Part shown: one piece after another, positions 1 to 64,000 of the stretch
Numbering within the stretch: position 1 is the first letter of the stretch
How the letters are laid out: each line of letters opens with the position of its first letter
Assembly (NCBI GenBank): GCA_026075535.2
Contig: AP026543.1
Location: forward strand, 11,098,001-11,162,000
Direction of reading: 5' to 3'
Length of the DNA stretch: 64,000 bases
Source of the DNA: Tricholoma matsutake
Lineage: Eukaryota; Basidiomycota; Agaricomycetes; Agaricales; Tricholomataceae
The notes under the pieces: model-generated
Told to the model about the DNA's origin: nothing
Database searches by the model: none
Seen by the model: the letters and a program-made list of their open reading frames with translations, nothing else
Position numbers and translations under genes: made by a program

Positions 1-1083
1 ACTGGTGCACTTCTCTTTGCCTTCTTATGCCTTGGAGTTGACTGAAGACTTTGCCGAACTGGTACAAGGCGATCCCTCAGTCCCCACAATGCCTGGGAGC
101 AAACAACAGTCATCTGGGAGATTTTTCCAATGATGGTGTGAGTGTGTCCTCTAGGCATGATGGTTTATAGACTGAGGTAGAATTATTGAACAAGCATCTC
201 CAGGATTATATAGGCACTGTAGGCAGTGAGGAAACATGGCAACATGGCGATGTAAATGACAATGGTACTATGTAGAGGTTACTATGGTACTGTTATACAC
301 TACAGCATACTAACATGTTACCTAGGTCATACTCACAAAGCTACCGTCGATGTTTCCAATGGAAAATTACACCGGCAGTGTTCATGATAACCATTGGTCA
401 ATAGTTTCTTACTACACTGTTGTTACTGTTCTGTACTACTGCAAATCACATATGACATGCTGTAGTTGTGTGAGCCCATATCTTGCTATTTGACCATCAT
501 GGGCCCACCCAGTCACTTCGTGTTGAACATATTATATATATGGGCCCATATAGATTTCTGGATTGTTGCACTTTTTGACCGATGTGGTTTCTGGGACTGT
601 GGGCACATCACCAGCGGCACCTGTGATGGTTTCTATAGACCTCATATTCATTAGCCTGTAATTGTTTCTTGTGATGTTTCAATGTGTCATAAAACAGACG
701 TTTATATAGGGTTGTCTGATCCATCGGCACCTATGTCATTGCCTGGCCATTGCCTGTGAGGTTCTGTGATTTTTCAGCTCCAGGAAACTTTTTGCTTAGC
801 TCTGACTTGTATGCTTATGGCTGCAGGTGACTTTATCACTACCGGTGTCGGTCACTACAATGTACTGTTTTTGCATATATCCTTATCCTCACACATTCCT
901 ACAGCATACAGCATGTTGCCATTGCTGTGTTTGTTATCCATGTTCTAGTGCACACTGGCTGTGATTAGCATACAAGTCTTTTAAGAGCTATGTGAATGAC
1001 CAGCACCGACTTTATCTTTTCCGGCACTGAGAGATACAGTTAGGAAATAGCTGACTGCCACACAAGTGACAGTTGCTGTCTGA
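1..1083. other. Unassigned non-coding stretch
   Basis: No coding region or recognised element was found. The stretch is AT-rich with short open frames only. It holds several copies of the palindrome TGGGCCCA near 500-560, similar to sequence around 3610, 4015 and 4133, so it may be the decayed remains of a repeat. The right edge is the start of a solo LTR. Confidence 0.4.
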
Positions 1084-2230
1084 TGATGATGCTCAACCTG
1101 GAAACCCTACTAAATGGCTTCAGATGGTATAACACAAGTCAGAGGAAGGATGTGAGGCCCTCTAGATGTCACCTGTCAGATCAACCGTCAAATAGTCATA
1201 AAAGGACTGCTTGTCAAAGCAATTCAAAGCTAAAAGAATGTGTTTTGAGAAATTTTGAGGAATTTTGAAAAAATTTGTGGCTAGATCAATGAATTTGGAG
1301 TGCGCAAATATGTTTGGATGCAAGATTGGGGGACTAGATGAGTAGTAGAAGTGAAACAAAGGTGAATGGAGGGAAACAAGAGCAAAAATAGCGTAATGTG
1401 AAGATTTTTGAGGAATTTCAAGCAATTTCAAGGAAGTTCAGCATAAAACACTAAACTTTGGACTGAATAAGACTAAACTGAACTCTCAAATCACTGTGAT
1501 CTGGGAGGAAGATGATGACTTTTTTTCTTTGTATCTAGTATGTCTTTTTATATAAAATAAAGAAACTACCTAACAAGGCTAGAGAACATGAGGCAAACAT
1601 GTGGAAAACTCGAGGCAAAAGACAATAGAAGTATATCAGAACAATAAAGCAAGACTAGAAAGGAAAGGGTGAATATAACACATGATGAAGAAATAATAAG
1701 AAAGAATAGCTAAAAGTGGACTGTTCTTGTTATAAATTGAATAAAACATCGGAAACTGCTTCAAGCAGATTGTATGCATGCACATGCAGTCAAAATGTGT
1801 TTGATATACTCAAGATAGTGTCCCATGTGTCCAGCATGCATCCGAAGATTGTTCAAATAGGAAATACTGTGTCCAAAGATGTTTTTTGAGGTTTGAGGTT
1901 TTTCAAAGATTTTTGAAGTTTCTTCAGACTTCATTCATGGCCCGAAATCAGTGTGATATTGCTTGAGACTGGATTGCAACTCATCAACAATGTTCCAAGT
2001 GTATATTCCAAGCTGTCCAAAGGTCAGGGGAATTGTATTACAGTGGCCAAAGGCATGCAAAGAATTTCAAAGCATTTTCATGACTTTGTAGAGTTTTATA
2101 GAGGTTCGCAGAACTTCGGAGGGGTTTGTATGGGTTCATAGAGCTTTGTAGAGGTCTGTAGAACTTTATAGAGCTTTGACAATGATTGTAGATGTGTTTT
2201 CTGAGCTTGAACAACAAGGTGGACCTATCA
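1084..2230 (-). mobile_element. Solo LTR of a gypsy-like family (LTR family G)
   Basis: This 1.15-kb sequence matches the LTRs at 40871-44664, 52891-53886 and 57471-58495, and in reverse orientation the fragment at 16068-16795. In element orientation (minus) it begins TGATAGGTCCACC and ends GAGCATCATCA. Neither a polypurine tract nor a primer site flanks it, unlike the copies at 52-58 kb, so it is read as a solo LTR left by LTR-LTR recombination. It is an old copy: positions that read TTCGA in the 16-kb copy read TTGA or TCAA here. Confidence 0.8.
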
Positions 2231-2442
2231 CTGGCCAGTGTCAGGATTAATCTATGGCTAATCTCATTGGACATTACTACTGTCTTCAACTAATGATTGT
2301 TCTCTTGTGTTACTTGCCTGTGTATCTTACTGACATCAGCCCACATGCTTCCAGCTGGGGCAACCACTAGCACTTTCCCCAACTTATGCCACTGGTGGAA
2401 CTTTATATGAATCGGGGAGTAAAAACTTAAATAGATGACTTG

Positions 2443-3407
2443 TTAAGTGTCAAGGTGCTCCCTAATTTGATTCCACACATCCTCCCAGTAAGCCAACAAT
2501 TTCCTGTCCTTCTGAAGTTGGGCATCATTCTCTCGAACCATCTCGGTCATCCTTTTGCATGTTGAATGCAAGTCATCAAAGATCTTCATCATCAATTGTA
2601 TTTCGGCCATGTCACCAGTGGCATATGGGACCAGCCATAGGTCTTGCCAGGTGAACTGGATCTGATGAAACTTAAGATAAATTAAAGGACAACAACATGT
2701 TGCTCACCTGTGGCCGATGAACCACCAGGAAGTCATGTGGAGCAAATGGGTATGAGTTGTAGTTCTCTGGATCATCCTGTTTACTCCACCAAAAGTTGAT
2801 ATAGCTATTGACGATATGGGTGGGGTCATCAGCATCAACCTTCAAGTACCTTTGTATCACCAGAATGTATTCTAGTTCCAGAAAATCTTTGCCCTCAGGA
2901 TCATTGCATTCCAAGCACCACAAAGTCCCATCCTGCACCATCTTTATGATTTCCATAATGAGCAGGTGAGTGTATGGAGCACTGCCACCCATAGAGGCAT
3001 AAATTCCAATGGCCATCAAGAATTCCTTCTAAGTTGGTATTGGTGATGAGATAATTGGCAATCACAATATGTTCACTTACAGTCTCATAAAATATGCCAG
3101 ACACCCACCCCAACTGTGATGTTCCATACAACAGCACTTCCTCCCCATGTACTAGATCATTCCATGCTGGTAGTAGTCCCATAGTACTCTCTCGAATGCT
3201 GAGATCACAAGCTACCTGTTGAGCAGTGATGGCCTGCTCATGGAACTCAGTAGGTTTGACTGTAGGGTGGTTCTCTAGGAAATCAGCATTCCTCTGATGC
3301 TCGACATCTATTTGATTCAATATGGTAGTTAATTCACCAGCAGTAATAGGGTCAGGTTTATATGGCCAGCGAGGCATGGATTCAAGGTTTGTATAGTGGG
3401 ATAGCAT
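2443..3407 (-). CDS. Hypothetical protein, three exons, 288 aa
   Basis: Function is not recognised. The gene model is exon 1 3407-3081, intron 3080-3029 (GTAAGT to CTTAG, 52 nt), exon 2 3028-2708, intron 2707-2662 (GTGAGC to CATCAG, 46 nt), exon 3 2661-2443 ending TAA. All three exons are multiples of three and splicing removes every stop, giving 288 residues. The start is the first ATG of the open frame; upstream exons cannot be excluded. The protein is acidic with many Trp, Tyr and Asp residues, and its C-terminal 70 residues look helical (repeated MMKIFDDL- and EMVREND-like heptads). There is no membrane segment, signal peptide or metal-binding motif. It lies between a solo LTR and repeat debris, so it may be a host gene or cargo of an unrecognised element. 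The clean splicing suggests recent function. Confidence 0.6.
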
Positions 3408-3493
3408 AACTTCAATGCAGTTGTAGATACAGAATGTTTTACAGAATGTTTGGACAATTAAGTGACAATTAAGTAATCAATGGACAAAATTAT

Positions 3494-4034
3494 CATCAGT
3501 GCTGGAAACAAGCACCAATGATATGTCCATATGGGCTAATATCTATAGGAAAACCAGTGGTGGGCCAATACGATCATTCCTTATCAAATGGAATCATCAC
3601 ATGGGCCCATGTATATGTGGTAAGCAGTTCAAACTCTTAACTACATACACCCTCTGTCAAGTCAGTGAAATTGTGTGCTCATACCTCCAGATTCTGGCCC
3701 CTACATTGGGACATTCATTTATATCTAACCATAATCTATAGCAGGACATCACATCAATAATTGGTGTCTAAAAAAATTGGCTAGTGTGGCATGTCCCAGC
3801 ACTGCATGCATCCAACTGTATCTGCTGTGACCCAACACTGTATGTATCCAACTGCCGATATCTGCTGACCTGCTGCTGCACTTTTTCCTACCAACCTTCA
3901 ATGATCATCGGCACTGGGAACCAGCACCAACAATATGTCCATATAGGGCGATGTCTATAAGAAAACTAGTGGTGGGCCAATACAATTGTTCTGTATCACA
4001 CGTATTCATCACATGGGCCCATGTATATGTGGTA
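3494..4034. repeat. Diverged direct repeat pair (~128 bp)
   Basis: The block at 3494-3622 recurs at 3906-4034 with clear similarity. Shared landmarks are ATATGTCCATAT, GTGGTGGGCCAATAC and ACATGGGCCCATGTATATG. Between them, near 3800-3890, a shorter imperfect duplication (about 33 bp, ATCCAACTG) is also visible. No coding potential was found. The repeats may be internal parts of an old transposon. Confidence 0.55.
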
Positions 4035-4317
4035 ACATGTAGTAAAATGGTGACTGCTAGCTGGTGCTATGATTCAGATGTTACTGCTGCCAAGAATTTT
4101 TCCGTGAATCTGTATACTGGGCCACATGGATGCATCACCCCCTGGGCCCACATGAGTCTTTCCTAACGTAGGCCCAATCTGCTACTGATGGATCTATCAT
4201 GGTTTTGCAGAAATCTGCAGAACAGATATATCATTGTTTTTTACTGAACAGTGTGAGCTTGGGTCATGAAGTTCCCTTGTGAAGAGCTAGGTGGAATGGT
4301 AACAGTCTTCTTAGCGA

Positions 4318-4482
4318 GTGCAATCATGTGATTGTCATGGAAATCAGACAGCTTTCCTTAGAGTACAACAGGAAACTCAAGTATCCTACAGACCTGTCAT
4401 CAATCTTGGGAATGCAAAGAAGGCTGTCTGGGTTCCTGCGGAGTTATGCGACACTATTGCCAGGCAGCCCAAGGGGGTGTCA
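4318..4482 (+). pseudogene. Argonaute PAZ-domain fragment, frameshifted
   Basis: About 30 residues in one frame (PVINLGNAKKAVWVPAELC and following) match the PAZ signature of eukaryotic Argonautes, where P-V-(I/V)-N-(L/V)-G is followed by K-x-x-(Y/W)-(L/V)-P-(A)-E-(L)-C. The preceding residues of the same domain (EYNRKLKYP) are in another frame, so a frameshift or lost intron separates them. No MID or PIWI segment follows. Argonautes bind small-RNA guides through the PAZ domain. This is only a gene scrap. The family call rests on motif recognition and needs an alignment. Confidence 0.5.
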
Positions 4483-5260
4483 TGTGATGAATTCATGATA
4501 TGGGGTTGGTTAGTCCCCCCCTTGAAGAGGTCCTTAAAATTTTTTTGGAGGTCAATGTTTTTATATCATTGATTGGAGGGTGTTCTTTTGCAGTTTGAAC
4601 CCTCTACAAACCTTCAACTACACATTCTAAGGTTGAGAAACTACTCAGTACTGGAGACTCGATGTTGAACACTAAAATATTGAGCATTGATCGAGCATAT
4701 TGCAAATTCCTTGTCCTGTTCCAAGGGCTGCCAAAACTGCCCCATTCTGCAATTACCACCCAAGCCAAAATGGAAGCACCTGAATCCAGCAGCATGGTAT
4801 GATTGTCAACTATAACTTGATTAGTTTCTGAAGAACTCGGAGCCATCACTAAGGATCTCTGATGCACATAGCTCTCGCCACACACTCCGGTAAAGCTTTC
4901 ATTGTGTTATTCTGCAAATGTGCTTAAGGGGTAATTACATAGTGAGATGGACCATGAACAAGATATCGAGAGCAATGATGAGAATCCTGAAGACTGGCCA
5001 AACACACAACCAGCTCGCTCTATGCAACACTGTTTGGTAGAGAGTAGTGACGAAAGTGACATGGCCTACATGGGAGGCACCATGCACAGTAGAGACTTGG
5101 ATGTGGCAGACAACAACATTGATATAGATGAGAACAAGGATGTGGTAAGTGTAGTAGCAGATTTCACATATACAATGTAGCCTGCCAAGCTGTCACTCCA
5201 CCCATCACTTCGGAATCCCAAGCTCCACCATTCCTAGTTCCCCTACCAGAGCCTGAAACC

Positions 5261-5515
5261 ATGACTCTTCCAACCCCCGAGACTTTGCTGTCACAGCAAG
5301 CCACAGAGATGCCCACATTCTTAACTGCAGAAACCAGTACGAGAGAGGAGAACCCCTTTACGCAGGCGGCCCCTGCAACGTGGGTTGGCCATATATGTCA
5401 TACTCGAGACTTGGCCGTACTTTTGGAATGCACTTGCAGAGTTGCAGTTGAACAGCAGGAAATTGCTGCTGGATGTGGTGTGATCCACTGTAAAAGACCT
5501 GGTTGTGAAACATAA
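5261..5515 (+). pseudogene. Fragment with a Cys-rich (PHD-like) finger
   Basis: The last 35 residues contain C-x-C at the start, then EIAAGCGVIHCKRPGCET before a TAA stop. The spacing C-x-C...C-x4-C followed by E-T resembles a PHD-like finger common in repeated basidiomycete hypothetical proteins, where a W-Y/F-H-x2-C half normally follows. Here that half is missing. An acidic stretch upstream (4947-5180) is in another frame and could be an earlier exon. Treated as a truncated gene piece; function is not assignable. Confidence 0.35.
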
Positions 5516-7036
5516 TGGGTCAGTCTTACACCTTCTGAAGATCAACAGGGACTTACACATGGTTTCAGTACCACCTTTCATGTGTAGGGCTTGAGCATCT
5601 GACAGGTAGCTGGATCTGCGAAGCTTGTGGGTCAGATCATCGAGGAAAACAATGTCAAGGATGAATAGGATGACGCGTCGCCTTCGGACCAGCAGGACCG
5701 GACCTATATATAGTCATTAGTTCCCACGCTGGGTTAGTTAAGCTCCCCAATAAGAATAATGGGAATATAACAAAAGACACGTTACTTAAAAAAATTACAT
5801 GCTCGATTTCAACAGCCAGCAACATATTTAGATACTTTTCGTGAGATTCAGCCTCCATACAAGTAGCAAGTAAGGTGTTGCTTAGCTGTCGTTTACGCGT
5901 TTACAAGCTTGTCAAGTGGGCTTGCTGATGTAACTTTCCCAATTTGGAAATATGTCATTATGTCACACTTTTGAAAAAAAAAACTATCTCATTACATTCC
6001 GAAAGCGCTGTATGTAATTCACGGCTAGAATCCACCTGGGAGAAGGTAATTCAAAACCAGACTTACGAGGGAAGAAATACAGCAACAACCAGTCGGAAAG
6101 CGCCGAATAGTAAATACAAGTACGCGAGTCAAACGCGAGTCGTTCGCGCGAATTGCTCGGCGCATTGAGGTGCGCTGTAGACAATCTGGACGTGGCTGGA
6201 TTTGCACGGTTAGCTTGTATTCCAAGCCACAAAATTTTCTATTCATGGTTGGTGATGACAACTTATGTAAACTTCAAGTTGAACTTGAGTTGAATTGAAC
6301 ATGGCTCGAAAAAATTAGAGCAACAACAAGAAAAAATACAGAAACCGCGAACTCCACGTTTCAGCAGTAGTTTTTACTTCTCTGAACATAAGTATGGATG
6401 CTAGTACATTACATAAATATGCATTTTCGTGATGACGCCGGACAGGCCAGGTGTGCCGCTTTCTCAACTTCTTCCGCCGACCTGACAGCTTCGAGACGTC
6501 AATTACTGGTTCTTGATTTCATGCCGATGGGATCGAATAAGACTGATCGACAAAATAAGAGTAGGGAGTTTTGAAAATTGTACCTGATTACGTGATCATC
6601 TCAGATCTGAATTCTCGAATTCAGTACTCTTATTTTTCAACCTCGGAATAGTGGCTGGGTAGGAGACTGCAATTTGATGGCATGTTCGTCAGGTTATAAA
6701 GACGAGTCCGAGGTACGAGGACTCGTAACACGTTGAAGTGGTGAGCGATGTTGATGAAAAAAAATAAAGTTTGTACCTAATGAGTCAACTGTGACTCGTG
6801 GAAAGATTCTAAAGAATGTGATGCCGCTCTGGTTCGGGATTCCCATCCGGACACCCCTTGGGGAAATCCCTTCGCGCGCGGAAAATAATATTTGTACAAA
6901 GGAACCTAATATCGAGCCCCTGTCGAGCCCACAAACCGAGCGTTCTTTCTTCTTTAGCTCAGAGCGCTAAACATTTGATAGATATTAGACATGTCTTGCC
7001 TAGCACTGCGTGTACCAAGCTTGTACACCTTACTCC
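5516..7036. other. CpG-rich intergenic region upstream of the P450 gene
   Basis: No convincing gene was found. Unlike the flanking repeat DNA, CG dinucleotides are frequent here (for example 5675-5700, 6110-6165, 6430-6500 and 6870-6950), as expected of single-copy DNA that escaped CpG decay. It should contain the promoter of the gene starting at 7037. No confident TATA box or other site could be assigned. Confidence 0.5.
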
Positions 7037-9312
7037 ATGACCTTACTCTCCAACATGACAGTCGTCACTACCCTTACTTCAACTAACGTTGTCCTCTCTG
7101 CGTTTCTCTTCTTAATCATACTCATCGTACTTCGATCCTATCGTCGTTCCCGTACAACAAAGTTCAAGGGCCCTCCCAGGAAAAGCTTTTTATTCGGATA
7201 CTCTAATGTCCTTTCCAGTGCTTCTCAGCACAGTGATCGCATTGAAGAATGGGAGACTCAGTACGGACACGTATTTCAGGTCCCAACTGTGCTGGGTCTC
7301 AAGGACTCTCTCGTGCTATGCGATCCAAAGGCAATCTTGCACGTCTATTCGAATGACACATACACTTATAGACACACCCGATCCACCCGCTACTTCACTG
7401 AAACCTTCGTAAGTCATCGATAAATCAAGCTCTTGGGTGGCTTTTAACCTATTAAGCAGTTTGGCCGTAATCTGGTGTGGGCGGAGGCGGACACTCACAA
7501 AAGGTTCGTTCGAGATATTTATCGTCTCGTCTGAACGAACAAGCATGTTGCTATAGACAACGGAAGGCTCTAGTTTCTGCGTTCAGCAATTCAGCAATCC
7601 GTAATCTTACCCCTGTATTTTATGATTCAGCCTACAAAGTATGCTCCCCTTCGTTCTCTAAACCGCCCTCCCTAATCAATTGTTAACAGGTGAAATCTGC
7701 CTGGGATTCGTGCTTGCAATCATGCTCAGGGAATAGCTTTGTAGTTGACGTTCAGGATTGGTACGTTTCAGCCCTATCCCATCAAGAGCTCGTTAATCTA
7801 CTTCGAGTCCTTACTAGGATGAGCCATGTTTCGTACGTGTTAATGTTGTCTTATCTCATGTGTGTGCCAACTTAAAATTCAACGCCGCTGTCCCGGTCCA
7901 GGCTGGATACCATTGGAATAGCCGGTTTCTCTCATGACTTTGGATCTCTGAAGGGCAAAAGTCCACCAGTGGTCGCTGCCTTCGATTCCTTTGGCAGTTT
8001 GAACTCAAGTGCATCATCCATGATGGTCCTCTTTCTCTCCCAAATGATTCCTTCACTTGCAAACATTCCCACTGAACGCATGGGGGTGATCAAGAATGTC
8101 GTCGCCAGCATCAATAGTTTTGCAGGCTCTCTCCTGGAGTCTGCGCGGGTTGAGAAGGGGACAGATGTGTTGACCGACAAATCTATCATTGCCACACTTG
8201 GTACTATGCCTCTAGTCCCTTCCTCGGCTATTGTACTGAACTTACTCAGTCAGTTCAGAAACCGTGAACTCGGAGACTTCGGAAAGTATGAGTAATGATG
8301 AGATAATGGCACAGGTATATCCCAGACATTGTTCCGTTGAAACCATGCTAATTCCCTATCGTAGGCTGTCAGTCCGTCACCCATAGTTTTGTTCAGCTGA
8401 CGAACCCTTTCCCGTAGTTTTTGCTCGTCATTGCGGGATACGAGACGACTGCTAGTATGGGATTCACCGAATCACCGTGATATCTCGCTAATCCAACTCC
8501 CCTCTAGTTAGCATGACGGTACAGATTACATCTATCCTGCCATTGTCTTGGTTTAACGATGTTCTAGTGGGCACTTATCGAACTTTCTAGACATTCTGAG
8601 ATACAACAGAAGTTGCGTGACGAACTTGCGCAATTTTCTACCGAGGATCCTACCTGGGAACAACTCACAAATGGTCTACCATTTTTGGATGCAGTGGTTT
8701 GCGAAATCCTCAGACTCCATTCCGCGGCTCCTGCGGCCATACGTGAGGTACGAAGCGTGTGATAACTTCTTGTTCCGACTTTACTCGCTCATGATGTAGG
8801 CCCATGTGGATGATGTTATACCTCTAAGCAAATCCATTCAGACAGCAGACGGCCAATTTGTCGACAGCATTTTTGTAGCTAAAGACAGCGTCGTCTATAT
8901 CCCTATCATCGCAATCAATCGATCAGAAGCGTTGTGGGGTAAAAATGCCAAGGTTTTCGACCCTACTCGATGGTTGGACGACAGCATCTCTCAGCAAAAG
9001 GCTTCTGAGATTATCGGCTATCGTCACCTACTTACCTTCGGCGGTGGGCCTCGGGCATGCTTGGGGAGGAATTATGCACTGACAGAGTTTAAGGTGATGT
9101 GATGTGATCAGGGAACATTTTTTTTGAAGTATTCACGGAGCCTTCTTACGTGCTTTTAGGCTGTGTTGTCCGTTCTGATACGGAACTACATCTTCGAATT
9201 GCCAGATGGTCCGTCAACGAAGTTTGAGTTCCATAGATCTCTTTTAGACCGTCCGAAGGTGGCTGGTCAAGATGGACCTCGAGTACCAATGGTTGTTATA
9301 CGTGTAGAATAA
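7037..9312 (+). CDS. Cytochrome P450 monooxygenase, 12 exons, 540 aa
   Basis: A haem-thiolate monooxygenase, probably ER-anchored. Exons: 7037-7408, 7460-7503, 7557-7638, 7690-7760, 7818-7832, 7902-8200, 8250-8314, 8418-8454, 8508-8518, 8568-8747, 8800-9093, 9160-9312. They sum to 1623 nt with one open frame. An N-terminal hydrophobic anchor (about residues 8-34) is followed by a basic stretch and a Gly-Pro-Pro hinge. The I-helix motif is AGYETT, the ExxR motif is EILR, then comes FDPTRW, and the haem loop is FGGGPRACLG with the axial Cys. Two exons are tiny (15 and 11 nt) but are needed to keep the frame and the conserved residues. Start: the first in-frame ATG; the ATG at 7055 is an alternative. 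Intron 8315-8417 is about twice the usual length. Substrate and CYP family are not assignable. No neighbouring biosynthetic genes were seen. This is the only clearly intact recognisable gene in the window. Confidence 0.93.
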
Positions 9313-11159
9313 ATCAGGCGAGCTCCCAAGGGGGTCTCAGAAAAAAATTAAGCATACTGGGTCGATGTTTTTTTTAAGCGGCCCATGGGGGAACTAACTA
9401 ACCCATTGTGGGAACTAATGTCCATATTAGGAAATAGTCATGATGTCATTGTTGTTCGGCAACCCTGTTGATTGCTTGACACAATACCCATTTCTCTCCA
9501 CATGATAATGACAATAGCAATGACAACAGCAACATGACCCACAACAATGATAACCACAAGAATATGAACCAGAACCAGCAGAACAGCAGCACCAATGACA
9601 GTAAGGAATGCAACCATGATGACAGCAACCCAGTGGACACATGGACACACCATCACACAGCAGGAGCACACGACCCCAATGACAACATCAATGCCACGGT
9701 GGTAAGTGATGCATTCCAGGGTCCCAAACATGTTTTCTATCTCTTTTTCTTCTCTTGTATATGATGAACACTTTATTTTATGCTACTACACTCTGAACAG
9801 CAATGGAATGGCACTAGCCACCACTACCACCACCACCACTCAATGAGCAAGCCACCACAATGCAAATGATAGGCAAAGTGGATGACAACAATGACACCCA
9901 TCACACCACCCATCTGCTGCTCACAACTCCTCGCCCACTGCCCTCATCCACCATCTAGGCAGCAGCACTGCACCAGCACACCATAACTCTGATGAACAAC
10001 ACCCCAATCCCAACCACAATGTGAATAGAAAATGGACACCGATGAATGCACAATGCCAAGGATGCCCACCACCCCACTAACACATTGCCCACTACCACCA
10101 CCCACTGCCCATCACCCACTGATGCCCACCAGTAGTAGTCTGCCACACACTCTCACCCATTGACCCAACACTGGTAGCACCTTCACTAATCATCATATTA
10201 GATTCATATTACTTGTGTGTTAACAGTCAAATACATTTATTTTAACTACTGCATCACTGTTGAAAGTCGCCAACAGTCTACAGACCCTCAGGATCCACAT
10301 ACCAGAAGATTTTTTCTTCCTCAAGTAGATCTTCGCATGCTGGGAACAAATCATGTGACCTTCGATACTTTTTTTTTAATGGCTTGAGGCCTGGACTAAC
10401 CAACCATCCCTATATGGTATATTGACCATGTGATACCCCCTTGTGAGCTCCTGTGCACCAACTCATTCCCAATGAAGGCTTATACATGTTTCAGTGTAAA
10501 CTAGACATTACCACCCATGAAAAGTATTGGTTGAAGATTCCGCAATCCTACGATGAAGAGTATATAAGTCACTTAAGGAAAAATGATTGAAATTTACCAC
10601 TTATCAATATTGCCAAGTACGTGTGCACGTGATCAATTCGCACCATATATCATGTGATCATCATGTATCCTTGTTTGTACAAATTGTTAACGAGAAGTTT
10701 ATCAAAAGAAAAATCTGATGTCACATAATTTCCTCTCTGGAATTGGTTGCAATGCGGTGATTTCTCTTTTAGAAAGGGTGCTCAGCATGTAGTGTATGAA
10801 CTTCAGCTGCAGGCAATTTTTCACAAGTGGTCATCGGCCCAGGTATTGTTAGGTATTAGTTTGGTCATGTTTTTTGGCGATAACTTGTTTGTGACAATGG
10901 TGAAATTTAAGAATGTACAACAATCCTTTGTAGTACTCCACAAACTCCTGCAAGTCCTCAATTACCTTACTTCGATCAAGTATGGTGCCTGTGCAGCAGT
11001 TAGGGATCTTGGATGTGGTGCTCTACACTGGTGTCATGTGGGCTGTCTTACGCTGAAGATGGAGTATATCTCTCTCATATTCCTGAACATGCATGTGTTC
11101 ATTCTAATTTACTTCTGCTGTTGTTTTCAAAACTGATCTACATTAATTTATCCAGTCAG
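9313..11159. other. Non-coding stretch with CA/CCA-rich low-complexity block
   Basis: 9430-10160 is rich in CAA, ACC and CCACCA runs, and its open frames (poly-Asn/His or, on the other strand, poly-Val/Cys) are compositional artefacts. A GTAAGT donor at 9701 and an AG acceptor near 9800 resemble the introns of the structured modules at 35-62 kb, so a decayed relative is possible but not shown. 10200-11159 shows no recognisable gene. Confidence 0.35.
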
Positions 11160-11511
11160 CTATGTCAATGGCTCTGGCCTAAGCTTTTGTGAAAGCTTGC
11201 CACAGAGTTTATGGAAAGTCGAAAGGCATACAAGTCTCACTATGATCACACCAAGCCTGGCCCTTCTGGCATGTCTTGCAATGAGGCATATAGCCTCCCT
11301 CACAAGTGGGCATCTCAATGTTGATCTAGATGTTGTCCATGAGATAAAGGAGTTCATCAGCAATGGTGAAGACATGTTCCATTTCCCCCTCATCACTGTT
11401 GAATTTGAAAGGCAGGCTGAGGAAGTTTATCAGACCCTTCACATTCAGGACCTTACTCTTTCTAATGTCTGGAATGTCTTCAGCATGATGCTACCCCTTC
11501 TATTTCCTTGA
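11160..11511 (+). pseudogene. C-terminal fragment resembling basidiomycete integrase-core-type proteins
   Basis: One frame near 11200-11310 reads MESRKAYKSHYDHTKPGPSG and continues to a Leu-Pro-His-Lys-Trp motif. After a frameshift a second frame continues with acidic residues, then VYQTLHIQDLTLSNVWNVF before the end. A closing pattern of the type (V/A)Y-x2-L-x3-(D/P)-(V/L)-T-x3-(A/V)W-x-(V)F is, from memory, common at the end of repeated integrase-core-domain hypothetical proteins in mushroom genomes. That assignment is an inference. Broken frames make this a pseudogene. Confidence 0.3.
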
Positions 11512-11725
11512 ATGTACCATCTTTTCTGGAAATCAAAATTGAATCACCTTGTGACTTCTTACTTCCACTTTTTGATATGAATTTTCTTCTGCTTTTGATA
11601 TGTACTCCCAGGAAGACCTGTTGAATTCAAGTTGTCCCATCCCATGTGCATCTGTTTCACTTGAGGAAACACATGCATCTTGTTTCTTTCCTCCTTCTAG
11701 ATGAACTTGAATTCTTTAGCTAGTT

Positions 11726-11820
11726 ATGGTTGTCTGCAGTGGCTGCAAGCAAAAATTTCCTCATCTTGATGCTAACCACTGTAGAAAATGTCTTGCCCAG
11801 AAGCCTGGCCTTGGTCCTCC
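11726..11820 (+). pseudogene. Cys-rich N-terminal exon cut by copia-1
   Basis: From an ATG the frame encodes a short peptide with two C-x2-C pairs (CSGC and CRKC) around FPHLDANH, a zinc-ribbon-like arrangement. It is interrupted at 11820 by the copia-1 insertion, whose other target copy is at 19965-19969. Reading on from 19965 the frame continues Pro-Pro-Lys before the MITE at 19974 and again after it (Ile-Glu-Cys-Leu). Basidiomycete alpha-kinase proteins can carry such N-terminal Cys pairs and an alpha-kinase fragment lies beyond the next insertion, so this may be the same gene; that link is inference. Confidence 0.4.
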
Positions 11821-11837
11821 TGTTAAATGTATGATTC

Positions 11838-13316
11838 ACCAGAATGGATGTGTGTTCATCTTGCCAGCTAAACAAGGTTCACATATAGGGTCTGGTTTGG
11901 CACGCATATTAATACACATACCAGTCACCAGCTCATCCTTCACAATCTTATTGACAACATCATAGCCATGATGAGCAAAATGACGATGCCAGAGATTGCA
12001 GTCTGCAGGAAGAGTGGATATGGAGCAGTGAGCATGCTCGGTGAACACCTCAGTAGTCCCAGCAAGAAATGTGGAATTGTTCTCATCAATGGGAGCCATG
12101 AAAAGGCGTTCACCATCAAGTAAGAATATCATCGCAAGTTCATTGGCAGAGATATAAATGTCAATACCACGTTGATGGGGTAAATACAAGACTGAGAGGA
12201 GATTGTTCTGGAGATCGGGGACATGCAAAACATGAGTAAACTCGACAGCCCTCAATTCTTTTCCTGCAATAATCAGTTTAAACACCACACTTCCTACACC
12301 TTCAGAATAGACAATAGTATTGTCTGCAAGACGAATTGGGACATGAAAAGGGGTATAATCGCAAAGCCATTGTGATGAGGCATCATATGAGACATGGCGC
12401 CTGTGTCTGCATTCCAAAGGTAAGTTGTGGTTGAAGTAGGAGTGGGTTGAGAGGAATGATAACTTGCATTCCCAGCAAACTCAGTGACTGAAACAGCAGT
12501 AGCAACAGCTGCGCTTTCAGGAGAGGAAGGTGATGTGGAGGATGTGGTTGTAGAGGTGTTAGCAATGCGAGACTGCTTGGGTTTACGTGCCTCCATCTTT
12601 GTAGCAAGGAATTTCCTGCACTGAGGTAGGGTATGACCTTTAAATCCGCAAAAGTCGCAGAGTAAACCGATAACTGAAGAGGTGGCTAGAGCAGTACTGG
12701 ATGTGGAATCACTGGAGAACCCAGAATGATGTTCATGGTTTAATTGCTCATTCCTGAACGCTTCATGAATAGTAGAACGATCAAGATTGTTGATGAGCAT
12801 GAGGGAAGAGACGAATGAGGAATATTCATTGGGAAGGGCACGGATGAGAGCCATGGAGTGAAGTTCATTGTCAAGGTCATCGAGGGTGAAGCCAGAGGGA
12901 CGGAGATCCTTGATAGCATGGACCTTCTCAGAAACGCGAGCTATGAGACCTTCCAGGCCCTCACTCTCTTGTTTCCTAACAGAGAATAAGTCATCATAGG
13001 TATTGAAGCGTGTACCAGGCTTCTTTGATTGATTCCCTCTCTCCAACAGCTCCCACATCTTCTTTGGATCATCAAAAACCCCACCCAGGTGATGCTTCTG
13101 GTCATCCTCAATATGCAAATAAATGTCCCCAGCCCCCTTATCCACTAGTTGAAACCACAAATGACATGCCTCTGCATCCCCAGGGCTAGGCTCCTGTATA
13201 TCACCAGTCACAACCATCCACCACCCCTGTTTACGTCCCCAGGCAGCCATCTGATCATTCCAGGAGGCATAATTGCGATTGTTGAGCTTTGGGAAATTAG
13301 GTGATGAGTTAGACAT
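11838..13316 (-). pseudogene. copia-1 gag, protease and pre-integrase (inverted half)
   Basis: Encodes the Gag capsid and nucleocapsid of a copia retrotransposon, then the aspartic protease and the GAG-pre-integrase region. The start MSNSSPNFPKL is the likely Gag start (ATG 13316-13314). A UBN2-type Gag follows, then a zinc knuckle CDFCGFKGHTLPQC (C-x2-C-x4-H-x4-C) near 12650. The protease motif ADTGAMSHM lies near 12390. A frameshift close to 12355 moves the frame to one encoding the rest of the protease and the pre-integrase zinc motif (LWHRHFAHHG, then C-x2-C, then GKMN). It ends abruptly at 11838 where the rearrangement joins it to an LTR tip. Non-functional as it stands. Confidence 0.85.
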
Positions 13317-13780
13317 GTTTGCAGAACGATGCACTGAGAAGCGAGCGTGGGCGCGATTGGGGTAAGCGTAGGCGCGTTTGAGGGAAGGGAAGGTGCCGAA
13401 TCTGCCTGTCGAATCCGTTCGACGATAGTGTTTGAATTGGGCACGCACGAGACAATTTGAGCGAAGGGTGTAATTTGAGCATTTGGTGTTTCAGATTCAC
13501 GATGAGCGCTGAGCGGGAATCGTGGGCGCGTTCGACTATCGGTGTTAACGGGAGGTGTGCGGTATGTCCCCAAGTGTCCTAGAAAAAGGACTAAGCGATC
13601 TGACCAGTGGGCGATGACGAACATCAAATTTGGTGGGAAAAGTCAGATAACTCCAACAAGGGCTTGTTGACCAACAACCAAGGCACACAGAATGGAAATT
13701 GTAGGTGCTGGGGGGTTATTTAGGTCAGGGAATTCACTGAGAGTGGTTTCAGAGTGATTGGAGTTGATTTGAAGTCGCTA

Positions 13781-13799
13781 GGGTGCAGGGCCCATAACC
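13781..13799 (-). other. copia-1 primer-binding site (half-tRNA-iMet type)
   Basis: Directly after the LTR end (TTTAGCA) the minus strand reads GGTTATGGGCCCTGCACCC. This is the complement expected of the 5' half of initiator tRNA-Met cut in the anticodon loop, as described for Drosophila copia. copia-3 and copia-4 have related sites. Confidence 0.7.
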
Positions 13800-14096
13800 T
13801 GCTAAAGTCTGAGGTTGCCTTTAGTGCAGTTTAACCTAGCAACTGTGAAGGGAGACTCAGATAGACTGAACAGCTGGAGTCCAGAGTGAGCAACTAGTTA
13901 TTATATGAGACAATAAGGAGTACAGTACCTGGAGTCCAGAGTGAGCAACTGAAGAGTGCAAAACTCCGGACTCTGCAGTCTACATACTGTGAAACAAACA
14001 GTGATAAACACAAGGTGGAAACTACTCTAAGTGCCCATGAGTGTAACTACAAGTGATAGGACATGGAATAGAAGTAGGATAGAAGTAAAATAGAGA
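13800..14096 (-). repeat. copia-1 5' LTR, inverted, positions 24-320
   Basis: Reverse complement of the 3' LTR at 19645-19964. All 297 positions appear to match by eye. The first 20 LTR bases are left at 11821-11840, and only about three bases are missing at the breakpoint. Confidence 0.9.
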
Positions 14097-16067
14097 AGCC
14101 AAATCGTCTAAAGACCACACACACAAAACAAGAAAGAGTTGAAAACAAACAAGATATAGACAAATAATCAGAATCATATTTACATTTGATAAGTATCAGG
14201 AGCCATACTGCAAAATCATGTTTGTACATCATATTCTGTTTCAGTATTAACAATAGCTTTCTGACTCTGACTGAGACATCAACAACTGGAAGAATGTTTA
14301 GGGACAGTATCCAGTGTTGCAAATGAAACAGCAAAAAAAACAATATTTCTGACCCACTGCCAAATAGAGAACACCTCAACATAACTGGAGCAGAAGTTTA
14401 GCCATATTACTGAGCAAGCAATTGAAGAAACAGATATATGTGGCATGTATTTAATAGGATATTGATAGCAAGAGGTTATACCATATTTGTTGAACAAGTA
14501 GCCATTGCTCCCCAAATGCATTGGTTCAGCAGATGATGCACCACAAGATATAGAGGTACAATTATAGGATTGCAACTTCAGTGAGTCAGATATGTTGAAA
14601 AAATATACATTGGCATAGGAAATAGGCAACAAATATGAATTGTGGTTTGGAACAAGTTCTTTATAAAGAACACCCCATAAGGGGATTGTCAAATCACCCA
14701 CACTGGGGGTATCCACATAAGGCAGACACAAGATGCCCACATTGGGGGAGCCCACATGGGGGGCTAGGTAGATGCCCTCATTGGAGAAACCTATTTCAGG
14801 GTCTATGTAAATTTCACCAATGGAAGCACCCGCATGGGGGGGAATACTCCCAATATTTGCTGGAAAAATTGGTTGTAAACATCAAGGCATCAACATTATA
14901 GCAACCAGCTATTCATACCATATGATAGGTTGGAAGTGCTTATAAAGAGAACAGGTCCCTTCTCTGAATCACCTGCACTCACAAAGGTAGTGTGGGGTCT
15001 ACTATGAGTTGTGCAAGTGAGACAAGAACCGTCAAAATGATCTGAGCAAGCATACTGTCACATTCAGTTTGATTCTTGGAGTGAGTTGATTGGAGCATAC
15101 TGTATGATAAGAAAGACTGTGGACCCAGGTGGCCTGTGCCATCGAGTGGATGTGAGCTGGGCACTGGATTATCACCTAATTACAGATTAAATTCTTGGAA
15201 GGAAAGCCAGAGCACTACGACATACCATTTGATGTGACTGCAATCAGGTTCAGGCAGAAAATCACCAGGATGGAGAGATGTTTGAATGCTTGCAACATGG
15301 TGGTTCAAGATTTAAAAAAAAATTGGCTATCAAAGTCGCACCACCTGTCAAGGATGGATGTTGAATGGAAACTTCTGAGAAACTTTCATGTGATTCAATG
15401 CAACAAAAATTGTATTTGCATTTGAGCTAAAGGTACTCGACAAAGTAATATAGATAGATGTAAAATAAGCTACTGTATCCACATTTTGTCCTGCAGCACA
15501 GATTCATGATGAGAATGACAAATATTTTTTTGGTGAAAGTATGCAAACTGGCTAACTGGATGATAAAGAAGAATTAAGGTGTCATGGGGCTGCAATGGAT
15601 ACTGGAAATTTGAGACACAGCCATAACAACCAATAAAGCTAGTATTGCCAGAAAGATCTGGCCCAATAACCACCACACGTTGGTCTAGCACTGTATGGAT
15701 CTGAAGCCTTTACCGCACCTTCCCTCTCAGTAGTCATTTCTGGTAGGATGTACTTCAGGGGAAATTTGACCTGGGTTGCCATGATCCTCAGTTTGACCAT
15801 CACAGAACAATCCAATCCTTTCTGTGGACAGTTGAGCACTAACACACCTGACAACTTTTGTACTTTCCCCCTCGATAATAGATGCCTTCCTTGGTGCCCT
15901 GAATGACAACATCAAGGTGTTTATTGTCAAGTTGTGGGTCCAGCAGCCACCCTCCTAAGTCTTTCAAGTTAAACAGAGTAGCATAAGTTAAAGAGACACA
16001 CACCAAGCTTCACAGTGGGTTCAGATGGCAAATGAGAGGTAGGGTCCCAAGCCAGACTCGGAGACAT
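14097..16067. other. Unidentified 2-kb insert between the copia-1 halves
   Basis: This sequence is foreign to copia. It has no recognised gene. A minus-strand open frame (14755-14279) is tied partly to the minisatellite at 14697. Several short minus-strand frames near 15470-15930 might be exons but show no known motif. It is followed directly by a gypsy LTR fragment. It is either captured host DNA or part of an element inserted at the rearrangement breakpoint. Confidence 0.4.
14697..14841 (+). repeat. 39-bp minisatellite, ~3.7 copies
   Basis: Units begin at 14697, 14736, 14775 and 14814. Each begins CCCAC(A)(C/T)TGGGGG or a degenerate form, and each of the first three is exactly 39 bp. Later units are more diverged. 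Confidence 0.75.
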
Positions 16068-16795
16068 TGATAGGTCCACCTTGTCATTCAAGCTCAGAGA
16101 ACACATTTACGATCATTGTCTATAAAGTTCTACAGACCTCTACAAAGCTCTACGAACCCATACAAACCCCTCCGAAGCTCTACGAACCTCTACAAAGTCA
16201 TGAAAATGCTTTGAAATTCTTTGCAACACCTCGAAATTCTTTGTATGCCTTTGGCTGCCATAATACAATTCCCCCGACCTTTGTACAGCTCAGGATATAC
16301 ACTTGGAATATCGTTGATGAGTTCCAAACCAGTTTCAAGCAATATTGCAGCGATATCGGCCTTTGAACAAGTCTGATATTTCCTCGACCAACTTCGAAAA
16401 TCATCGAACATCAAAAATTGACATCGGACGCTATATCACTATCCAAATAATCATCGCACACATGCCAGACGTATCCCCTACCATTGTTGAACAATATCAC
16501 ACCAATTTCGAGCCATGAACGAAGTCCGAAAAAACCTCGAAAATCTTCGAAAAACATCGAACCTCCAAAAACATCTTCAGACACAGTATTTCCTATTTGA
16601 ACAATCTTCGGATGCATGGTGGACACATGGGACACTATCTCGAGTATCTTGAACACATTTTGACTGCATGTGCATGCATACAATCCGCTCAAAGCAGTTT
16701 CCGATGTTTTTTTCAATTTATAACAAGGACAGTCCAATTTTAGCTATTCTTTCTTACTATTTCTTCATCATGTGTTATATTCACCCTTCTAGGCT
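16068..16795 (+). mobile_element. Truncated family G gypsy LTR
   Basis: Begins TGATAGGTCCACC at 16068 (the true LTR start) and follows the 1084-2230 copy in reverse complement until about 16795, where copia-1 integrase sequence takes over. It therefore lacks its 3' third. It keeps many TTCGA and TCGAA motifs that older copies have lost to TTGA or TCAA, so it is a young copy. Confidence 0.8.
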
Positions 16796-16798
16796 CAC

Positions 16799-19622
16799 TT
16801 GATTGTTCTGATACCCACTTCCTCTAGTCGTGCTGCCAATCCCCTTGATCTCATCCACTCTGATTTGCATGGTCCCTTCAAAACATGTACTCACTCTGGG
16901 TATAGTTACTGGATCACTTTCATTGATGACAATACTCATTTCCGATCCAAATACTTCCTTTGTACCAAAGATCAGGCATTTAATGCATTCAAGTTATTCA
17001 AAGCAAAAAGCTGAGAATCACTGGAATCGCAAAATCAAGGCTATGATTGATGACAAGGGAGGTGAGTACATGTCTAATGAATTCCTTGCATTCACGGATC
17101 AGTGTGGGATTGAACATTTGCATACTGTTCACAATCGACCTCAACAGAATGGCGTTGCTGAACGAGTGAACCGCAGTATTGAGGAACACGCCACTGCCAT
17201 GCTTTATGAAGCTGGTTTACCTCCTTCTTTCTTGGGTGAGGCTGTCGATGCATACATCACAGTCCAGAACAAGTGTCCCACTCATTCCCTCTCAGAGAAA
17301 ACCCCCTTTGAACTCTGGCATAAGGATAAACCAGATGTCTCAAATCTCCGAGTTTGTGGTTGTGCTGCATATGTTCACATCCAGAAGGATAAGCATACTG
17401 GGATTGGCTCTCACATGGAGAAGTGTGTTTTCATTGGCTACCCTGAGGGTTACAAAGCCTGGAAATTCTACAATCCTGTGACCAAGCATACTGTGATCTG
17501 TGAACACGCTGAATTTGATGAGCGCTATTTTCCTGGTCTCAAACACACTTGGAATGAGCCACCTGTTGATCCCTCTTCCCCTCTCATCATGTCTGAGTAT
17601 CTTACACCTTTGACAGTTCCTGATCTTAGTGACATTGATCCTGAACCTGTACAGGCAATTCTTCCTTCTGGTGTAACTGATCTTGATGATGATCCTGTTC
17701 CATCTCAATCTCCTGCTCATGCTCCTACTCCTCCTGCTTCTTCTTCTCCTGCTAATACTACCCCTCACACTCCCACTCCTCCTACTCAGACACCTGCTGT
17801 ATCTCCACCTCAGACCCCAATTTCATCTCCTCCTCCATCACTTCCTCCACTTTTAGAGCGTCAAGCTGCTAATCCACGCAAGAATGCTGGATTGCCACCA
17901 CAGGCTTGGAATGAGCCCCTTGCTCCAATCCCAGCTCCACAATTCAATCAACCTTCATCTGATGATGAGTCTGGTCCAGTTGTTGGTGATGGTTTGGATT
18001 CTAGTATTGATCTTGCATTATCTACTTGTTATGCAGACCCATAGTCATTCAAGGAGGCTATGAAGCACTCAGATGTGCAAAAATGGCAGGAGGCAGCAAA
18101 TGCAGAGATGAACAATCATTTTGAGAACGGGACTTGGGATTATGTGGAGTTACCTCCTGGTGCAAAGGTAGTTGGATGCAAATGGGTTTTTAACCTCAAG
18201 CATAATGCTGATGGCTCCATTGAGCATTACAAAGGTCAGGTTGTGGCTAAGGGTTTCACCCAACACCCTGGTTTTGAATATGCAGAAGATGCTACATTCT
18301 CCACAGTTTATCGTCCTGCTTCACTTTGGCTAATTCTTGCATTGGCTGCAAGGAAAGACCTCCACCTTCGCTCTCTTGACATCTCCCATGCTTTCTTACT
18401 TGGGAAAGAACTTGAGGAAGTCATCTACATGCGCCAACCCAAGGGTTTCCATCAAGGTAACCCAAACACAGTTTGTCTGCTGTGCAAACCTCTCTATGGG
18501 TTGAAACAGTCTGCTCGCAACTGGAATGCTCGCCTCCATGAGGTATTGACAGCTATGGGATTTACATGCTGTGAAGCAGACCGTGCTGTTTATATTTACA
18601 CACGAGGTGAAGTCAGGGTAATTGTTCCAATCTTTATCGATGACATTACTCTTGCTGGGACTTCTACTTCTGCCATTGACAAGGTAGTTGAAGATCTCAA
18701 ATCCCATTTCAAACTTTGTGATCTTGGTCCTACTCAATTCCTACTTGGCATCCACATTACTCGTGACTTCACAAATCACACCATCTCCCTCTCCCAATGT
18801 CAGTACATCGTTGATGTGCTTGAACGTTTTGGTATGTCAGATTGCAAACCTGTCTTGACTCCCATGGATCCCTCCCTTTCATTGACTTCTGACATGTGCC
18901 CCAAAACAGAGGAAGGTGTTGCAGAAATGCGCAATGTTCCTTATTTGGTTGCTGTTGGGTCTTTGATGTACCTTGCCACCACCACCCATCTGGACATTGC
19001 TTATACAGTTGGTGTACTTGGTCATTTCAACCACAACCCTGGTCCTCATCATTGGCTTGCAGTCAAGCATCTACTTCGCTATCTCAAGGGTACTATGGAC
19101 TACAAACTAGTCTATGGACCTGATGAGGATGGTAGTGAGTTATTCACAACTTACACTGATGCTGACCATGGTGGTAACAAGGATAATGGTCGCTCAACTG
19201 GTGGCTATTTGACTTGTGTCAGTGGAGGTGCAGTTGACTGGTGGAGTTGGTTACAACCTTTTGTGATGCTTTCCACCACAGAGGCTGAGTTTGTTGCTGC
19301 AGTAGAGGCTGGAAAGGAAATCAAGTGGACTCGCAGCATTCTACAGGAATTTGGATATCCTGTTGATCGTTTGTCCACTCTCTTCATTGATAACCAGTCC
19401 ACTCTCACTGCTTCCAAAAACCCGGAGCACCATGGACGAATGAAGCACCTTGATCTCAAGTACTACTGGCTACGTGATGAAGTTGAAGCTGGCACCATTT
19501 CCCCTGTCTATATCCCCACCACTGACCAACTTGTTGACATTCTTACCAAGGCACTACCTCGTGTAATGGTGGAAAAATTCCAGACTCTTCTTGGTTTAAA
19601 GGTGTCATTTCAGCAATTTTGA
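16799..19622 (+). pseudogene. copia-1 integrase, reverse transcriptase and RNase H
   Basis: The 3' half of a copia Pol. Integrase: the first catalytic Asp is in IHSDLHGPF, the second in DDKGGEY, and Glu in QQNGVAERVNRS, followed by a Pro/Ser/Thr-rich linker near 17690-17850. RT runs from about 18060 (EAMKHSDVQKWQEA) through GCKWVF and SLDISHAFLLG, with FIDD in place of the usual YVDD. RNase H: TDADHGG, STTEAEF, DNQST, HLDLKYYWLRD, then DILTKALPR. A frameshift near 17007 and a TAG at 18042-18044 break the frame; both sides of each break belong to the same protein. It ends TGA at 19622, followed by the polypurine tract. Confidence 0.9.
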
Positions 19623-19635
19623 GAGTTGCTTTATC

Positions 19636-19964
19636 AAGGGGGGGTGTTAGATGTATGATTCACCATCTCTCTATTTTACTTCTATCCTACTTCTATTCCA
19701 TGTCCTATCACTTGTAGTTACACTCATGGGCACTTAGAGTAGTTTCCACCTTGTGTTTATCACTGTTTGTTTCACAGTATGTAGACTGCAGAGTCCGGAG
19801 TTTTGCACTCTTCAGTTGCTCACTCTGGACTCCAGGTACTGTACTCCTTATTGTCTCATATAATAACTAGTTGCTCACTCTGGACTCCAGCTGTTCAGTC
19901 TATCTGAGTCTCCCTTCACAGTTGCTAGGTTAAACTGCACTAAAGGCAACCTCAGACTTTAGCA
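19636..19964 (+). repeat. copia-1 polypurine tract and 3' LTR
   Basis: The polypurine tract AAGGGGGGG (19636-19644) directly precedes the 320-bp LTR, which starts TGTTAGATG at 19645 and ends TTTAGCA at 19964. The target duplication CCTCC follows. Confidence 0.9.
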
Positions 19965-19973
19965 CCTCCCAAG

Positions 19974-20271
19974 TAGTGTTGCCATGGCTCGAGCCGCATT
20001 TTTTGCTATCTTGGGAAATAAATTATGTAAAATCACTAAAATATTTGAGGAGCTAGATCCCATCAAAAGCCGAGGGGTCTCCTGCCAACTCTAAGTGATC
20101 AGAGAAGCAGTTCCTGAGATATCTGGTGGCTTTGAAATGGCTCCAATCACTTAGAGTTGGCAGGAGACCCCTCGGCTTTTGATGGGATCTAGCTCCTCAA
20201 ATATTTTAGTGATTTTACATAATTTATTTCCCAAGATAGCAAAAAATGTGGCTCGAGCCATGGCAACACTA
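19974..20271. mobile_element. Long-arm MITE (298 bp)
   Basis: Two arms of about 126 bp are almost perfect inverted repeats around a 46-bp loop. Both ends read TAGTGTTGCCATGGCTCGAG. One arm difference is CpG versus CpA (positions 22-24). The flanks CTCCCAAG and GTGCCAAG could be a decayed 8-bp duplication if three bases are added to the right end, which would fit hAT, but this is uncertain. It sits 9 bp downstream of copia-1. Confidence 0.85.
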
Positions 20272-20344
20272 TGAGTGCCAAGATAGAATGTTTGAACATG
20301 TGTTTTCAAGCCTTTTACTTTTCTAACTTTTTATTTCATTTTTA

Positions 20345-21008
20345 AAATTGATGGTTAATGTTCCAGTCATGGCCACAATGTGCTGGATGTGGACTTATGG
20401 CAGGGCTGTGTAATGTTGTAGGCAAATTCGCCTAAGGGAAGGAGATGGGACCAGTCGTCCTGCTGATAGTTGCAGAAGATCTGGAGGTACTGCTCCAGGG
20501 TCTGATTAAGTTGTTCTGTCTGACCATCACCTTGCGGGTGATAACCGGAAGTGAAATGGATCTGCATGTCGAGCGCTTTTCTGAGGGAGCAGAAGAAATG
20601 GGAGACAAACTTGGATCCACGGTCACAAGTGACGTGGGATGGAACGCTATGCTTGGAGAAGACGTGGAGGACAAACAGGTTGGCTAGTTCTTGGGCTGTG
20701 ATTTCATTGACAGTTGGGATGAAGATGCCTTGCTTGGTGAGGCGGTCAACGATGACCAGGATAGTGGTGTGACCATTGGAGTCGGGTAGTGTTCAATGAA
20801 GTCCATGGAGATGGAGTTCCAAGGTTGTTCCAGAACCGGAAGTTGCTTTAGGAACCCGTAGGGCTTGTGTCAGGGTGATTTGGATCGTTTGCAAGTGGTA
20901 CAGGATTTGCAGAATTCCTGCACAAAGGTGCAGAGGTTTGGCCAGACATATTCCTGGCGGACAAGCTGCTGGGTTTTGTTTTGTCTGAAGTGGCCAGAGA
21001 GGATGTGA
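20345..21008 (-). pseudogene. gypsy-2 integrase fragment
   Basis: The zinc-binding HHCC region lies near 20870-21000 (HILSGHF, then C-x2-C in SCTTCKRSK), followed by the pattern PxHKPYGFLKQLP with a TGA where related proteins have Arg. The core ends with SGYHPQGDGQTEQLNQTLEQ, the conserved segment that holds the catalytic Glu. Frames change at least twice and the protein stops before the C-terminal domain. Not functional. Confidence 0.8.
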
Positions 21009-22563
21009 TCATGTTTGTACTGAAGGACCTTGAGGCAAAGATCCGCGACGTCCGGAACATAAATCCGGTCGAAGACCTGCCTCGTCTATGGTCCAGTTGG
21101 GGTTGACAGGTGTCAGAAGATGTGCGGATGATAAAGGGTCAAGGGGTAGGGAGGTGCAGATGTCATGGTGGAGTTTCTCAACATCCATGATTACTGCTTG
21201 TCGAAGAACGGGTGTGGCGAAATAGGTGGCGCGGAGGGAAGAGGTGAGCTGTTCCTGTGTGAATACAGGTCGAAAGTTGGATGGGTTTACAGAGGCAAAG
21301 TTGCTATTTCCCCCTTTGCAGTAGACGTCCCAATGTCTAGTGAGCACGTCTGGCTTGGCCCCTAATTTTCCGGGGTGGAAGCGGATGACAAGATTGAACT
21401 GGGAAAGGTACTCAGACCAACGGGCCTGGCAACAGGTGAGCAACTTGGTAGTGCTGAACTACTCAAGATTTTTGTGGTCAGTGACCACATCAACCGGGTT
21501 TGCGGCACCCTCGAAGTACTGCTGCCAGTGTTTGAAGGCTTTGAAAATGTCCAAGAGTTCCTTGTCATGTGTGTCGTAATTTAGTTCAGCGGGATTGAAG
21601 GAGTGGGAATGAAAAGTGACCAGATGGATTTCTCCATCCGCAGTGTAAACCGAAAGGATAGCAGCTAGGGCATAGTCAGAAGCGTCGGTTTCAAGTACCA
21701 TTTGTGAGTCGGGTACCCATTGAGTTAAGATGGGTGCGTGAGTGAATTCTTGTTTGAGCCTTTCAAAGGCATCGTGGCACTTCTTGTTGAAGTCCCAAGG
21801 TGCAGATTTCCACATCAAGCGGGTGAGTGGGATGACAATGTCTGAATAGCCATTAATGAAGCGGCGGTAAAAGTTGCAAAAGCCCAAGAAGGATTGAATA
21901 TCCTTAACCTTCCTAGGCTCGGGCCAGTCAAGCACAGTTTTGACTTTATCCTCGGACATCCGCAGTCCATCCGGTGAAAGGATGAAACCCAAATATTCGA
22001 TGGTGTCTTTGTGGAACTCACATTTCTGTGGAGAGGCGTAAAGTCCATTTTTCTGGAGACGGCAGAGGACTTCTTTGACGTGAGCCCCATGCTGGGACTT
22101 GTCATCGGAATAGATTAGGATGTCATCGAGGTATACGATGACACAAACATCCAGCATGTCGCTGAAGATGTCATTCATAAACCACTGGAAAGCTGTGGGT
22201 GCATTAGTGAGCCCAAAGGGGACCACCAACCACTCGAAGGATCTGTAGCGGGTGCGGAAAGTAGTTTTCCACTCATCACCATCAGCAATGCGGACTAGGT
22301 GATAAGTGTGCCACAAGTCTATTTTGGTGAACAAGCGGGCTTTGCGGGGAGAGTCAAGTAGGTCAGAAATGGGTAGCAGTCTTTCTTTGTAAGATGGTTA
22401 AGTCCTCGGTAGTCGACACAAAGTCAGAGACTACCATCCTTCTTCTTGACAAAGAGAATCAGAGTGCCATGCAGAGACTTGGATGGGCGGATGAAACCTG
22501 AGTGGACATTTTTGTCAATAAAGACTTGTAAGGCTTCTAATTCAGAGGGGGAGAGAGAATACA
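21009..22563 (-). pseudogene. gypsy-2 reverse transcriptase and RNase H
   Basis: RT begins near 22560 ([11 protein letters not shown]), continues KKKDGSL, stop, LCVDYRGLN, then after a frameshift DLWHTYHLVRI, with the catalytic box VIVYLDDILIYS near 22110. The RNase H start LETDASDYALAAILS (first Asp) lies near 21680, followed by HDKELLDIFKAF and TDHKNLE. The tether region RFHPGKLGAKPDVLTRHWD lies near 21380. The stops GSL*LCVDYR and PPPPG*MYS both sit where Arg is expected and fit CGA to TGA. Confidence 0.88.
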
Positions 22564-22564
22564 T

Positions 22565-23338
22565 TCAGCCCGGAGGTGGAGGAGTATTGTCTTCTGTCTC
22601 TATCTTGAGGTCGTAAGACCGATGTGGAGGAAGGGTATCTGCTTTAGTCTTATTAAAGACATCAGCGAATTTGTGATACTCAGGCGGAATCTCGGAAAGG
22701 TCAGAAGAGTTAGCGGAATGGGCAGAGTGGGCGGATAACCCTTCTGGAGCAAAGGTCATCTGAAAAGCTACTGCCCCAGGAAGTTTGCTAGCACGCGCAT
22801 AAGCAGCAGCGTTGATGAGGGAGATGTCGGGAGGTGTAAACTTAGGAGGAATGGGAGGTTTGGAAAGTGTGGAGGAGTCAAGGATTTCTACCAGAAGATT
22901 CGGGGACAAAGGTGACGTCGGGGGTGCTGGACCTCTATGATCTGCAGAGCGGAAAGCGAGTTGGCTTGAAGACCAGTCAATCAATGGATTGTATTGCTTC
23001 AGCCAGTTATGACCGAGTACAGCAGAACAGGAAGAGTCAAGCGAGGTTACATAAAATGACAAATTGAATACTTCACCGGCAGGGAAGGTGACCGGAAGTT
23101 TGACAATCTGAGTTATGGTGGAGTTGCAAGTTCCATCAAAGAGTTGTAAACTGATCAGGTTAATGGATTCTGTGCTGAGTTGGTTATTCAACACGAAAGA
23201 GGAGTCAAGGAAGCAGTGGGAGGAGCCAGAGTTGATAAGGGTTCGGAAAGGGGCGGACGAGTCAGGAAAGGTTAAAAGAATGGTTAGGGAGTCGGGGTCG
23301 GAAAGAGCGGACACGTTGAGACAAATGTAGGCAGCCAA
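22565..23338 (-). pseudogene. gypsy-2 aspartic protease region, catalytic Asp lost
   Basis: Retroviral-type protease that would cleave Gag-Pol. The active-site motif expected as (L/I)(I/V)DSGSS reads LINSGSSHCFLDS, with Asn in place of the catalytic Asp. The codon change is GAC to AAC directly after a C, a CpG transition. ILG-type flap residues follow as VLGHNWLKQYNPLIDW. The C-terminal part runs into the RT linker (PPHRSYDLKIETE). An element copying itself would need another copy's protease. Confidence 0.85.
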
Positions 23339-23394
23339 GTGGGTAAGGTCAATGCAACCCCCAGCCCCAATGGCTGTATCCTGAGGGTTGCGGA

Positions 23395-24705
23395 CTATTT
23401 TTCCGAGTCCATAGTCTTGGGAATGACAGTGGATGCACGGGCTTTTGCAGCTTTGGATTTTGGGCAGTTTCCTGCCACGTGCCCTTCCTCACCACAGTAG
23501 AGACAAAGTTGTTCTCTCATGCGACGTTCTCGTTCCTCCCCAGTAAGCTTGCCGTTCTTCCCCAACTTATCGGAGATGGATGACTTGGGCTTGTCCTGGG
23601 GAGTGTTCTTTGTCACGGAAGACTGCTGGTTGGAGGTGTTACCGTGGGCAGAGTTTGAAGATGCTTGGTTTGTCAATGGGGAAGGGCTTTTTGAAGAGTC
23701 CTTCCAACTAGAGTTAGTGATGTTACTGGAATTCTTTGTTTCGAAATGGGATTCGTCTTCTTGCATCCAGTAGATGTCGTCGCTGTCCTGTGAGAGTATT
23801 GGGTTTACCACCCCGGAGAACTTCTATGCAAAGCCGGAGCAGAAGACTGCGGAAATAGCAGTTGCGAAGGGCTGCTTCATTCCAGTTGACCCTAGAAGCT
23901 AATTCCCAGAAGTCAACGTTATATTTCGTGATATGACCACCTTTCTTCATTGCTAAATCAGAGAGAGCTTTTTCCACGTCTCCGACCGGGTCGTGTGGAC
24001 CGAAGTTACTTTCCAGCTCGGCGATGAAAGCCTCATAGTCCCACATCCAGTGTGCGAAATCTGTCGGGTCATTCAGACCAGGCTCAAACCAACTGAGAGC
24101 TGATCCCTTAAGATAAGAAAAGATGAATATGATCTTTTTCTCATCAGAGGAAAATATGTGCAGACGGTTGCGGAAATGAAGATTGCAGGAGACTAAGAAG
24201 TCTCTAAGTTTCTTCGGATTGGCACCGTCAAAAGTGTCGGGGTCATGAACTTTGATTTTTTCGGTCTTGGGTGTGTTATTCTGACGAAGGGTGTGGATAC
24301 TCTCTGAGAGGTTGTAAAGGACATCTATGAACCTATCCCCTGGGTCAGGGTTTTCCCCCATGGGAGGTTGATCCTCAGGATCATTGGGATCGGGGTCACC
24401 CCCAGAGGGTTGTTGGGTCCGCTGGGGGGTCCGTCCTCTAGACCAGGATCTTCCAACCCAAAGGGTTCAGGCTGGTTGATGCCTCCTATGTACTCAAAGG
24501 GAAGTTCTTGATCGAAAACCTTCTGGGTTGCCAGAAGGTTGCGGGGCATGGGCGGACATGATGTTGGCACTGATTGAGGGAGCTCCTGAGCCAATTTGTC
24601 AAAAGATGTTTGAGGGTCTGGAAGACACTCCAAAAGTAGTGGCAGGTCGAGGGTCGGAAAGGGTGGATCGCTGGATTGCAGAGATCCCTGGAATAGTACT
24701 GGCAC
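23395..24705 (-). pseudogene. gypsy-2 Gag with zinc knuckle
   Basis: Gag of the fungal gypsy type. The capsid part near 24200-23900 contains DPDTFDGANPKKLRDFL, SYLKGSALSWFEPGL and the acidic ELESNFGPHDPVGDVE segment. The nucleocapsid has one zinc knuckle, [14 protein letters not shown] (C-x2-C-x4-H-x4-C). Two frame changes (near 24340 and 23800) split it. The segment upstream of 24360 is Pro-rich and may be leader or N-terminus. Confidence 0.85.
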
Positions 24706-24728
24706 ATTGGGAGTTTCTTGTTGTGCAC

Positions 24729-25518
24729 TGGCAGGTCTCAGTAGGGGTCATAGAGAGGAAATGGACGAGTGAAGTGTGAGTTCATATATACTGTTAAGAA
24801 CTGATCCTGGAGGCCGCTTCGGAATCCGATCGGACACTGCAGGTGATGATAGTGGGAGATTGTCGGGTTGATGCAGATTCTGCGGGAGGGGAAACAGAAA
24901 GGACTTGGCTTCAGCTTGTAAGAAGCTGCGCCCTTCACCTCATCCGGTGTCCTAATTTCAAGTTGGAGGTTTGGAGGTAGGAATGGGAAAGTGCAGGTAA
25001 ATGTGGGAAGGAGTACAGAGGGACTTAGGTTAAGTTCAGATGAGGTTAGAACTTCAGAGGGAGACTAGAGGTCAAGTTGAATGGAGTTCAGACTCTTAGA
25101 GGACAGAGGTAGGAGTAGAAGGAGATTTAGATTGACAAGTTTAAAGTCAAGTCTATGTCAATATACAAACTGAGGAATACAAGGCGAAACTAACTAAGCT
25201 TAAATACTGTAGTCTGGAATAATGCGGAACAGGAACGAAGACTGCGGCAGTGTCTCGACTGCATAGATAAATTACCTGGTGGGAGCTGCACAGGAATCCA
25301 TAGTCAAATTTGCAATAGAGATGGCAGCCTTGGAAAGGCAGCTGTGGATGCTGTACAAGGCGGCCTGATGCACAGCAGCGTGGGCAGTACAAGGCAGCTG
25401 GGAATGAAATCGGGAGGCATAGACAAAAGTCATGTTTGATGTGCGGGAAAGAGTTGGATGGATGTGGGTTCCAATTGGGTGAGGAATGGTTCTTGACAGT
25501 CTCCCAGCAAGTGTTACA
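24729..25518 (-). repeat. Probable gypsy-2 5' LTR and leader
   Basis: The minus strand begins TGTAACACTTGCTGGG at 25518, a plausible gypsy LTR start directly abutting gene-like sequence. The partner LTR has been lost, so the 3' boundary of the LTR and the primer site cannot be placed. No coding region was seen in this span. Confidence 0.45.
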
Positions 25519-25619
25519 CAAGCTGCTGCTGCAAGTTCAATTCACCTTCCTCCAGCTCAAGTAAACTCTGCCCATCACTCTGGTACTCGTACTCTGAAAG
25601 TGCCTTTTGTCCTCCTCCA

Positions 25620-27420
25620 GCCTTTCAATGGTCTAGGGATGTTCCAGTTGCTGACTACCAATTTATGCATTCAACAGCACAATATCAGCCTAATGGAGAA
25701 GTTAGGATCACACAGGTATCAGAGAACCTGGAAGTTATTGCAATCACACAAGATTGGCTGAAAGGAGAAGAAATGGGGGAGAAGAAGGAACAGTATTACA
25801 AGACTGGATTTATCAGCCGAGGGTTTACAAAATGTGGTATATATGTATATTTCTTTTCGAGACTTGGTTGGCAATTGAGCTGATGTCCCTCAAAGGCCTG
25901 TTATAATAACAAAGAGTATGTCATTACTCAGCTGTTTGATGAATATATGTCCCTTTCAGATGTCCAAGTAGTTTTGATCACTGAGCTGAAGCTCTTGGTG
26001 GTGCAATGTGATGGTATAAAGGAGAAGTTTGATGAATTTATCAAAAAAGATGATGTCAAAGGGGTTCCTGGTATGTTTTAAACATCTACCTTAATACATT
26101 GAACTTATCAATTGGTTACTCCAGCATTTTATTTCAATTTTAAAGATGCCTTCTTTGGAGAAATTGAACTTAGTGTTTAAAGGTCCAGTCTGTAGGACCG
26201 AAAAAAAGACCGAAACTGAACTGAACTGGACCGATTAGGATGGGACCAGTGGTCTATTTATGGACCAGTCATTTTCAGTCCAGTTGCTGGTCTTTCATTT
26301 TGAAAAATATAGTAGGACCGATGAAAAACCGGTTGCAACTGGTCTTTCTCCCAACGTATGTTGGACATTACTCCCACACATATTTACTTCATTTTTGGTC
26401 CCTGGATCATCAAAAACGGTGAAGAATTGGTTGAGATATGACCAAAAACATTTTTGTACATTGTATCAGAACAACTTTGATTGCATTGCTTATTAACTGA
26501 GCTATAAATTTTTTTGTACAGCTATATGACATCATAAAGGTAACAACAACACACCTAATCATCTGTACCATGGGATTTTATTCATATAATCACCCAAATG
26601 AGTGTAACTACAAACTACAAATTACAAACTACAAAATGCAACTTGAATGCATGTCCTTTCAGTTTTGGCCATATCTCAATCAAATCTTGACAGAATTGCT
26701 TAAATGTTAGATCGGTCTATGGAGCATTACAATCTCTATCTATGAATATAATATATATGAGGTACTGGTCATGTTTGTTGAGATACATATGGGTTATTTG
26801 GCATGATAAATGTTATGACAAAGGACCGGTTCTAAAGGGTCCAGTTGTGGTCCTCCAATATCTGTGTCGGTCCTAGACTGGTTGTGGTTGCCCCTTTTGG
26901 AAGTCAAAAACCGGACCAGACTGGACCTTTAAACATTAATTGAACTGCTATCAGCATCTGGGCATTGTTCTCTTCCTCATATCAGATTCCTTGCAACACC
27001 ATTACTTCTGTGTGGGTGTTTTGATGATCCAGTTAAGAAATTCACTGGAAGTGACAATCTCAGCCCTGCAAATGATAGTATGACTCAAGCAGTACCTGCC
27101 TTTGTCCATTTTGGATGGGTTTATTCACAAGAACAGCTTCTCTTTTGTGACATGCAAGGTGCATAATATTTCTTAAATAAACTTGTATTTAATTCTCTGT
27201 TGTCCTGATGTCTGTTGACAATCATAGGCACACACGACCACAATGGAAAGATGTGCCTAATCAATCCACAGGCTCATATGTGCATAATTTCTGCTGATTG
27301 GCTTGTTACTTGTACATTTTGGTGACCTTGTACCTAGAACTGAGCCATGCACTGAAGATACCATCTATTGGGATGGAGGAAGGAAGAAAATTGCAGCTTG
27401 GAAAGAGCAGCTATCTTCCT
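25620..27420 (+). pseudogene. Alpha-kinase (MHCK/EF2K-type) gene, disrupted
   Basis: Atypical Ser/Thr kinase family. Coding blocks: 25620-25844 (QPNGEVRITQVSENLEVIA, ending GFTKCGIY), 25896-26070, 26146-27158 (holding the hAT-like element 26171-26938), 27228 onward, and a piece near 27347-27412. Introns at 25845-25895, 26071-26145 and 27159-27227 are GT-AG and keep frame. Alpha-kinase landmarks are FLATPLLLCG, KFTGSDN, a Phe-Val-His-Phe stretch, SQEQLLFCDMQG, then INPQAH where the family has DPQ-x-H, and YWDGGRKKI near the end. The Asp-to-Asn change fits a CpG transition. The N-terminus is cut by gypsy-2. Confidence 0.75.
26171..26938. mobile_element. Non-autonomous hAT-like element, 768 bp
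   Basis: Starts TAGTGTTTAAAGGTCCAGTC; the right end read inward is TAATGTTTAAAGGTCCAGTC. The perfect 8-bp duplication ATTGAACT (26163-26170 and 26939-26946) lies in a coding exon of the alpha-kinase, and removing it with one duplicate restores the frame. GGACCG/CGGTCC motifs cluster near both ends. No transposase was found. Confidence 0.92.
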
Positions 27421-28006
27421 AATGTAACTTCCAACTCTATGACTTCATCTATAGACTATGATAGCCTTTGCGACACAATCGGATATGCAGTGTGTTGAGG
27501 CTGTGTACCCTTGAAATGGAGGAGTTTGATGATCAGCCTTTGCCTTCAAAGCCAATGGCAAAGAAGATGAATCTAGATTTTTTGGTCCATGAAAAAGACA
27601 TTGAGCCTAAGATGGCTCACAAGTTTGAATTTGACTTATCTAGCCCCATACTAGTATGTATGGTAGCTATGAAAAGACACTTCTTGATCCAGTACTGCCA
27701 CCTCATACAAAAATTCCCACGGTTCAAAGGGGGCAGATCAAAAGGAAACTACACTCATGGGTCATAGAATAGCGTAAATACACAACTGAAGCAAAGGAAA
27801 AGTGAATGACACCCCAGTGCCTGGCAACCAAAATGCTGGACAATCAGACACCAGCAGCTACACTGGGACTTTGGCAAACAACTTTATCAGAGAGCCCCAA
27901 CTCAATTCAAAAAAGGGCGAACCTTGTGGCGACGACACTGGAACTATCCACCAAAGAGAAGCAACCAGCCCATTCACAGGTGTAGAAAGGTAGGATCACC
28001 AGACAA

Positions 28007-30717
28007 ATGGGAGCAGTACCCCAAAGCAGAGCCAACTTGGGAGACATAACAGATGCCGAAGCAGGGCTCTCCTGGCTAGCGGCAAAGGGTCTAATGGCTC
28101 TGTCAGGTTCAACCCCATCAATGACATCATTGGCCGAGACGCTCTTCCAAGTCGGAGCTCTACTGAATATGCCCCTACAAACTCTAAATGGAATATGGGC
28201 AGTGGCCTTTCTACTCCAAGAACTGGAATTAATAAAAACAACAAGGGAAGTTACTACCACAGTGTCGAAAGAACTGATCCCGCTCATCGACATGATACAG
28301 AACACATTTATAGAGAAAACGGAAGAGCTCACAGCCAGCCTACTCAAATCCACAAAAGAGGTAATAACACAAACAAAAGAAACAATCGAAGAACTAGGCA
28401 AAGCAACTGAAAAAATGATAAGTATCACAGAAAAGGAGAAGACACCAGCCACGCCCTACAGGGACGCCCTGAACCAGGGTACAGTTGGACCACCAGTCCG
28501 AGTGGATCCAAGGGTCAGAGCAAAGGAAGGTATAAGGGCAAGGCAGTTCCTGTGGACCCTCTCAGTGGACATCCCAGAACTAAAAACACTGCCAGCACCA
28601 CAGCTACTAAAACAACTGAATGAAAAACTGACCAAAGTGGCAAAAACGACAAACAAAGAGTGCAAGCTCTGTTGATAGGTTGTCTCCTCGGCTCAAGGAC
28701 CGATTCACCACTTTAGCATGATTCTAATCACGTTGGCTAACTCCTACAATGTCCCAGATGCAGCGTGACCCACTCTATCGATTGTGATATCATATTGACT
28801 GCATCGAAACATCACCAGTGACATCGATTGTATCAAAAGCCCACATTGCACAACCTTAGGACTACCCCGAAAGTCACTAAGATTCCCCTACACGACCATT
28901 GAACATCCCCAACCAACTTCGAACAAGCTGCAACTGCAATCGAGCATCGTCGACCATTGTTGAGCATCATCGATCAATATCGAGAAACTACGAGCGACAT
29001 CGGGCACCGCCTTTGTCATCTAAATGGTGGAGGACCATGCACTAGGACATATTCCAACTCGTGCTCAAACCTGCTGATCATAGGTCAGCCTCATTCCAAG
29101 TCCCTATCGCACACAGAACCCACTGGATGCATTATTGTGAGACTTAGCGCAGTTTATACACAAAGGACAATCTCTTTTAGTTCTTTCCCTTTATTACTCT
29201 TTCATCATATGATATATATATCTTTCTTGTTCGGATTCCAGTCTCCTTTATGGCCTTGTGCCTTAACTCATATCTTTTGTCTCATGTTCTACACATGTTT
29301 CTCCTTCCATTTTAGGAAGTTTCTTTAAAACATATAAAACTCTGTAGTATCTACTGGGAAATAAGAAGAAATCATCTTCACATATCGTCTCGTATACAGT
29401 TCTAAGCATCCGATCAACTTTCTAAAAACAATCTAAGTCTCTGCAGGTTTTCTCGATCAACAAGAAACCTCTGCGATAGTCGCATCCTCGATCCTCCCTC
29501 GATCCTTTCATCATTAGTTCTAGCAACCCTTCCAACACTTTATAGCCGTTTGAGGCACCCTTCATATACCATTGACCTATTGAAAGGTCCCCAGAATTCA
29601 CATATCGACCATCAATGATAAACTCGTTCGCCATTGATCTCATCAATCGCCCTCGATATCGATCAATACTCGGTCGGACCGTGCCAAATGCCTTCATCTC
29701 TCATAACACTACCTTCACGACTAGTACCAACTGGTCATCTTTCCATCGGTTGGGCCACGAACATTCGGAACGACTCACAACCTTCCTCTGACTCGTCACA
29801 GATATCATCGATTGCCTCATCGGCAGTTTAGGTGGTTTTCCTGGGTTGAGTATCATCACCGTTCGGCAATTTGGCTCAAAAATGGAGGGTTACTCATAGA
29901 GGCTGGAGATGACAAATCTGTGGCATGGCTTCGCAGTGAGGTAAACATACTGCACATAGAATGCAAACTGGGCACCTCCATACTACCAGAAGCTCGCAAC
30001 TTCAACACCATGGCATATTTCGTCCCACTAACTTTTGACGTATCAGAGAAAACACACATAGAGGAGGTAACAGAGTTTAATGACTTATCCAAGGATGCAA
30101 TCAGTAAATGCAGGTGGGTGAAGGCCCCTGGATGGTGGAACCCAAACCAAATGGTAGGACATATGATCATTATGTTCATGGACCCAGATAGCACAAATAA
30201 AGCCATACTCGGTGGACTAGTTATCTGCAACAAAAAGGTATCAGTAACCAAATGCAAAAGAGAATCGATCAGATGCCTAAAGTGCCAGGGATATAACCAC
30301 GTGGCGCATGAGTGCATTATCAGTAGAGACATTTGCACTAGGTGCAGAGAAAACCACAGGACCAGCGACTGTAGCGCAGCGACACTACTATGTACCCCAT
30401 GCGGAAAATGTGGACATGCAAGTAATGATCGGATGTGCCCCACATTCCTCAGGAAATGCAATGAGCACAACGAGAGGAACCCAGAGAACCTGCTACTGTT
30501 CTACCCTTCTACAGAGACCTGGACATGGGAAGCAGCACCCCCAAGTAACCAAAGGGCGGCAATCACCACAGGACTGACAGATTTTGTGCAACCAAATAGG
30601 AGAGGACTGATGTGGCAAACCCAACTAAATTTCCAACCTAGACATGCAGCTTCAAACAAGCGCGGACTCGAGTGCCAAAGTTGGGACAGGCAAGAACCCA
30701 AAGCAAACTATGAATAG
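28007..30717 (+). pseudogene. LINE ORF1, nucleic-acid-binding protein, split by a solo LTR
   Basis: ORF1 proteins of LINEs bind the RNA and chaperone target-primed reverse transcription. The N-terminal part (28007-28672) has a Thr/Lys/Glu-rich helical stretch, likely a coiled coil (about 28240-28440). After the LTR the frame resumes at 29863 (SAIWLKNGGLLIE), then a conserved domain near 30100-30240. Three cysteine motifs follow: CLKCQGYNHVAHEC (C-x2-C-x4-H-x4-C), CTRCRENHRTSDC and a CGKCGH finger. The left part ends CKLC and the right part resumes in frame once the LTR and a 4-bp duplicate are removed. It overlaps the start of ORF2. Confidence 0.8.
28673..29858 (+). mobile_element. Solo LTR, relative of family G, inside LINE ORF1
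   Basis: 1186 bp, beginning TGATAGG and ending GGGTTGAGTATCATCA, the same ends as family G LTRs but with a diverged body. It is flanked by CTGT (28669-28672) and CCGT (29859-29862), a 4-bp duplication with one change. It retains many TCGA-type motifs, suggesting a recent insertion. No internal region is present, so it is solo. Confidence 0.75.
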
Positions 30718-33700
30718 CAAGACAAACAAAGAACAAAAGCTAAGAGTCCTACAAATAAACCTGAATAAATCACTCGCTGCACACCTGGAGCTCATAAACG
30801 ACTCACTAGCAGCACATTGGGACATCATACTAATACAGGAACCATACATCACCCTTTTGAGCAGCATCAGAACACCAAACCGTTTCACAGCAGTAACCCC
30901 CACCTCAAGGCGAACCCTGGACATGCCAGTGCGATCCATGATCTGGGTAAATTCAGCGCTATCCTCAAATGACTGGAAAATACTAGACATTCCAGACACC
31001 AACGACATAGTAGCAATCGAACTAACAGGTGCATATGGCAGGCTTCAAGTATACAGTATATACAACGCATGTGAGAACTCACACACACTGGAAGCACTAA
31101 AGAGATACATGCACGACAGTGGGAATAGCCACCAAGGGCCCCAGGACACTCATGTACTGTGGGGAGGGGACTTCAACCGACATCACCCAATGTGGGATAG
31201 GGACGAAGACACACACCTTTTCACTTCCAAAGCCCTAGAAGATGCAGGAGAACTGATAGACTTAGTAGCAGAATATGACATGCACATGGCACTACCAAAG
31301 GGCATACCAACAGTCAAGCACATGGTTTCAAAATGACACTCTAGGCCCGACAATGTGTTCTGCAATAGCAGTTTAGTGAACCATGTGGTGAAATGCAACA
31401 CCATGCCAGCCAGGCAACCAGGCAAAACCAACCACTACCCGATAGCAACAATACTGGAACTAACGCAGGAAAAGGCGCTGACAAAGCTATCCCTAAATTT
31501 CAGGGAAATGGAATGGGGGGAATTCAATGCGCACCTGGGAAATGAGCTGGCAGTAATCCCAATACTGTCTGAGATCAGAACTGACAAAGACTTGAGTAGG
31601 GAAATAGAACAGCTCACGGCAGCGATACAGAACACAATCGAAAACAAAGTCCCAGTAAACTTCCCATGCCCTCTATTGAAGAGGTGGTGGACAAAAGAAT
31701 TAAGGAAAACAAAAAAGGCAGTCAATAGGTTACGCACTGAATCATATAGAAATTGAGCAGTGAACGAACATCCAAGCCACCAAGACCTTCGCCAGGCCCA
31801 CCAAAGATATGCAGAGGACATCATCAAGGCCAAGATAGACCACTGGAATGACTACCTTGAAAACGCGGACAGCTCAGACATATGGATGGCAAACAAATTC
31901 ATTTCTAACCCAACAGGTGATGGAGGACAGACAAGAATACCCTCACTAAAAGTAAAGAGAGGCGATGGACTACTAAGGGAGGTAAACACAAACAAGGGCA
32001 AAGCCAAGGCCCTCGCAGAGGCCTTCTTCCCACCAAAGCCAATGGGAACAACGGTACCACAGGAATACCACTATCTGGACCCGATCCCATTACCAGCAAC
32101 AATCACGGAGGAACAGATCCACATGCGCATAGCGAAGCTATCCCCATACAAAGCACCAGGACCAGACGACATACCAAACATCGTCCTACAAAAAACAGCC
32201 AACCTCATAGTCCCATACCTACTACCAATATACAGGGCGATACTGAGCCACGGAGTCTACTACCAGGGATGGCAGGAATCCACGACGTGCATACTAAGGA
32301 AACCGGGAAAACCAAGTTATGAGGTACCTAAAGCATATCGCCCCATTGCTTTACTGTGCACTATGGCCAAGGTATTCACAGTGGTAATCTCAGAAAACCT
32401 GATCTCAGTTATGGAGCAACACCAACTACTGCTGGACACACACTTCGGAGGAAGACCCTGCAGAAGCATGACTAACGCAGTACATTTGCTAATCCACTGG
32501 GTCAAAAAGGCGTGGAGGAAAGGAAAAGTAGTATCGCTTCTCTTTCTAGACATCGAAGGGGCATTCCCCAATGCGGTGACAGAACAACTCCTACACAACA
32601 TGAAGAAGAGACGAGTCCCCGAAACAATAGTAAAATTCATAGCATGACTGCTGAGGGGCCGGACAATGCAACTGAAATTCGACGACTACATCTTGGAACA
32701 GATACCTATCAACAATGGAGTAGGGCAAGGAGATCCGGTATCTCTACCGGCCTTTAACTTCTACAATGCAGATCTACTGGAGCTAAGTGACACTCTGCAA
32801 GCACTAGGATATGTCGATGATGCGATGGTAATGGCTGTTGGCAAGGATTTCAAAGAAACCACCCAGAGCATCCAAGAACACATGGAAAAAGAAGATGGAG
32901 CACTCAAGTGGTCAGCAGACCACAACTCTAGGTTTGAAATCAGCAAACTAGTGGTAATGCATTTAGGTCATAGGAAGACCAAGTCTCCAAACAGAGGTAT
33001 ACATCCACTACACAAACCGAGACTAACACTACAAGGTAGGGAAGTCAAGACAGTCAACAGCTACAAGTACCTTGGCATAGTCATCGAAGACAAGCTAACA
33101 TGGAGGAAACACAAAGATAGGGCCATAGACATTACCACCAAGTGGGTGATGCAATGCCGACGCCTCCCGAGGACAGAGGTAGGACTCTCGCCAAAACTAA
33201 TGCACCAGCTATACATGTCGGTGGCCATACCAAAAATGACATATGGGGCTGAGATATGGTACAACCCCCCAAGGATAATCCCAGGAGCAAAGCAAAGGAC
33301 AGGATTAATGAGGGTACTGTGCCAGCTAACCAAAGTACAGCAAATAGCCACCCTGGCAATAAATGGGGCACTTCACACCACCCCAACTGACATGCTGGAT
33401 CTACATGCAGGCATTCTCCTGCTAGAGCTAACCATGCTAAAGGCATGTCACAGATCTATAGTGCGAATATGCACACTACCAGAGACACACCCATTACACC
33501 ACATAATATGCAAATATTGTGCTATCCATGCAAGGAAACATCACATGCCTCTACACAAGCTGATGGACCACTTCCTGGAGATACACCCAGACAGAATAGA
33601 GAGCATAATGCCCAATCCCTGCCCTCCCACATATACTCACGCAACTTTCACCACAGAGATAGCTGAGGATCGAGACACCTCCATATGCAATGAAGCTGAC

Positions 33701-34672
33701 AGCACACCAGAAATCAAAGTATTCACAGATGGATTGGGTATGGATGGCCATATAGGAGCAGCAGCAGTAATGTATAGAAGGGGAAGGCACACACTGTCCA
33801 AGGTGCTGAGATACCACCTGGGAAGCGCAAATGAGTACACATCATTTGAAGCAGAGGCAGTAGGGGCACTATTAGGTATCTGGATGATCAAATCAGAGCA
33901 CATAGCAGGACGACTCCTGATATCCATACTAACAGACAGCCAAGCACTCATCAAAAGGATCAAGACGTGCAAAGCTACCACTGCCCAATACCTTATTGAG
34001 GACCTACTGACTATCGCAGAAAGTGTCAACGTGACCAACGTAAACCCCAATACAAAGTGCTTTCATTTGGTCTGGATATCAGGGCATAGCATGGTGCAAG
34101 GCAACAAAAAAGTCGACGAAGAAGTGAAAAGAGCAGCCCAAGGCGAATCTAGCCCCTAGCACATGCTTCCACCCATCCTACGAGGGAAGCTGCCAAGAAG
34201 TGTAGCAGCAGTAAAGCAGAGGTATCACCACGAACTAAAAGACAGAGGAAAAGAGATGTGGCTAGCGTCCCCATGCCAACCAAAGCTGAGTCAACTAGAC
34301 CCAAAATTCTCATACAACTGCTACACTAAAATACAGTCAAGTCTTAAGAGACAACAGGCCAGTCTACTGACACAGATACGCATGGGACACATACTGCTGA
34401 ATTTCTACTTGCATCACATCAAGAAAATAGAATCGAGCGACTGCGCAGCATGCCAAGGGCAAGGCCCACCAGCTAAAGAGACCATAATACACTTTCTCTT
34501 TGAATGCGAGGCCTACAATAAGGAATGGCACAAGCTAGATCGCCAAATGAGAAGGGACTCCAGGGACCTACCAGCGCTACTGAGCACAGAAAAAGGGGTA
34601 AAAGCACTAATTGGTTATGTGAACAAAACAGGGCGGCTGCTCCCTACCAAAGGTGAACACCACATATCATGA
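30644..34672 (+). pseudogene. LINE ORF2: endonuclease, reverse transcriptase, RNase H
   Basis: A single frame with four internal stops (31334, 31754, 32645, 34157). Endonuclease: LRVLQINLNKS, IILIQEPYI, LWGGDFNRHHPMWD and SRPDNVF (catalytic Asn, Glu, Asp-Asn and Asp). RT: KAPGPDDIPN, YRPIALL, LFLDIEGAF, NNGVGQGDPVS and the active site GYVDDAMVM near 32810, then KYLGIVI. RNase H: VFTDGLG, FEAEAVGALLGI, LTDSQAL and VWISGH, with Glu in place of the usual final Asp. A C-terminal C-x2-C...H-x4-C motif (CAAC, HFLFEC) is typical of the group. At least one stop (IA*LLRGR) stands where Arg is usual, fitting CGA to TGA. Inactive as read. Confidence 0.9.
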
Positions 34673-35174
34673 GGAACATATACTTGCACACCACTTTACA
34701 GGGACGACCTCAACTCAAACTCAAGAGCTAGCAACTACAGATGCCATGCATATCCCCAAACCAACAAAATAAAATAAAATAAAATAAAATTCTGCCTGGA
34801 ACACAGAGGACTATGGAAATTCCGAAGCACACGACTAAAGGTACCAGAACCAGACAAAACCCCACACCCACACTGTCCGACATGTGCCTGCCATAAGATG
34901 GCCAGGCAACTAACAGCCACACAAACTCAACAGCAAGGAAACCAAGAGAACCGAAGAAGAGGTCGATGAAGGGTCCCACAGTCCTAAACAGCCTAAAGAA
35001 CCAGACCTCAGGGGGAACGATTGCCCAGGGCATGCCGTCTGAGGGGCAAGGACTGGAGAGAGGTCAAGGCAAAGGGGCCTTACATAGATACTCTAAAATG
35101 TAATGACTATTATAGGGTATGCCCTGAGAGGTCTGAAAAATAACATTAAAAAAAAAAAAAAATGGTAGCTATGA

Positions 35175-36601
35175 CATTCAACAATTCATCATTATTCGTT
35201 CAACATGAAGTTCAACATGGTCCAAAACCTGGACATTATGTTTTTTTTGTCTCATGCAAATGTACACATAATTTAATCAAATATAATAATTAACCTCCTT
35301 GTGCAAGATGCAAGGGAGTATACTACACTACATACCTAACACAAATGTGAGGAGGGCGGGGCAACAGTTTTAATTAACCAGAAAAAGAAAAAGAAAACCC
35401 TGCCCCTATGCAAAATGTGGGGAGGGGGTAGATGTGGCTGCCATTGCCCTGTCTTGGTATTGATGCCAGCCCTATTGTTGTCATGGCAATTTCCTCGTCG
35501 TTGTCCCACTCCCTCTCCCCATTGTCATTGCTGCACCCAATGAGCAGTCACTCACAGTGTGCTGTGATGCTGTTTGTGCCCATTGTCCCATCGTTGTTGT
35601 TGTGCCTGCTCCCTCCCTGTCATTCCCCATCAATGTTGCTCCACCCCACAAGCAGTTGCTTGCAGCAGCAGTTATGGGTGCATGCTGTGGTAGTGGTGGC
35701 CATCATCATTCTTGTCATCCCCCTCCCCATCATTGTCATTGTCATTGTCATGCCATCATTGTTGCCATTCTGCCTGCTCCCAGTCATCCCTGTCCTCACT
35801 GCTCCTCATGTCCACACCACATGCAGTGGCTCACAGCAGCATTGTGGGTGCGGCAGTGGCAGTGGTTGGCAGTCATAGTCATGTCCTTCCCTTCATTGTC
35901 TCCTTGTTGTTGTTTGTCATGTGGTCCCTGTCCCTGTCGTCTCCCAATTGCAGCAGTAGCAATGGGTGCTGGATCCCTTGGGCATTACCTGTTTCAAGGT
36001 AGTGACATAGCAGGAATACAGGGATGGGGGTAGCAGTGCTTACATTGTGGATATATGGGTACCCACTCACAGCAAAGTATTGCCTGCAGTTGTGGTAGAC
36101 CCAAACAAACCCCTCACATCCCACTTGAATGAGGGAGGAGGGGTACAAGCCATGCATTGTCATTGTATATAGAAAATGTAACCTAGAAATTTGTCACTAA
36201 GAAGAAAAGATACATGAAACACTTACTTAATGTCAAGAGGCTATGGTGGTGGTCAAGGCCACCATCTACAGAGGGGTGACATGTTTATGAGAGGGATGCA
36301 GCAATGTGACTTGGAGACAGTGGGAAAATGTTCATTGTTTATTTGGAATTGCCAGCTGGGAAAGTGTTGCCTCATATGGAGATATCAGTGCAGGGGACCA
36401 AGATTGGGATGAAGGATGGGGACAAGAACATCAATGCCAATGCCAATGAAAACAGTCGTGACAGGGAACAACACAGCACCCTCACTGGCCACTGTGAGCA
36501 ACAATAGGGATGCCAATGATGGCAACTACAAGGGTGAGGATGACAACAGGGCTAACAAATGAAACAGCAGATGGGGACCATAAACGTGGAGTTGCTAACA
36601 G
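35175..36601 (-). other. Structured module outside a recognised element
   Basis: The region is GT/TC-rich, and its long open frames are compositional. Palindromes at 35541-35554 and 35649-35662 belong to the same family as those in the elements at 37, 43, 54 and 61 kb. A minus-strand intron fits 36226 to 36183 (donor GTAAGT, acceptor AG). The segment near 35405-35430 resembles the reverse complement of 62090-62115, linking it to the Mutator-like element there. Terminal repeats of its own were not found. Confidence 0.45.
35541..35662 (-). repeat. Palindrome pair of the module family
   Basis: TGAGCAGTCACTCA (4-bp arms) and CAAGCAGTTGCTTG (6-bp arms, loop GT). Both are preceded on the plus strand by a CACCC-type run, as in the other arrays. 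Confidence 0.6.
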
Positions 36602-36814
36602 TACTTTACACTCCCCCCCCCCAGTCTGAGCGGACTCCACTCAGACACACTCGGACACTCGGACTTCACTCAGACTCTATTCAGACTCTGCTCAGACACT
36701 TGGACTTTGCTCGGACAACATCAATTGTGCATTTATTTACACCTTTAAAGTACTGTCCAAGTAAAGTCTGGGTTCCAGTCTTAGAGAAAGTCTTATAAGT
36801 CTCACAAAATAATG

Positions 36815-36905
36815 TGTGCACAGCAGGAATTGAACCAACAGCCCTCTGGACTAGCAATCATATGACAATGAAACATGCACACTCTACCACTTAAGCCAAG
36901 TAGTC
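36815..36905 (-). ncRNA. tRNA-like sequence with A and B boxes
   Basis: On the minus strand an A-box-like TGGCTTAAGTGG (36898-36887) precedes a perfect B-box GGTTCAATTCC (36836-36826) at tRNA-like spacing. The acceptor stem is poor, so this is not a functional tRNA gene. It may serve as an internal RNA polymerase III promoter. A similar sequence lies near each end of element M2. Confidence 0.5.
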
Positions 36906-37074
36906 ATTTAAAGTTACATACATTATATCTCTCTATTACTGAAATCTAATTTTTTATATATCATTAAATTGACCCCCTCGCATCTGTGTGAGGGGTAATT
37001 AATATGTATAATACTAAGCTCGAGGGGAGGGGGCCATAACTATCAATTATAAAAATAAATTAAAAACACCCACC

Positions 37075-37608
37075 ATGAGCAGTTGCTCGTGGCGGTGTTT
37101 GTCTCTCCCTGGGTCATCCCCTGGCCATCTCGCTCTCCTGTCCCCATTCTTCTCCCCCCTGAACCACCCCACAAGCAGATGCTCGTAGGCATGGGGCAGG
37201 TGTTGTTGTGGGTGTCCCCACTCTCATTGTCATCTCCCTTCCCTCTCATCTCCCTTTCCTCTCGTCTCCCTTCCCTCTCATCTCCCTTCCCTCTCGTCTC
37301 CCTTCCCCCTCACCTTCCACCCTGCAAGCAGGGGCTCGCAGCAGTGGTGGTGGTGGTGTCATCATCATCGTCGTTGCCAGTAGTAGTTTGTACCTATAAA
37401 AAGTTAGTTAGCATCGAAAAATGAAATGAGAAAAACTTACCTAGGACCCAAGAGATGTCAACATCTCTTGGGTCTCCCCTAATCATTGTCATTCCACCTG
37501 TTGTCCACCCTATGAGCAGTGGCTCATAGGGCTGGGGCGGGTGCTGTCATCATTCCCTGCCATAGTCATCATTCCACCCACCATCCACCCCACGAGCAGT
37601 TGCTCGTG
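37075..37608 (-). repeat. Array of covarying palindromes in M1
   Basis: Five units: 37075-37090, 37171-37186, 37324-37339, TATGAGCAGTGGCTCATA (37511-37528, 7-bp arms) and CACGAGCAGTTGCTCGTG (37591-37608, 8-bp arms). Most follow a CCACCC-like run. The outer arms differ between the perfect units but remain complementary. Confidence 0.75.
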
Positions 37609-38085
37609 AGGCTGGAGGCAGGTGGTGCGTCCTGCATGGTAGGCGTGAGGGCTGGGGGCAGGGGCTTGTTCTGTTGGGGTAGCCATTCTTGTCGTTTCGA
37701 AGTTGCACCCATTCCCACCCCACGAGCAGCTGTGAGTGCTCATTGTCATCAGCAGTACTAGATAATCCCTAAAAAAGTTCATTAGTAACAAAAACAAGAA
37801 AAAAAAACTTACCAATGGCCCAAGAGACATCAAATGATGTCCTAGGACTGTACGAGTGCTGGTCCACTCGGACTCCACTCAGACGCTCAGACAGTCCTAG
37901 GACAGTCCAAGGACTCAGCTTGGACTCAGCTTGGACTGGACATTTAGTTTGGCAGGACTTTCAGCCAAAGAAGTCTGAGCAAAGTCCAAGCAAAGTCCTC
38001 GGACAGTCCTAGGACTGTCTGAGTGTCCAAGCGGAGTCCACTTGGATTGGGGGGGGGGGAGTGTAAAGACCTCAGTTGCTAACAG

Positions 38086-38826
38086 CCTAATAGACAACAA
38101 GGCAGTCTTGGTTTGCAAATTCAGTGATTACATCATGCCCGTAATGAATATGTAAGAGGGTAACTATAATCTACTATAATATGCCTTGTGAAACAGCCTT
38201 TACATATTGACTCGAGGTTGGTGTACTATAAAGCCAGTCTCACACCTATAGCATGCAACTGAGGGACAATCACTAGGATGTCCAATGTTAGTTCATCCAA
38301 TCCTGCCAAACCCTCTTTTGCTGTTAGCAACAACTTGGACCATTTGATTAAAATTGAGTGCTGCACACTGTTGGTATCTTATCTAGTCTCCATCTTGCAC
38401 TTGCTGATGCTTGACTATGTATAGCCTTATATTTCAAACCTGATATAGGAAAAGAAAGCCCACCACTGCTAGTGCAGAACTTGAAGTATGTCCTGAGTCC
38501 TGGCTACTCAAGTTTTATATGGACCAGTCCCTGATTTAACACGAATTATTTACAGGCTTGCCTCTAGTAACCTTACATCCCATCACAATGCAAAGGTGGA
38601 GGCTGTATGGGCACAGTATAGACAGCAGTCGACCTCAGCAAGAGTTTAAGATTTATACTAGTACCAATGACTTGAATGTACTGTATTGAGTGACTAGTCT
38701 CCTAGGTCTCTTGGTCACATAGATGATAGACTTGAAGCTTGTGAGTGAGGTGGCAGATACAACTTGACTCCCCCTTCAATTCCTACTGATTGTGATTCAC
38801 AGTAACCACTCTTCCTCATGCTCTAT
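38086..38826. other. Unassigned flank of copia-3
   Basis: No gene or repeat was recognised. Open frames are short and no splice-consistent coding blocks were found. It is the 3' target flank of the copia-3 insertion. Confidence 0.4.
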
Positions 38827-39155
38827 TATAAGAGTGATAATGAGCTATAAATGATACAACTCAGCTCTACACTCAGAGAGTAGTAGACAGTCTGTATAAT
38901 ACCTATGAATGATACAACTATAGGTAATGGTAAGTATAATTTGCTATTGGTACATATAACTAGAATACTCACCTCAGCTCTACACTCGGAGAGTAGTAGA
39001 CAGTCTGAGGGAGGTATCTGTAATTGATGTGAGTATATATGAGTCAGATAGATGGTGATGACAGGCAGTGGAAGTGATCATAAGTACTAAAAATAGAGAA
39101 GCAGATAACAAACTTGATAACAACAATAGATTGTCTGCTCCAACACTCCCCCTCA
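38827..39155 (-). repeat. copia-3 3' LTR and polypurine tract
   Basis: The minus strand reads TGAGGGGGAG (39155-39146), then the LTR from TGTTGGAGCAGACAATC (39145) to CACTCTTATA (38827), 319 bp. Sequence 38827-39050 matches the 5' LTR part at 63653-63879. Variants such as CTCGG/CTTGG/CTCAG between repeats and copies are CpG transitions. Confidence 0.88.
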
Positions 39156-40870
39156 ATCTTTGTGTAATCCAAGTGAGGTGGCAAAGTACTTGACCTTCAG
39201 GCTCAGAAGTGCTTTCATAAGAGTATCGGCAATCATATCTTCAGTTGGACAATAGACCAACTTGAGTTTTCCCTCAGCAACGATCCAATGGATGAAGTAG
39301 AAACATATGTCGATGTGTTTTGTGTGAGTATGGTACTGATGATTGCGTGTCAGGGCGATTGCCAATTGATTGTCTCTGTACATAGTTGTTGGACCAGTGA
39401 ATTCCCCAAATATTTTGCCAAGCAATGATTGGAGCCAAATTGCTTCCTTCGTCGCTTGCGTAGCTGCCACATATTCTGCCTCCATTGTTGACAGTGCAAT
39501 TATCTCCTGTTTCTTCAAACTCCAAGAATCTGCTCCCCCATCCAACAAGAATGTGTATCCCAAGATAGCCTTCCTGTCCTCATGCATCAAACCATCCACA
39601 TCAAAATAGCCCTCCAACTCCATTGAGGAAATGCCAAACATCAACCACAAGTTGATCGTCTCTGCAAGGTAAGCAAAAACTCATTTCACAGCATTCCAGT
39701 GGGGTAATCCCAGGGTTTGAACAAATCTAGACAGTATACCCACTGCATAGGTAATGTCTGGTCACATACCCAGTGAGGCATACATCAAAGAACTGACCAC
39801 CTCTTGATATGGCTTGTTTTTCATTTCAGCAAATTCTTGTGCTATTTTTGGGCTATGGGAGGTTGATAGATGGGCGCTTGGATCCATTGGCATAGCAATG
39901 GGCTTCACATTCTCAAAACCATATCAATTGAGCATGGAGGTGATGTAGGACTTTTGGGATAGGGCAATGGTTTGAGCACCACAATCACGCTTGACTGTGA
40001 TCCCTAAAATCCAGTTAATCTCTCCAAGGTCAGAAATCTCAAAGGCTTTGCATAGCTCTATCTTGATTTCCTTTTCCAGATCAACTGACAATGCCATAGC
40101 CAAACAATCATCCACATGCACAGCCAGCACCATCAAATTCTCTCCCTCCACACGGTAGAATACAGCTTGATCTACCTCACACTTCTTCATTCGCAATGGC
40201 CCCATCAGTACACTCGAAAATGTTTGGTACCAAAGATGGCCACTCTGGCGCAAACCATAGAGGGGTTTGAGTAGATGACATACAAGGGATTTGTCATCTG
40301 TGAGGTGGATACCAGGAGGTAAGCACATATAGATGATTTCTCCTTCTTCAAACTCACCATTCAAAAAGGTGCTTTTGATATCGATCTGATGGATTTCAAA
40401 GTCATAGCATGCAGACATTGCTAATAGTGTGCGTATAGATGCCATTTTTGCTACAGGAGCATATGTCTCAAAGAAATTGATGCCAGGAACTTGCAAAAAA
40501 CCCTGGGCAACAAGGCATGGGTGGTAACATACAATCACACCTGATGCATCACGCTTCACAATGAACGTCCAACGACATCCAACGATATTTGTGTTTGGGA
40601 GTGGTTTCTCGAGTCTCCAGGTACTGAACGCCTCTAGCACCATCCTTTCCTCCACCATTGCCTCCTGCCATCTTGGTCAGTCAGGACTCCTCATTGCCTC
40701 CTTCAGGTTCTGAGGTTCTAGCCCATGCGCCTCCACAAGTTCCCCCTCAACATTCTCATTATCTATGTCATCATCCACTTCCTCAATTCTCGCTTCAGGT
40801 ACAGGCATGCCATGGGGGAAAATGGGCTGATTCTTTAGACCCTGGGCAGATCCCTTTCAAGATTGCACAT
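39153..40870 (-). pseudogene. copia-3 reverse transcriptase and RNase H
   Basis: RT starts near 40690 (LKEAMRSPD, stop, PRWQEAM) and runs through VGCRWTF, QIDIKSTFLNGE and KPLYGLRQSG, with the catalytic stretch VHVDDCLAM (VDD) near 40110. RNase H follows with DVDGLMHEDR, STMEAEYVAA, DNQLAIALTRN, HTKHIDI and ADTLMKAL. The stops LN*YGFEN, GM*PDITYAV and VK*VFAYL each sit at a conserved Arg position of copia RT, so each fits CGA to TGA. The 5' boundary is the gypsy LTR at 40871. Confidence 0.88.
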
Positions 40871-40880
40871 TGATGATACT

Positions 40881-42197
40881 TAGTGTTTGAAAGTCCAGTT
40901 GCATGGACCGAAAAAAAACCAGCAACTGAACCGGACCCAACCGCGGTCCGGTCTGTCTCACAGGTTCTGCAGCAGTGGTTGTGGACTGGTCCGGTTGCTG
41001 GTTGTGTAGTTTTTCAAATAATTATGGATCAGGTAAAGACTGGTTGCAACCAGTTGCAACCGGTCTTTGATCATAATTTGATGTGCTGCTAAGGTAAGTG
41101 ATCAATAGATTATACTTGATACAAGTAATCTGAGTGCTGGCACTGAGTGACCAAATAAGTTATTGTAGGATTGTAATGCCTTAACAGCTATGTCCATAAA
41201 CCAGGATTCCACACTGTATAGAGTATATCTACATCCACCCAAATGCACTAATTGAATGGTGCAGTGGTTCATTCATGGTAAACACCCTTCCTCCTCATTC
41301 CTCTCAAAACTCCGTAGCACTGTAATTAAATAACGGCTCACTCGATTCTCTTGTAAACTTGGATTATACACAACATATAGTATATATATGTTCTCCCTAA
41401 AGCGCTAGTCAAACGGTGCAGTAATACATTTATGGTAAGCAACCCTTCCTCCTCATTCCTCTCAGAACTACATAGTACTGTAATGGCTCAACTGATCCTT
41501 TCGTAAACTTGGATTAGACACAATATATAGTATATATATATTCTCCCCAAATAGCTAGTTGAACGGTGAAGTCATTCATTTATGCTAAGCAACCCTTCCT
41601 CCTCATTCCTCTCAGAACTCCATAGTACTGTACTTCAATAACGGCTTAACCGATCATTTCGTAAACTTGGATTATACACAACATATAGTATATATATGCT
41701 CTCCCTAAAGCGCTAGTTGAACAGTGCAGTCATTCATTCATGGTAAGCAACCCTTCCTCCTCATTCCTCTCAGAACTCCATAGTACTGTAATTCAATAAT
41801 GGCTCAACCGATCCTTTTGTAAACTTTGAATAGACACTATATATATGATATATACACACACCCCAAAGCACTAGCCACATGGTCTAGCCATTCATTTATG
41901 ATTTTGTCAGTAGTGTTTACTTCTATTACTACTACTAGTTATTGAAATATGTTACTTCGAGACATGTATATTAGTGTACAAATAGTCGGTCCTGACCGGT
42001 TGTGAACTGGTCAGGACCAGTCTATATATGGACCAGTTTTAAACTGGTTTGGCAACCGTGAGGCAACCGAGTAGAACTGGTTTACCCCAGTCCGGTCTTC
42101 GGTTGCCTTGATTTTGAGCATGTAAGCAACCGGACCGGTCCACGGTTGCCCCTGTTGTGGTCAAAAAAACCAGACCGGACCGGACTTTTAAACACTA
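40881..42197. mobile_element. Non-autonomous hAT-like element, 1317 bp
   Basis: The left end is TAGTGTTTGAAAGTCCAGTT and the right end read inward is TAGTGTTTAAAAGTCCGGTC. The 8-bp duplication ATGATACT lies at 40873-40880 and 42198-42205. CCGGTC/GACCGG motifs fill the first and last 200 bp. The core is a four-copy tandem repeat and has no coding region. Confidence 0.93.
41215..41880 (+). repeat. 150-158 bp tandem repeat, about four copies
   Basis: The landmark CCCTTCCTCCTCATTCCTCTC recurs at 41285, 41443, 41593 and 41751. Each unit also carries GTAAACTTGGATTA and a TATAGTATATATAT tract. It is confined to the hAT-like element. Confidence 0.85.
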
Positions 42198-42360
42198 ATG
42201 ATACTCAACCCAGAAACCCAAACAAAACACCTAAAAGGGTCCTATTTGGTATAACACAAGTCAGAGGAAGGTTGCAATTCATTCTAAACTTTCACCAATC
42301 TCCAATAATAATGAACTAGATGATCTGAACAAAGTTTGGGATTGCGAAGTAGTTTCGAGG

Positions 42361-42440
42361 TGTTGCAATATTTTTCGAGGTGTTGCAATATTTTTCGAGG
42401 TGTTGCAATATTTTTCGAGATGTTGCGATATTTTTCGGGA
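42361..42440 (+). repeat. 20-bp tandem repeat, four copies
   Basis: TGTTGCAATATTTTTCGAGG is repeated four times, the last two units with small changes. It lies within the family G LTR and is absent as an array from the other LTR copies seen here. Confidence 0.85.
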
Positions 42441-42750
42441 TTGTGAAATGGACTGCAAAGATATTGGTGAGTGATGGAAAGGTTGATAAACAATGCGAGA
42501 GGTGAGCAATGATGAATACAAGAGGATGCTGAAAATATCGAGAGGGAAAATGAGGATGAATGAGTTTTGACAAAATCCAAAGAATTTTCGGAATAAAACT
42601 TGTGACTCAAATGATGAGAAGAGAATTTTTTTAGCTCTCCACTACTAATACTATACTTGAGGGATGCTTCCCTTGTTATTCATTGTGGATAATACAGGGT
42701 TTTGTAGGTTAAAAGGAGATAGTACCAAAAAGGCAATAGTGGGCATGTGG

Positions 42751-44156
42751 TAGGGCTGCGCACTGTCCGTATTATGGCCACGGCCGTACAACACACAGTA
42801 GTTTGACAGATATGGTAGACCATACACCATCCATATATCTAACACCCATAACCTCTGATGGTATGGTATGGGTACCAATACGGCCATATTACGGTTGACA
42901 GAAATATAATAATACACAAAATTGAATATAACATTCCAGTACTATGCAGTGACAGGAGTTTGTTGTTTGCAATGGTCCAGAGTGTTTTATACATTGGAAT
43001 TATTATTCAGATAGTGTGAGGGATGATACAAATGTTCTTATTGAGATAAGTACAACTAACCGCCCTCGCACACAGCGAGGGAAGGGGCTACAAGAATAAT
43101 GAATGACAGAAAACAAAAAAAGCTCCCATGAAAAACGCAAGTTATTCACCCTGGCTGTCCATCCCCCCTCCCTGTTGCTCCCCGTTTCCACCCCGCAAGC
43201 AGTTGCCCGTGGTGGTGGTTGGGGGTGCTGTGGTGGTGGTGGTGGTGGTGGTTCTCATCCTTATCCTCCCCATCCTCCTCATTGTTGTGTTCACCTGCCG
43301 TCTCCATCATTGTCAGGTACTCTCTCTGTCTCCATCCCATCCCTGCCATCATGGGGTCCGTTGTGCCGCTCATTCTGGCCCTGCCACTTTGGTTGTCCCT
43401 GGTCATCCCCTCGTCGTTGTTCAGTTTCCTTTTGCTTGCATCGCCGTGGTCATAATCCACAGCAAAAGTAGTCCACCCTGCGAGCAGTAGCTCGCAGCGG
43501 TGGGTCTGGGTGCTGGGTCTGGGTTGTTGTTGTGCTCATCCCTGTTGTTCCCATCATCGTCGTCCTCTTCGTTGTTGTTGTCGTGATTTAGTCGTCGGCA
43601 TCCTTCGTCTTCATGCCCTTCTGCAGTCTCCTATGCCCAAATGATGAGGCAGTCCTCAGCCAGCGGGTGGAGGTGCGTTGGTTGTCATTGTAGTGTCGTT
43701 GTTAAATAAAACCTGTAGATAATAACAATAGAAGTTAGTTGAATGAAGAAAATGAGAGAGGAGACATAAAAAACACTTACCCGGGGTGGTCATATTCCCA
43801 CCATTTGTTTGTTCGGTGGTGGTGGTAGCCCTGCATCATCATCGTCGTTGTCTTACTGACAAGGCGAGCTCACCGTTGTTGTCGTCGTTGGGCTTATCTT
43901 TGTTGACTGTTTGGTCATTGTGTGATCGAAACCTAAATAAATTTGTCAGCATTTCTATTTTTGGCTGAGTGCTTATAGAAAGCGCCATATAACCGTATGC
44001 ATGGCCATAACAACCGTCTTTTGATGGTCAATATGGCATAAATCCATACCGTACACCATACCGTCAAGGCAAGTCTCAAGGTCCTGACGGTATGGGTACC
44101 GTAACCATCAGACGGCACCATGTAACCATCAGTGTATGGCACGGTGCGCAGCCCTA
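42751..44156 (-). mobile_element. Non-autonomous hAT-like element, TAGGG type, 1406 bp
   Basis: The left end is TAGGGCTGCGCACTGT and the right end read inward is TAGGGCTGCGCACCGT. A perfect 8-bp duplication GCATGTGG lies at 42743-42750 and 44157-44164. Subterminal arrays of ACGGTATGG/CCATACCG units mark both ends. The core holds the structured module on the minus strand: intron 43780-43713 (donor GTAAGT, acceptor CTACAG) and palindromes at 43193-43496. No transposase was found. Confidence 0.92.
43193..43496 (-). repeat. Palindromes of the module family in the TAGGG-type hAT
   Basis: TGCGAGCAGTAGCTCGCA (43479-43496) has 7-bp perfect arms. A decayed unit, GCAAGCAGTTGCCCGT, lies near 43195-43210. 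Both follow a CCACCC-like run. Confidence 0.7.
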
Positions 44157-45414
44157 GCATGTGGAGAACATGAGGCAAAAGAAAACATATGGACTTCAGG
44201 GATGAAGTGATAACTGACATGGAACAATAATCACGAGTCTAGGGAGTGTGGGAGACAATAAATCGAAATATAGACTGTCCTTTTGTTCTAGAATTGGCTA
44301 AATATTGCAAATATCACAAAAATATTGCAAAACATCATGATGCGCCTCAAGGGGATGTGTGCTGCATGAATGTAGCCGAAATGTGGTTCGTCAAAGTTAA
44401 TTATGTAAAGGGGAAGTGATGGGAAGCATGCAAAGTGCTGGGGGTCCATGCTGAAGTGTGCGAAGTAGAAACTAAAAATGCAAAATCTTTGAAATGTCCG
44501 AAATTTGATTGGAAGCTTGTGAAATAGTCGAAAAAGGTTCGAAAGATGCCGAAAATAGATGCAAAATAATTGAGGGGTGATTGTGAATGTCTGTGGCTGT
44601 GCATTGACTATCTGTGAATCTGCAAAATCATTTTCCGAGCTTATACTGGCTGGTGGACCTATCATCCTCCCCAGTTGTTAAATACTGACTGTCCCCAGTC
44701 AGCTGCACTGAGTAACATGTGAATCATTGGTAGATGGCATGATGAGGTGCAAAACGACGTAAGAAGGAGAGTAGGATGGTTGAAATAAGTCCTAAATAAT
44801 TTCGTTGACAATATCGCAAGCTGGATCGCAAATTTCAGGAAAAACAACAAACATTGAGGGGTTTCCGAATGTTGAATGAAAGTCGAAACAAGCAATGAAA
44901 GGAATATCGAAGTGATGTGACTCGTGAACGATCGAAGAAGTCAGATGTCAAGGAATGTTGGGAAAATAACTTTTTGGTGAATAAAGATCATTTTCGGGGA
45001 ATAGCGAAACTAACTGTGACTGGTGAAAGATATTTTTTGCTGTAATGATCTTCTCGAAGAAATTTCGGATGTTTGTTAAGGCGTGAGATCTAGGGGACAA
45101 GCAAGTTGATAAACATTTTGTATGGATTGGGATAAAGGTCGAATTGGTTTCGAGGACCTTCATGGAACTGTGGTCTTGCTGTGCGACTTGTTTCAAAGTA
45201 ATCTGGTCTCTGTATTTCATATGAAGTTCGGGTGACAACAAAAGTAGTTCTTCGAGATTTAGCATGGCGATCGGGACGTTCATAGTACGATCGAAGATGT
45301 CCCATGCAATTGTCGTGTGCTGAACAGAGCCATGATGGCTGTGGTATGAAGAATCTTTGCAAGGTTTTGGAGCTGTACCGAAATTTTGTTCTTGTGGTGG
45401 CAAATAAGCGTTTT

Positions 45415-45688
45415 TGTTGAAATTAATCCCAGTGATGCATGCTGTATACATGAGGCAATACATGCAGCATACGCATGTTACTGCGCTTACTGCGCATACA
45501 TGCGGTAAACACATTCCTGAGTCATGTGACATCCTTATTATTATGTATATAAGGAGAACCTGTACCATAGTAGGAATACAGTGTTCTTACCTCTGCTAAC
45601 CCTAGCTGTAAGTCTAAGTAAACCCCAGGTAGGTTGTAAGGAACGTGTTGTCTCTTCCACTGTGCAGCGTATATAGTCTGCTCCAACA
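45415..45688 (+). repeat. copia-4 5' LTR
   Basis: 274 bp. It contains an alternating GCATAC/GCGC-rich block and a TATATAAGGAG promoter-like stretch near 45546-45556. It differs from the 3' LTR at GACATCC (GACGTCC in the partner) and CAGCGTAT (CAGCATAT in the partner). Confidence 0.95.
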
Positions 45689-45708
45689 GGTTATGGTCCC
45701 TGCTGGGC
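45689..45708 (+). other. copia-4 primer-binding site
   Basis: GGTTATGGTCCCTGCTGGGC starts immediately after the LTR. Like the sites of copia-1 and copia-3 it begins GGTTATGG, fitting priming by the 5' half of initiator tRNA-Met. Confidence 0.65.
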
Positions 45709-45937
45709 ACGTCGCAAACGCGCCTTAATTGGCTGTGAATGACGTTGACTTCATCGTCTCCAAATTATAACCTTGTGCTCTTCGTGAGCTGCATTACGCT
45801 CCCTGCGAGCTGCATATAAAACCTAGGTTGACTAGGGTTAACCACTCTGAAGGAGTGTTTTCTCCTGAGAACGTTAAACATGTTTTATTGAGTAAAAAGA
45901 CTGATTGAGAGCTTTTAACAGCTGCCACCACAAAATC

Positions 45938-48900
45938 ATGTCTTCAACTCTCGAGAAACTCATTCAAACTTTTGACGGATCAAATTACATTCAATGGGCC
46001 GACTCAATGAAGGCGTGGCTCAGGTCTCAGGGCCTCTGGCAAATAACTAGTGGGGCAGAGCAAAAACCGCCCCCAGCGCCTCCCTTGACGGCAATGAACG
46101 CTACTTTGGTAGCGGATGCTAATGCCAAGCTCCAGACCTGGAGCAACAAAAATGACCAGGCCATTGGTAGCCTAGTGCTCTGCCTGGCCCCCTCCATTCG
46201 GCAGCGTGCCAACTCAAAGGACACTGCTGAGGAGGTGTGGGATCTCATCCGCACTGATTATGGTGTGGATGGCCCCTCCCAAGTCTTTGTGGACTTTAGG
46301 TCTGCAATAGCGATCAAGATCCCAGCTGCGAACCCTGCACCGGAGATTGCTAGAATGGCAGACAAATTTGAGCGCCTTACGGCTGCTAACGTCGCCATCC
46401 CCGAGCTAGTGCAAGCAATGATTCTACTTGCTGCGATGCCGCGCGAGTACAATTCCTTGTCCGCAACGGTCCTTAACACGACCGCTACTAGCACCTTGAC
46501 ATTTAAACATGTCAAGGACTCCATTGTCGCTGAAGCCTCAAGGCGCACAGCAGTAGGAAAGCCCGCTGGCCAGCCTCAGGCCAACAAACTTTCTGCTGTT
46601 AAGCGCAAAGGGGGAAACCCCAAATGGCAGCCCAAAGAAGGGCAAAACAGCAATGGAGACTCGTCCCAAAAGCATGGACGACGTGGGGACAGAAAGACTA
46701 AGGAGGAGAAGCCAAAGGATAAACATACCCACCTCGCCTCCAAAGCCTATACCACCATAAATGGTAATGGCACCATCATACCGCCGATGCCGCTTATACA
46801 GCGCATCGAAAGATGTGAACACACTCCCACAAGGGATCCTCGCCGCCGACCGCCTGCACAGGCATATACGGGCGCAGCCTCTACCTCTCGTTCGGTTTAT
46901 GCCGAATATCAGCAAGCTCGAGACACCCTCGAGCAAATGCAACTTCCGCGCAGCGCAAAAAATCTGCGACCGCTGGAAGAGCACCTGACGGTGCGAGAAG
47001 GAAAGAGAAGAAGGATAGAACCAGAACCCGAGTCTAGGATCAAGGAGGTAGAAGACGATACCGTCTCCCTCGGATCTGAACCTCCGGTGTCTGATGAGGA
47101 AGTGTGGAAAGCCATCGACGAAATGCTCGTCGATGAACCCCTTGATACAGGGGTGTATGATGACAGGTCAGTCCTTTTCCCTGCCACAAGCACTAAGATT
47201 AATATTCCTATGAATACAGCGAACTTTTCATGTGAAATTTTACCGCTATTAAATGTATCATGGAATTATTTAGATCTTAATATATGTGCTATGTGTGCAA
47301 AGGGAGATTGTAAGAAAGGTGCCAACTGGATCATGGATTCAGGCACATCAAAACACTTCACTGGTGAAATAAAAGATTTCACTTCTTACGAGCCTTTACC
47401 GAGAAAGGACTCTACCTTGGTCCAAACGGCCACTGGTACTACTGATATAGTAGGAAAAGGAGCAGTCTTCATTAAACACCAGGTAGTATGTCATGGGAAG
47501 TCAGAGACACGTGAAACGCGGTTATACCCCGTCTACTACATACCCGATATTAATACTCGATTGATGTCAATGGGGGTCTTTTTACAAGACGGAAGTGATG
47601 TGCATGGTTCCTCCACACACATTTCATTTATCGAGCATGGAAACCCAATCATGCATTGTGTCCCTCTAAGGAGGAATGACACGATCTATTGGGCTCGGAC
47701 TCATATATTGAGCACCAAAAAGGTTAATGTCGCGACCATTTATGTCGCTGACTACTTGACTTGGCATAGGCAACTTGGACACCCATCCAAAGAGGCGCTA
47801 GGGAAAATGCCTAAAAGCACCATAAAATTCCCAAGGAATTTAATTATTCCTAAAGACAAAATTATATGTCCAGGGTGTGCAGAAGGGAAAATGACCTCAA
47901 AATCTTTTCCCGAGTCAGACTCACGAGCTGACAAATCCTTTGAATTAATACATTCCAACCTAAAGGAACTCCTGGTACTATCGTGCCACAAACATAAATA
48001 CTTCATTGTATTTCTGGATGACAAAACATCACATATTTGGGTCCAATGTCTCAGAAAGAAATCTGACACTGCTGCAGCGATTAGACAATTTCAAGCGATG
48101 GCTAAAACCCAATATGGCGCTACAATCAAGCGCTGGCGTGTCGATCCAGGGGGGGAGTTCAAGGATTGTGAGCTACAAAAACAGCTTAAGGACTTAGGCA
48201 TCAAAATAGAGATGTCTGCACCCCACGTTCATCAACAGAACGGGCGCGCAGAGCGTGCCATAAGGACAATAATGGAAAAGTCGCAAACCTTGCGATTCAC
48301 CGCTTGTCTACCACAATCATGGTGGGAATTTTGCATAGAACATGCAACACATTTATACAACCGAACCCCAATAAGGCGCCTGAAATGGCTGACACCTTTT
48401 GAGGACCTGACAAAGGTCCGCCCAGATCTAAACAATCTGAAAGTCTTCAGTTGTGGTGCTTATGTCTATCTACCAAAGGAAAAATGTCCAACAACATTAT
48501 CTCCTCGATCGGAGTTAATGACATACCTTGGAGTAGAAGATGGCATTAAAGCATATCGTTTCATGTGACAAAATGGCGCAATATTCATTGGTGCCACGGC
48601 ACTATTTGATGAAACGATGTTCCTATGCTGTCCTGGAGCTAAAACTCCTGCCAAGACAGACCTTGGTGATTTTCCACCTCCAGAACCAGAAGATGACGAC
48701 CACTCATCTGGAACGGATGGCGATGACCCTATACTGCCACAAAATCCGCCCCTTCCTCCATCATTAGAAGATGATGATGATGATTTACCAAGCAAGCAAA
48801 AGGCGCATGACGATGCGACTAACGCTCCTCCTCCACTGCCTCCAGTTAACACTGAGGACTTTCGTCCAAGACATGAAGATCAACAGGAATGGCAGCAATT

Positions 48901-50806
48901 GCCCCGTCGATCAGGCAGGCAGAGGAAAATCCCAAACCATCCCGGCAATACCTATGGAGAACAGCGACTCCCCTCTGACATAGAGAGAGACATTGCGCGT
49001 GATCGATATTGGAAGAAGTCTGTGGGTCAAGATTCAGATCATAACTGAACACGACCACGACCTCAACAGCAAGAACCGGTTGCTGGACCGAGTTCAGCAC
49101 CCCACGAGAGTGTGCCCAATTCCAATAATCAAGAACATGATTACCCAATGGGGGAACCGGACGAAGCAGGTTATATTAAAAAGATAACCAAGGAAGGTGG
49201 AGATGAGCTTATCCGCTGGCTGTTATCAAAAGCAGTCACACCATCAAGCGGAAAAAGCCTAGTTCCAAACCAATTTCGCAATATTGCGTGCCTACCCTGG
49301 CAGCAGCAACTTGAGTGGAAACAGGCTTGTCGTGAAGAGTTAGAGGCTCTTCGCAAGCGACAAGTCTATGATATCGTCGATCTTCCACATGATCGGAAAA
49401 CGATCAAAAATAGATGGGTTTTCTCCGTGAAATCGGACGGAAAAAAATGAGCCAGACTCGTGGCCAAAGGCTTTTCACAAGTCGAAGGCGTTGACTTTGA
49501 TGAGATTTTCTCACCAGTAGTCCGCTACGAGACTGTATGCCTCATGTTTGCCCTTGCATCTCTAGAAGGCATGTATATGACTGGTCTAGATGTAAAAACC
49601 ACATTTTTATATGGCAAACTTGATGAGGAGATCTATATGGATCAACCCGAGGGTTTCAGACTCGAGGGTAAAGAGCGCAAAGTAATGCGCTTATGCCGAG
49701 CATTGTATGGCCTTAAACAGGCTTCACTAGCATGGTGGAAAGAGCTAGAGGCATTTATGCGCACCATTGGGTTTGTGCGCACCAGCTCCGATGCCGGCAT
49801 CTTAATACACAAGGATCCTAAGACAGGCAGCATCATTATTGCACTAGTCTATGTTGACGATGGCTTGTTCATGGGCAAGAACAAGAAACTTGTGGATGAA
49901 AAGAAGAATGCTTGCCTGAAGCATTGGGAGTGCTGTAGTACTGAAAAAGTCACGGAATTCTTAGGCATGCATGTCACCCAGACCGCTACAAAAGTCAAAC
50001 TCGATCAAACAGAATATCTCGCCAAAGTGCTCGAGAGGTTCGAGATGACAAATGCCAAAGTTGCCCCCACTCCGCTCCCGACTGGCTACAAACTGTCGGA
50101 GAACACAGCGATGCCAAACATGGCACTTAGATCGAAATATCAGTCTGTGATCGGATCTTTATTGTATCTGATGCTCAGAACGCGACCTGATATTGCTTAT
50201 GCGGTAATCAAGATGTTGCAATTCTCAGCTAATCCTAGCCAAGAACATCTAGACAAAGCAATGTACATAATGTGCTATCTGGTGGGAACCCAGAAGTACA
50301 GTATAGTCTATGATGGAGAGAAATCCGAGGGGCTGCAGGCCTTCACAGATTCTGATTGGGCAGCTGACACTGTCAAGCGCCAATCTACAACGGGTTACTT
50401 TGCTACTCTGGCGAGTGGCATTGTGTGCTGGCAGTCCCATTTACAAAAAACTGTAGCACTGTCATCCACAGAAGCCGAATATATGGCTCTCTCTGACACT
50501 TGTCGGCAGATAGTGTGGATAGAGTCCTTATTCCAGGAACTTGGATATACACTGAAGCGCGTACCAATCTGCGCTGATAATCAGGGATCCATCTTTATTG
50601 GATCAAATCCAGTTCAGGAAAGAAGGACCAAACATATAGACATTCACTACCACTACACCCACGAATGCATAGAAAATGACAAAGTCACAGTCGTTTTCAT
50701 TCCTGGAAGTGATAATCCGGCTGACATGTTCACAATGAACCTTGGCGCCATCCTATTCAGGAAATTTAGAGACTCTCTCGGAATTACTTTCAAGATTCAA
50801 ACTTAG
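45938..50806 (+). pseudogene. copia-4 gag-pol polyprotein, three TGA stops
   Basis: One frame from ATG 45938 to the stop at 50806, broken by TGA at 48566, 49046 and 49448. Gag (LIQTFDGSNYIQWADSMKAW), protease WIMDSGTSKHF, pre-integrase WHRQLGHPSKEALG with CPGCAEGKM. Integrase: IHSNLKEL (Asn where the first catalytic Asp is expected), VDPGGEF and QQNGRAERAIRTI. RT: RLVAKGFSQVEGVDFDEIF, GLDVKTTFLYGKL, ALVYVDDGLFMG (active YVDD). RNase H: FTDSDWAAD, SSTEAEYMA, ADNQGSIFIGSN and HIDIHYHYTHE. The stops occur as RFM*QNG, HN*TRP and KK*ARLVAKG, each plausible as Arg (CGA to TGA). The first ATG after the primer site was chosen as the start. Confidence 0.94.
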
Positions 50807-50829
50807 CTGCTTAGAGCGCTGTACAGTTT

Positions 50830-51112
50830 GAGGGGGGGTGTTGAAATTAATCCCAGTGATGCATGCTGTATACATGAGGCAATACATGCAGCATACGCAT
50901 GTTACTGCGCTTACTGCGCATACATGCGGTAAACACATTCCTGAGTCATGTGACGTCCTTATTATTATGTATATAAGGAGAACCTGTACCATAGTAGGAA
51001 TACAGTGTTCTTACCTCTGCTAACCCTAGCTGTAAGTCTAAGTAAACCCCAGGTAGGTTGTAAGGAACGTGTTGTCTCTTCCACTGTGCAGCATATATAG
51101 TCTGCTCCAACA
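50830..51112 (+). repeat. copia-4 polypurine tract and 3' LTR
   Basis: GAGGGGGGG (50830-50838), then the 274-bp LTR starting TGTTGAAATT (50839) and ending CTCCAACA (51112), followed by the target duplicate GTTTT. Confidence 0.95.
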
Positions 51113-52870
51113 GTTTTCTCGAGTATTGGCGAAGGGATGGGATCGGGGCTGTGAAGACAAAGTTAAAGTCGAAGCTGGACGTTCGTGGGTGGCTGTACGA
51201 GATGCTGAAGTCGAAACTGGATGGGTTATTGCTGTGGATGAAGCTGAAGTCGACATTTCGCGAACTGTTTCGGTGCGAGGCAAAATGTGAGGAATTTCCG
51301 ATGAATCGTGAGGTGTGTGGGCTGGGACGAGTGGGGGATCACTGCGATCAAATTGTGTAGTTTTGTGAAGTGCGAAAATCTCTTTTTCGAGGGCCAAAAT
51401 ACGAGCTTTGAGATTGTTCGTGAAGTTCAAAATTTGATAACTGTTGCGAGGAGATTGCGACGAAATAGGCGAAGGTGCAATATCGTACATGAGCGATGGT
51501 GATGTCGAGGGGCAAACTCCGGGGTTTTGTCGAAGTAATTCGTCGATTCTGTCCTTGATAAAATGTCCTGGAATGTTTCGAGGCATGAATTGACTGTTAG
51601 GAAGCACGACTTTGCCTTCAGCGTTCTTCTTGCATTTCCCGTTCATAATATATGCCTGACAAGTTAAGCATTCACCAATATAGTGACTAGACTGGCCACA
51701 GAATAGGCAAACAAAATTTTCGGAGTGATCATGATGTGCGCGGGGATCATTTCGTGAAGTAGGTGCGAATTTCGAGACTGTGAGAGCATTTACAATTGTT
51801 GTACCAAATTTATCGAGAATAGACGAAATATCTTCGAACTTGACATAGGTCGATGGTGCTGAAGTCGAAGTCGATGATGCAGGACTCGAAATTGAAGCCA
51901 GATTGCTAGGGGATGTAGCTTGAGTGTTTTGTGATGTGTCTGAACATGCTAAAACAAATTTCGCACCTAAGTGAATGTTGTTGAGAGTATAGGGATCGTC
52001 GGGATAGTGATCAGGGAACCTTAGCTCGAGGCGATGTGTGATACGTGCCCATAAACCTAATTCGAAGCCATGAATGAATGCTCTACTTTGTTTGGTTTCC
52101 GAAATTCGATTTTTCGAACGAAGATATTGGGTGATGTTGTAGAATGACCGAAAATATGTTCCTAAATCTGTAGAACTGTGGATACCGATGCGAAGCTGTT
52201 CGCCGATGAGTTTATCCATGTCCGAAATCGACCACTTGCAATTATCATCTGATCCTGGATATAGAGCATGTACTGCAAGTCGAAAGGTGTCGAAGTCTGT
52301 GCCAGGTGCAAATTCGGGTAACGATTCCCATAATTCGGATGAATCAATGTCGAGGTATCTGCAGGCATGTTTCTTCATAAGTGCGATGTCAGTAACAGTG
52401 CATTCTCTGAAAAGAATTTCGAGTTCGTCGAAAAATCGATGAAGTTCGTGGGGGTGAGCTGAGTCAAATTTTGGGGCTGTCAAATGACCGCGCGCAGGCA
52501 TAGAATGAGTTGCTATAACAGATAGAGTTGATTTCGAAGATTTCGGGGATGTGCAAAATGAAATTAATTGCAATGGAGTTTTGGGGAGTTGCAAAAATAA
52601 GTTCGAAGGGAATTTCGGAATGAATACAAGTGGCGACAATAATTTCACAGGGAGTTTCATGATGGATAGGCATTTTGTAGTCGATGTGGTATATGCTAAT
52701 TGCAATTTCGAAGTCGTTGGGATGTCCAAAGGAAGCAATTGATGAAGGAGTGAACACAAATCTGGAACTAGGACAAAGAAGATCTCCCAGATTTTCAGGA
52801 GGTGTGAAGGCAATGTGAGTGTTGAGACGAGGAATACAAGGTGGAGATGGTATGGAAATGATTTAGAAAC

Positions 52871-52887
52871 CCTCATGGTGGGCTCCA
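52871..52887 (-). other. Array primer-binding site overlapping the gag start
   Basis: The minus strand reads TGGAGCCCACCATGAGG three bases after the LTR end GCATCATCA. TGG at the start fits pairing with a tRNA CCA tail. The embedded ATG in the context CCACC-ATG-AGG opens the long gag frame. The same sequence lies beside the LTR at 57471. Confidence 0.6.
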
Positions 52888-52890
52888 AAA

Positions 52891-53886
52891 TGATGATGCT
52901 CGACCAGGAAACCCAAACAAAACCTACTAAATGGCTTCGGATGGTATAACACAAGTTAGAGGAAGAATGCGAGGCCCTCTAGATGTCACCTGTCAGACTG
53001 ACCATCAAATAGTCATAAAAGGACTGCTTGTCAAAGCAATTTGTCGCTAAAAGAATGTGTTTCATAGAATTTCAGAGAATTTTGTGGCTAGATTGATGAA
53101 TTCAGAGTGCACAAATATGTTCAGACCCAAGATCAGGGGACTAGACGAGTAGTAGAAGTGAAGCAAAGGCAAATCGAGGGAAATGAGAGCGAAAATAGTG
53201 TAATGCAAGGATTTTTGAGGATTTTCAAAGAAGTTTAGTGTAAAACACCAAACCTCAGACTGAATAAGACTAAACTGAACTCTCAAATCACTGCAATCTG
53301 GGAGGAAGACGATGACTTTCTTGTTTTTCTTTGTATCTAGTACATCTTTTTATATAAAATAAAGAAACTACCTAAAAAGGCTAGAGAACATGAGGAAAAC
53401 ATGTGGAAAACTCAAGGCAAAAGACAATAGAAGTATATCAGAACAATAAAGCGAGACTATAAAGGGTGAATATAACACATGATGAAGAAATAATAAGAAA
53501 GAATAGCTAAAAGTGGACTGTCCTTGTTATAAATTGCATAAAACATTGGAAACTGCTTCGAGCGGATTGTATGGGTGCACATGCAGTCAAAATGTGTTTG
53601 ATATACTCGAGATAGTGTCCCATGTGTTCAGCATGCATCTGAAGATTGTTCAAAAAGGAAATACTGTGTCCAAAGATGTTTTTCGAAGTTTGAGGTTTTT
53701 CGAAGATTTTCAAAGATTCTTTGGACTTCGTTCGTGGCCCGAAATAGGTGTGATATTGCTCAAAACTGGTTCGGAACTCATTGACAATGTTCCAAGTGTA
53801 TATTCTGAGCTGTACAAAGTGTTCAAAGTCAATTGAAAGTGCAAAAACTGATATATTGGTGCTTGAACTGTGCTGGGGACCTATTA
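52891..53886 (-). repeat. Family G LTR, shared middle copy
   Basis: 996 bp. On the plus strand it runs from TGATGATGCTCGACC to GGGACCTATTA. In element orientation it has a polypurine tract before it and a primer site after it, so it is at once the 3' LTR of unit A and the 5' LTR of unit B. Confidence 0.88.
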
Positions 53887-54002
53887 TCCTCCTCCCCCTG
53901 ACTAAAATCCTGACTGTCCCAGTCAGTTGATCAAACTGCAAAGGCATATCAAATGAGATCAAATTAAATTGATGTGAAATGGAGTGTCAAAGTTGAAATG
54001 AA

Positions 54003-55588
54003 TAGTGCTTTGAGGTCCGGTCCAGTCCGGTTTTTTGCCCTCCTTGAGGGTGGACCGAGGACCGGACCGGTCATTACATTTTCGAAGTATGAAAAAAACC
54101 AGACCGGACCCTATAGGAACAGTCTACTATGGTTACATAGCAGTTCATACACCAGTTTTGACCAGTTCAGAACCTGACCAGGTCCTGACCAGTCAACAAC
54201 TGGTCAGGACTAACTACTTACTGGTAATTACAATTATATATAACGAGAAAGTAAAACAAGTAAAACAAAAACAAAAACAAAAGCACCTGCAGTCCACCTC
54301 ATGAGCAGTGGCTCGCAAGGCTGGAGGCAGGTACAGAGCCGTCTTCATTGTCGTCTGCCCCCCCCCTTGTTACTCGTGTTCGTTGTTCCCCCGGCCCCAC
54401 GTTTGTCATTCCCCACCCCCTACATCGTTGCTTGTGTTTGTCGTTTGTTGTTCCCCTGTCGTTGCATGGGCTTGTCATTCCCTGTTGTTGCATGGGTTTG
54501 TCATGTTGTTGTCATCGTTGGCATTGGCCTCGTTGTTGGCATTGGCCCCATTGTTGGTGTTGTTGGCCCCATGGTTGGTGTTGTTGTTGGCCCTGTCATT
54601 GTTGTTGGCATTGGCCCCATCATTGTTGGTGTTGGCCTTGTTTTGGGCATAGAGGGTGCCGTTTCATGTCTTTTGTTAGCTGGGGGAGATTGCAACATGG
54701 CAGGGGGTACTTACCTGAGTGGGTGCCATTTTCTCCTAGTCGTCCCCATCCCGCCATCCCTTGTGTTCATTTGGTTGTTCACAGCACCCACAATCCACCC
54801 TGCAAGCAGTTGCTTGCAAGGCTGGGGGCAGGTGCTCATTACTCATCGTCTCCTGTTGTTGCTGGTCCCCTATCCACCCTCTATCCACCCCATGAGCAGA
54901 GAGGGCTCGTGGCAGCAGTGGGGGGTGGCTCATCGTTAGTCTAGAAAGTTGGAACCTAAAATACAACCAAAAAGTTATTAGTTAGTTATAATTCTTATGA
55001 AATAGAAAGAAAGTTCTTTACCTGGACCCAGACAACATTTAGCTGTCGTTTGGGCTCTGTTTTGTGCATTGTTCATACCCTATTCCGACCTTCGATAGGT
55101 TGTGGTCATGGTGGATGTGGGAGAGAAAGTGAGTAGCAAAGTTGAAACATGTTGCACTGCAGTACAAATAAATGTAAACATGTAAACAAAAGATGTAAAT
55201 GAACATGTAATGAGAAGCGCGTGACCATGCAAACAGGTACAAATGGTCCGTGCTTGCATTGCAGTATTTAAACAGCTCACTTTTCATTCTTTTCACTTGG
55301 GTATGCCCCATTTTTTAACTACAAGATATGTAAATTGTAGTGTATTATAATTTATTGTACAGACATATATATATTTGTTATCCATTAGCAAGGGACCGTA
55401 AGTTTGGTCTAGAACCAGTCTAGACTGGTTTTCAATGGTTCTAGTAAGTGTTGAGGAAAATGAGAACCAAGAACTGGACTGCTGGAAGACCTGGTTGAAC
55501 CAGGACCAATGGTCCTATAAGACCAGTTCAAAAGTGCAGTCCGGTTCGGTCTGGTCCCTGGTCCTATGGACTGGACCTCAATGCACTA
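54003..55588 (-). mobile_element. Non-autonomous hAT-like element with structured module, 1586 bp
   Basis: The left end is TAGTGCTTTGAGGTCCGGTC and the right end read inward is TAGTGCATTGAGGTCCAGTC. The perfect 8-bp duplication GAAATGAA lies at 53995-54002 and 55589-55596. CCGGTCC motifs are clustered at both ends. The core carries a minus-strand intron 55021-54956 (donor GTAAAG), a hairpin beside the donor (55027-55054) and palindromes at 54301-54911. A GTTGTTGGCATTGGCCC-type low-complexity tandem lies near 54500-54640. No transposase was found. Confidence 0.92.
54301..54911 (-). repeat. Palindromes of the module family in the 54-kb hAT
   Basis: TGCAAGCAGTTGCTTGCA (54801-54818) has 8-bp perfect arms. 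54891-54911 pairs CATGAGC with GCTCGTG (one T-G pair). 54301-54317 is a decayed unit. All follow a CCACC or CCACCC run. Confidence 0.72.
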
Positions 55589-55596
55589 GAAATGAA

Positions 55597-57456
55597 AGCC
55601 ATCGAGGCTAATTGAGGAATGTCGAGCATGGTGAAGATGAGTTCAATAAATAGAATGAGCTTGAAATGTGAGCGAAAGAGAAGGAAATGGACGAATTTGG
55701 TTGATGTTGAGAGTGCTAACCATGATCGCTATAATCAGGTCGAGGAACTAGTCAAATATAGTTCGCATGAAAGATTGAGGGATCAAAAACGAGGTTGATG
55801 AAACTGTGGTCAATGATGGATGTAATAAAAATTTCGGGGATGATGACAAGGGTTGCAAGCTGAGGACTATAGATATATGATGGATAGGGAACTTCGAGCA
55901 CTATATTGGACTTTGAGGGCGAAGGTGAACACGAAACTGGTTGTGAAATAGATGGGGGTGAAGATGATGGCAAAGACAACATCGGAGATGAAAATATTGG
56001 GAGTGGCAAGCATGAAATCGAGGTCAAAATGGGTGATGTCGAGGATGAATATGATGAAAATATCGGGCGGGATCAGACTAGATTGCGGAGGTGAAAATGG
56101 TGTTGGAGGACGAGTTGAAGTCGAAAATGGTAATTCGAATATTTCACGTTCTTTGGACGATGTCGAAACTGTTGAAGTTCATATGATCAATGCTATGGGT
56201 GAAGATGAATTTATCGAAGATGAAACTGGTGCAGACAAGGGGATGGACTCAGGAACTATAGGACAAAGACCAGGAGGTGCAAAATGATGATTTTGAAGTT
56301 TGAAGATTTCTTGTTTGAGTGTGAGCTCTTCTTCGAGGGCTAATTTGCATTAGAGCACTGCGATGCGAGCTTCTACACTGTCTGAAATGTTTGAGCTGTG
56401 ATGCATACTGTCAACCATTTGGTTCAGTGCAGTAGAAGGTGCTATATCAGTGAAGAATGAGGTCAGGACTGAAATGTCGGATGCTGTTCTGGTCGGATGT
56501 GAAGCTGCAAAAATCGATGTGAAGTTTGATGCGAAATGTTCGAGAATGTGCGAAGCATCATCGAAGTTGATCAATGTGCTAGACTGCGATGAATTCGAGG
56601 TTGAGATCGATTGCTGGGGAATGGAATACAAGTTCGAGGATGCTATAACAAATTTTGCAGCATCATGGATGTCGTTCAGAGCATATGGGTCATCAGGATA
56701 ATGATCTGGGAACTTAAGTTTGAGATGATGTGCAATTTGAGTCCATAAATCCGTTTGAAAGTCTGTGTTTTGAGCAAAGAAAAGTTGTAACATTGTAGAA
56801 TGTCCTATAATAAACTCCTAGATCATTTGAGTCAAAAATACCAATGCAAAGCCATTCATGAATGAGTGTGTCCATGTCCAAAATGCTGTATTTGCATTTG
56901 TCTTCCGATCTGGGATAGAACTTGTGTACTGTGATGCGAAATACATTAAACAAGGTGCTGGGCTGGTACTCTGGCAGTGATTCCCAGAGTTCGTAAGAAT
57001 CAATGTCAATGTATCTGGAAGCATATTTCTTCTTCTGTAATACCGCAAGTCAGGAAAAGAAATTTGAGCTCTTCAAAGTATTTTTGTAGCTCTCTAGACT
57101 GTTTTGGATCGAATTTCAGCGATGTAGAATGACCACAAGCTGGCATAAAGGACATTGACATGATTGAAGTAAATTTTGGGGGCTGTGAAGTTGAAATTCA
57201 TGCAATATCAGGCTTCATGTGTTTCCAAGTCAAAGATGGTAGCAAAACAGTAAATGCGAAGGGTGAAAGCATGCAAAATGATATTATCAATGGTTGAGAT
57301 ACTGTATCAAGACCTCCTGGTTGTTCAGGAGGGTCTGAGGTGCTACAAGTTCAATGCGAAATCAAAATTGTCGAGCTTCCTTCAACCAAAGGCCGAAAAA
57401 AATAGTGGTGGAAAGGTGGGGAGGTCTGACAATGAACTGATCTAGAAAGCCCTCAT
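55597..57456 (-). pseudogene. Array gag, unit A, degraded
   Basis: Homologous to unit B gag: segments such as KFPDHYPDDPYALNDIHDAAKF (split here by its length) align with RFPDHYPDDPYTLNNIH of unit B, and LHKFYPRSEDKCKYSI-like residues match the stretch around LYPGSDDNCKWSI. The equivalent ATG is at 57456-57454, inside a primer site identical to that of unit B. Many stops and frame changes are present. The hAT-like element at 54003 lies beyond its C-terminal part. It is older than unit B by its state of decay. Confidence 0.7.
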
Positions 57457-57470
57457 GGTGGGCTCCAAAA

Positions 57471-58495
57471 TTATGATGCTCAACCAGGAAACCCAAACAA
57501 AACCCACAATGAGGCCTTGAATAGTATAATGCTAGCTAGAGGAAGGTTGCAAGGTGGTAGTAAATATCACCGGTGTTACCCAAGGTTAGGAAAACAACTT
57601 TAGAGAGGGTCTGATGATGCTCAATGAGGTTTGAGGGAGTACAAAGCACTGCAATAATGTTTGAGGAAAGTTCAAGGATGTTCAATGAAGTTTGAAGAAG
57701 TTTGAGGGGCTTATAGAAGATGAGGATGATTTTGACGAAGGCTGAGGATAGACTATAAAGATGTAGAAAGGCCTTGAGAGGGAATAGACAATAGACAATA
57801 GTCTTGAGAAGCTAGTATGAGAAGTTCAAAGAAGTTCAGCGTAAAACACTGAACTTCAGGACTAAGACCAGAGGCTTGGACTCAAGAGAATTGCTCTTAA
57901 ATCAGATGATTGATGTGAGAGGACATTCTATTCTGTTGTTCCAAGTAGCTAGTACAAGGCTATATATGTTTGGAAGAGATGGTACTTAAAAGGAAATAAA
58001 ACATGAGGAATACATGAGGCAAGATATAAAACAATAAAGAACTTTGCAAATCATAAAATAAATGGAAGATGATGAGAAGGGAAATGTATAGAGTCATGAT
58101 TTATCATGGGTACCTGTCCTATTGATCCAATATATCATCAAGACATTAAAGCGCCACAATTGCGTCCTAAAATCTTGTCGTTGTGTCTCCTTGTGTCCAG
58201 TGGTGCTCAATATGCAACACACTAACTCATACAAGGTGTGCTGCGTGTGTCTGAAGGGTGGTGCGATAAGCATATGGCAGCCAAAGGTGTTCAAGGTGCT
58301 GCAAAGTCATTCGAACTCATTCGAGATTGTTTGAAGTCATTTGAAGTCATTTGAAATAGTTCGAAATGATTCGAAGTCATTTGAAATAGCTTTGGAGTGG
58401 TTTTGTGGGGTTCGTAGGGGTTGTGAGCATGTGTGGTGATTTGTTGATGCATTTGGAGATGTTCCCAGAGCTTAGATCACAAGGTGGACCTATCA
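57471..58495 (-). repeat. Family G LTR (5' end of the array)
   Basis: 1025 bp. On the plus strand it runs from TTATGATGCTCAACC (first base pair changed from TGATG) to GGTGGACCTATCA. Its outer edge abuts copia-3 integrase sequence. It is CpG-poor compared with the middle LTR. Confidence 0.85.
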
Positions 58496-60717
58496 ATGTC
58501 CCTGACATATTGTGAGGGTTTTCAGACATGAGTGGGGCACATTTCGGGTTGTGGAGCCAGTTGCACAACAGGTTGAACAACAGGTGTGGGAATGGGTGGA
58601 TTAGGTGGTAGTCGCACAGGAGTGGTATTCTCGTCAAGTCCCTCATCCTCCCCCTCAAGACTCACATCCTCATTATGTGGCACCATCTCGTGTGTCTCAG
58701 AAAATTTTACATTTCTCTCAATTCCCACTGACCTTTTGTCTGGCCAATAGATGTGGTGTGCCTTACTATTTTCATCATAACCAACCCAATGGCCCTCCTT
58801 CACTCTCACACCAATCTTCCCTGTCTTATTGTCATGAACCCACACTTTGCAACCCCATTCTGGCAAGTCTTGAAGATTGGGAGGTCTTCCATTCACTGCC
58901 TCATATGGTGTGCAGCCACTAAGTGCCTTTGTCAAAGTGTGATTATTTAGGTACATTGCATGCAAAAGAGCTTCCCCCCACATATAACGAGGTAAACCTG
59001 CAGCCCAGAGCATAGTGCAAACCTTTTCCATCAATGTACAATTCAGCCATTCTGAAACTCTGTTCTCCTCAGGGGTGTCATGCACCATGAGTTTTCTTGC
59101 TGTCCCCTTGCCATTGAGGTATGCGATAAGGACCTCTGACATATATTCTCTCCCATGATCAGAATGCAAGCACACAATTCCAACCTTCAAGTGTGTTGCG
59201 ACCCAAGCTTCAAAAGTTTGGTAGGCCTCAAAGATATCCTTTGTCTTAAGGAGGTAAACCATTGTCCACTGAGTACAGTCATCGGTGAAGCTAACAAAAT
59301 ACTTTCGGCCCCCTAGCGATGCAACTTGTGGCAGTCCCCATAGGTCTGACCAAACTTCTTGACCAAACATGGTAGCCCGCTCCCCCTCACGCTCCTTAAC
59401 GATCTCACAATGAACAAGCTTAGCCTTAATGCAAGCTTCGCATTCGAGTGGCTCATCGGAATTGACTAGCAAGAGACCTGTCACTATACCATTTGTGACC
59501 AGCTCCTGGGCAGTGCATGGAGCGATGTGGCCATACGACAATGTAAGTCCATCACGGTAACTCCCTGGGGTTTTACAATATGTGCTGATGGGCTTTTGAC
59601 ATCTCGAATGACTCTGTATAGAGCCTGCCTCTTTGGTATCATACCAATCAGCTCCCCATTCCTCCTGCAGATCTTGCAATGCCTGTTACCAAATAAGCAG
59701 AAAAATCCGGCATCATCAATCTGACCAATTGAGATCAAAGTCAAACCAATGGATGGTGTATACAACATGGAGGTAAGGCATATCTTTGTAGTTGCCAGCT
59801 GGTTAGGAACAGATATGATCATGTCCCCTATCCCATCAGCTTGAAATTTCTGCTGATTCACAGCAGTCATCATTTTGGGCATGGAGGCTTGGAAAGTCAT
59901 GAAATCCTTGCAGATTGGTGTCATATGGTGAGAGGTTCCAGTATCATATAGATCCCAAAGCTTACCATTCATAACTTTAGGCAGCGAAGCCATCAATGCA
60001 AGACTTCCAGAAGATGCATGAAATGGCTTGCTCCAAGTAGTGTCGAATTCAGCAACTAATGCCTGCATGTCCATCAGGGCAAAAGGATCCTCGTCCCCCC
60101 CATCAATGCCTTTGACAGCTATGATTTCAGCAACCCAGCGGGTGATGCGAGCTTCCTGGAGCTCAGCATCCCCATCATCTTCTTCATCTAGCTCAAGAAC
60201 TCCCATAATGTCAGGGTCCTCATTGTCAGGTAAGCCATGCTGTTTGACCTCTTGATCGTCGTCGCTGACCCAGCCACATGGCGGATCTAACACCCATAAT
60301 GCACCATCATAAACAGGGTCAACACCACTGCTCTCAAGATGTGCAATAATCCCTTTCAAGATCGAATCCACTTGATGCACCAGCAACTTCATTGAGCAAT
60401 GTGGAAGCAGCAGCATTAGCGGTGTTTGAGGGACTGGTGCCCAGTTTTGGCTTCAAATTCCCCTTTGGGTTCAACACCTTCTGATCCTTTGACTTTTTGT
60501 CAGGCTTTGGAGTCGGGCATTCATCCTGCTTGTGGCCTTTACCACCGTGGTTCCAGCAAACCCCAACGGGCTTATGTGGGTGGGCCTTTCCCCTTGCCAC
60601 CTATTCCACCCCAGTTTTGGAACCAGGTTTCTTGCTCAATATGGTGCTTGCAGCTACTCCAACATCTTTTGGCTTTGATGTCTTCTTGTCAGCTTGATGG
60701 TCATACTCCTCCAGTGC
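58496..60717 (-). pseudogene. copia-3 zinc knuckle, protease and integrase
   Basis: The middle part of copia-3 Pol. The nucleocapsid knuckle is CWNHGGKGHKQDEC near 60540. Protease: LYDTGTSHHM, catalytic Asp kept, near 59940. Pre-integrase: YGHIAPCTAQEL and CEACIKAK. Integrase: EVWSDLWGLP (first Asp), CLHSDHGREYMS (second) and ENRVSEWLNCTL (Glu; the Cys of NCT replaces the usual Arg, CGT to TGT, again a CpG change). The C-terminal RPPNLQDLPEWGCKVWVHD is typical copia. A TGA at 58522 (THV*KPSQYV) sits at an Arg position. Frame changes occur near 59500-59680 and 60340-60420. The 3' side ends at the gypsy LTR. Confidence 0.88.
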
Positions 60718-61039
60718 GAGGTCTTTACACTCCCCCCCATATTCCTATAGGAATCCGATGATTCCGATGATTCCAATCAGACTCCAATCAGAATCTGACC
60801 ATATTCCAATATCATTTTCACCAGCCAAATTGACATGAAATAGCAGGTTTAGTCCTAGTCCAGTCCGATGTTATTCTGATTGGACTATTGGAATTTCCTA
60901 GGAATTTCCTAGGAATTTCTGGTCATAGGAATCACATAGGACTATTCCAAAGGTATGCTAAGACATCAGACAACATACGATTCCGATAGGAATGAAAGCA
61001 GCCTTGCTTAGTAATATAGTATGAAAAAGTCAATGCACA

Positions 61040-61112
61040 CACCAGAATTGAACCTTTAACATTACAGAAGATTATGTAAGCCTAAACCAACAACAATACC
61101 ACCAGGCTAAAC
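61040..61112 (-). ncRNA. tRNA-like sequence, left side of M2
   Basis: On the minus strand an A-box-like TAGCCTGGTGGTA (61109-61097) is followed by a B-box-like GGTTCAATTCT (61054-61044). Stems are imperfect, so it is tRNA-like rather than a tRNA gene. Confidence 0.45.
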
Positions 61113-61682
61113 AGGCATTACAGGTAAGTGATCATACTACACTCCCATGGGTGTGATGACAAAGCACATAGCCGTGTCATCACACCTGCCAGCTCATCAC
61201 TCCCACCACCACCACCAACAACAACAAGCATGCCACCTCCATCCCCCCCACCTCAACCACCTCAACCCAGCAACTCCCACCACTCCCACTTCACCCCCAT
61301 CTCTAGACAAGCCCCCAAGACTGGAAATGACTGGTTTTGATGCTGAACGATGCCCAAACAATGCAATTGTCGTTTGGGCCCATAGTAAGTTTTTTTTCAT
61401 TCGTTTTTTACTTTTGTAAACTAACTAATTCATTTGTTTTGTTTCTAGGTTCTAATCTACATGAGTAATGACAGACCGATGTGAGCCAAACCCACACCCA
61501 ATGATGCCCCTGGCAACCCCCCTCCTCCCCATCAAAATGGGATGTGAGGGTATCGATCGTGGTCAGGAGTGCGGGGAGCAACACCAGGAGACCCCAGAAG
61601 GGGAATACCTGCCCGGTAAGCACCACCCGACCCCTCCCCTCATGCCACATCACTGATGAACTGGCAATGCACCCACCCCATG

Positions 61683-61875
61683 CCTACGAGCTGCTGCTCG
61701 TAGGGTGGATCATGAGTGCATGGACCCCTCACGACACCGATGACATCCAGCACCCCTCATCACCACTGTGAGTGACTGCTCACAGGGTGTATATGGGGTG
61801 CAAGAGCACAGGAACACCATGGAGGGATGATGATGGCACCAAACGACACGCCTACGAGCAGCTGCCCATAGGGTG
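61683..61875 (+). repeat. Palindromes of the module family in M2
   Basis: CCTACGAGCTGCTGCTCGTAGG (61683-61704, 9-bp arms; length given by coordinates) and CTGTGAGTGACTGCTCACAG (61766-61785, 7-bp arms) are perfect. 61852-61872 is a decayed unit. Here the GGGTGG run follows the palindrome because the module is in the opposite orientation. Confidence 0.75.
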
Positions 61876-62349
61876 GTTCGTGGGTGCAGACGATGAGGGG
61901 GATGAACTATGAGGGTGATGAGGGGGGGGGACAAAATGACAAGGGGAAAGGGAGATGACAACCAGAAGAGAAGGAGGGGAGAGGAGGGAGGGGAGGGAAG
62001 CCACGGGGGAGGCGAGGTGAGACAGGTGAGACATGATGGAGACGAGAGGGAGGGGAAACGATGGGACAGGGCTGATGAGACAGCCAGCACAACACACCAC
62101 CACCCCCTCCCCCCCATTTTGCAGGGGGGTGGTTTTTTTTTGTAGAATTTAAAATAGTATAATTAAATAGTATAATTAATTCTCCCCCCTGCGTTTGCAT
62201 GGGTTTTTTTTTTAGATCTATATTAGTTATCTACTCCCTCACAAAGATGAGGGCTCAACAATTTTTTTTTGAGCTCTTGTGAGAGAGGTTAAAAATAGGT
62301 GAACCAATCCTAAGTGCTTTAAATGGACTTTATATTACATATTTATTAA

Positions 62350-62437
62350 TGCTCCTGTGGCTCAACTGGTTGAGCACTTGTTTGGTAGTCATGTCACTTA
62401 TATCCCAAGGTCTGGGGTTCAATTCCTGCTCTGCCCA
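62350..62437 (+). ncRNA. tRNA-like sequence, right side of M2
   Basis: A-box TGGCTCAACTGG (62358-62369) with a D-arm-like GCTC...GAGC stem, and a perfect B-box GGTTCAATTCC (62416-62426). The best of the three tRNA-like copies. The acceptor stem is not convincing, so a working tRNA gene is unlikely. Confidence 0.5.
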
Positions 62438-62717
62438 TTTATTTTGTAAGCACTTTCACCAAGTTAAGTCTTCTGAAATGGTGTGGTATTCCAACTACTA
62501 CCTGTTGGAATTGCATAGGACTTTACTCAGAATTTACTAGGAATTTCTTGGAAATAAAAGTACATGGTCATCAAGATACATTCCAATTGGATTCCTATCA
62601 GACTCCTAGGACTAGTGTCAGACTAGTAGGACTCCTATCGGATTCCAATCAGACTCTTATCAGAAAACTTGGACTCCTAGGACTCCAATAGGAATACAGG
62701 GGGGAGTGCAAAGTTTA

Positions 62718-63413
62718 CTCAAGTGCCATCAACATCATGGATTCTGCTGATGTCTTGAGCAGATGTGGATTGATCAGTGCAATTATTGTGGTTGATGCTG
62801 AGGCAGCTGCTGCATGCTGCACCAATGTGATAGCCTTCATATTTGCAGATATCTGGGCAATGAAGGATGCAAGATGCAAGGGTAAGAAGTTGATAATGAG
62901 GGTATGGTAGTCATTGTCCAAGACCTTGACATTGGCATTCAACAGGGTCTCATACTCAACACAGACATGGTCCAGCTCAGCATGAAGGTTTGTTCCTGGG
63001 GTGTAACACATAGCCATAAACTTCGAGTGCATGTTTGAATGTATCAACATGCTCTTCTGCATGAATTCTTGAATTATTGCAGACCACATCTGGGCAACAG
63101 TCTCCTTCTGCATGTACTTTGTAAGGGTTGAATCGGCTAGCTTCTGTGAGAGAAGATACATTGCAGTGTCCTCTTTCTCCTGCCATGTGGCTAGCACAAC
63201 TGTTTTGTCTGTGGTAGGGGGGTCCGAAACTGCAGGTTTTGTAGCAGAACCATCAAAGTGCCTGAAGACCCTCTTCTGTTTCACAGTGATCACAAAATGG
63301 TGTTGGAAGGTGACCAAGTTGTTCCCAGCAGAATCAAGCTTCTTGACTGCTGTCACAAAGTCAGACATTGAGATAGGGGTAGTAGTTGAGGTCATCATAG
63401 GTAGTCTAGACAA
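62718..63413 (-). pseudogene. copia-3 Gag, N-terminal part
   Basis: UBN2-type Gag: ISMSDFVTAVKKLDSAGNN, then a W-x-x-K/E-D-x-A helix (LATWQEKEDTAMYLLSQKL), a Met/Trp-rich helix (EMW-like QMWSAIIQEF) and SKFMAMCYTPGTNLHAELD. The frame is open for 232 residues and is cut at MLMALE by element M2. It continues at 60717 with EEYDHQADKK. The start ATG at 63413 is the first in a suitable position after the primer site. The leader 63414-63640 has no gene. Confidence 0.85.
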
Positions 63414-63640
63414 GCAAATTGATAAGTTGGGTGAGTGGATAACTTAATGCAAGCAAGTTTTTGTGAGACTTCTTTTCCGGAATTTCAAGGAAGGGCAGGG
63501 CCCATGGAGACGTAGCAAGTCTCCTGCCTATAGCTATGGCAGGGACGGTGTAGTGATAGGATGACCCTCTATGTACAGGTGATCGGCTCCTGACTATGTG
63601 GTCATGTGACTACCTGGAGTAGGTGCCCAGACACCCTACT

Positions 63641-63652
63641 CCACCCATAACC
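63641..63652 (-). other. copia-3 primer-binding site
   Basis: GGTTATGGGTGG directly follows the LTR end CACTCTTATA on the minus strand, the third copia lineage here with a GGTTATGG primer site. Confidence 0.65.
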
Positions 63653-63879
63653 TATAAGAGTGATAATGAGCTATAAATGATACAACTCAGCTCTACACTT
63701 GGAGAGTAGTAGACAGTCTGTATATTACCTATAAATGATACAACTATAGGTAATGGTAAGTATAATTTGCTATTGGTACATAGAACTAGGATACTTGCCT
63801 CAGCTCTACACTTGGAGAGTAGTAACAGTCTGAGGGAGGTATCCATAATCTACATGAGTATATACAAGTCAGATAGACA
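63653..63879 (-). repeat. copia-3 5' LTR, partial
   Basis: Matches 38827-39050 of the 3' LTR. The first ~90 bp of the LTR lie beyond the hAT-like insertion at 63880 and outside the window. Confidence 0.88.
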
Positions 63880-64000
63880 TAGTGTTTAAAAGTCCAGTTC
63901 ATCAAACTGGAAAAAACTGGCAACTGGACTGGACTGAACCAGAAAAAAACCGGACCTTCAGTCCAGTTTGGTCATCCCGGGATTGTAAAACTGCTCTGAA
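63880..64000. mobile_element. hAT-like element, left end, runs off the window
   Basis: Begins TAGTGTTTAAAAGTCCAGTT, the same terminus as the elements at 26171, 40881 and 54003, with CCGGAC-type subterminal motifs. The expected left duplicate is GATAGACA (63872-63879); the right one is not visible. Confidence 0.85.

Follow-up and report, generated by a model that had tools for sequence, protein, structure and literature searches.

The usual view of non-autonomous DNA transposons is that they ride along passively and require no more than their ends. Pack-TIR elements, the Pack-MULEs and their relatives, are non-autonomous elements with terminal inverted repeats (TIRs), which hold cargo and introns and are flanked by target duplications; gene capture by TIR elements is well established. 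PMC8277862, judging from the available part of that paper, deals with Pack elements. Introners are mobile sequences tied to spliceosomal introns, and the accessible portion of PMC9860276 ascribes DNA-transposon signatures to many of their families. For Tricholoma section Caligata, the excerpt at hand of PMC10627285 describes the dimeric Alu-like megB1, of which one copy lies outside the rRNA gene, the LTR element marY1 and the LINE-like retroelement marY2N.

The window analysed here is a stretch of 64,000 nt from Tricholoma matsutake (GCA_026075535.2, contig AP026543.1, 11,098,001-11,162,000, forward strand), in which a non-coding stretch with splice and hairpin-folding signals is common to several unrelated kinds of transposons. 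Its carriers resemble Pack-TIR elements: they too are non-autonomous, have TIRs and target duplications, and hold cargo and predicted introns. In contrast to Pack-TIR elements, no captured protein gene was found in four family consensuses and eight chosen open reading frames (ORFs), and the same structured cargo is present in two superfamilies, with thousands of hairpin copies. TIRs, target duplications of 8 bp or 8-9 bp and many copies are shared with non-autonomous hAT and Mutator-like families, from which the elements differ by internal hairpins and intron signals common to both end groups. The linkage of mobile sequence to spliceosomal introns, here predicted ones, recalls introners as the accessible portion of PMC9860276 presents them, but the introns lie inside the elements, whose ends do not coincide with splice sites. 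The elements megB1, marY1 and marY2N belong to the same Tricholoma group, and the module is set apart from them by their descriptions only, as given in the excerpt of PMC10627285. A literature search found no description of the module, which does not prove that none exists.

Carrier elements and their ends

A sequence-only reading of the window had assigned one architecture to four elements with three types of ends and to a locus at 35.2-36.6 kb, and the comparison of consensuses confirms it (Table 1). The best common segment scores 48-92 bits in all six consensus pairs, against 27-30 bits for the best of 200 dinucleotide shuffles, and the diverged locus matches the consensuses. The end types are TAGGG, TAGTG and a third one common to M1 and M2, whose shared terminal sequence is GAGGTCTTTACACTCC. 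The TAGGG and TAGTG elements are hAT-like, with TAG-type TIRs and an 8-bp target duplication, which is perfect in five of seven TAGGG copies (one mismatch in one, none found in one) and in six of nine TAGTG copies (one mismatch in two, none found in one). Elements of the Mutator class have target duplications of ~8-11 bp. M1 and M2 are Mutator-like, with TIRs and duplications of this length; at fixed borders a perfect duplication of 8-9 bp is seen in 8 of 18 M1 copies, and the other 10 have none at that strictness.

Copies of these elements are found elsewhere in the genome. The TAGGG element has further copies at 90% identity or above, and the 39 copies of M2 scored besides the window's own (40 in all) stand at 90-91%. 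The window M1 is a deletion copy, with 1,465 bp between anchors versus 2,037-2,263 bp in 17 other copies, all of which are longer. Among 40 candidates scored for the diverged locus there was no other full-length copy, only partial relatives. Transposases for the carriers would be supplied from elsewhere; the genome holds 60 MULE matches and at least 151 hAT dimerisation matches (150 of 449 candidates scored), the latter not linked to the TAGGG/TAGTG ends.

Table 1. Positions of the carrier elements and module parts within the window (TSD, target duplication).
Feature	Position	Strand	Details
Diverged module relative, without demonstrated ends	35200..36598 (limits as searched)	-	71 bits to TAGGG consensus
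Exon hairpin, diverged locus	35630..35678	-	model 49.2 bits
Exon hairpin, diverged locus	35801..35849	-	model 44.2 bits
Predicted intron, diverged locus	36183..36226	-	44 nt; splice signals
Mutator-like element M1, deletion copy, module on minus	36599..38073	-	9-bp TSD
Exon hairpin, M1	37153..37201	-	model 51.3 bits
Exon hairpin, M1	37306..37354	-	model 57 bits
Predicted intron, M1	37394..37440	-	47 nt; splice signals
Hairpin GACCCAAGAGATG..CATCTCTTGGGTC, M1	37445..37474	-	4 nt 5' of donor; 13 bp, no mismatch
Exon hairpin, M1	37494..37542	-	model 57.8 bits
Exon hairpin, M1	37574..37622	-	model 56.2 bits
Predicted intron, M1	37769..37812	-	44 nt; splice signals
hAT-like element, TAGGG ends, module on minus	42751..44156	-	TIR + perfect 8-bp TSD
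Exon hairpin, TAGGG element	43177..43225	-	model 48.9 bits
Exon hairpin, TAGGG element	43462..43510	-	model 56.7 bits
Predicted intron, TAGGG element	43713..43780	-	68 nt; GTAAGT donor, CTAAC, CAG acceptor
hAT-like element, TAGTG ends, module on minus	54003..55588	-	perfect 8-bp TSD
Exon hairpin, TAGTG element	54283..54331	-	model 45.7 bits
Exon hairpin, TAGTG element	54784..54832	-	model 57.8 bits
Exon hairpin, TAGTG element	54874..54925	-	model 39.3 bits
Predicted intron, TAGTG element	54956..55021	-	66 nt; splice signals
GCCCAA-type hairpin, TAGTG element	55026..55055	-	4 nt 5' of donor; donor-hairpin scan
Mutator-like element M2, module on plus	60718..62718	+	M1-type terminal sequence; 8-bp TSD, one mismatch, by eye
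GCCCAA-type hairpin, M2	61352..61379	+	5 nt 5' of donor; donor-hairpin scan
Predicted intron, M2	61385..61448	+	64 nt; splice signals
Exon hairpin, M2	61671..61719	+	model 58.4 bits
Exon hairpin, M2	61753..61801	+	model 49.4 bits
Exon hairpin, M2	61838..61887	+	model 39.9 bits

The module matches span several element families. Sixteen further loci, chosen irrespective of family, comprise eight Mutator-like, three hAT-like and five without assigned ends, and a unit-like stretch is present in 11 of the 16, in one of them (L084) downstream of the hairpins. The hairpin core is missing from a hAT element at 40881-42197 whose ends are related to those of locus L088; like ends thus occur with and without the module. 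Low-complexity linkers in the module exons could suggest that the likeness is one of composition, a common GT/CA-rich, repeat-like sequence. This reading, which we consider scarcely credible, is refuted by the shuffles, which exclude composition alone, and by backward-pattern controls: the hairpin-core pattern has 6,155 genome matches and its backward control one, and the hairpin-plus-donor pattern has 2,510 and its control none. The match between TAGTG and M2 from hairpin to intron also scores 44 bits, whereas no shuffle exceeds 29.7.

Architecture of the shared module

The module combines intron-like stretches, 44-68 nt long, with repeated ~48-nt hairpins that have an NNCT loop and a 3' GGGTGG. 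The introns of this length announced by the sequence-only reading were located, as predictions, in all five loci; that of the TAGGG element was called on the family consensus and then placed in the window copy. The palindrome array reported beside GGGTGG also stands, as the ~48-nt hairpins: the exon-hairpin model gave 14 strong matches in the 64 kb (E 2.5e-8 or better), all within the five loci, a clustering that is partly by construction because consensuses of these same families served to train the model. Many of the folds have a 5'-side bulge, and hairpin number and spacing vary between families. The one exon piece of the TAGGG element that was folded shows no exceptional stability (z -1.7), and 11 of 200 shuffles do as well. 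MS2-type coat-protein hairpins are short bulged hairpins, to which those of the module, in several copies on one strand, may be likened by analogy only.

The hairpin claimed before the donor holds for part of the set. A GCCCAA..TTGGGC hairpin lies directly 5' of the donor in M1 (37440), M2, TAGTG and many other copies, and the script found no strong pre-donor hairpin in the TAGGG element or the locus at 35.2-36.6 kb. In the 37812 unit of the window M1 the pre-donor stem is only weak (7 bp). Stem scores of at least 8 precede 8 of 16 intron-like donors on the module strand, none of 5 on the opposite strand and none of 13 elsewhere in the window; one of the eight strong stems resembles a subterminal repeat. 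We also note that a shorter pre-donor hairpin of different sequence, GGTGG..CCACC, is visible by eye in the TAGGG element and the diverged locus, the latter having been folded.

The exon-intron layout could point to a captured host gene of the Pack-TIR type, in which intron-bearing pieces of a gene family decay inside hAT-like and Mutator-like elements and former coding repeats survive as the hairpins; by eye, one frame of the hairpin core spells, at several positions, an (E/K)(Q/P)LL.GW-like peptide. We regard this origin as unlikely. The four consensuses have no common open reading frame (both senses, spliced and unspliced), Pfam gave no match above cut-off for the eight chosen ORFs (the best had E 0.15), length differences among the listed pre-donor hairpins are not divisible by three, and the hairpin arms covary. 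The same ORF and Pfam searches gave no consistent sign of a coding gene, which was rejected; they uphold the earlier statement that no conserved protein accompanies the module and lend no support to its suggestion of captured gene ends. A known RNA family was rejected as well, all Rfam matches being under gathering scores (one in the window stretch, 19 in 13 loci); the best, with E 8e-7 to a microRNA-precursor model, is at L076 145-248, outside the hairpins.

The occurrence of the module between different ends would also fit a self-moving sequence, SINE-like or other, that inserts into transposons. tRNA-like A and B boxes occur near the M1 and M2 ends, but among the four consensuses searched the two of the hAT-like elements have none. 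The boxes are not part of the shared module, and a tRNA-derived SINE was rejected on these grounds; ARAGORN found no tRNA genes in window positions 34000-63500. No constant border was noticed in an unsystematic look at the family comparisons, and hairpin number and spacing differ by family, which makes a self-moving module very unlikely.

Covariation and strand of the structure

The exon hairpin shows 14 two-sided covarying cells in 15 instances against 4.9 in shuffles, and 19 against 3.9 when all 18 hairpin-like instances are taken, with none of 500 shuffles as high in either case; the cells come from related copies, and the counts are not independent events. The count of further pair types is ordinary (204 of 500 shuffles for 15 instances, 109 of 500 for 18). 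The pre-donor hairpin has 210 Watson-Crick cells against 170.9 shuffled, and none of 1000 shuffles was as high.

Read on the splice-signal strand, pairs 2 and 3 of the exon hairpin have 31 G.U versus 6 A.C. The bias is seen both in contexts where CpG is possible (22 versus 5) and in those where it is impossible (9 versus 1; 10 cells). Neutral rates do not predict this G.U excess; in the same sense, C>T and G>A run at 0.025 and 0.032 outside CpG and at 0.283 and 0.255 at CpG. An RNA rather than a DNA structure is thus favoured by the covariation and by the predominance of G.U over A.C on that strand.

Palindromes that act at the DNA level, as binding sites of dimeric proteins or recombination-prone inverted repeats with no RNA role, would account for the perfect dyads in several family consensuses, for the nearly symmetric decay at the CpG pair 1 (G.U 28 versus A.C 21) and for the little bias in the pre-donor hairpin, where G.U (35) is barely above A.C (26). 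Such palindromes fit poorly with arms that change in sequence while pairing stays, with the one-stranded G.U excess at pairs 2 and 3 that lacks a matching mutation bias, with the 5'-side bulge in many folds and with the same-strand association with splice signals, and we hold this explanation to be improbable. What counts against the RNA reading is that, genome-wide, the hairpin core has 1,826 matches in its one-sided A.C form and fewer, 876, in its compensated form.

Proposed cargo, possible exchange and role

The explanation that we prefer, with a confidence only a little above even, is that non-autonomous transposons of two superfamilies carry the module as a non-coding RNA cargo, which is structured and probably spliced. 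The cargo, ~0.8-1.4 kb long (limits by eye), would reside inside many TIR families, hAT-like and Mutator-like, and would resemble a single transcription unit. In it a set consisting of donor, short intron and acceptor occurs one to three times, the donor in most sets following closely on a GCCCAA hairpin, and the ~48-nt bulged hairpin with its NNCT loop occurs one to seven times. From base pairing kept despite sequence change, on the splice-signal strand, we infer that transcripts of the cargo were made, and probably spliced, during the active period of the elements. The folded RNA may have helped its carrier element; our guess is that the likeliest benefit would come from a bound host protein, which would protect the transcript, retain it or shield it.

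Nesting, recombination or capture could have placed the cargo between different ends. Of the mobile, exchanged RNA module that the sequence-only reading had proposed, the structured module across unrelated ends stands and its RNA nature is favoured, while exchange between families is a conjecture that the unit tree does not prove. Of 22 units found, L076_450 and L086_1004 were dropped as not module-like; in the tree of the remaining 20 the hAT copies are not grouped, and good support is limited to one of its 17 inner branches. Descent from one element without sharing of cargo was not favoured, as ends and target duplications form two groups, though the tree resolves little. It is a tentative proposal, which may well prove wrong, that the structured RNA is a selfish module that is transcribed, spliced and folded, benefits any carrier and passes between hAT-like and Mutator-like elements, so that cargo and ends evolve separately.

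If the module has been kept across two superfamilies, the interior of such an element would be selectable as RNA and able to travel apart from its ends. The available text of PMC10211490 gives 25.4% of the matsutake genome as unclassified repeats, part of which the module may explain.

Ends and copies of the module-bearing elements

The search covered 161,040,721 bases in 13 contigs, with the window at C6:11098001-11162000; the telomere-to-telomere assembly of Tricholoma matsutake is described as 161.0 Mb in 13 sequences (PMC10211490). The bodies of the TAGGG, M1, TAGTG and M2 elements were found to have further copies across the genome, in lists that rest on 40 scored candidates per search and are lower bounds. 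Target duplications support the ends of three families: the 8-bp duplication is perfect in five of seven TAGGG copies, carries one mismatch in one and is absent from one; the corresponding figures for nine TAGTG copies are six, two and one; and with fixed borders, 8/18 M1 copies show a perfect duplication of 8-9 bp and 10/18 none at that strictness. The same terminal sequence, GAGGTCTTTACACTCC, is found in M1 and in M2, so the four elements represent three end types (TAGGG, TAGTG and one common to M1 and M2), as the sequence-only reading had it, and two classes, hAT-like and Mutator-like, assigned from ends and duplications only.

For the M1 family, the consensus measures ~2.1 kb and contains three hairpin-intron units, two of whose introns were located by script and the middle one by eye (the 37812 intron of the window copy). 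The window M1 is the shortest measured, with 1,465 bp between anchors versus 2,037-2,263 in all 17 other copies. tRNA-like A and B boxes, pointing outward, are situated near both ends of the M1 consensus and of M2; the deleted window M1 has an exact B box at one place only, and a search of the TAGGG and TAGTG consensuses found no such boxes. In the four families, CpG transitions exceed the remaining C>T and G>A changes about tenfold in frequency, which fits methylated, decaying copies.

A BLAST match of 71 bits (E 4e-15, significance by E-value) links the diverged locus at 35.2-36.6 kb to the TAGGG consensus, and the locus contains an intron-like stretch of 44 nt. Its ends could not be defined, and no other full-length copy is present among the 40 scored of 192 candidates. 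Of its diverged relatives, several are no more than ~50 kb from the start of their contigs and may be subtelomeric. We also note, by eye only, non-LTR-retroelement-like sequence with a terminal A run at ~30000-35150, adjoining this locus.

Features of the window, of the family consensuses and of loci L073-L088 (16 further genome loci with module hairpins)
Feature	Location	Remark
Mutator-like, both ends	L078, L082, L083, L087	one mismatch allowed
Mutator-like, one end	L073, L076, L085	
Mutator-like, one end	L086	end by eye; kinship to L078 and L073
hAT-like with target duplication	L081, L084	exact; L081 duplication resembles its own subterminal motif
hAT-like with target duplication	L088	one mismatch
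Further hAT-like element	window 40881-42197	TAGTGTTTGAAAG ends, target duplication ATGATACT
Long inverted repeat	L076 145-248	several Rfam microRNA-precursor models, below gathering scores
Repeated hairpin-intron units	L086 569, 729, 880; C1:1518767, 1518917, 1519070	C1 positions from listed matches
tRNA-like A/B boxes	M1 36826 (-); M2 61044 (-), 62416 (+); M1 consensus 243, 1865	
Diverged relatives of 35200-36610	C11:32925; C6:30287; C5:49244	

Sequence common to the families and kinship of the units

Majority consensuses were built from 7 TAGGG, 18 M1, 9 TAGTG and 5 M2 copies. In all six consensus pairs the best common segment scores 48 to 92 bits, versus 27 to 30 bits for the best of 200 dinucleotide shuffles; the likeness is thus not one of mere composition, the alternative that the first reading had itself named. 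Matches between M1 and M2 are spread over several segments of their bodies; the match between TAGTG and M2 spans hairpin, donor and intron (44 bits), and that between TAGGG and M1 extends from the intron to the far side of an exon hairpin (41 bits). By eye, the exon starts after the acceptor are similar (GTTCTAATCTAC-type) in the hAT-like and Mutator-like groups.

A coding gene is the less likely reading, as no reading frame is common to the four consensuses. Pfam searches with eight chosen consensus ORFs gave no family above cut-off (best E 0.15). Rfam gave one match in the window and 19 in 13 loci, none at gathering score; the best (E 8e-7, a microRNA-precursor model) falls outside the hairpins of L076, whose inverted repeat is probably an inserted small palindromic element. 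One 263-nt exon piece folds only slightly better than shuffles. The occurrences described here come from one fungal genome, that of T. matsutake, and no description of the module was found in the accessible literature.

The 16 loci were taken in order from the top of the list of pattern clusters and all lie within 1 Mb of the start of contig C1; they are thus not family-selected, yet represent one region. The hairpin model gives 48 matches at E up to 0.001, with at least one in every locus. Both Mutator-like and hAT-like ends occur among them, so that the module matches are not limited to a single element family, the outcome that would have refuted the first reading; an end type was assigned at 11 of the 16, the other five being L074, L075, L077, L079 and L080. 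The ends of the window element at 40881-42197 and of L088 are related (51 and 38 bits), and neither the core motif nor a hairpin-model match was found in the window element; therefore, like ends exist with and without the module. This element has internal direct repeats of ~115 bp, seen by eye.

Looser rules yielded 22 unit-like rows, of which two were dropped; the 20 that were kept come from the four consensuses and 11/16 loci. In the tree of these units, in which 1/17 inner branches is well supported, the hAT rows never fall into one group (0% of 200 bootstraps), and their clustering does not exceed that of shuffled labels (284/500 as low; Mutator-like rows 51/500). The proposed exchange between element families is compatible with this tree, which agrees with it without proving it.

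Pairing in the exon and pre-donor hairpins

The consensus palindromes fold to one plan, CCA(CC)/(GG)TGG with a stem of at least 8 bp closing on an NNCT loop, with a 5'-side bulged G in many and an outer ACCC/GGGT stem in several. The hairpin model uses 15 of 24 folded rows (13 from consensuses, two from the 35.2-36.6 kb locus), in which two-sided changes occupy 14 cells versus 4.9 in shuffled rows (0/500 as high) and five pairs versus 2.5 (29/500), and 96.4% of cells are paired versus 92.0% (0/500). A recount that adds three hairpin-like rows earlier left out gives 19 cells versus 3.9 (0/500), six pairs versus 2.3 (1/500) and 92.9% versus 87.6% (0/500). Further pair types are within the shuffle range in both sets (204/500 and 109/500 as high).

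All 14 strong matches to the model in the window fall inside the five loci (the four elements and the diverged locus). The exact core GAGCNNCTGCTCNNNGGGTGG has 6,155 matches genome-wide, versus 1 for the backward pattern, and is present in four of these 14 hairpins; by this rough count, extrapolated from one window, the genome may hold ~20,000 such hairpins. The compensated form AAGC..GCTT occurs 876 times and the A.C form AAGC..GCTC 1,826 times; independence predicts ~540 compensated forms, if the G.U form is assumed to equal the A.C form in number.

G.U and A.C pairs were compared in hairpins picked by anchors outside the three tested pairs (27 distinct from the 16 loci, 78 from earlier loci). 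Pair 1 belongs to a CpG, and its near-equal counts (G.U 28, A.C 21) are those expected from neutral decay. For pairs 2 and 3, the counts are 31 versus 6 (binomial 4e-5 if sites are independent, which copies of shared ancestry are not fully). Some contexts there can also hold CpG; in CpG-impossible contexts only, the counts are 9 versus 1 (two-sided binomial 0.02 if independent). The neutral rates of the same families (non-CpG C>T 0.025, G>A 0.032; CpG C>T 0.283, G>A 0.255) leave the G.U excess at pairs 2 and 3 unexplained.

The pre-donor pattern GCCCAA-N(10-30)-TTGGGC-N(1-8)-GTAAGT has 2,510 matches genome-wide, including a few sites doubly counted through variable gaps (3 overlapping pairs among 50 lettered rows), and 0 backwards. 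Over the inner six pairs of 46 distinct matches, 210 cells are Watson-Crick versus 170.9 shuffled (0/1000 as high), with G.U 35 and A.C 26; the hairpin therefore covaries but alone cannot separate RNA from DNA. A strong pre-donor hairpin is present at 8/16 module-strand intron-like sites of the 16 loci, at 0/5 on the opposite strand and at 0/13 in the remaining window; one of the eight hairpins, in L081, resembles a subterminal repeat. In L084 the unit is located downstream of the hairpins. The repeated units of L086 and C1:1518767-1519070 recur with a period of ~150-160 bp, giving an alternation of short exons and predicted introns.

Proposed working of the module

Transposases encoded elsewhere would have to supply the movement of these elements; genome-wide counts are at least 60 MULE and at least 151 hAT-dimerisation matches. 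L074 1-277, upstream of a module copy and adjoining a MULE match at C1:171796, is an open-frame end with, by eye, a SWIM-like Cys/His pattern. Because pairing is retained on the splice-signal strand, the sequences suggest a folded, spliced transcript on which selection acted during the elements' active period. Our best guess as to its role is that the RNA would recruit a host protein, which would protect or shield the transcript.
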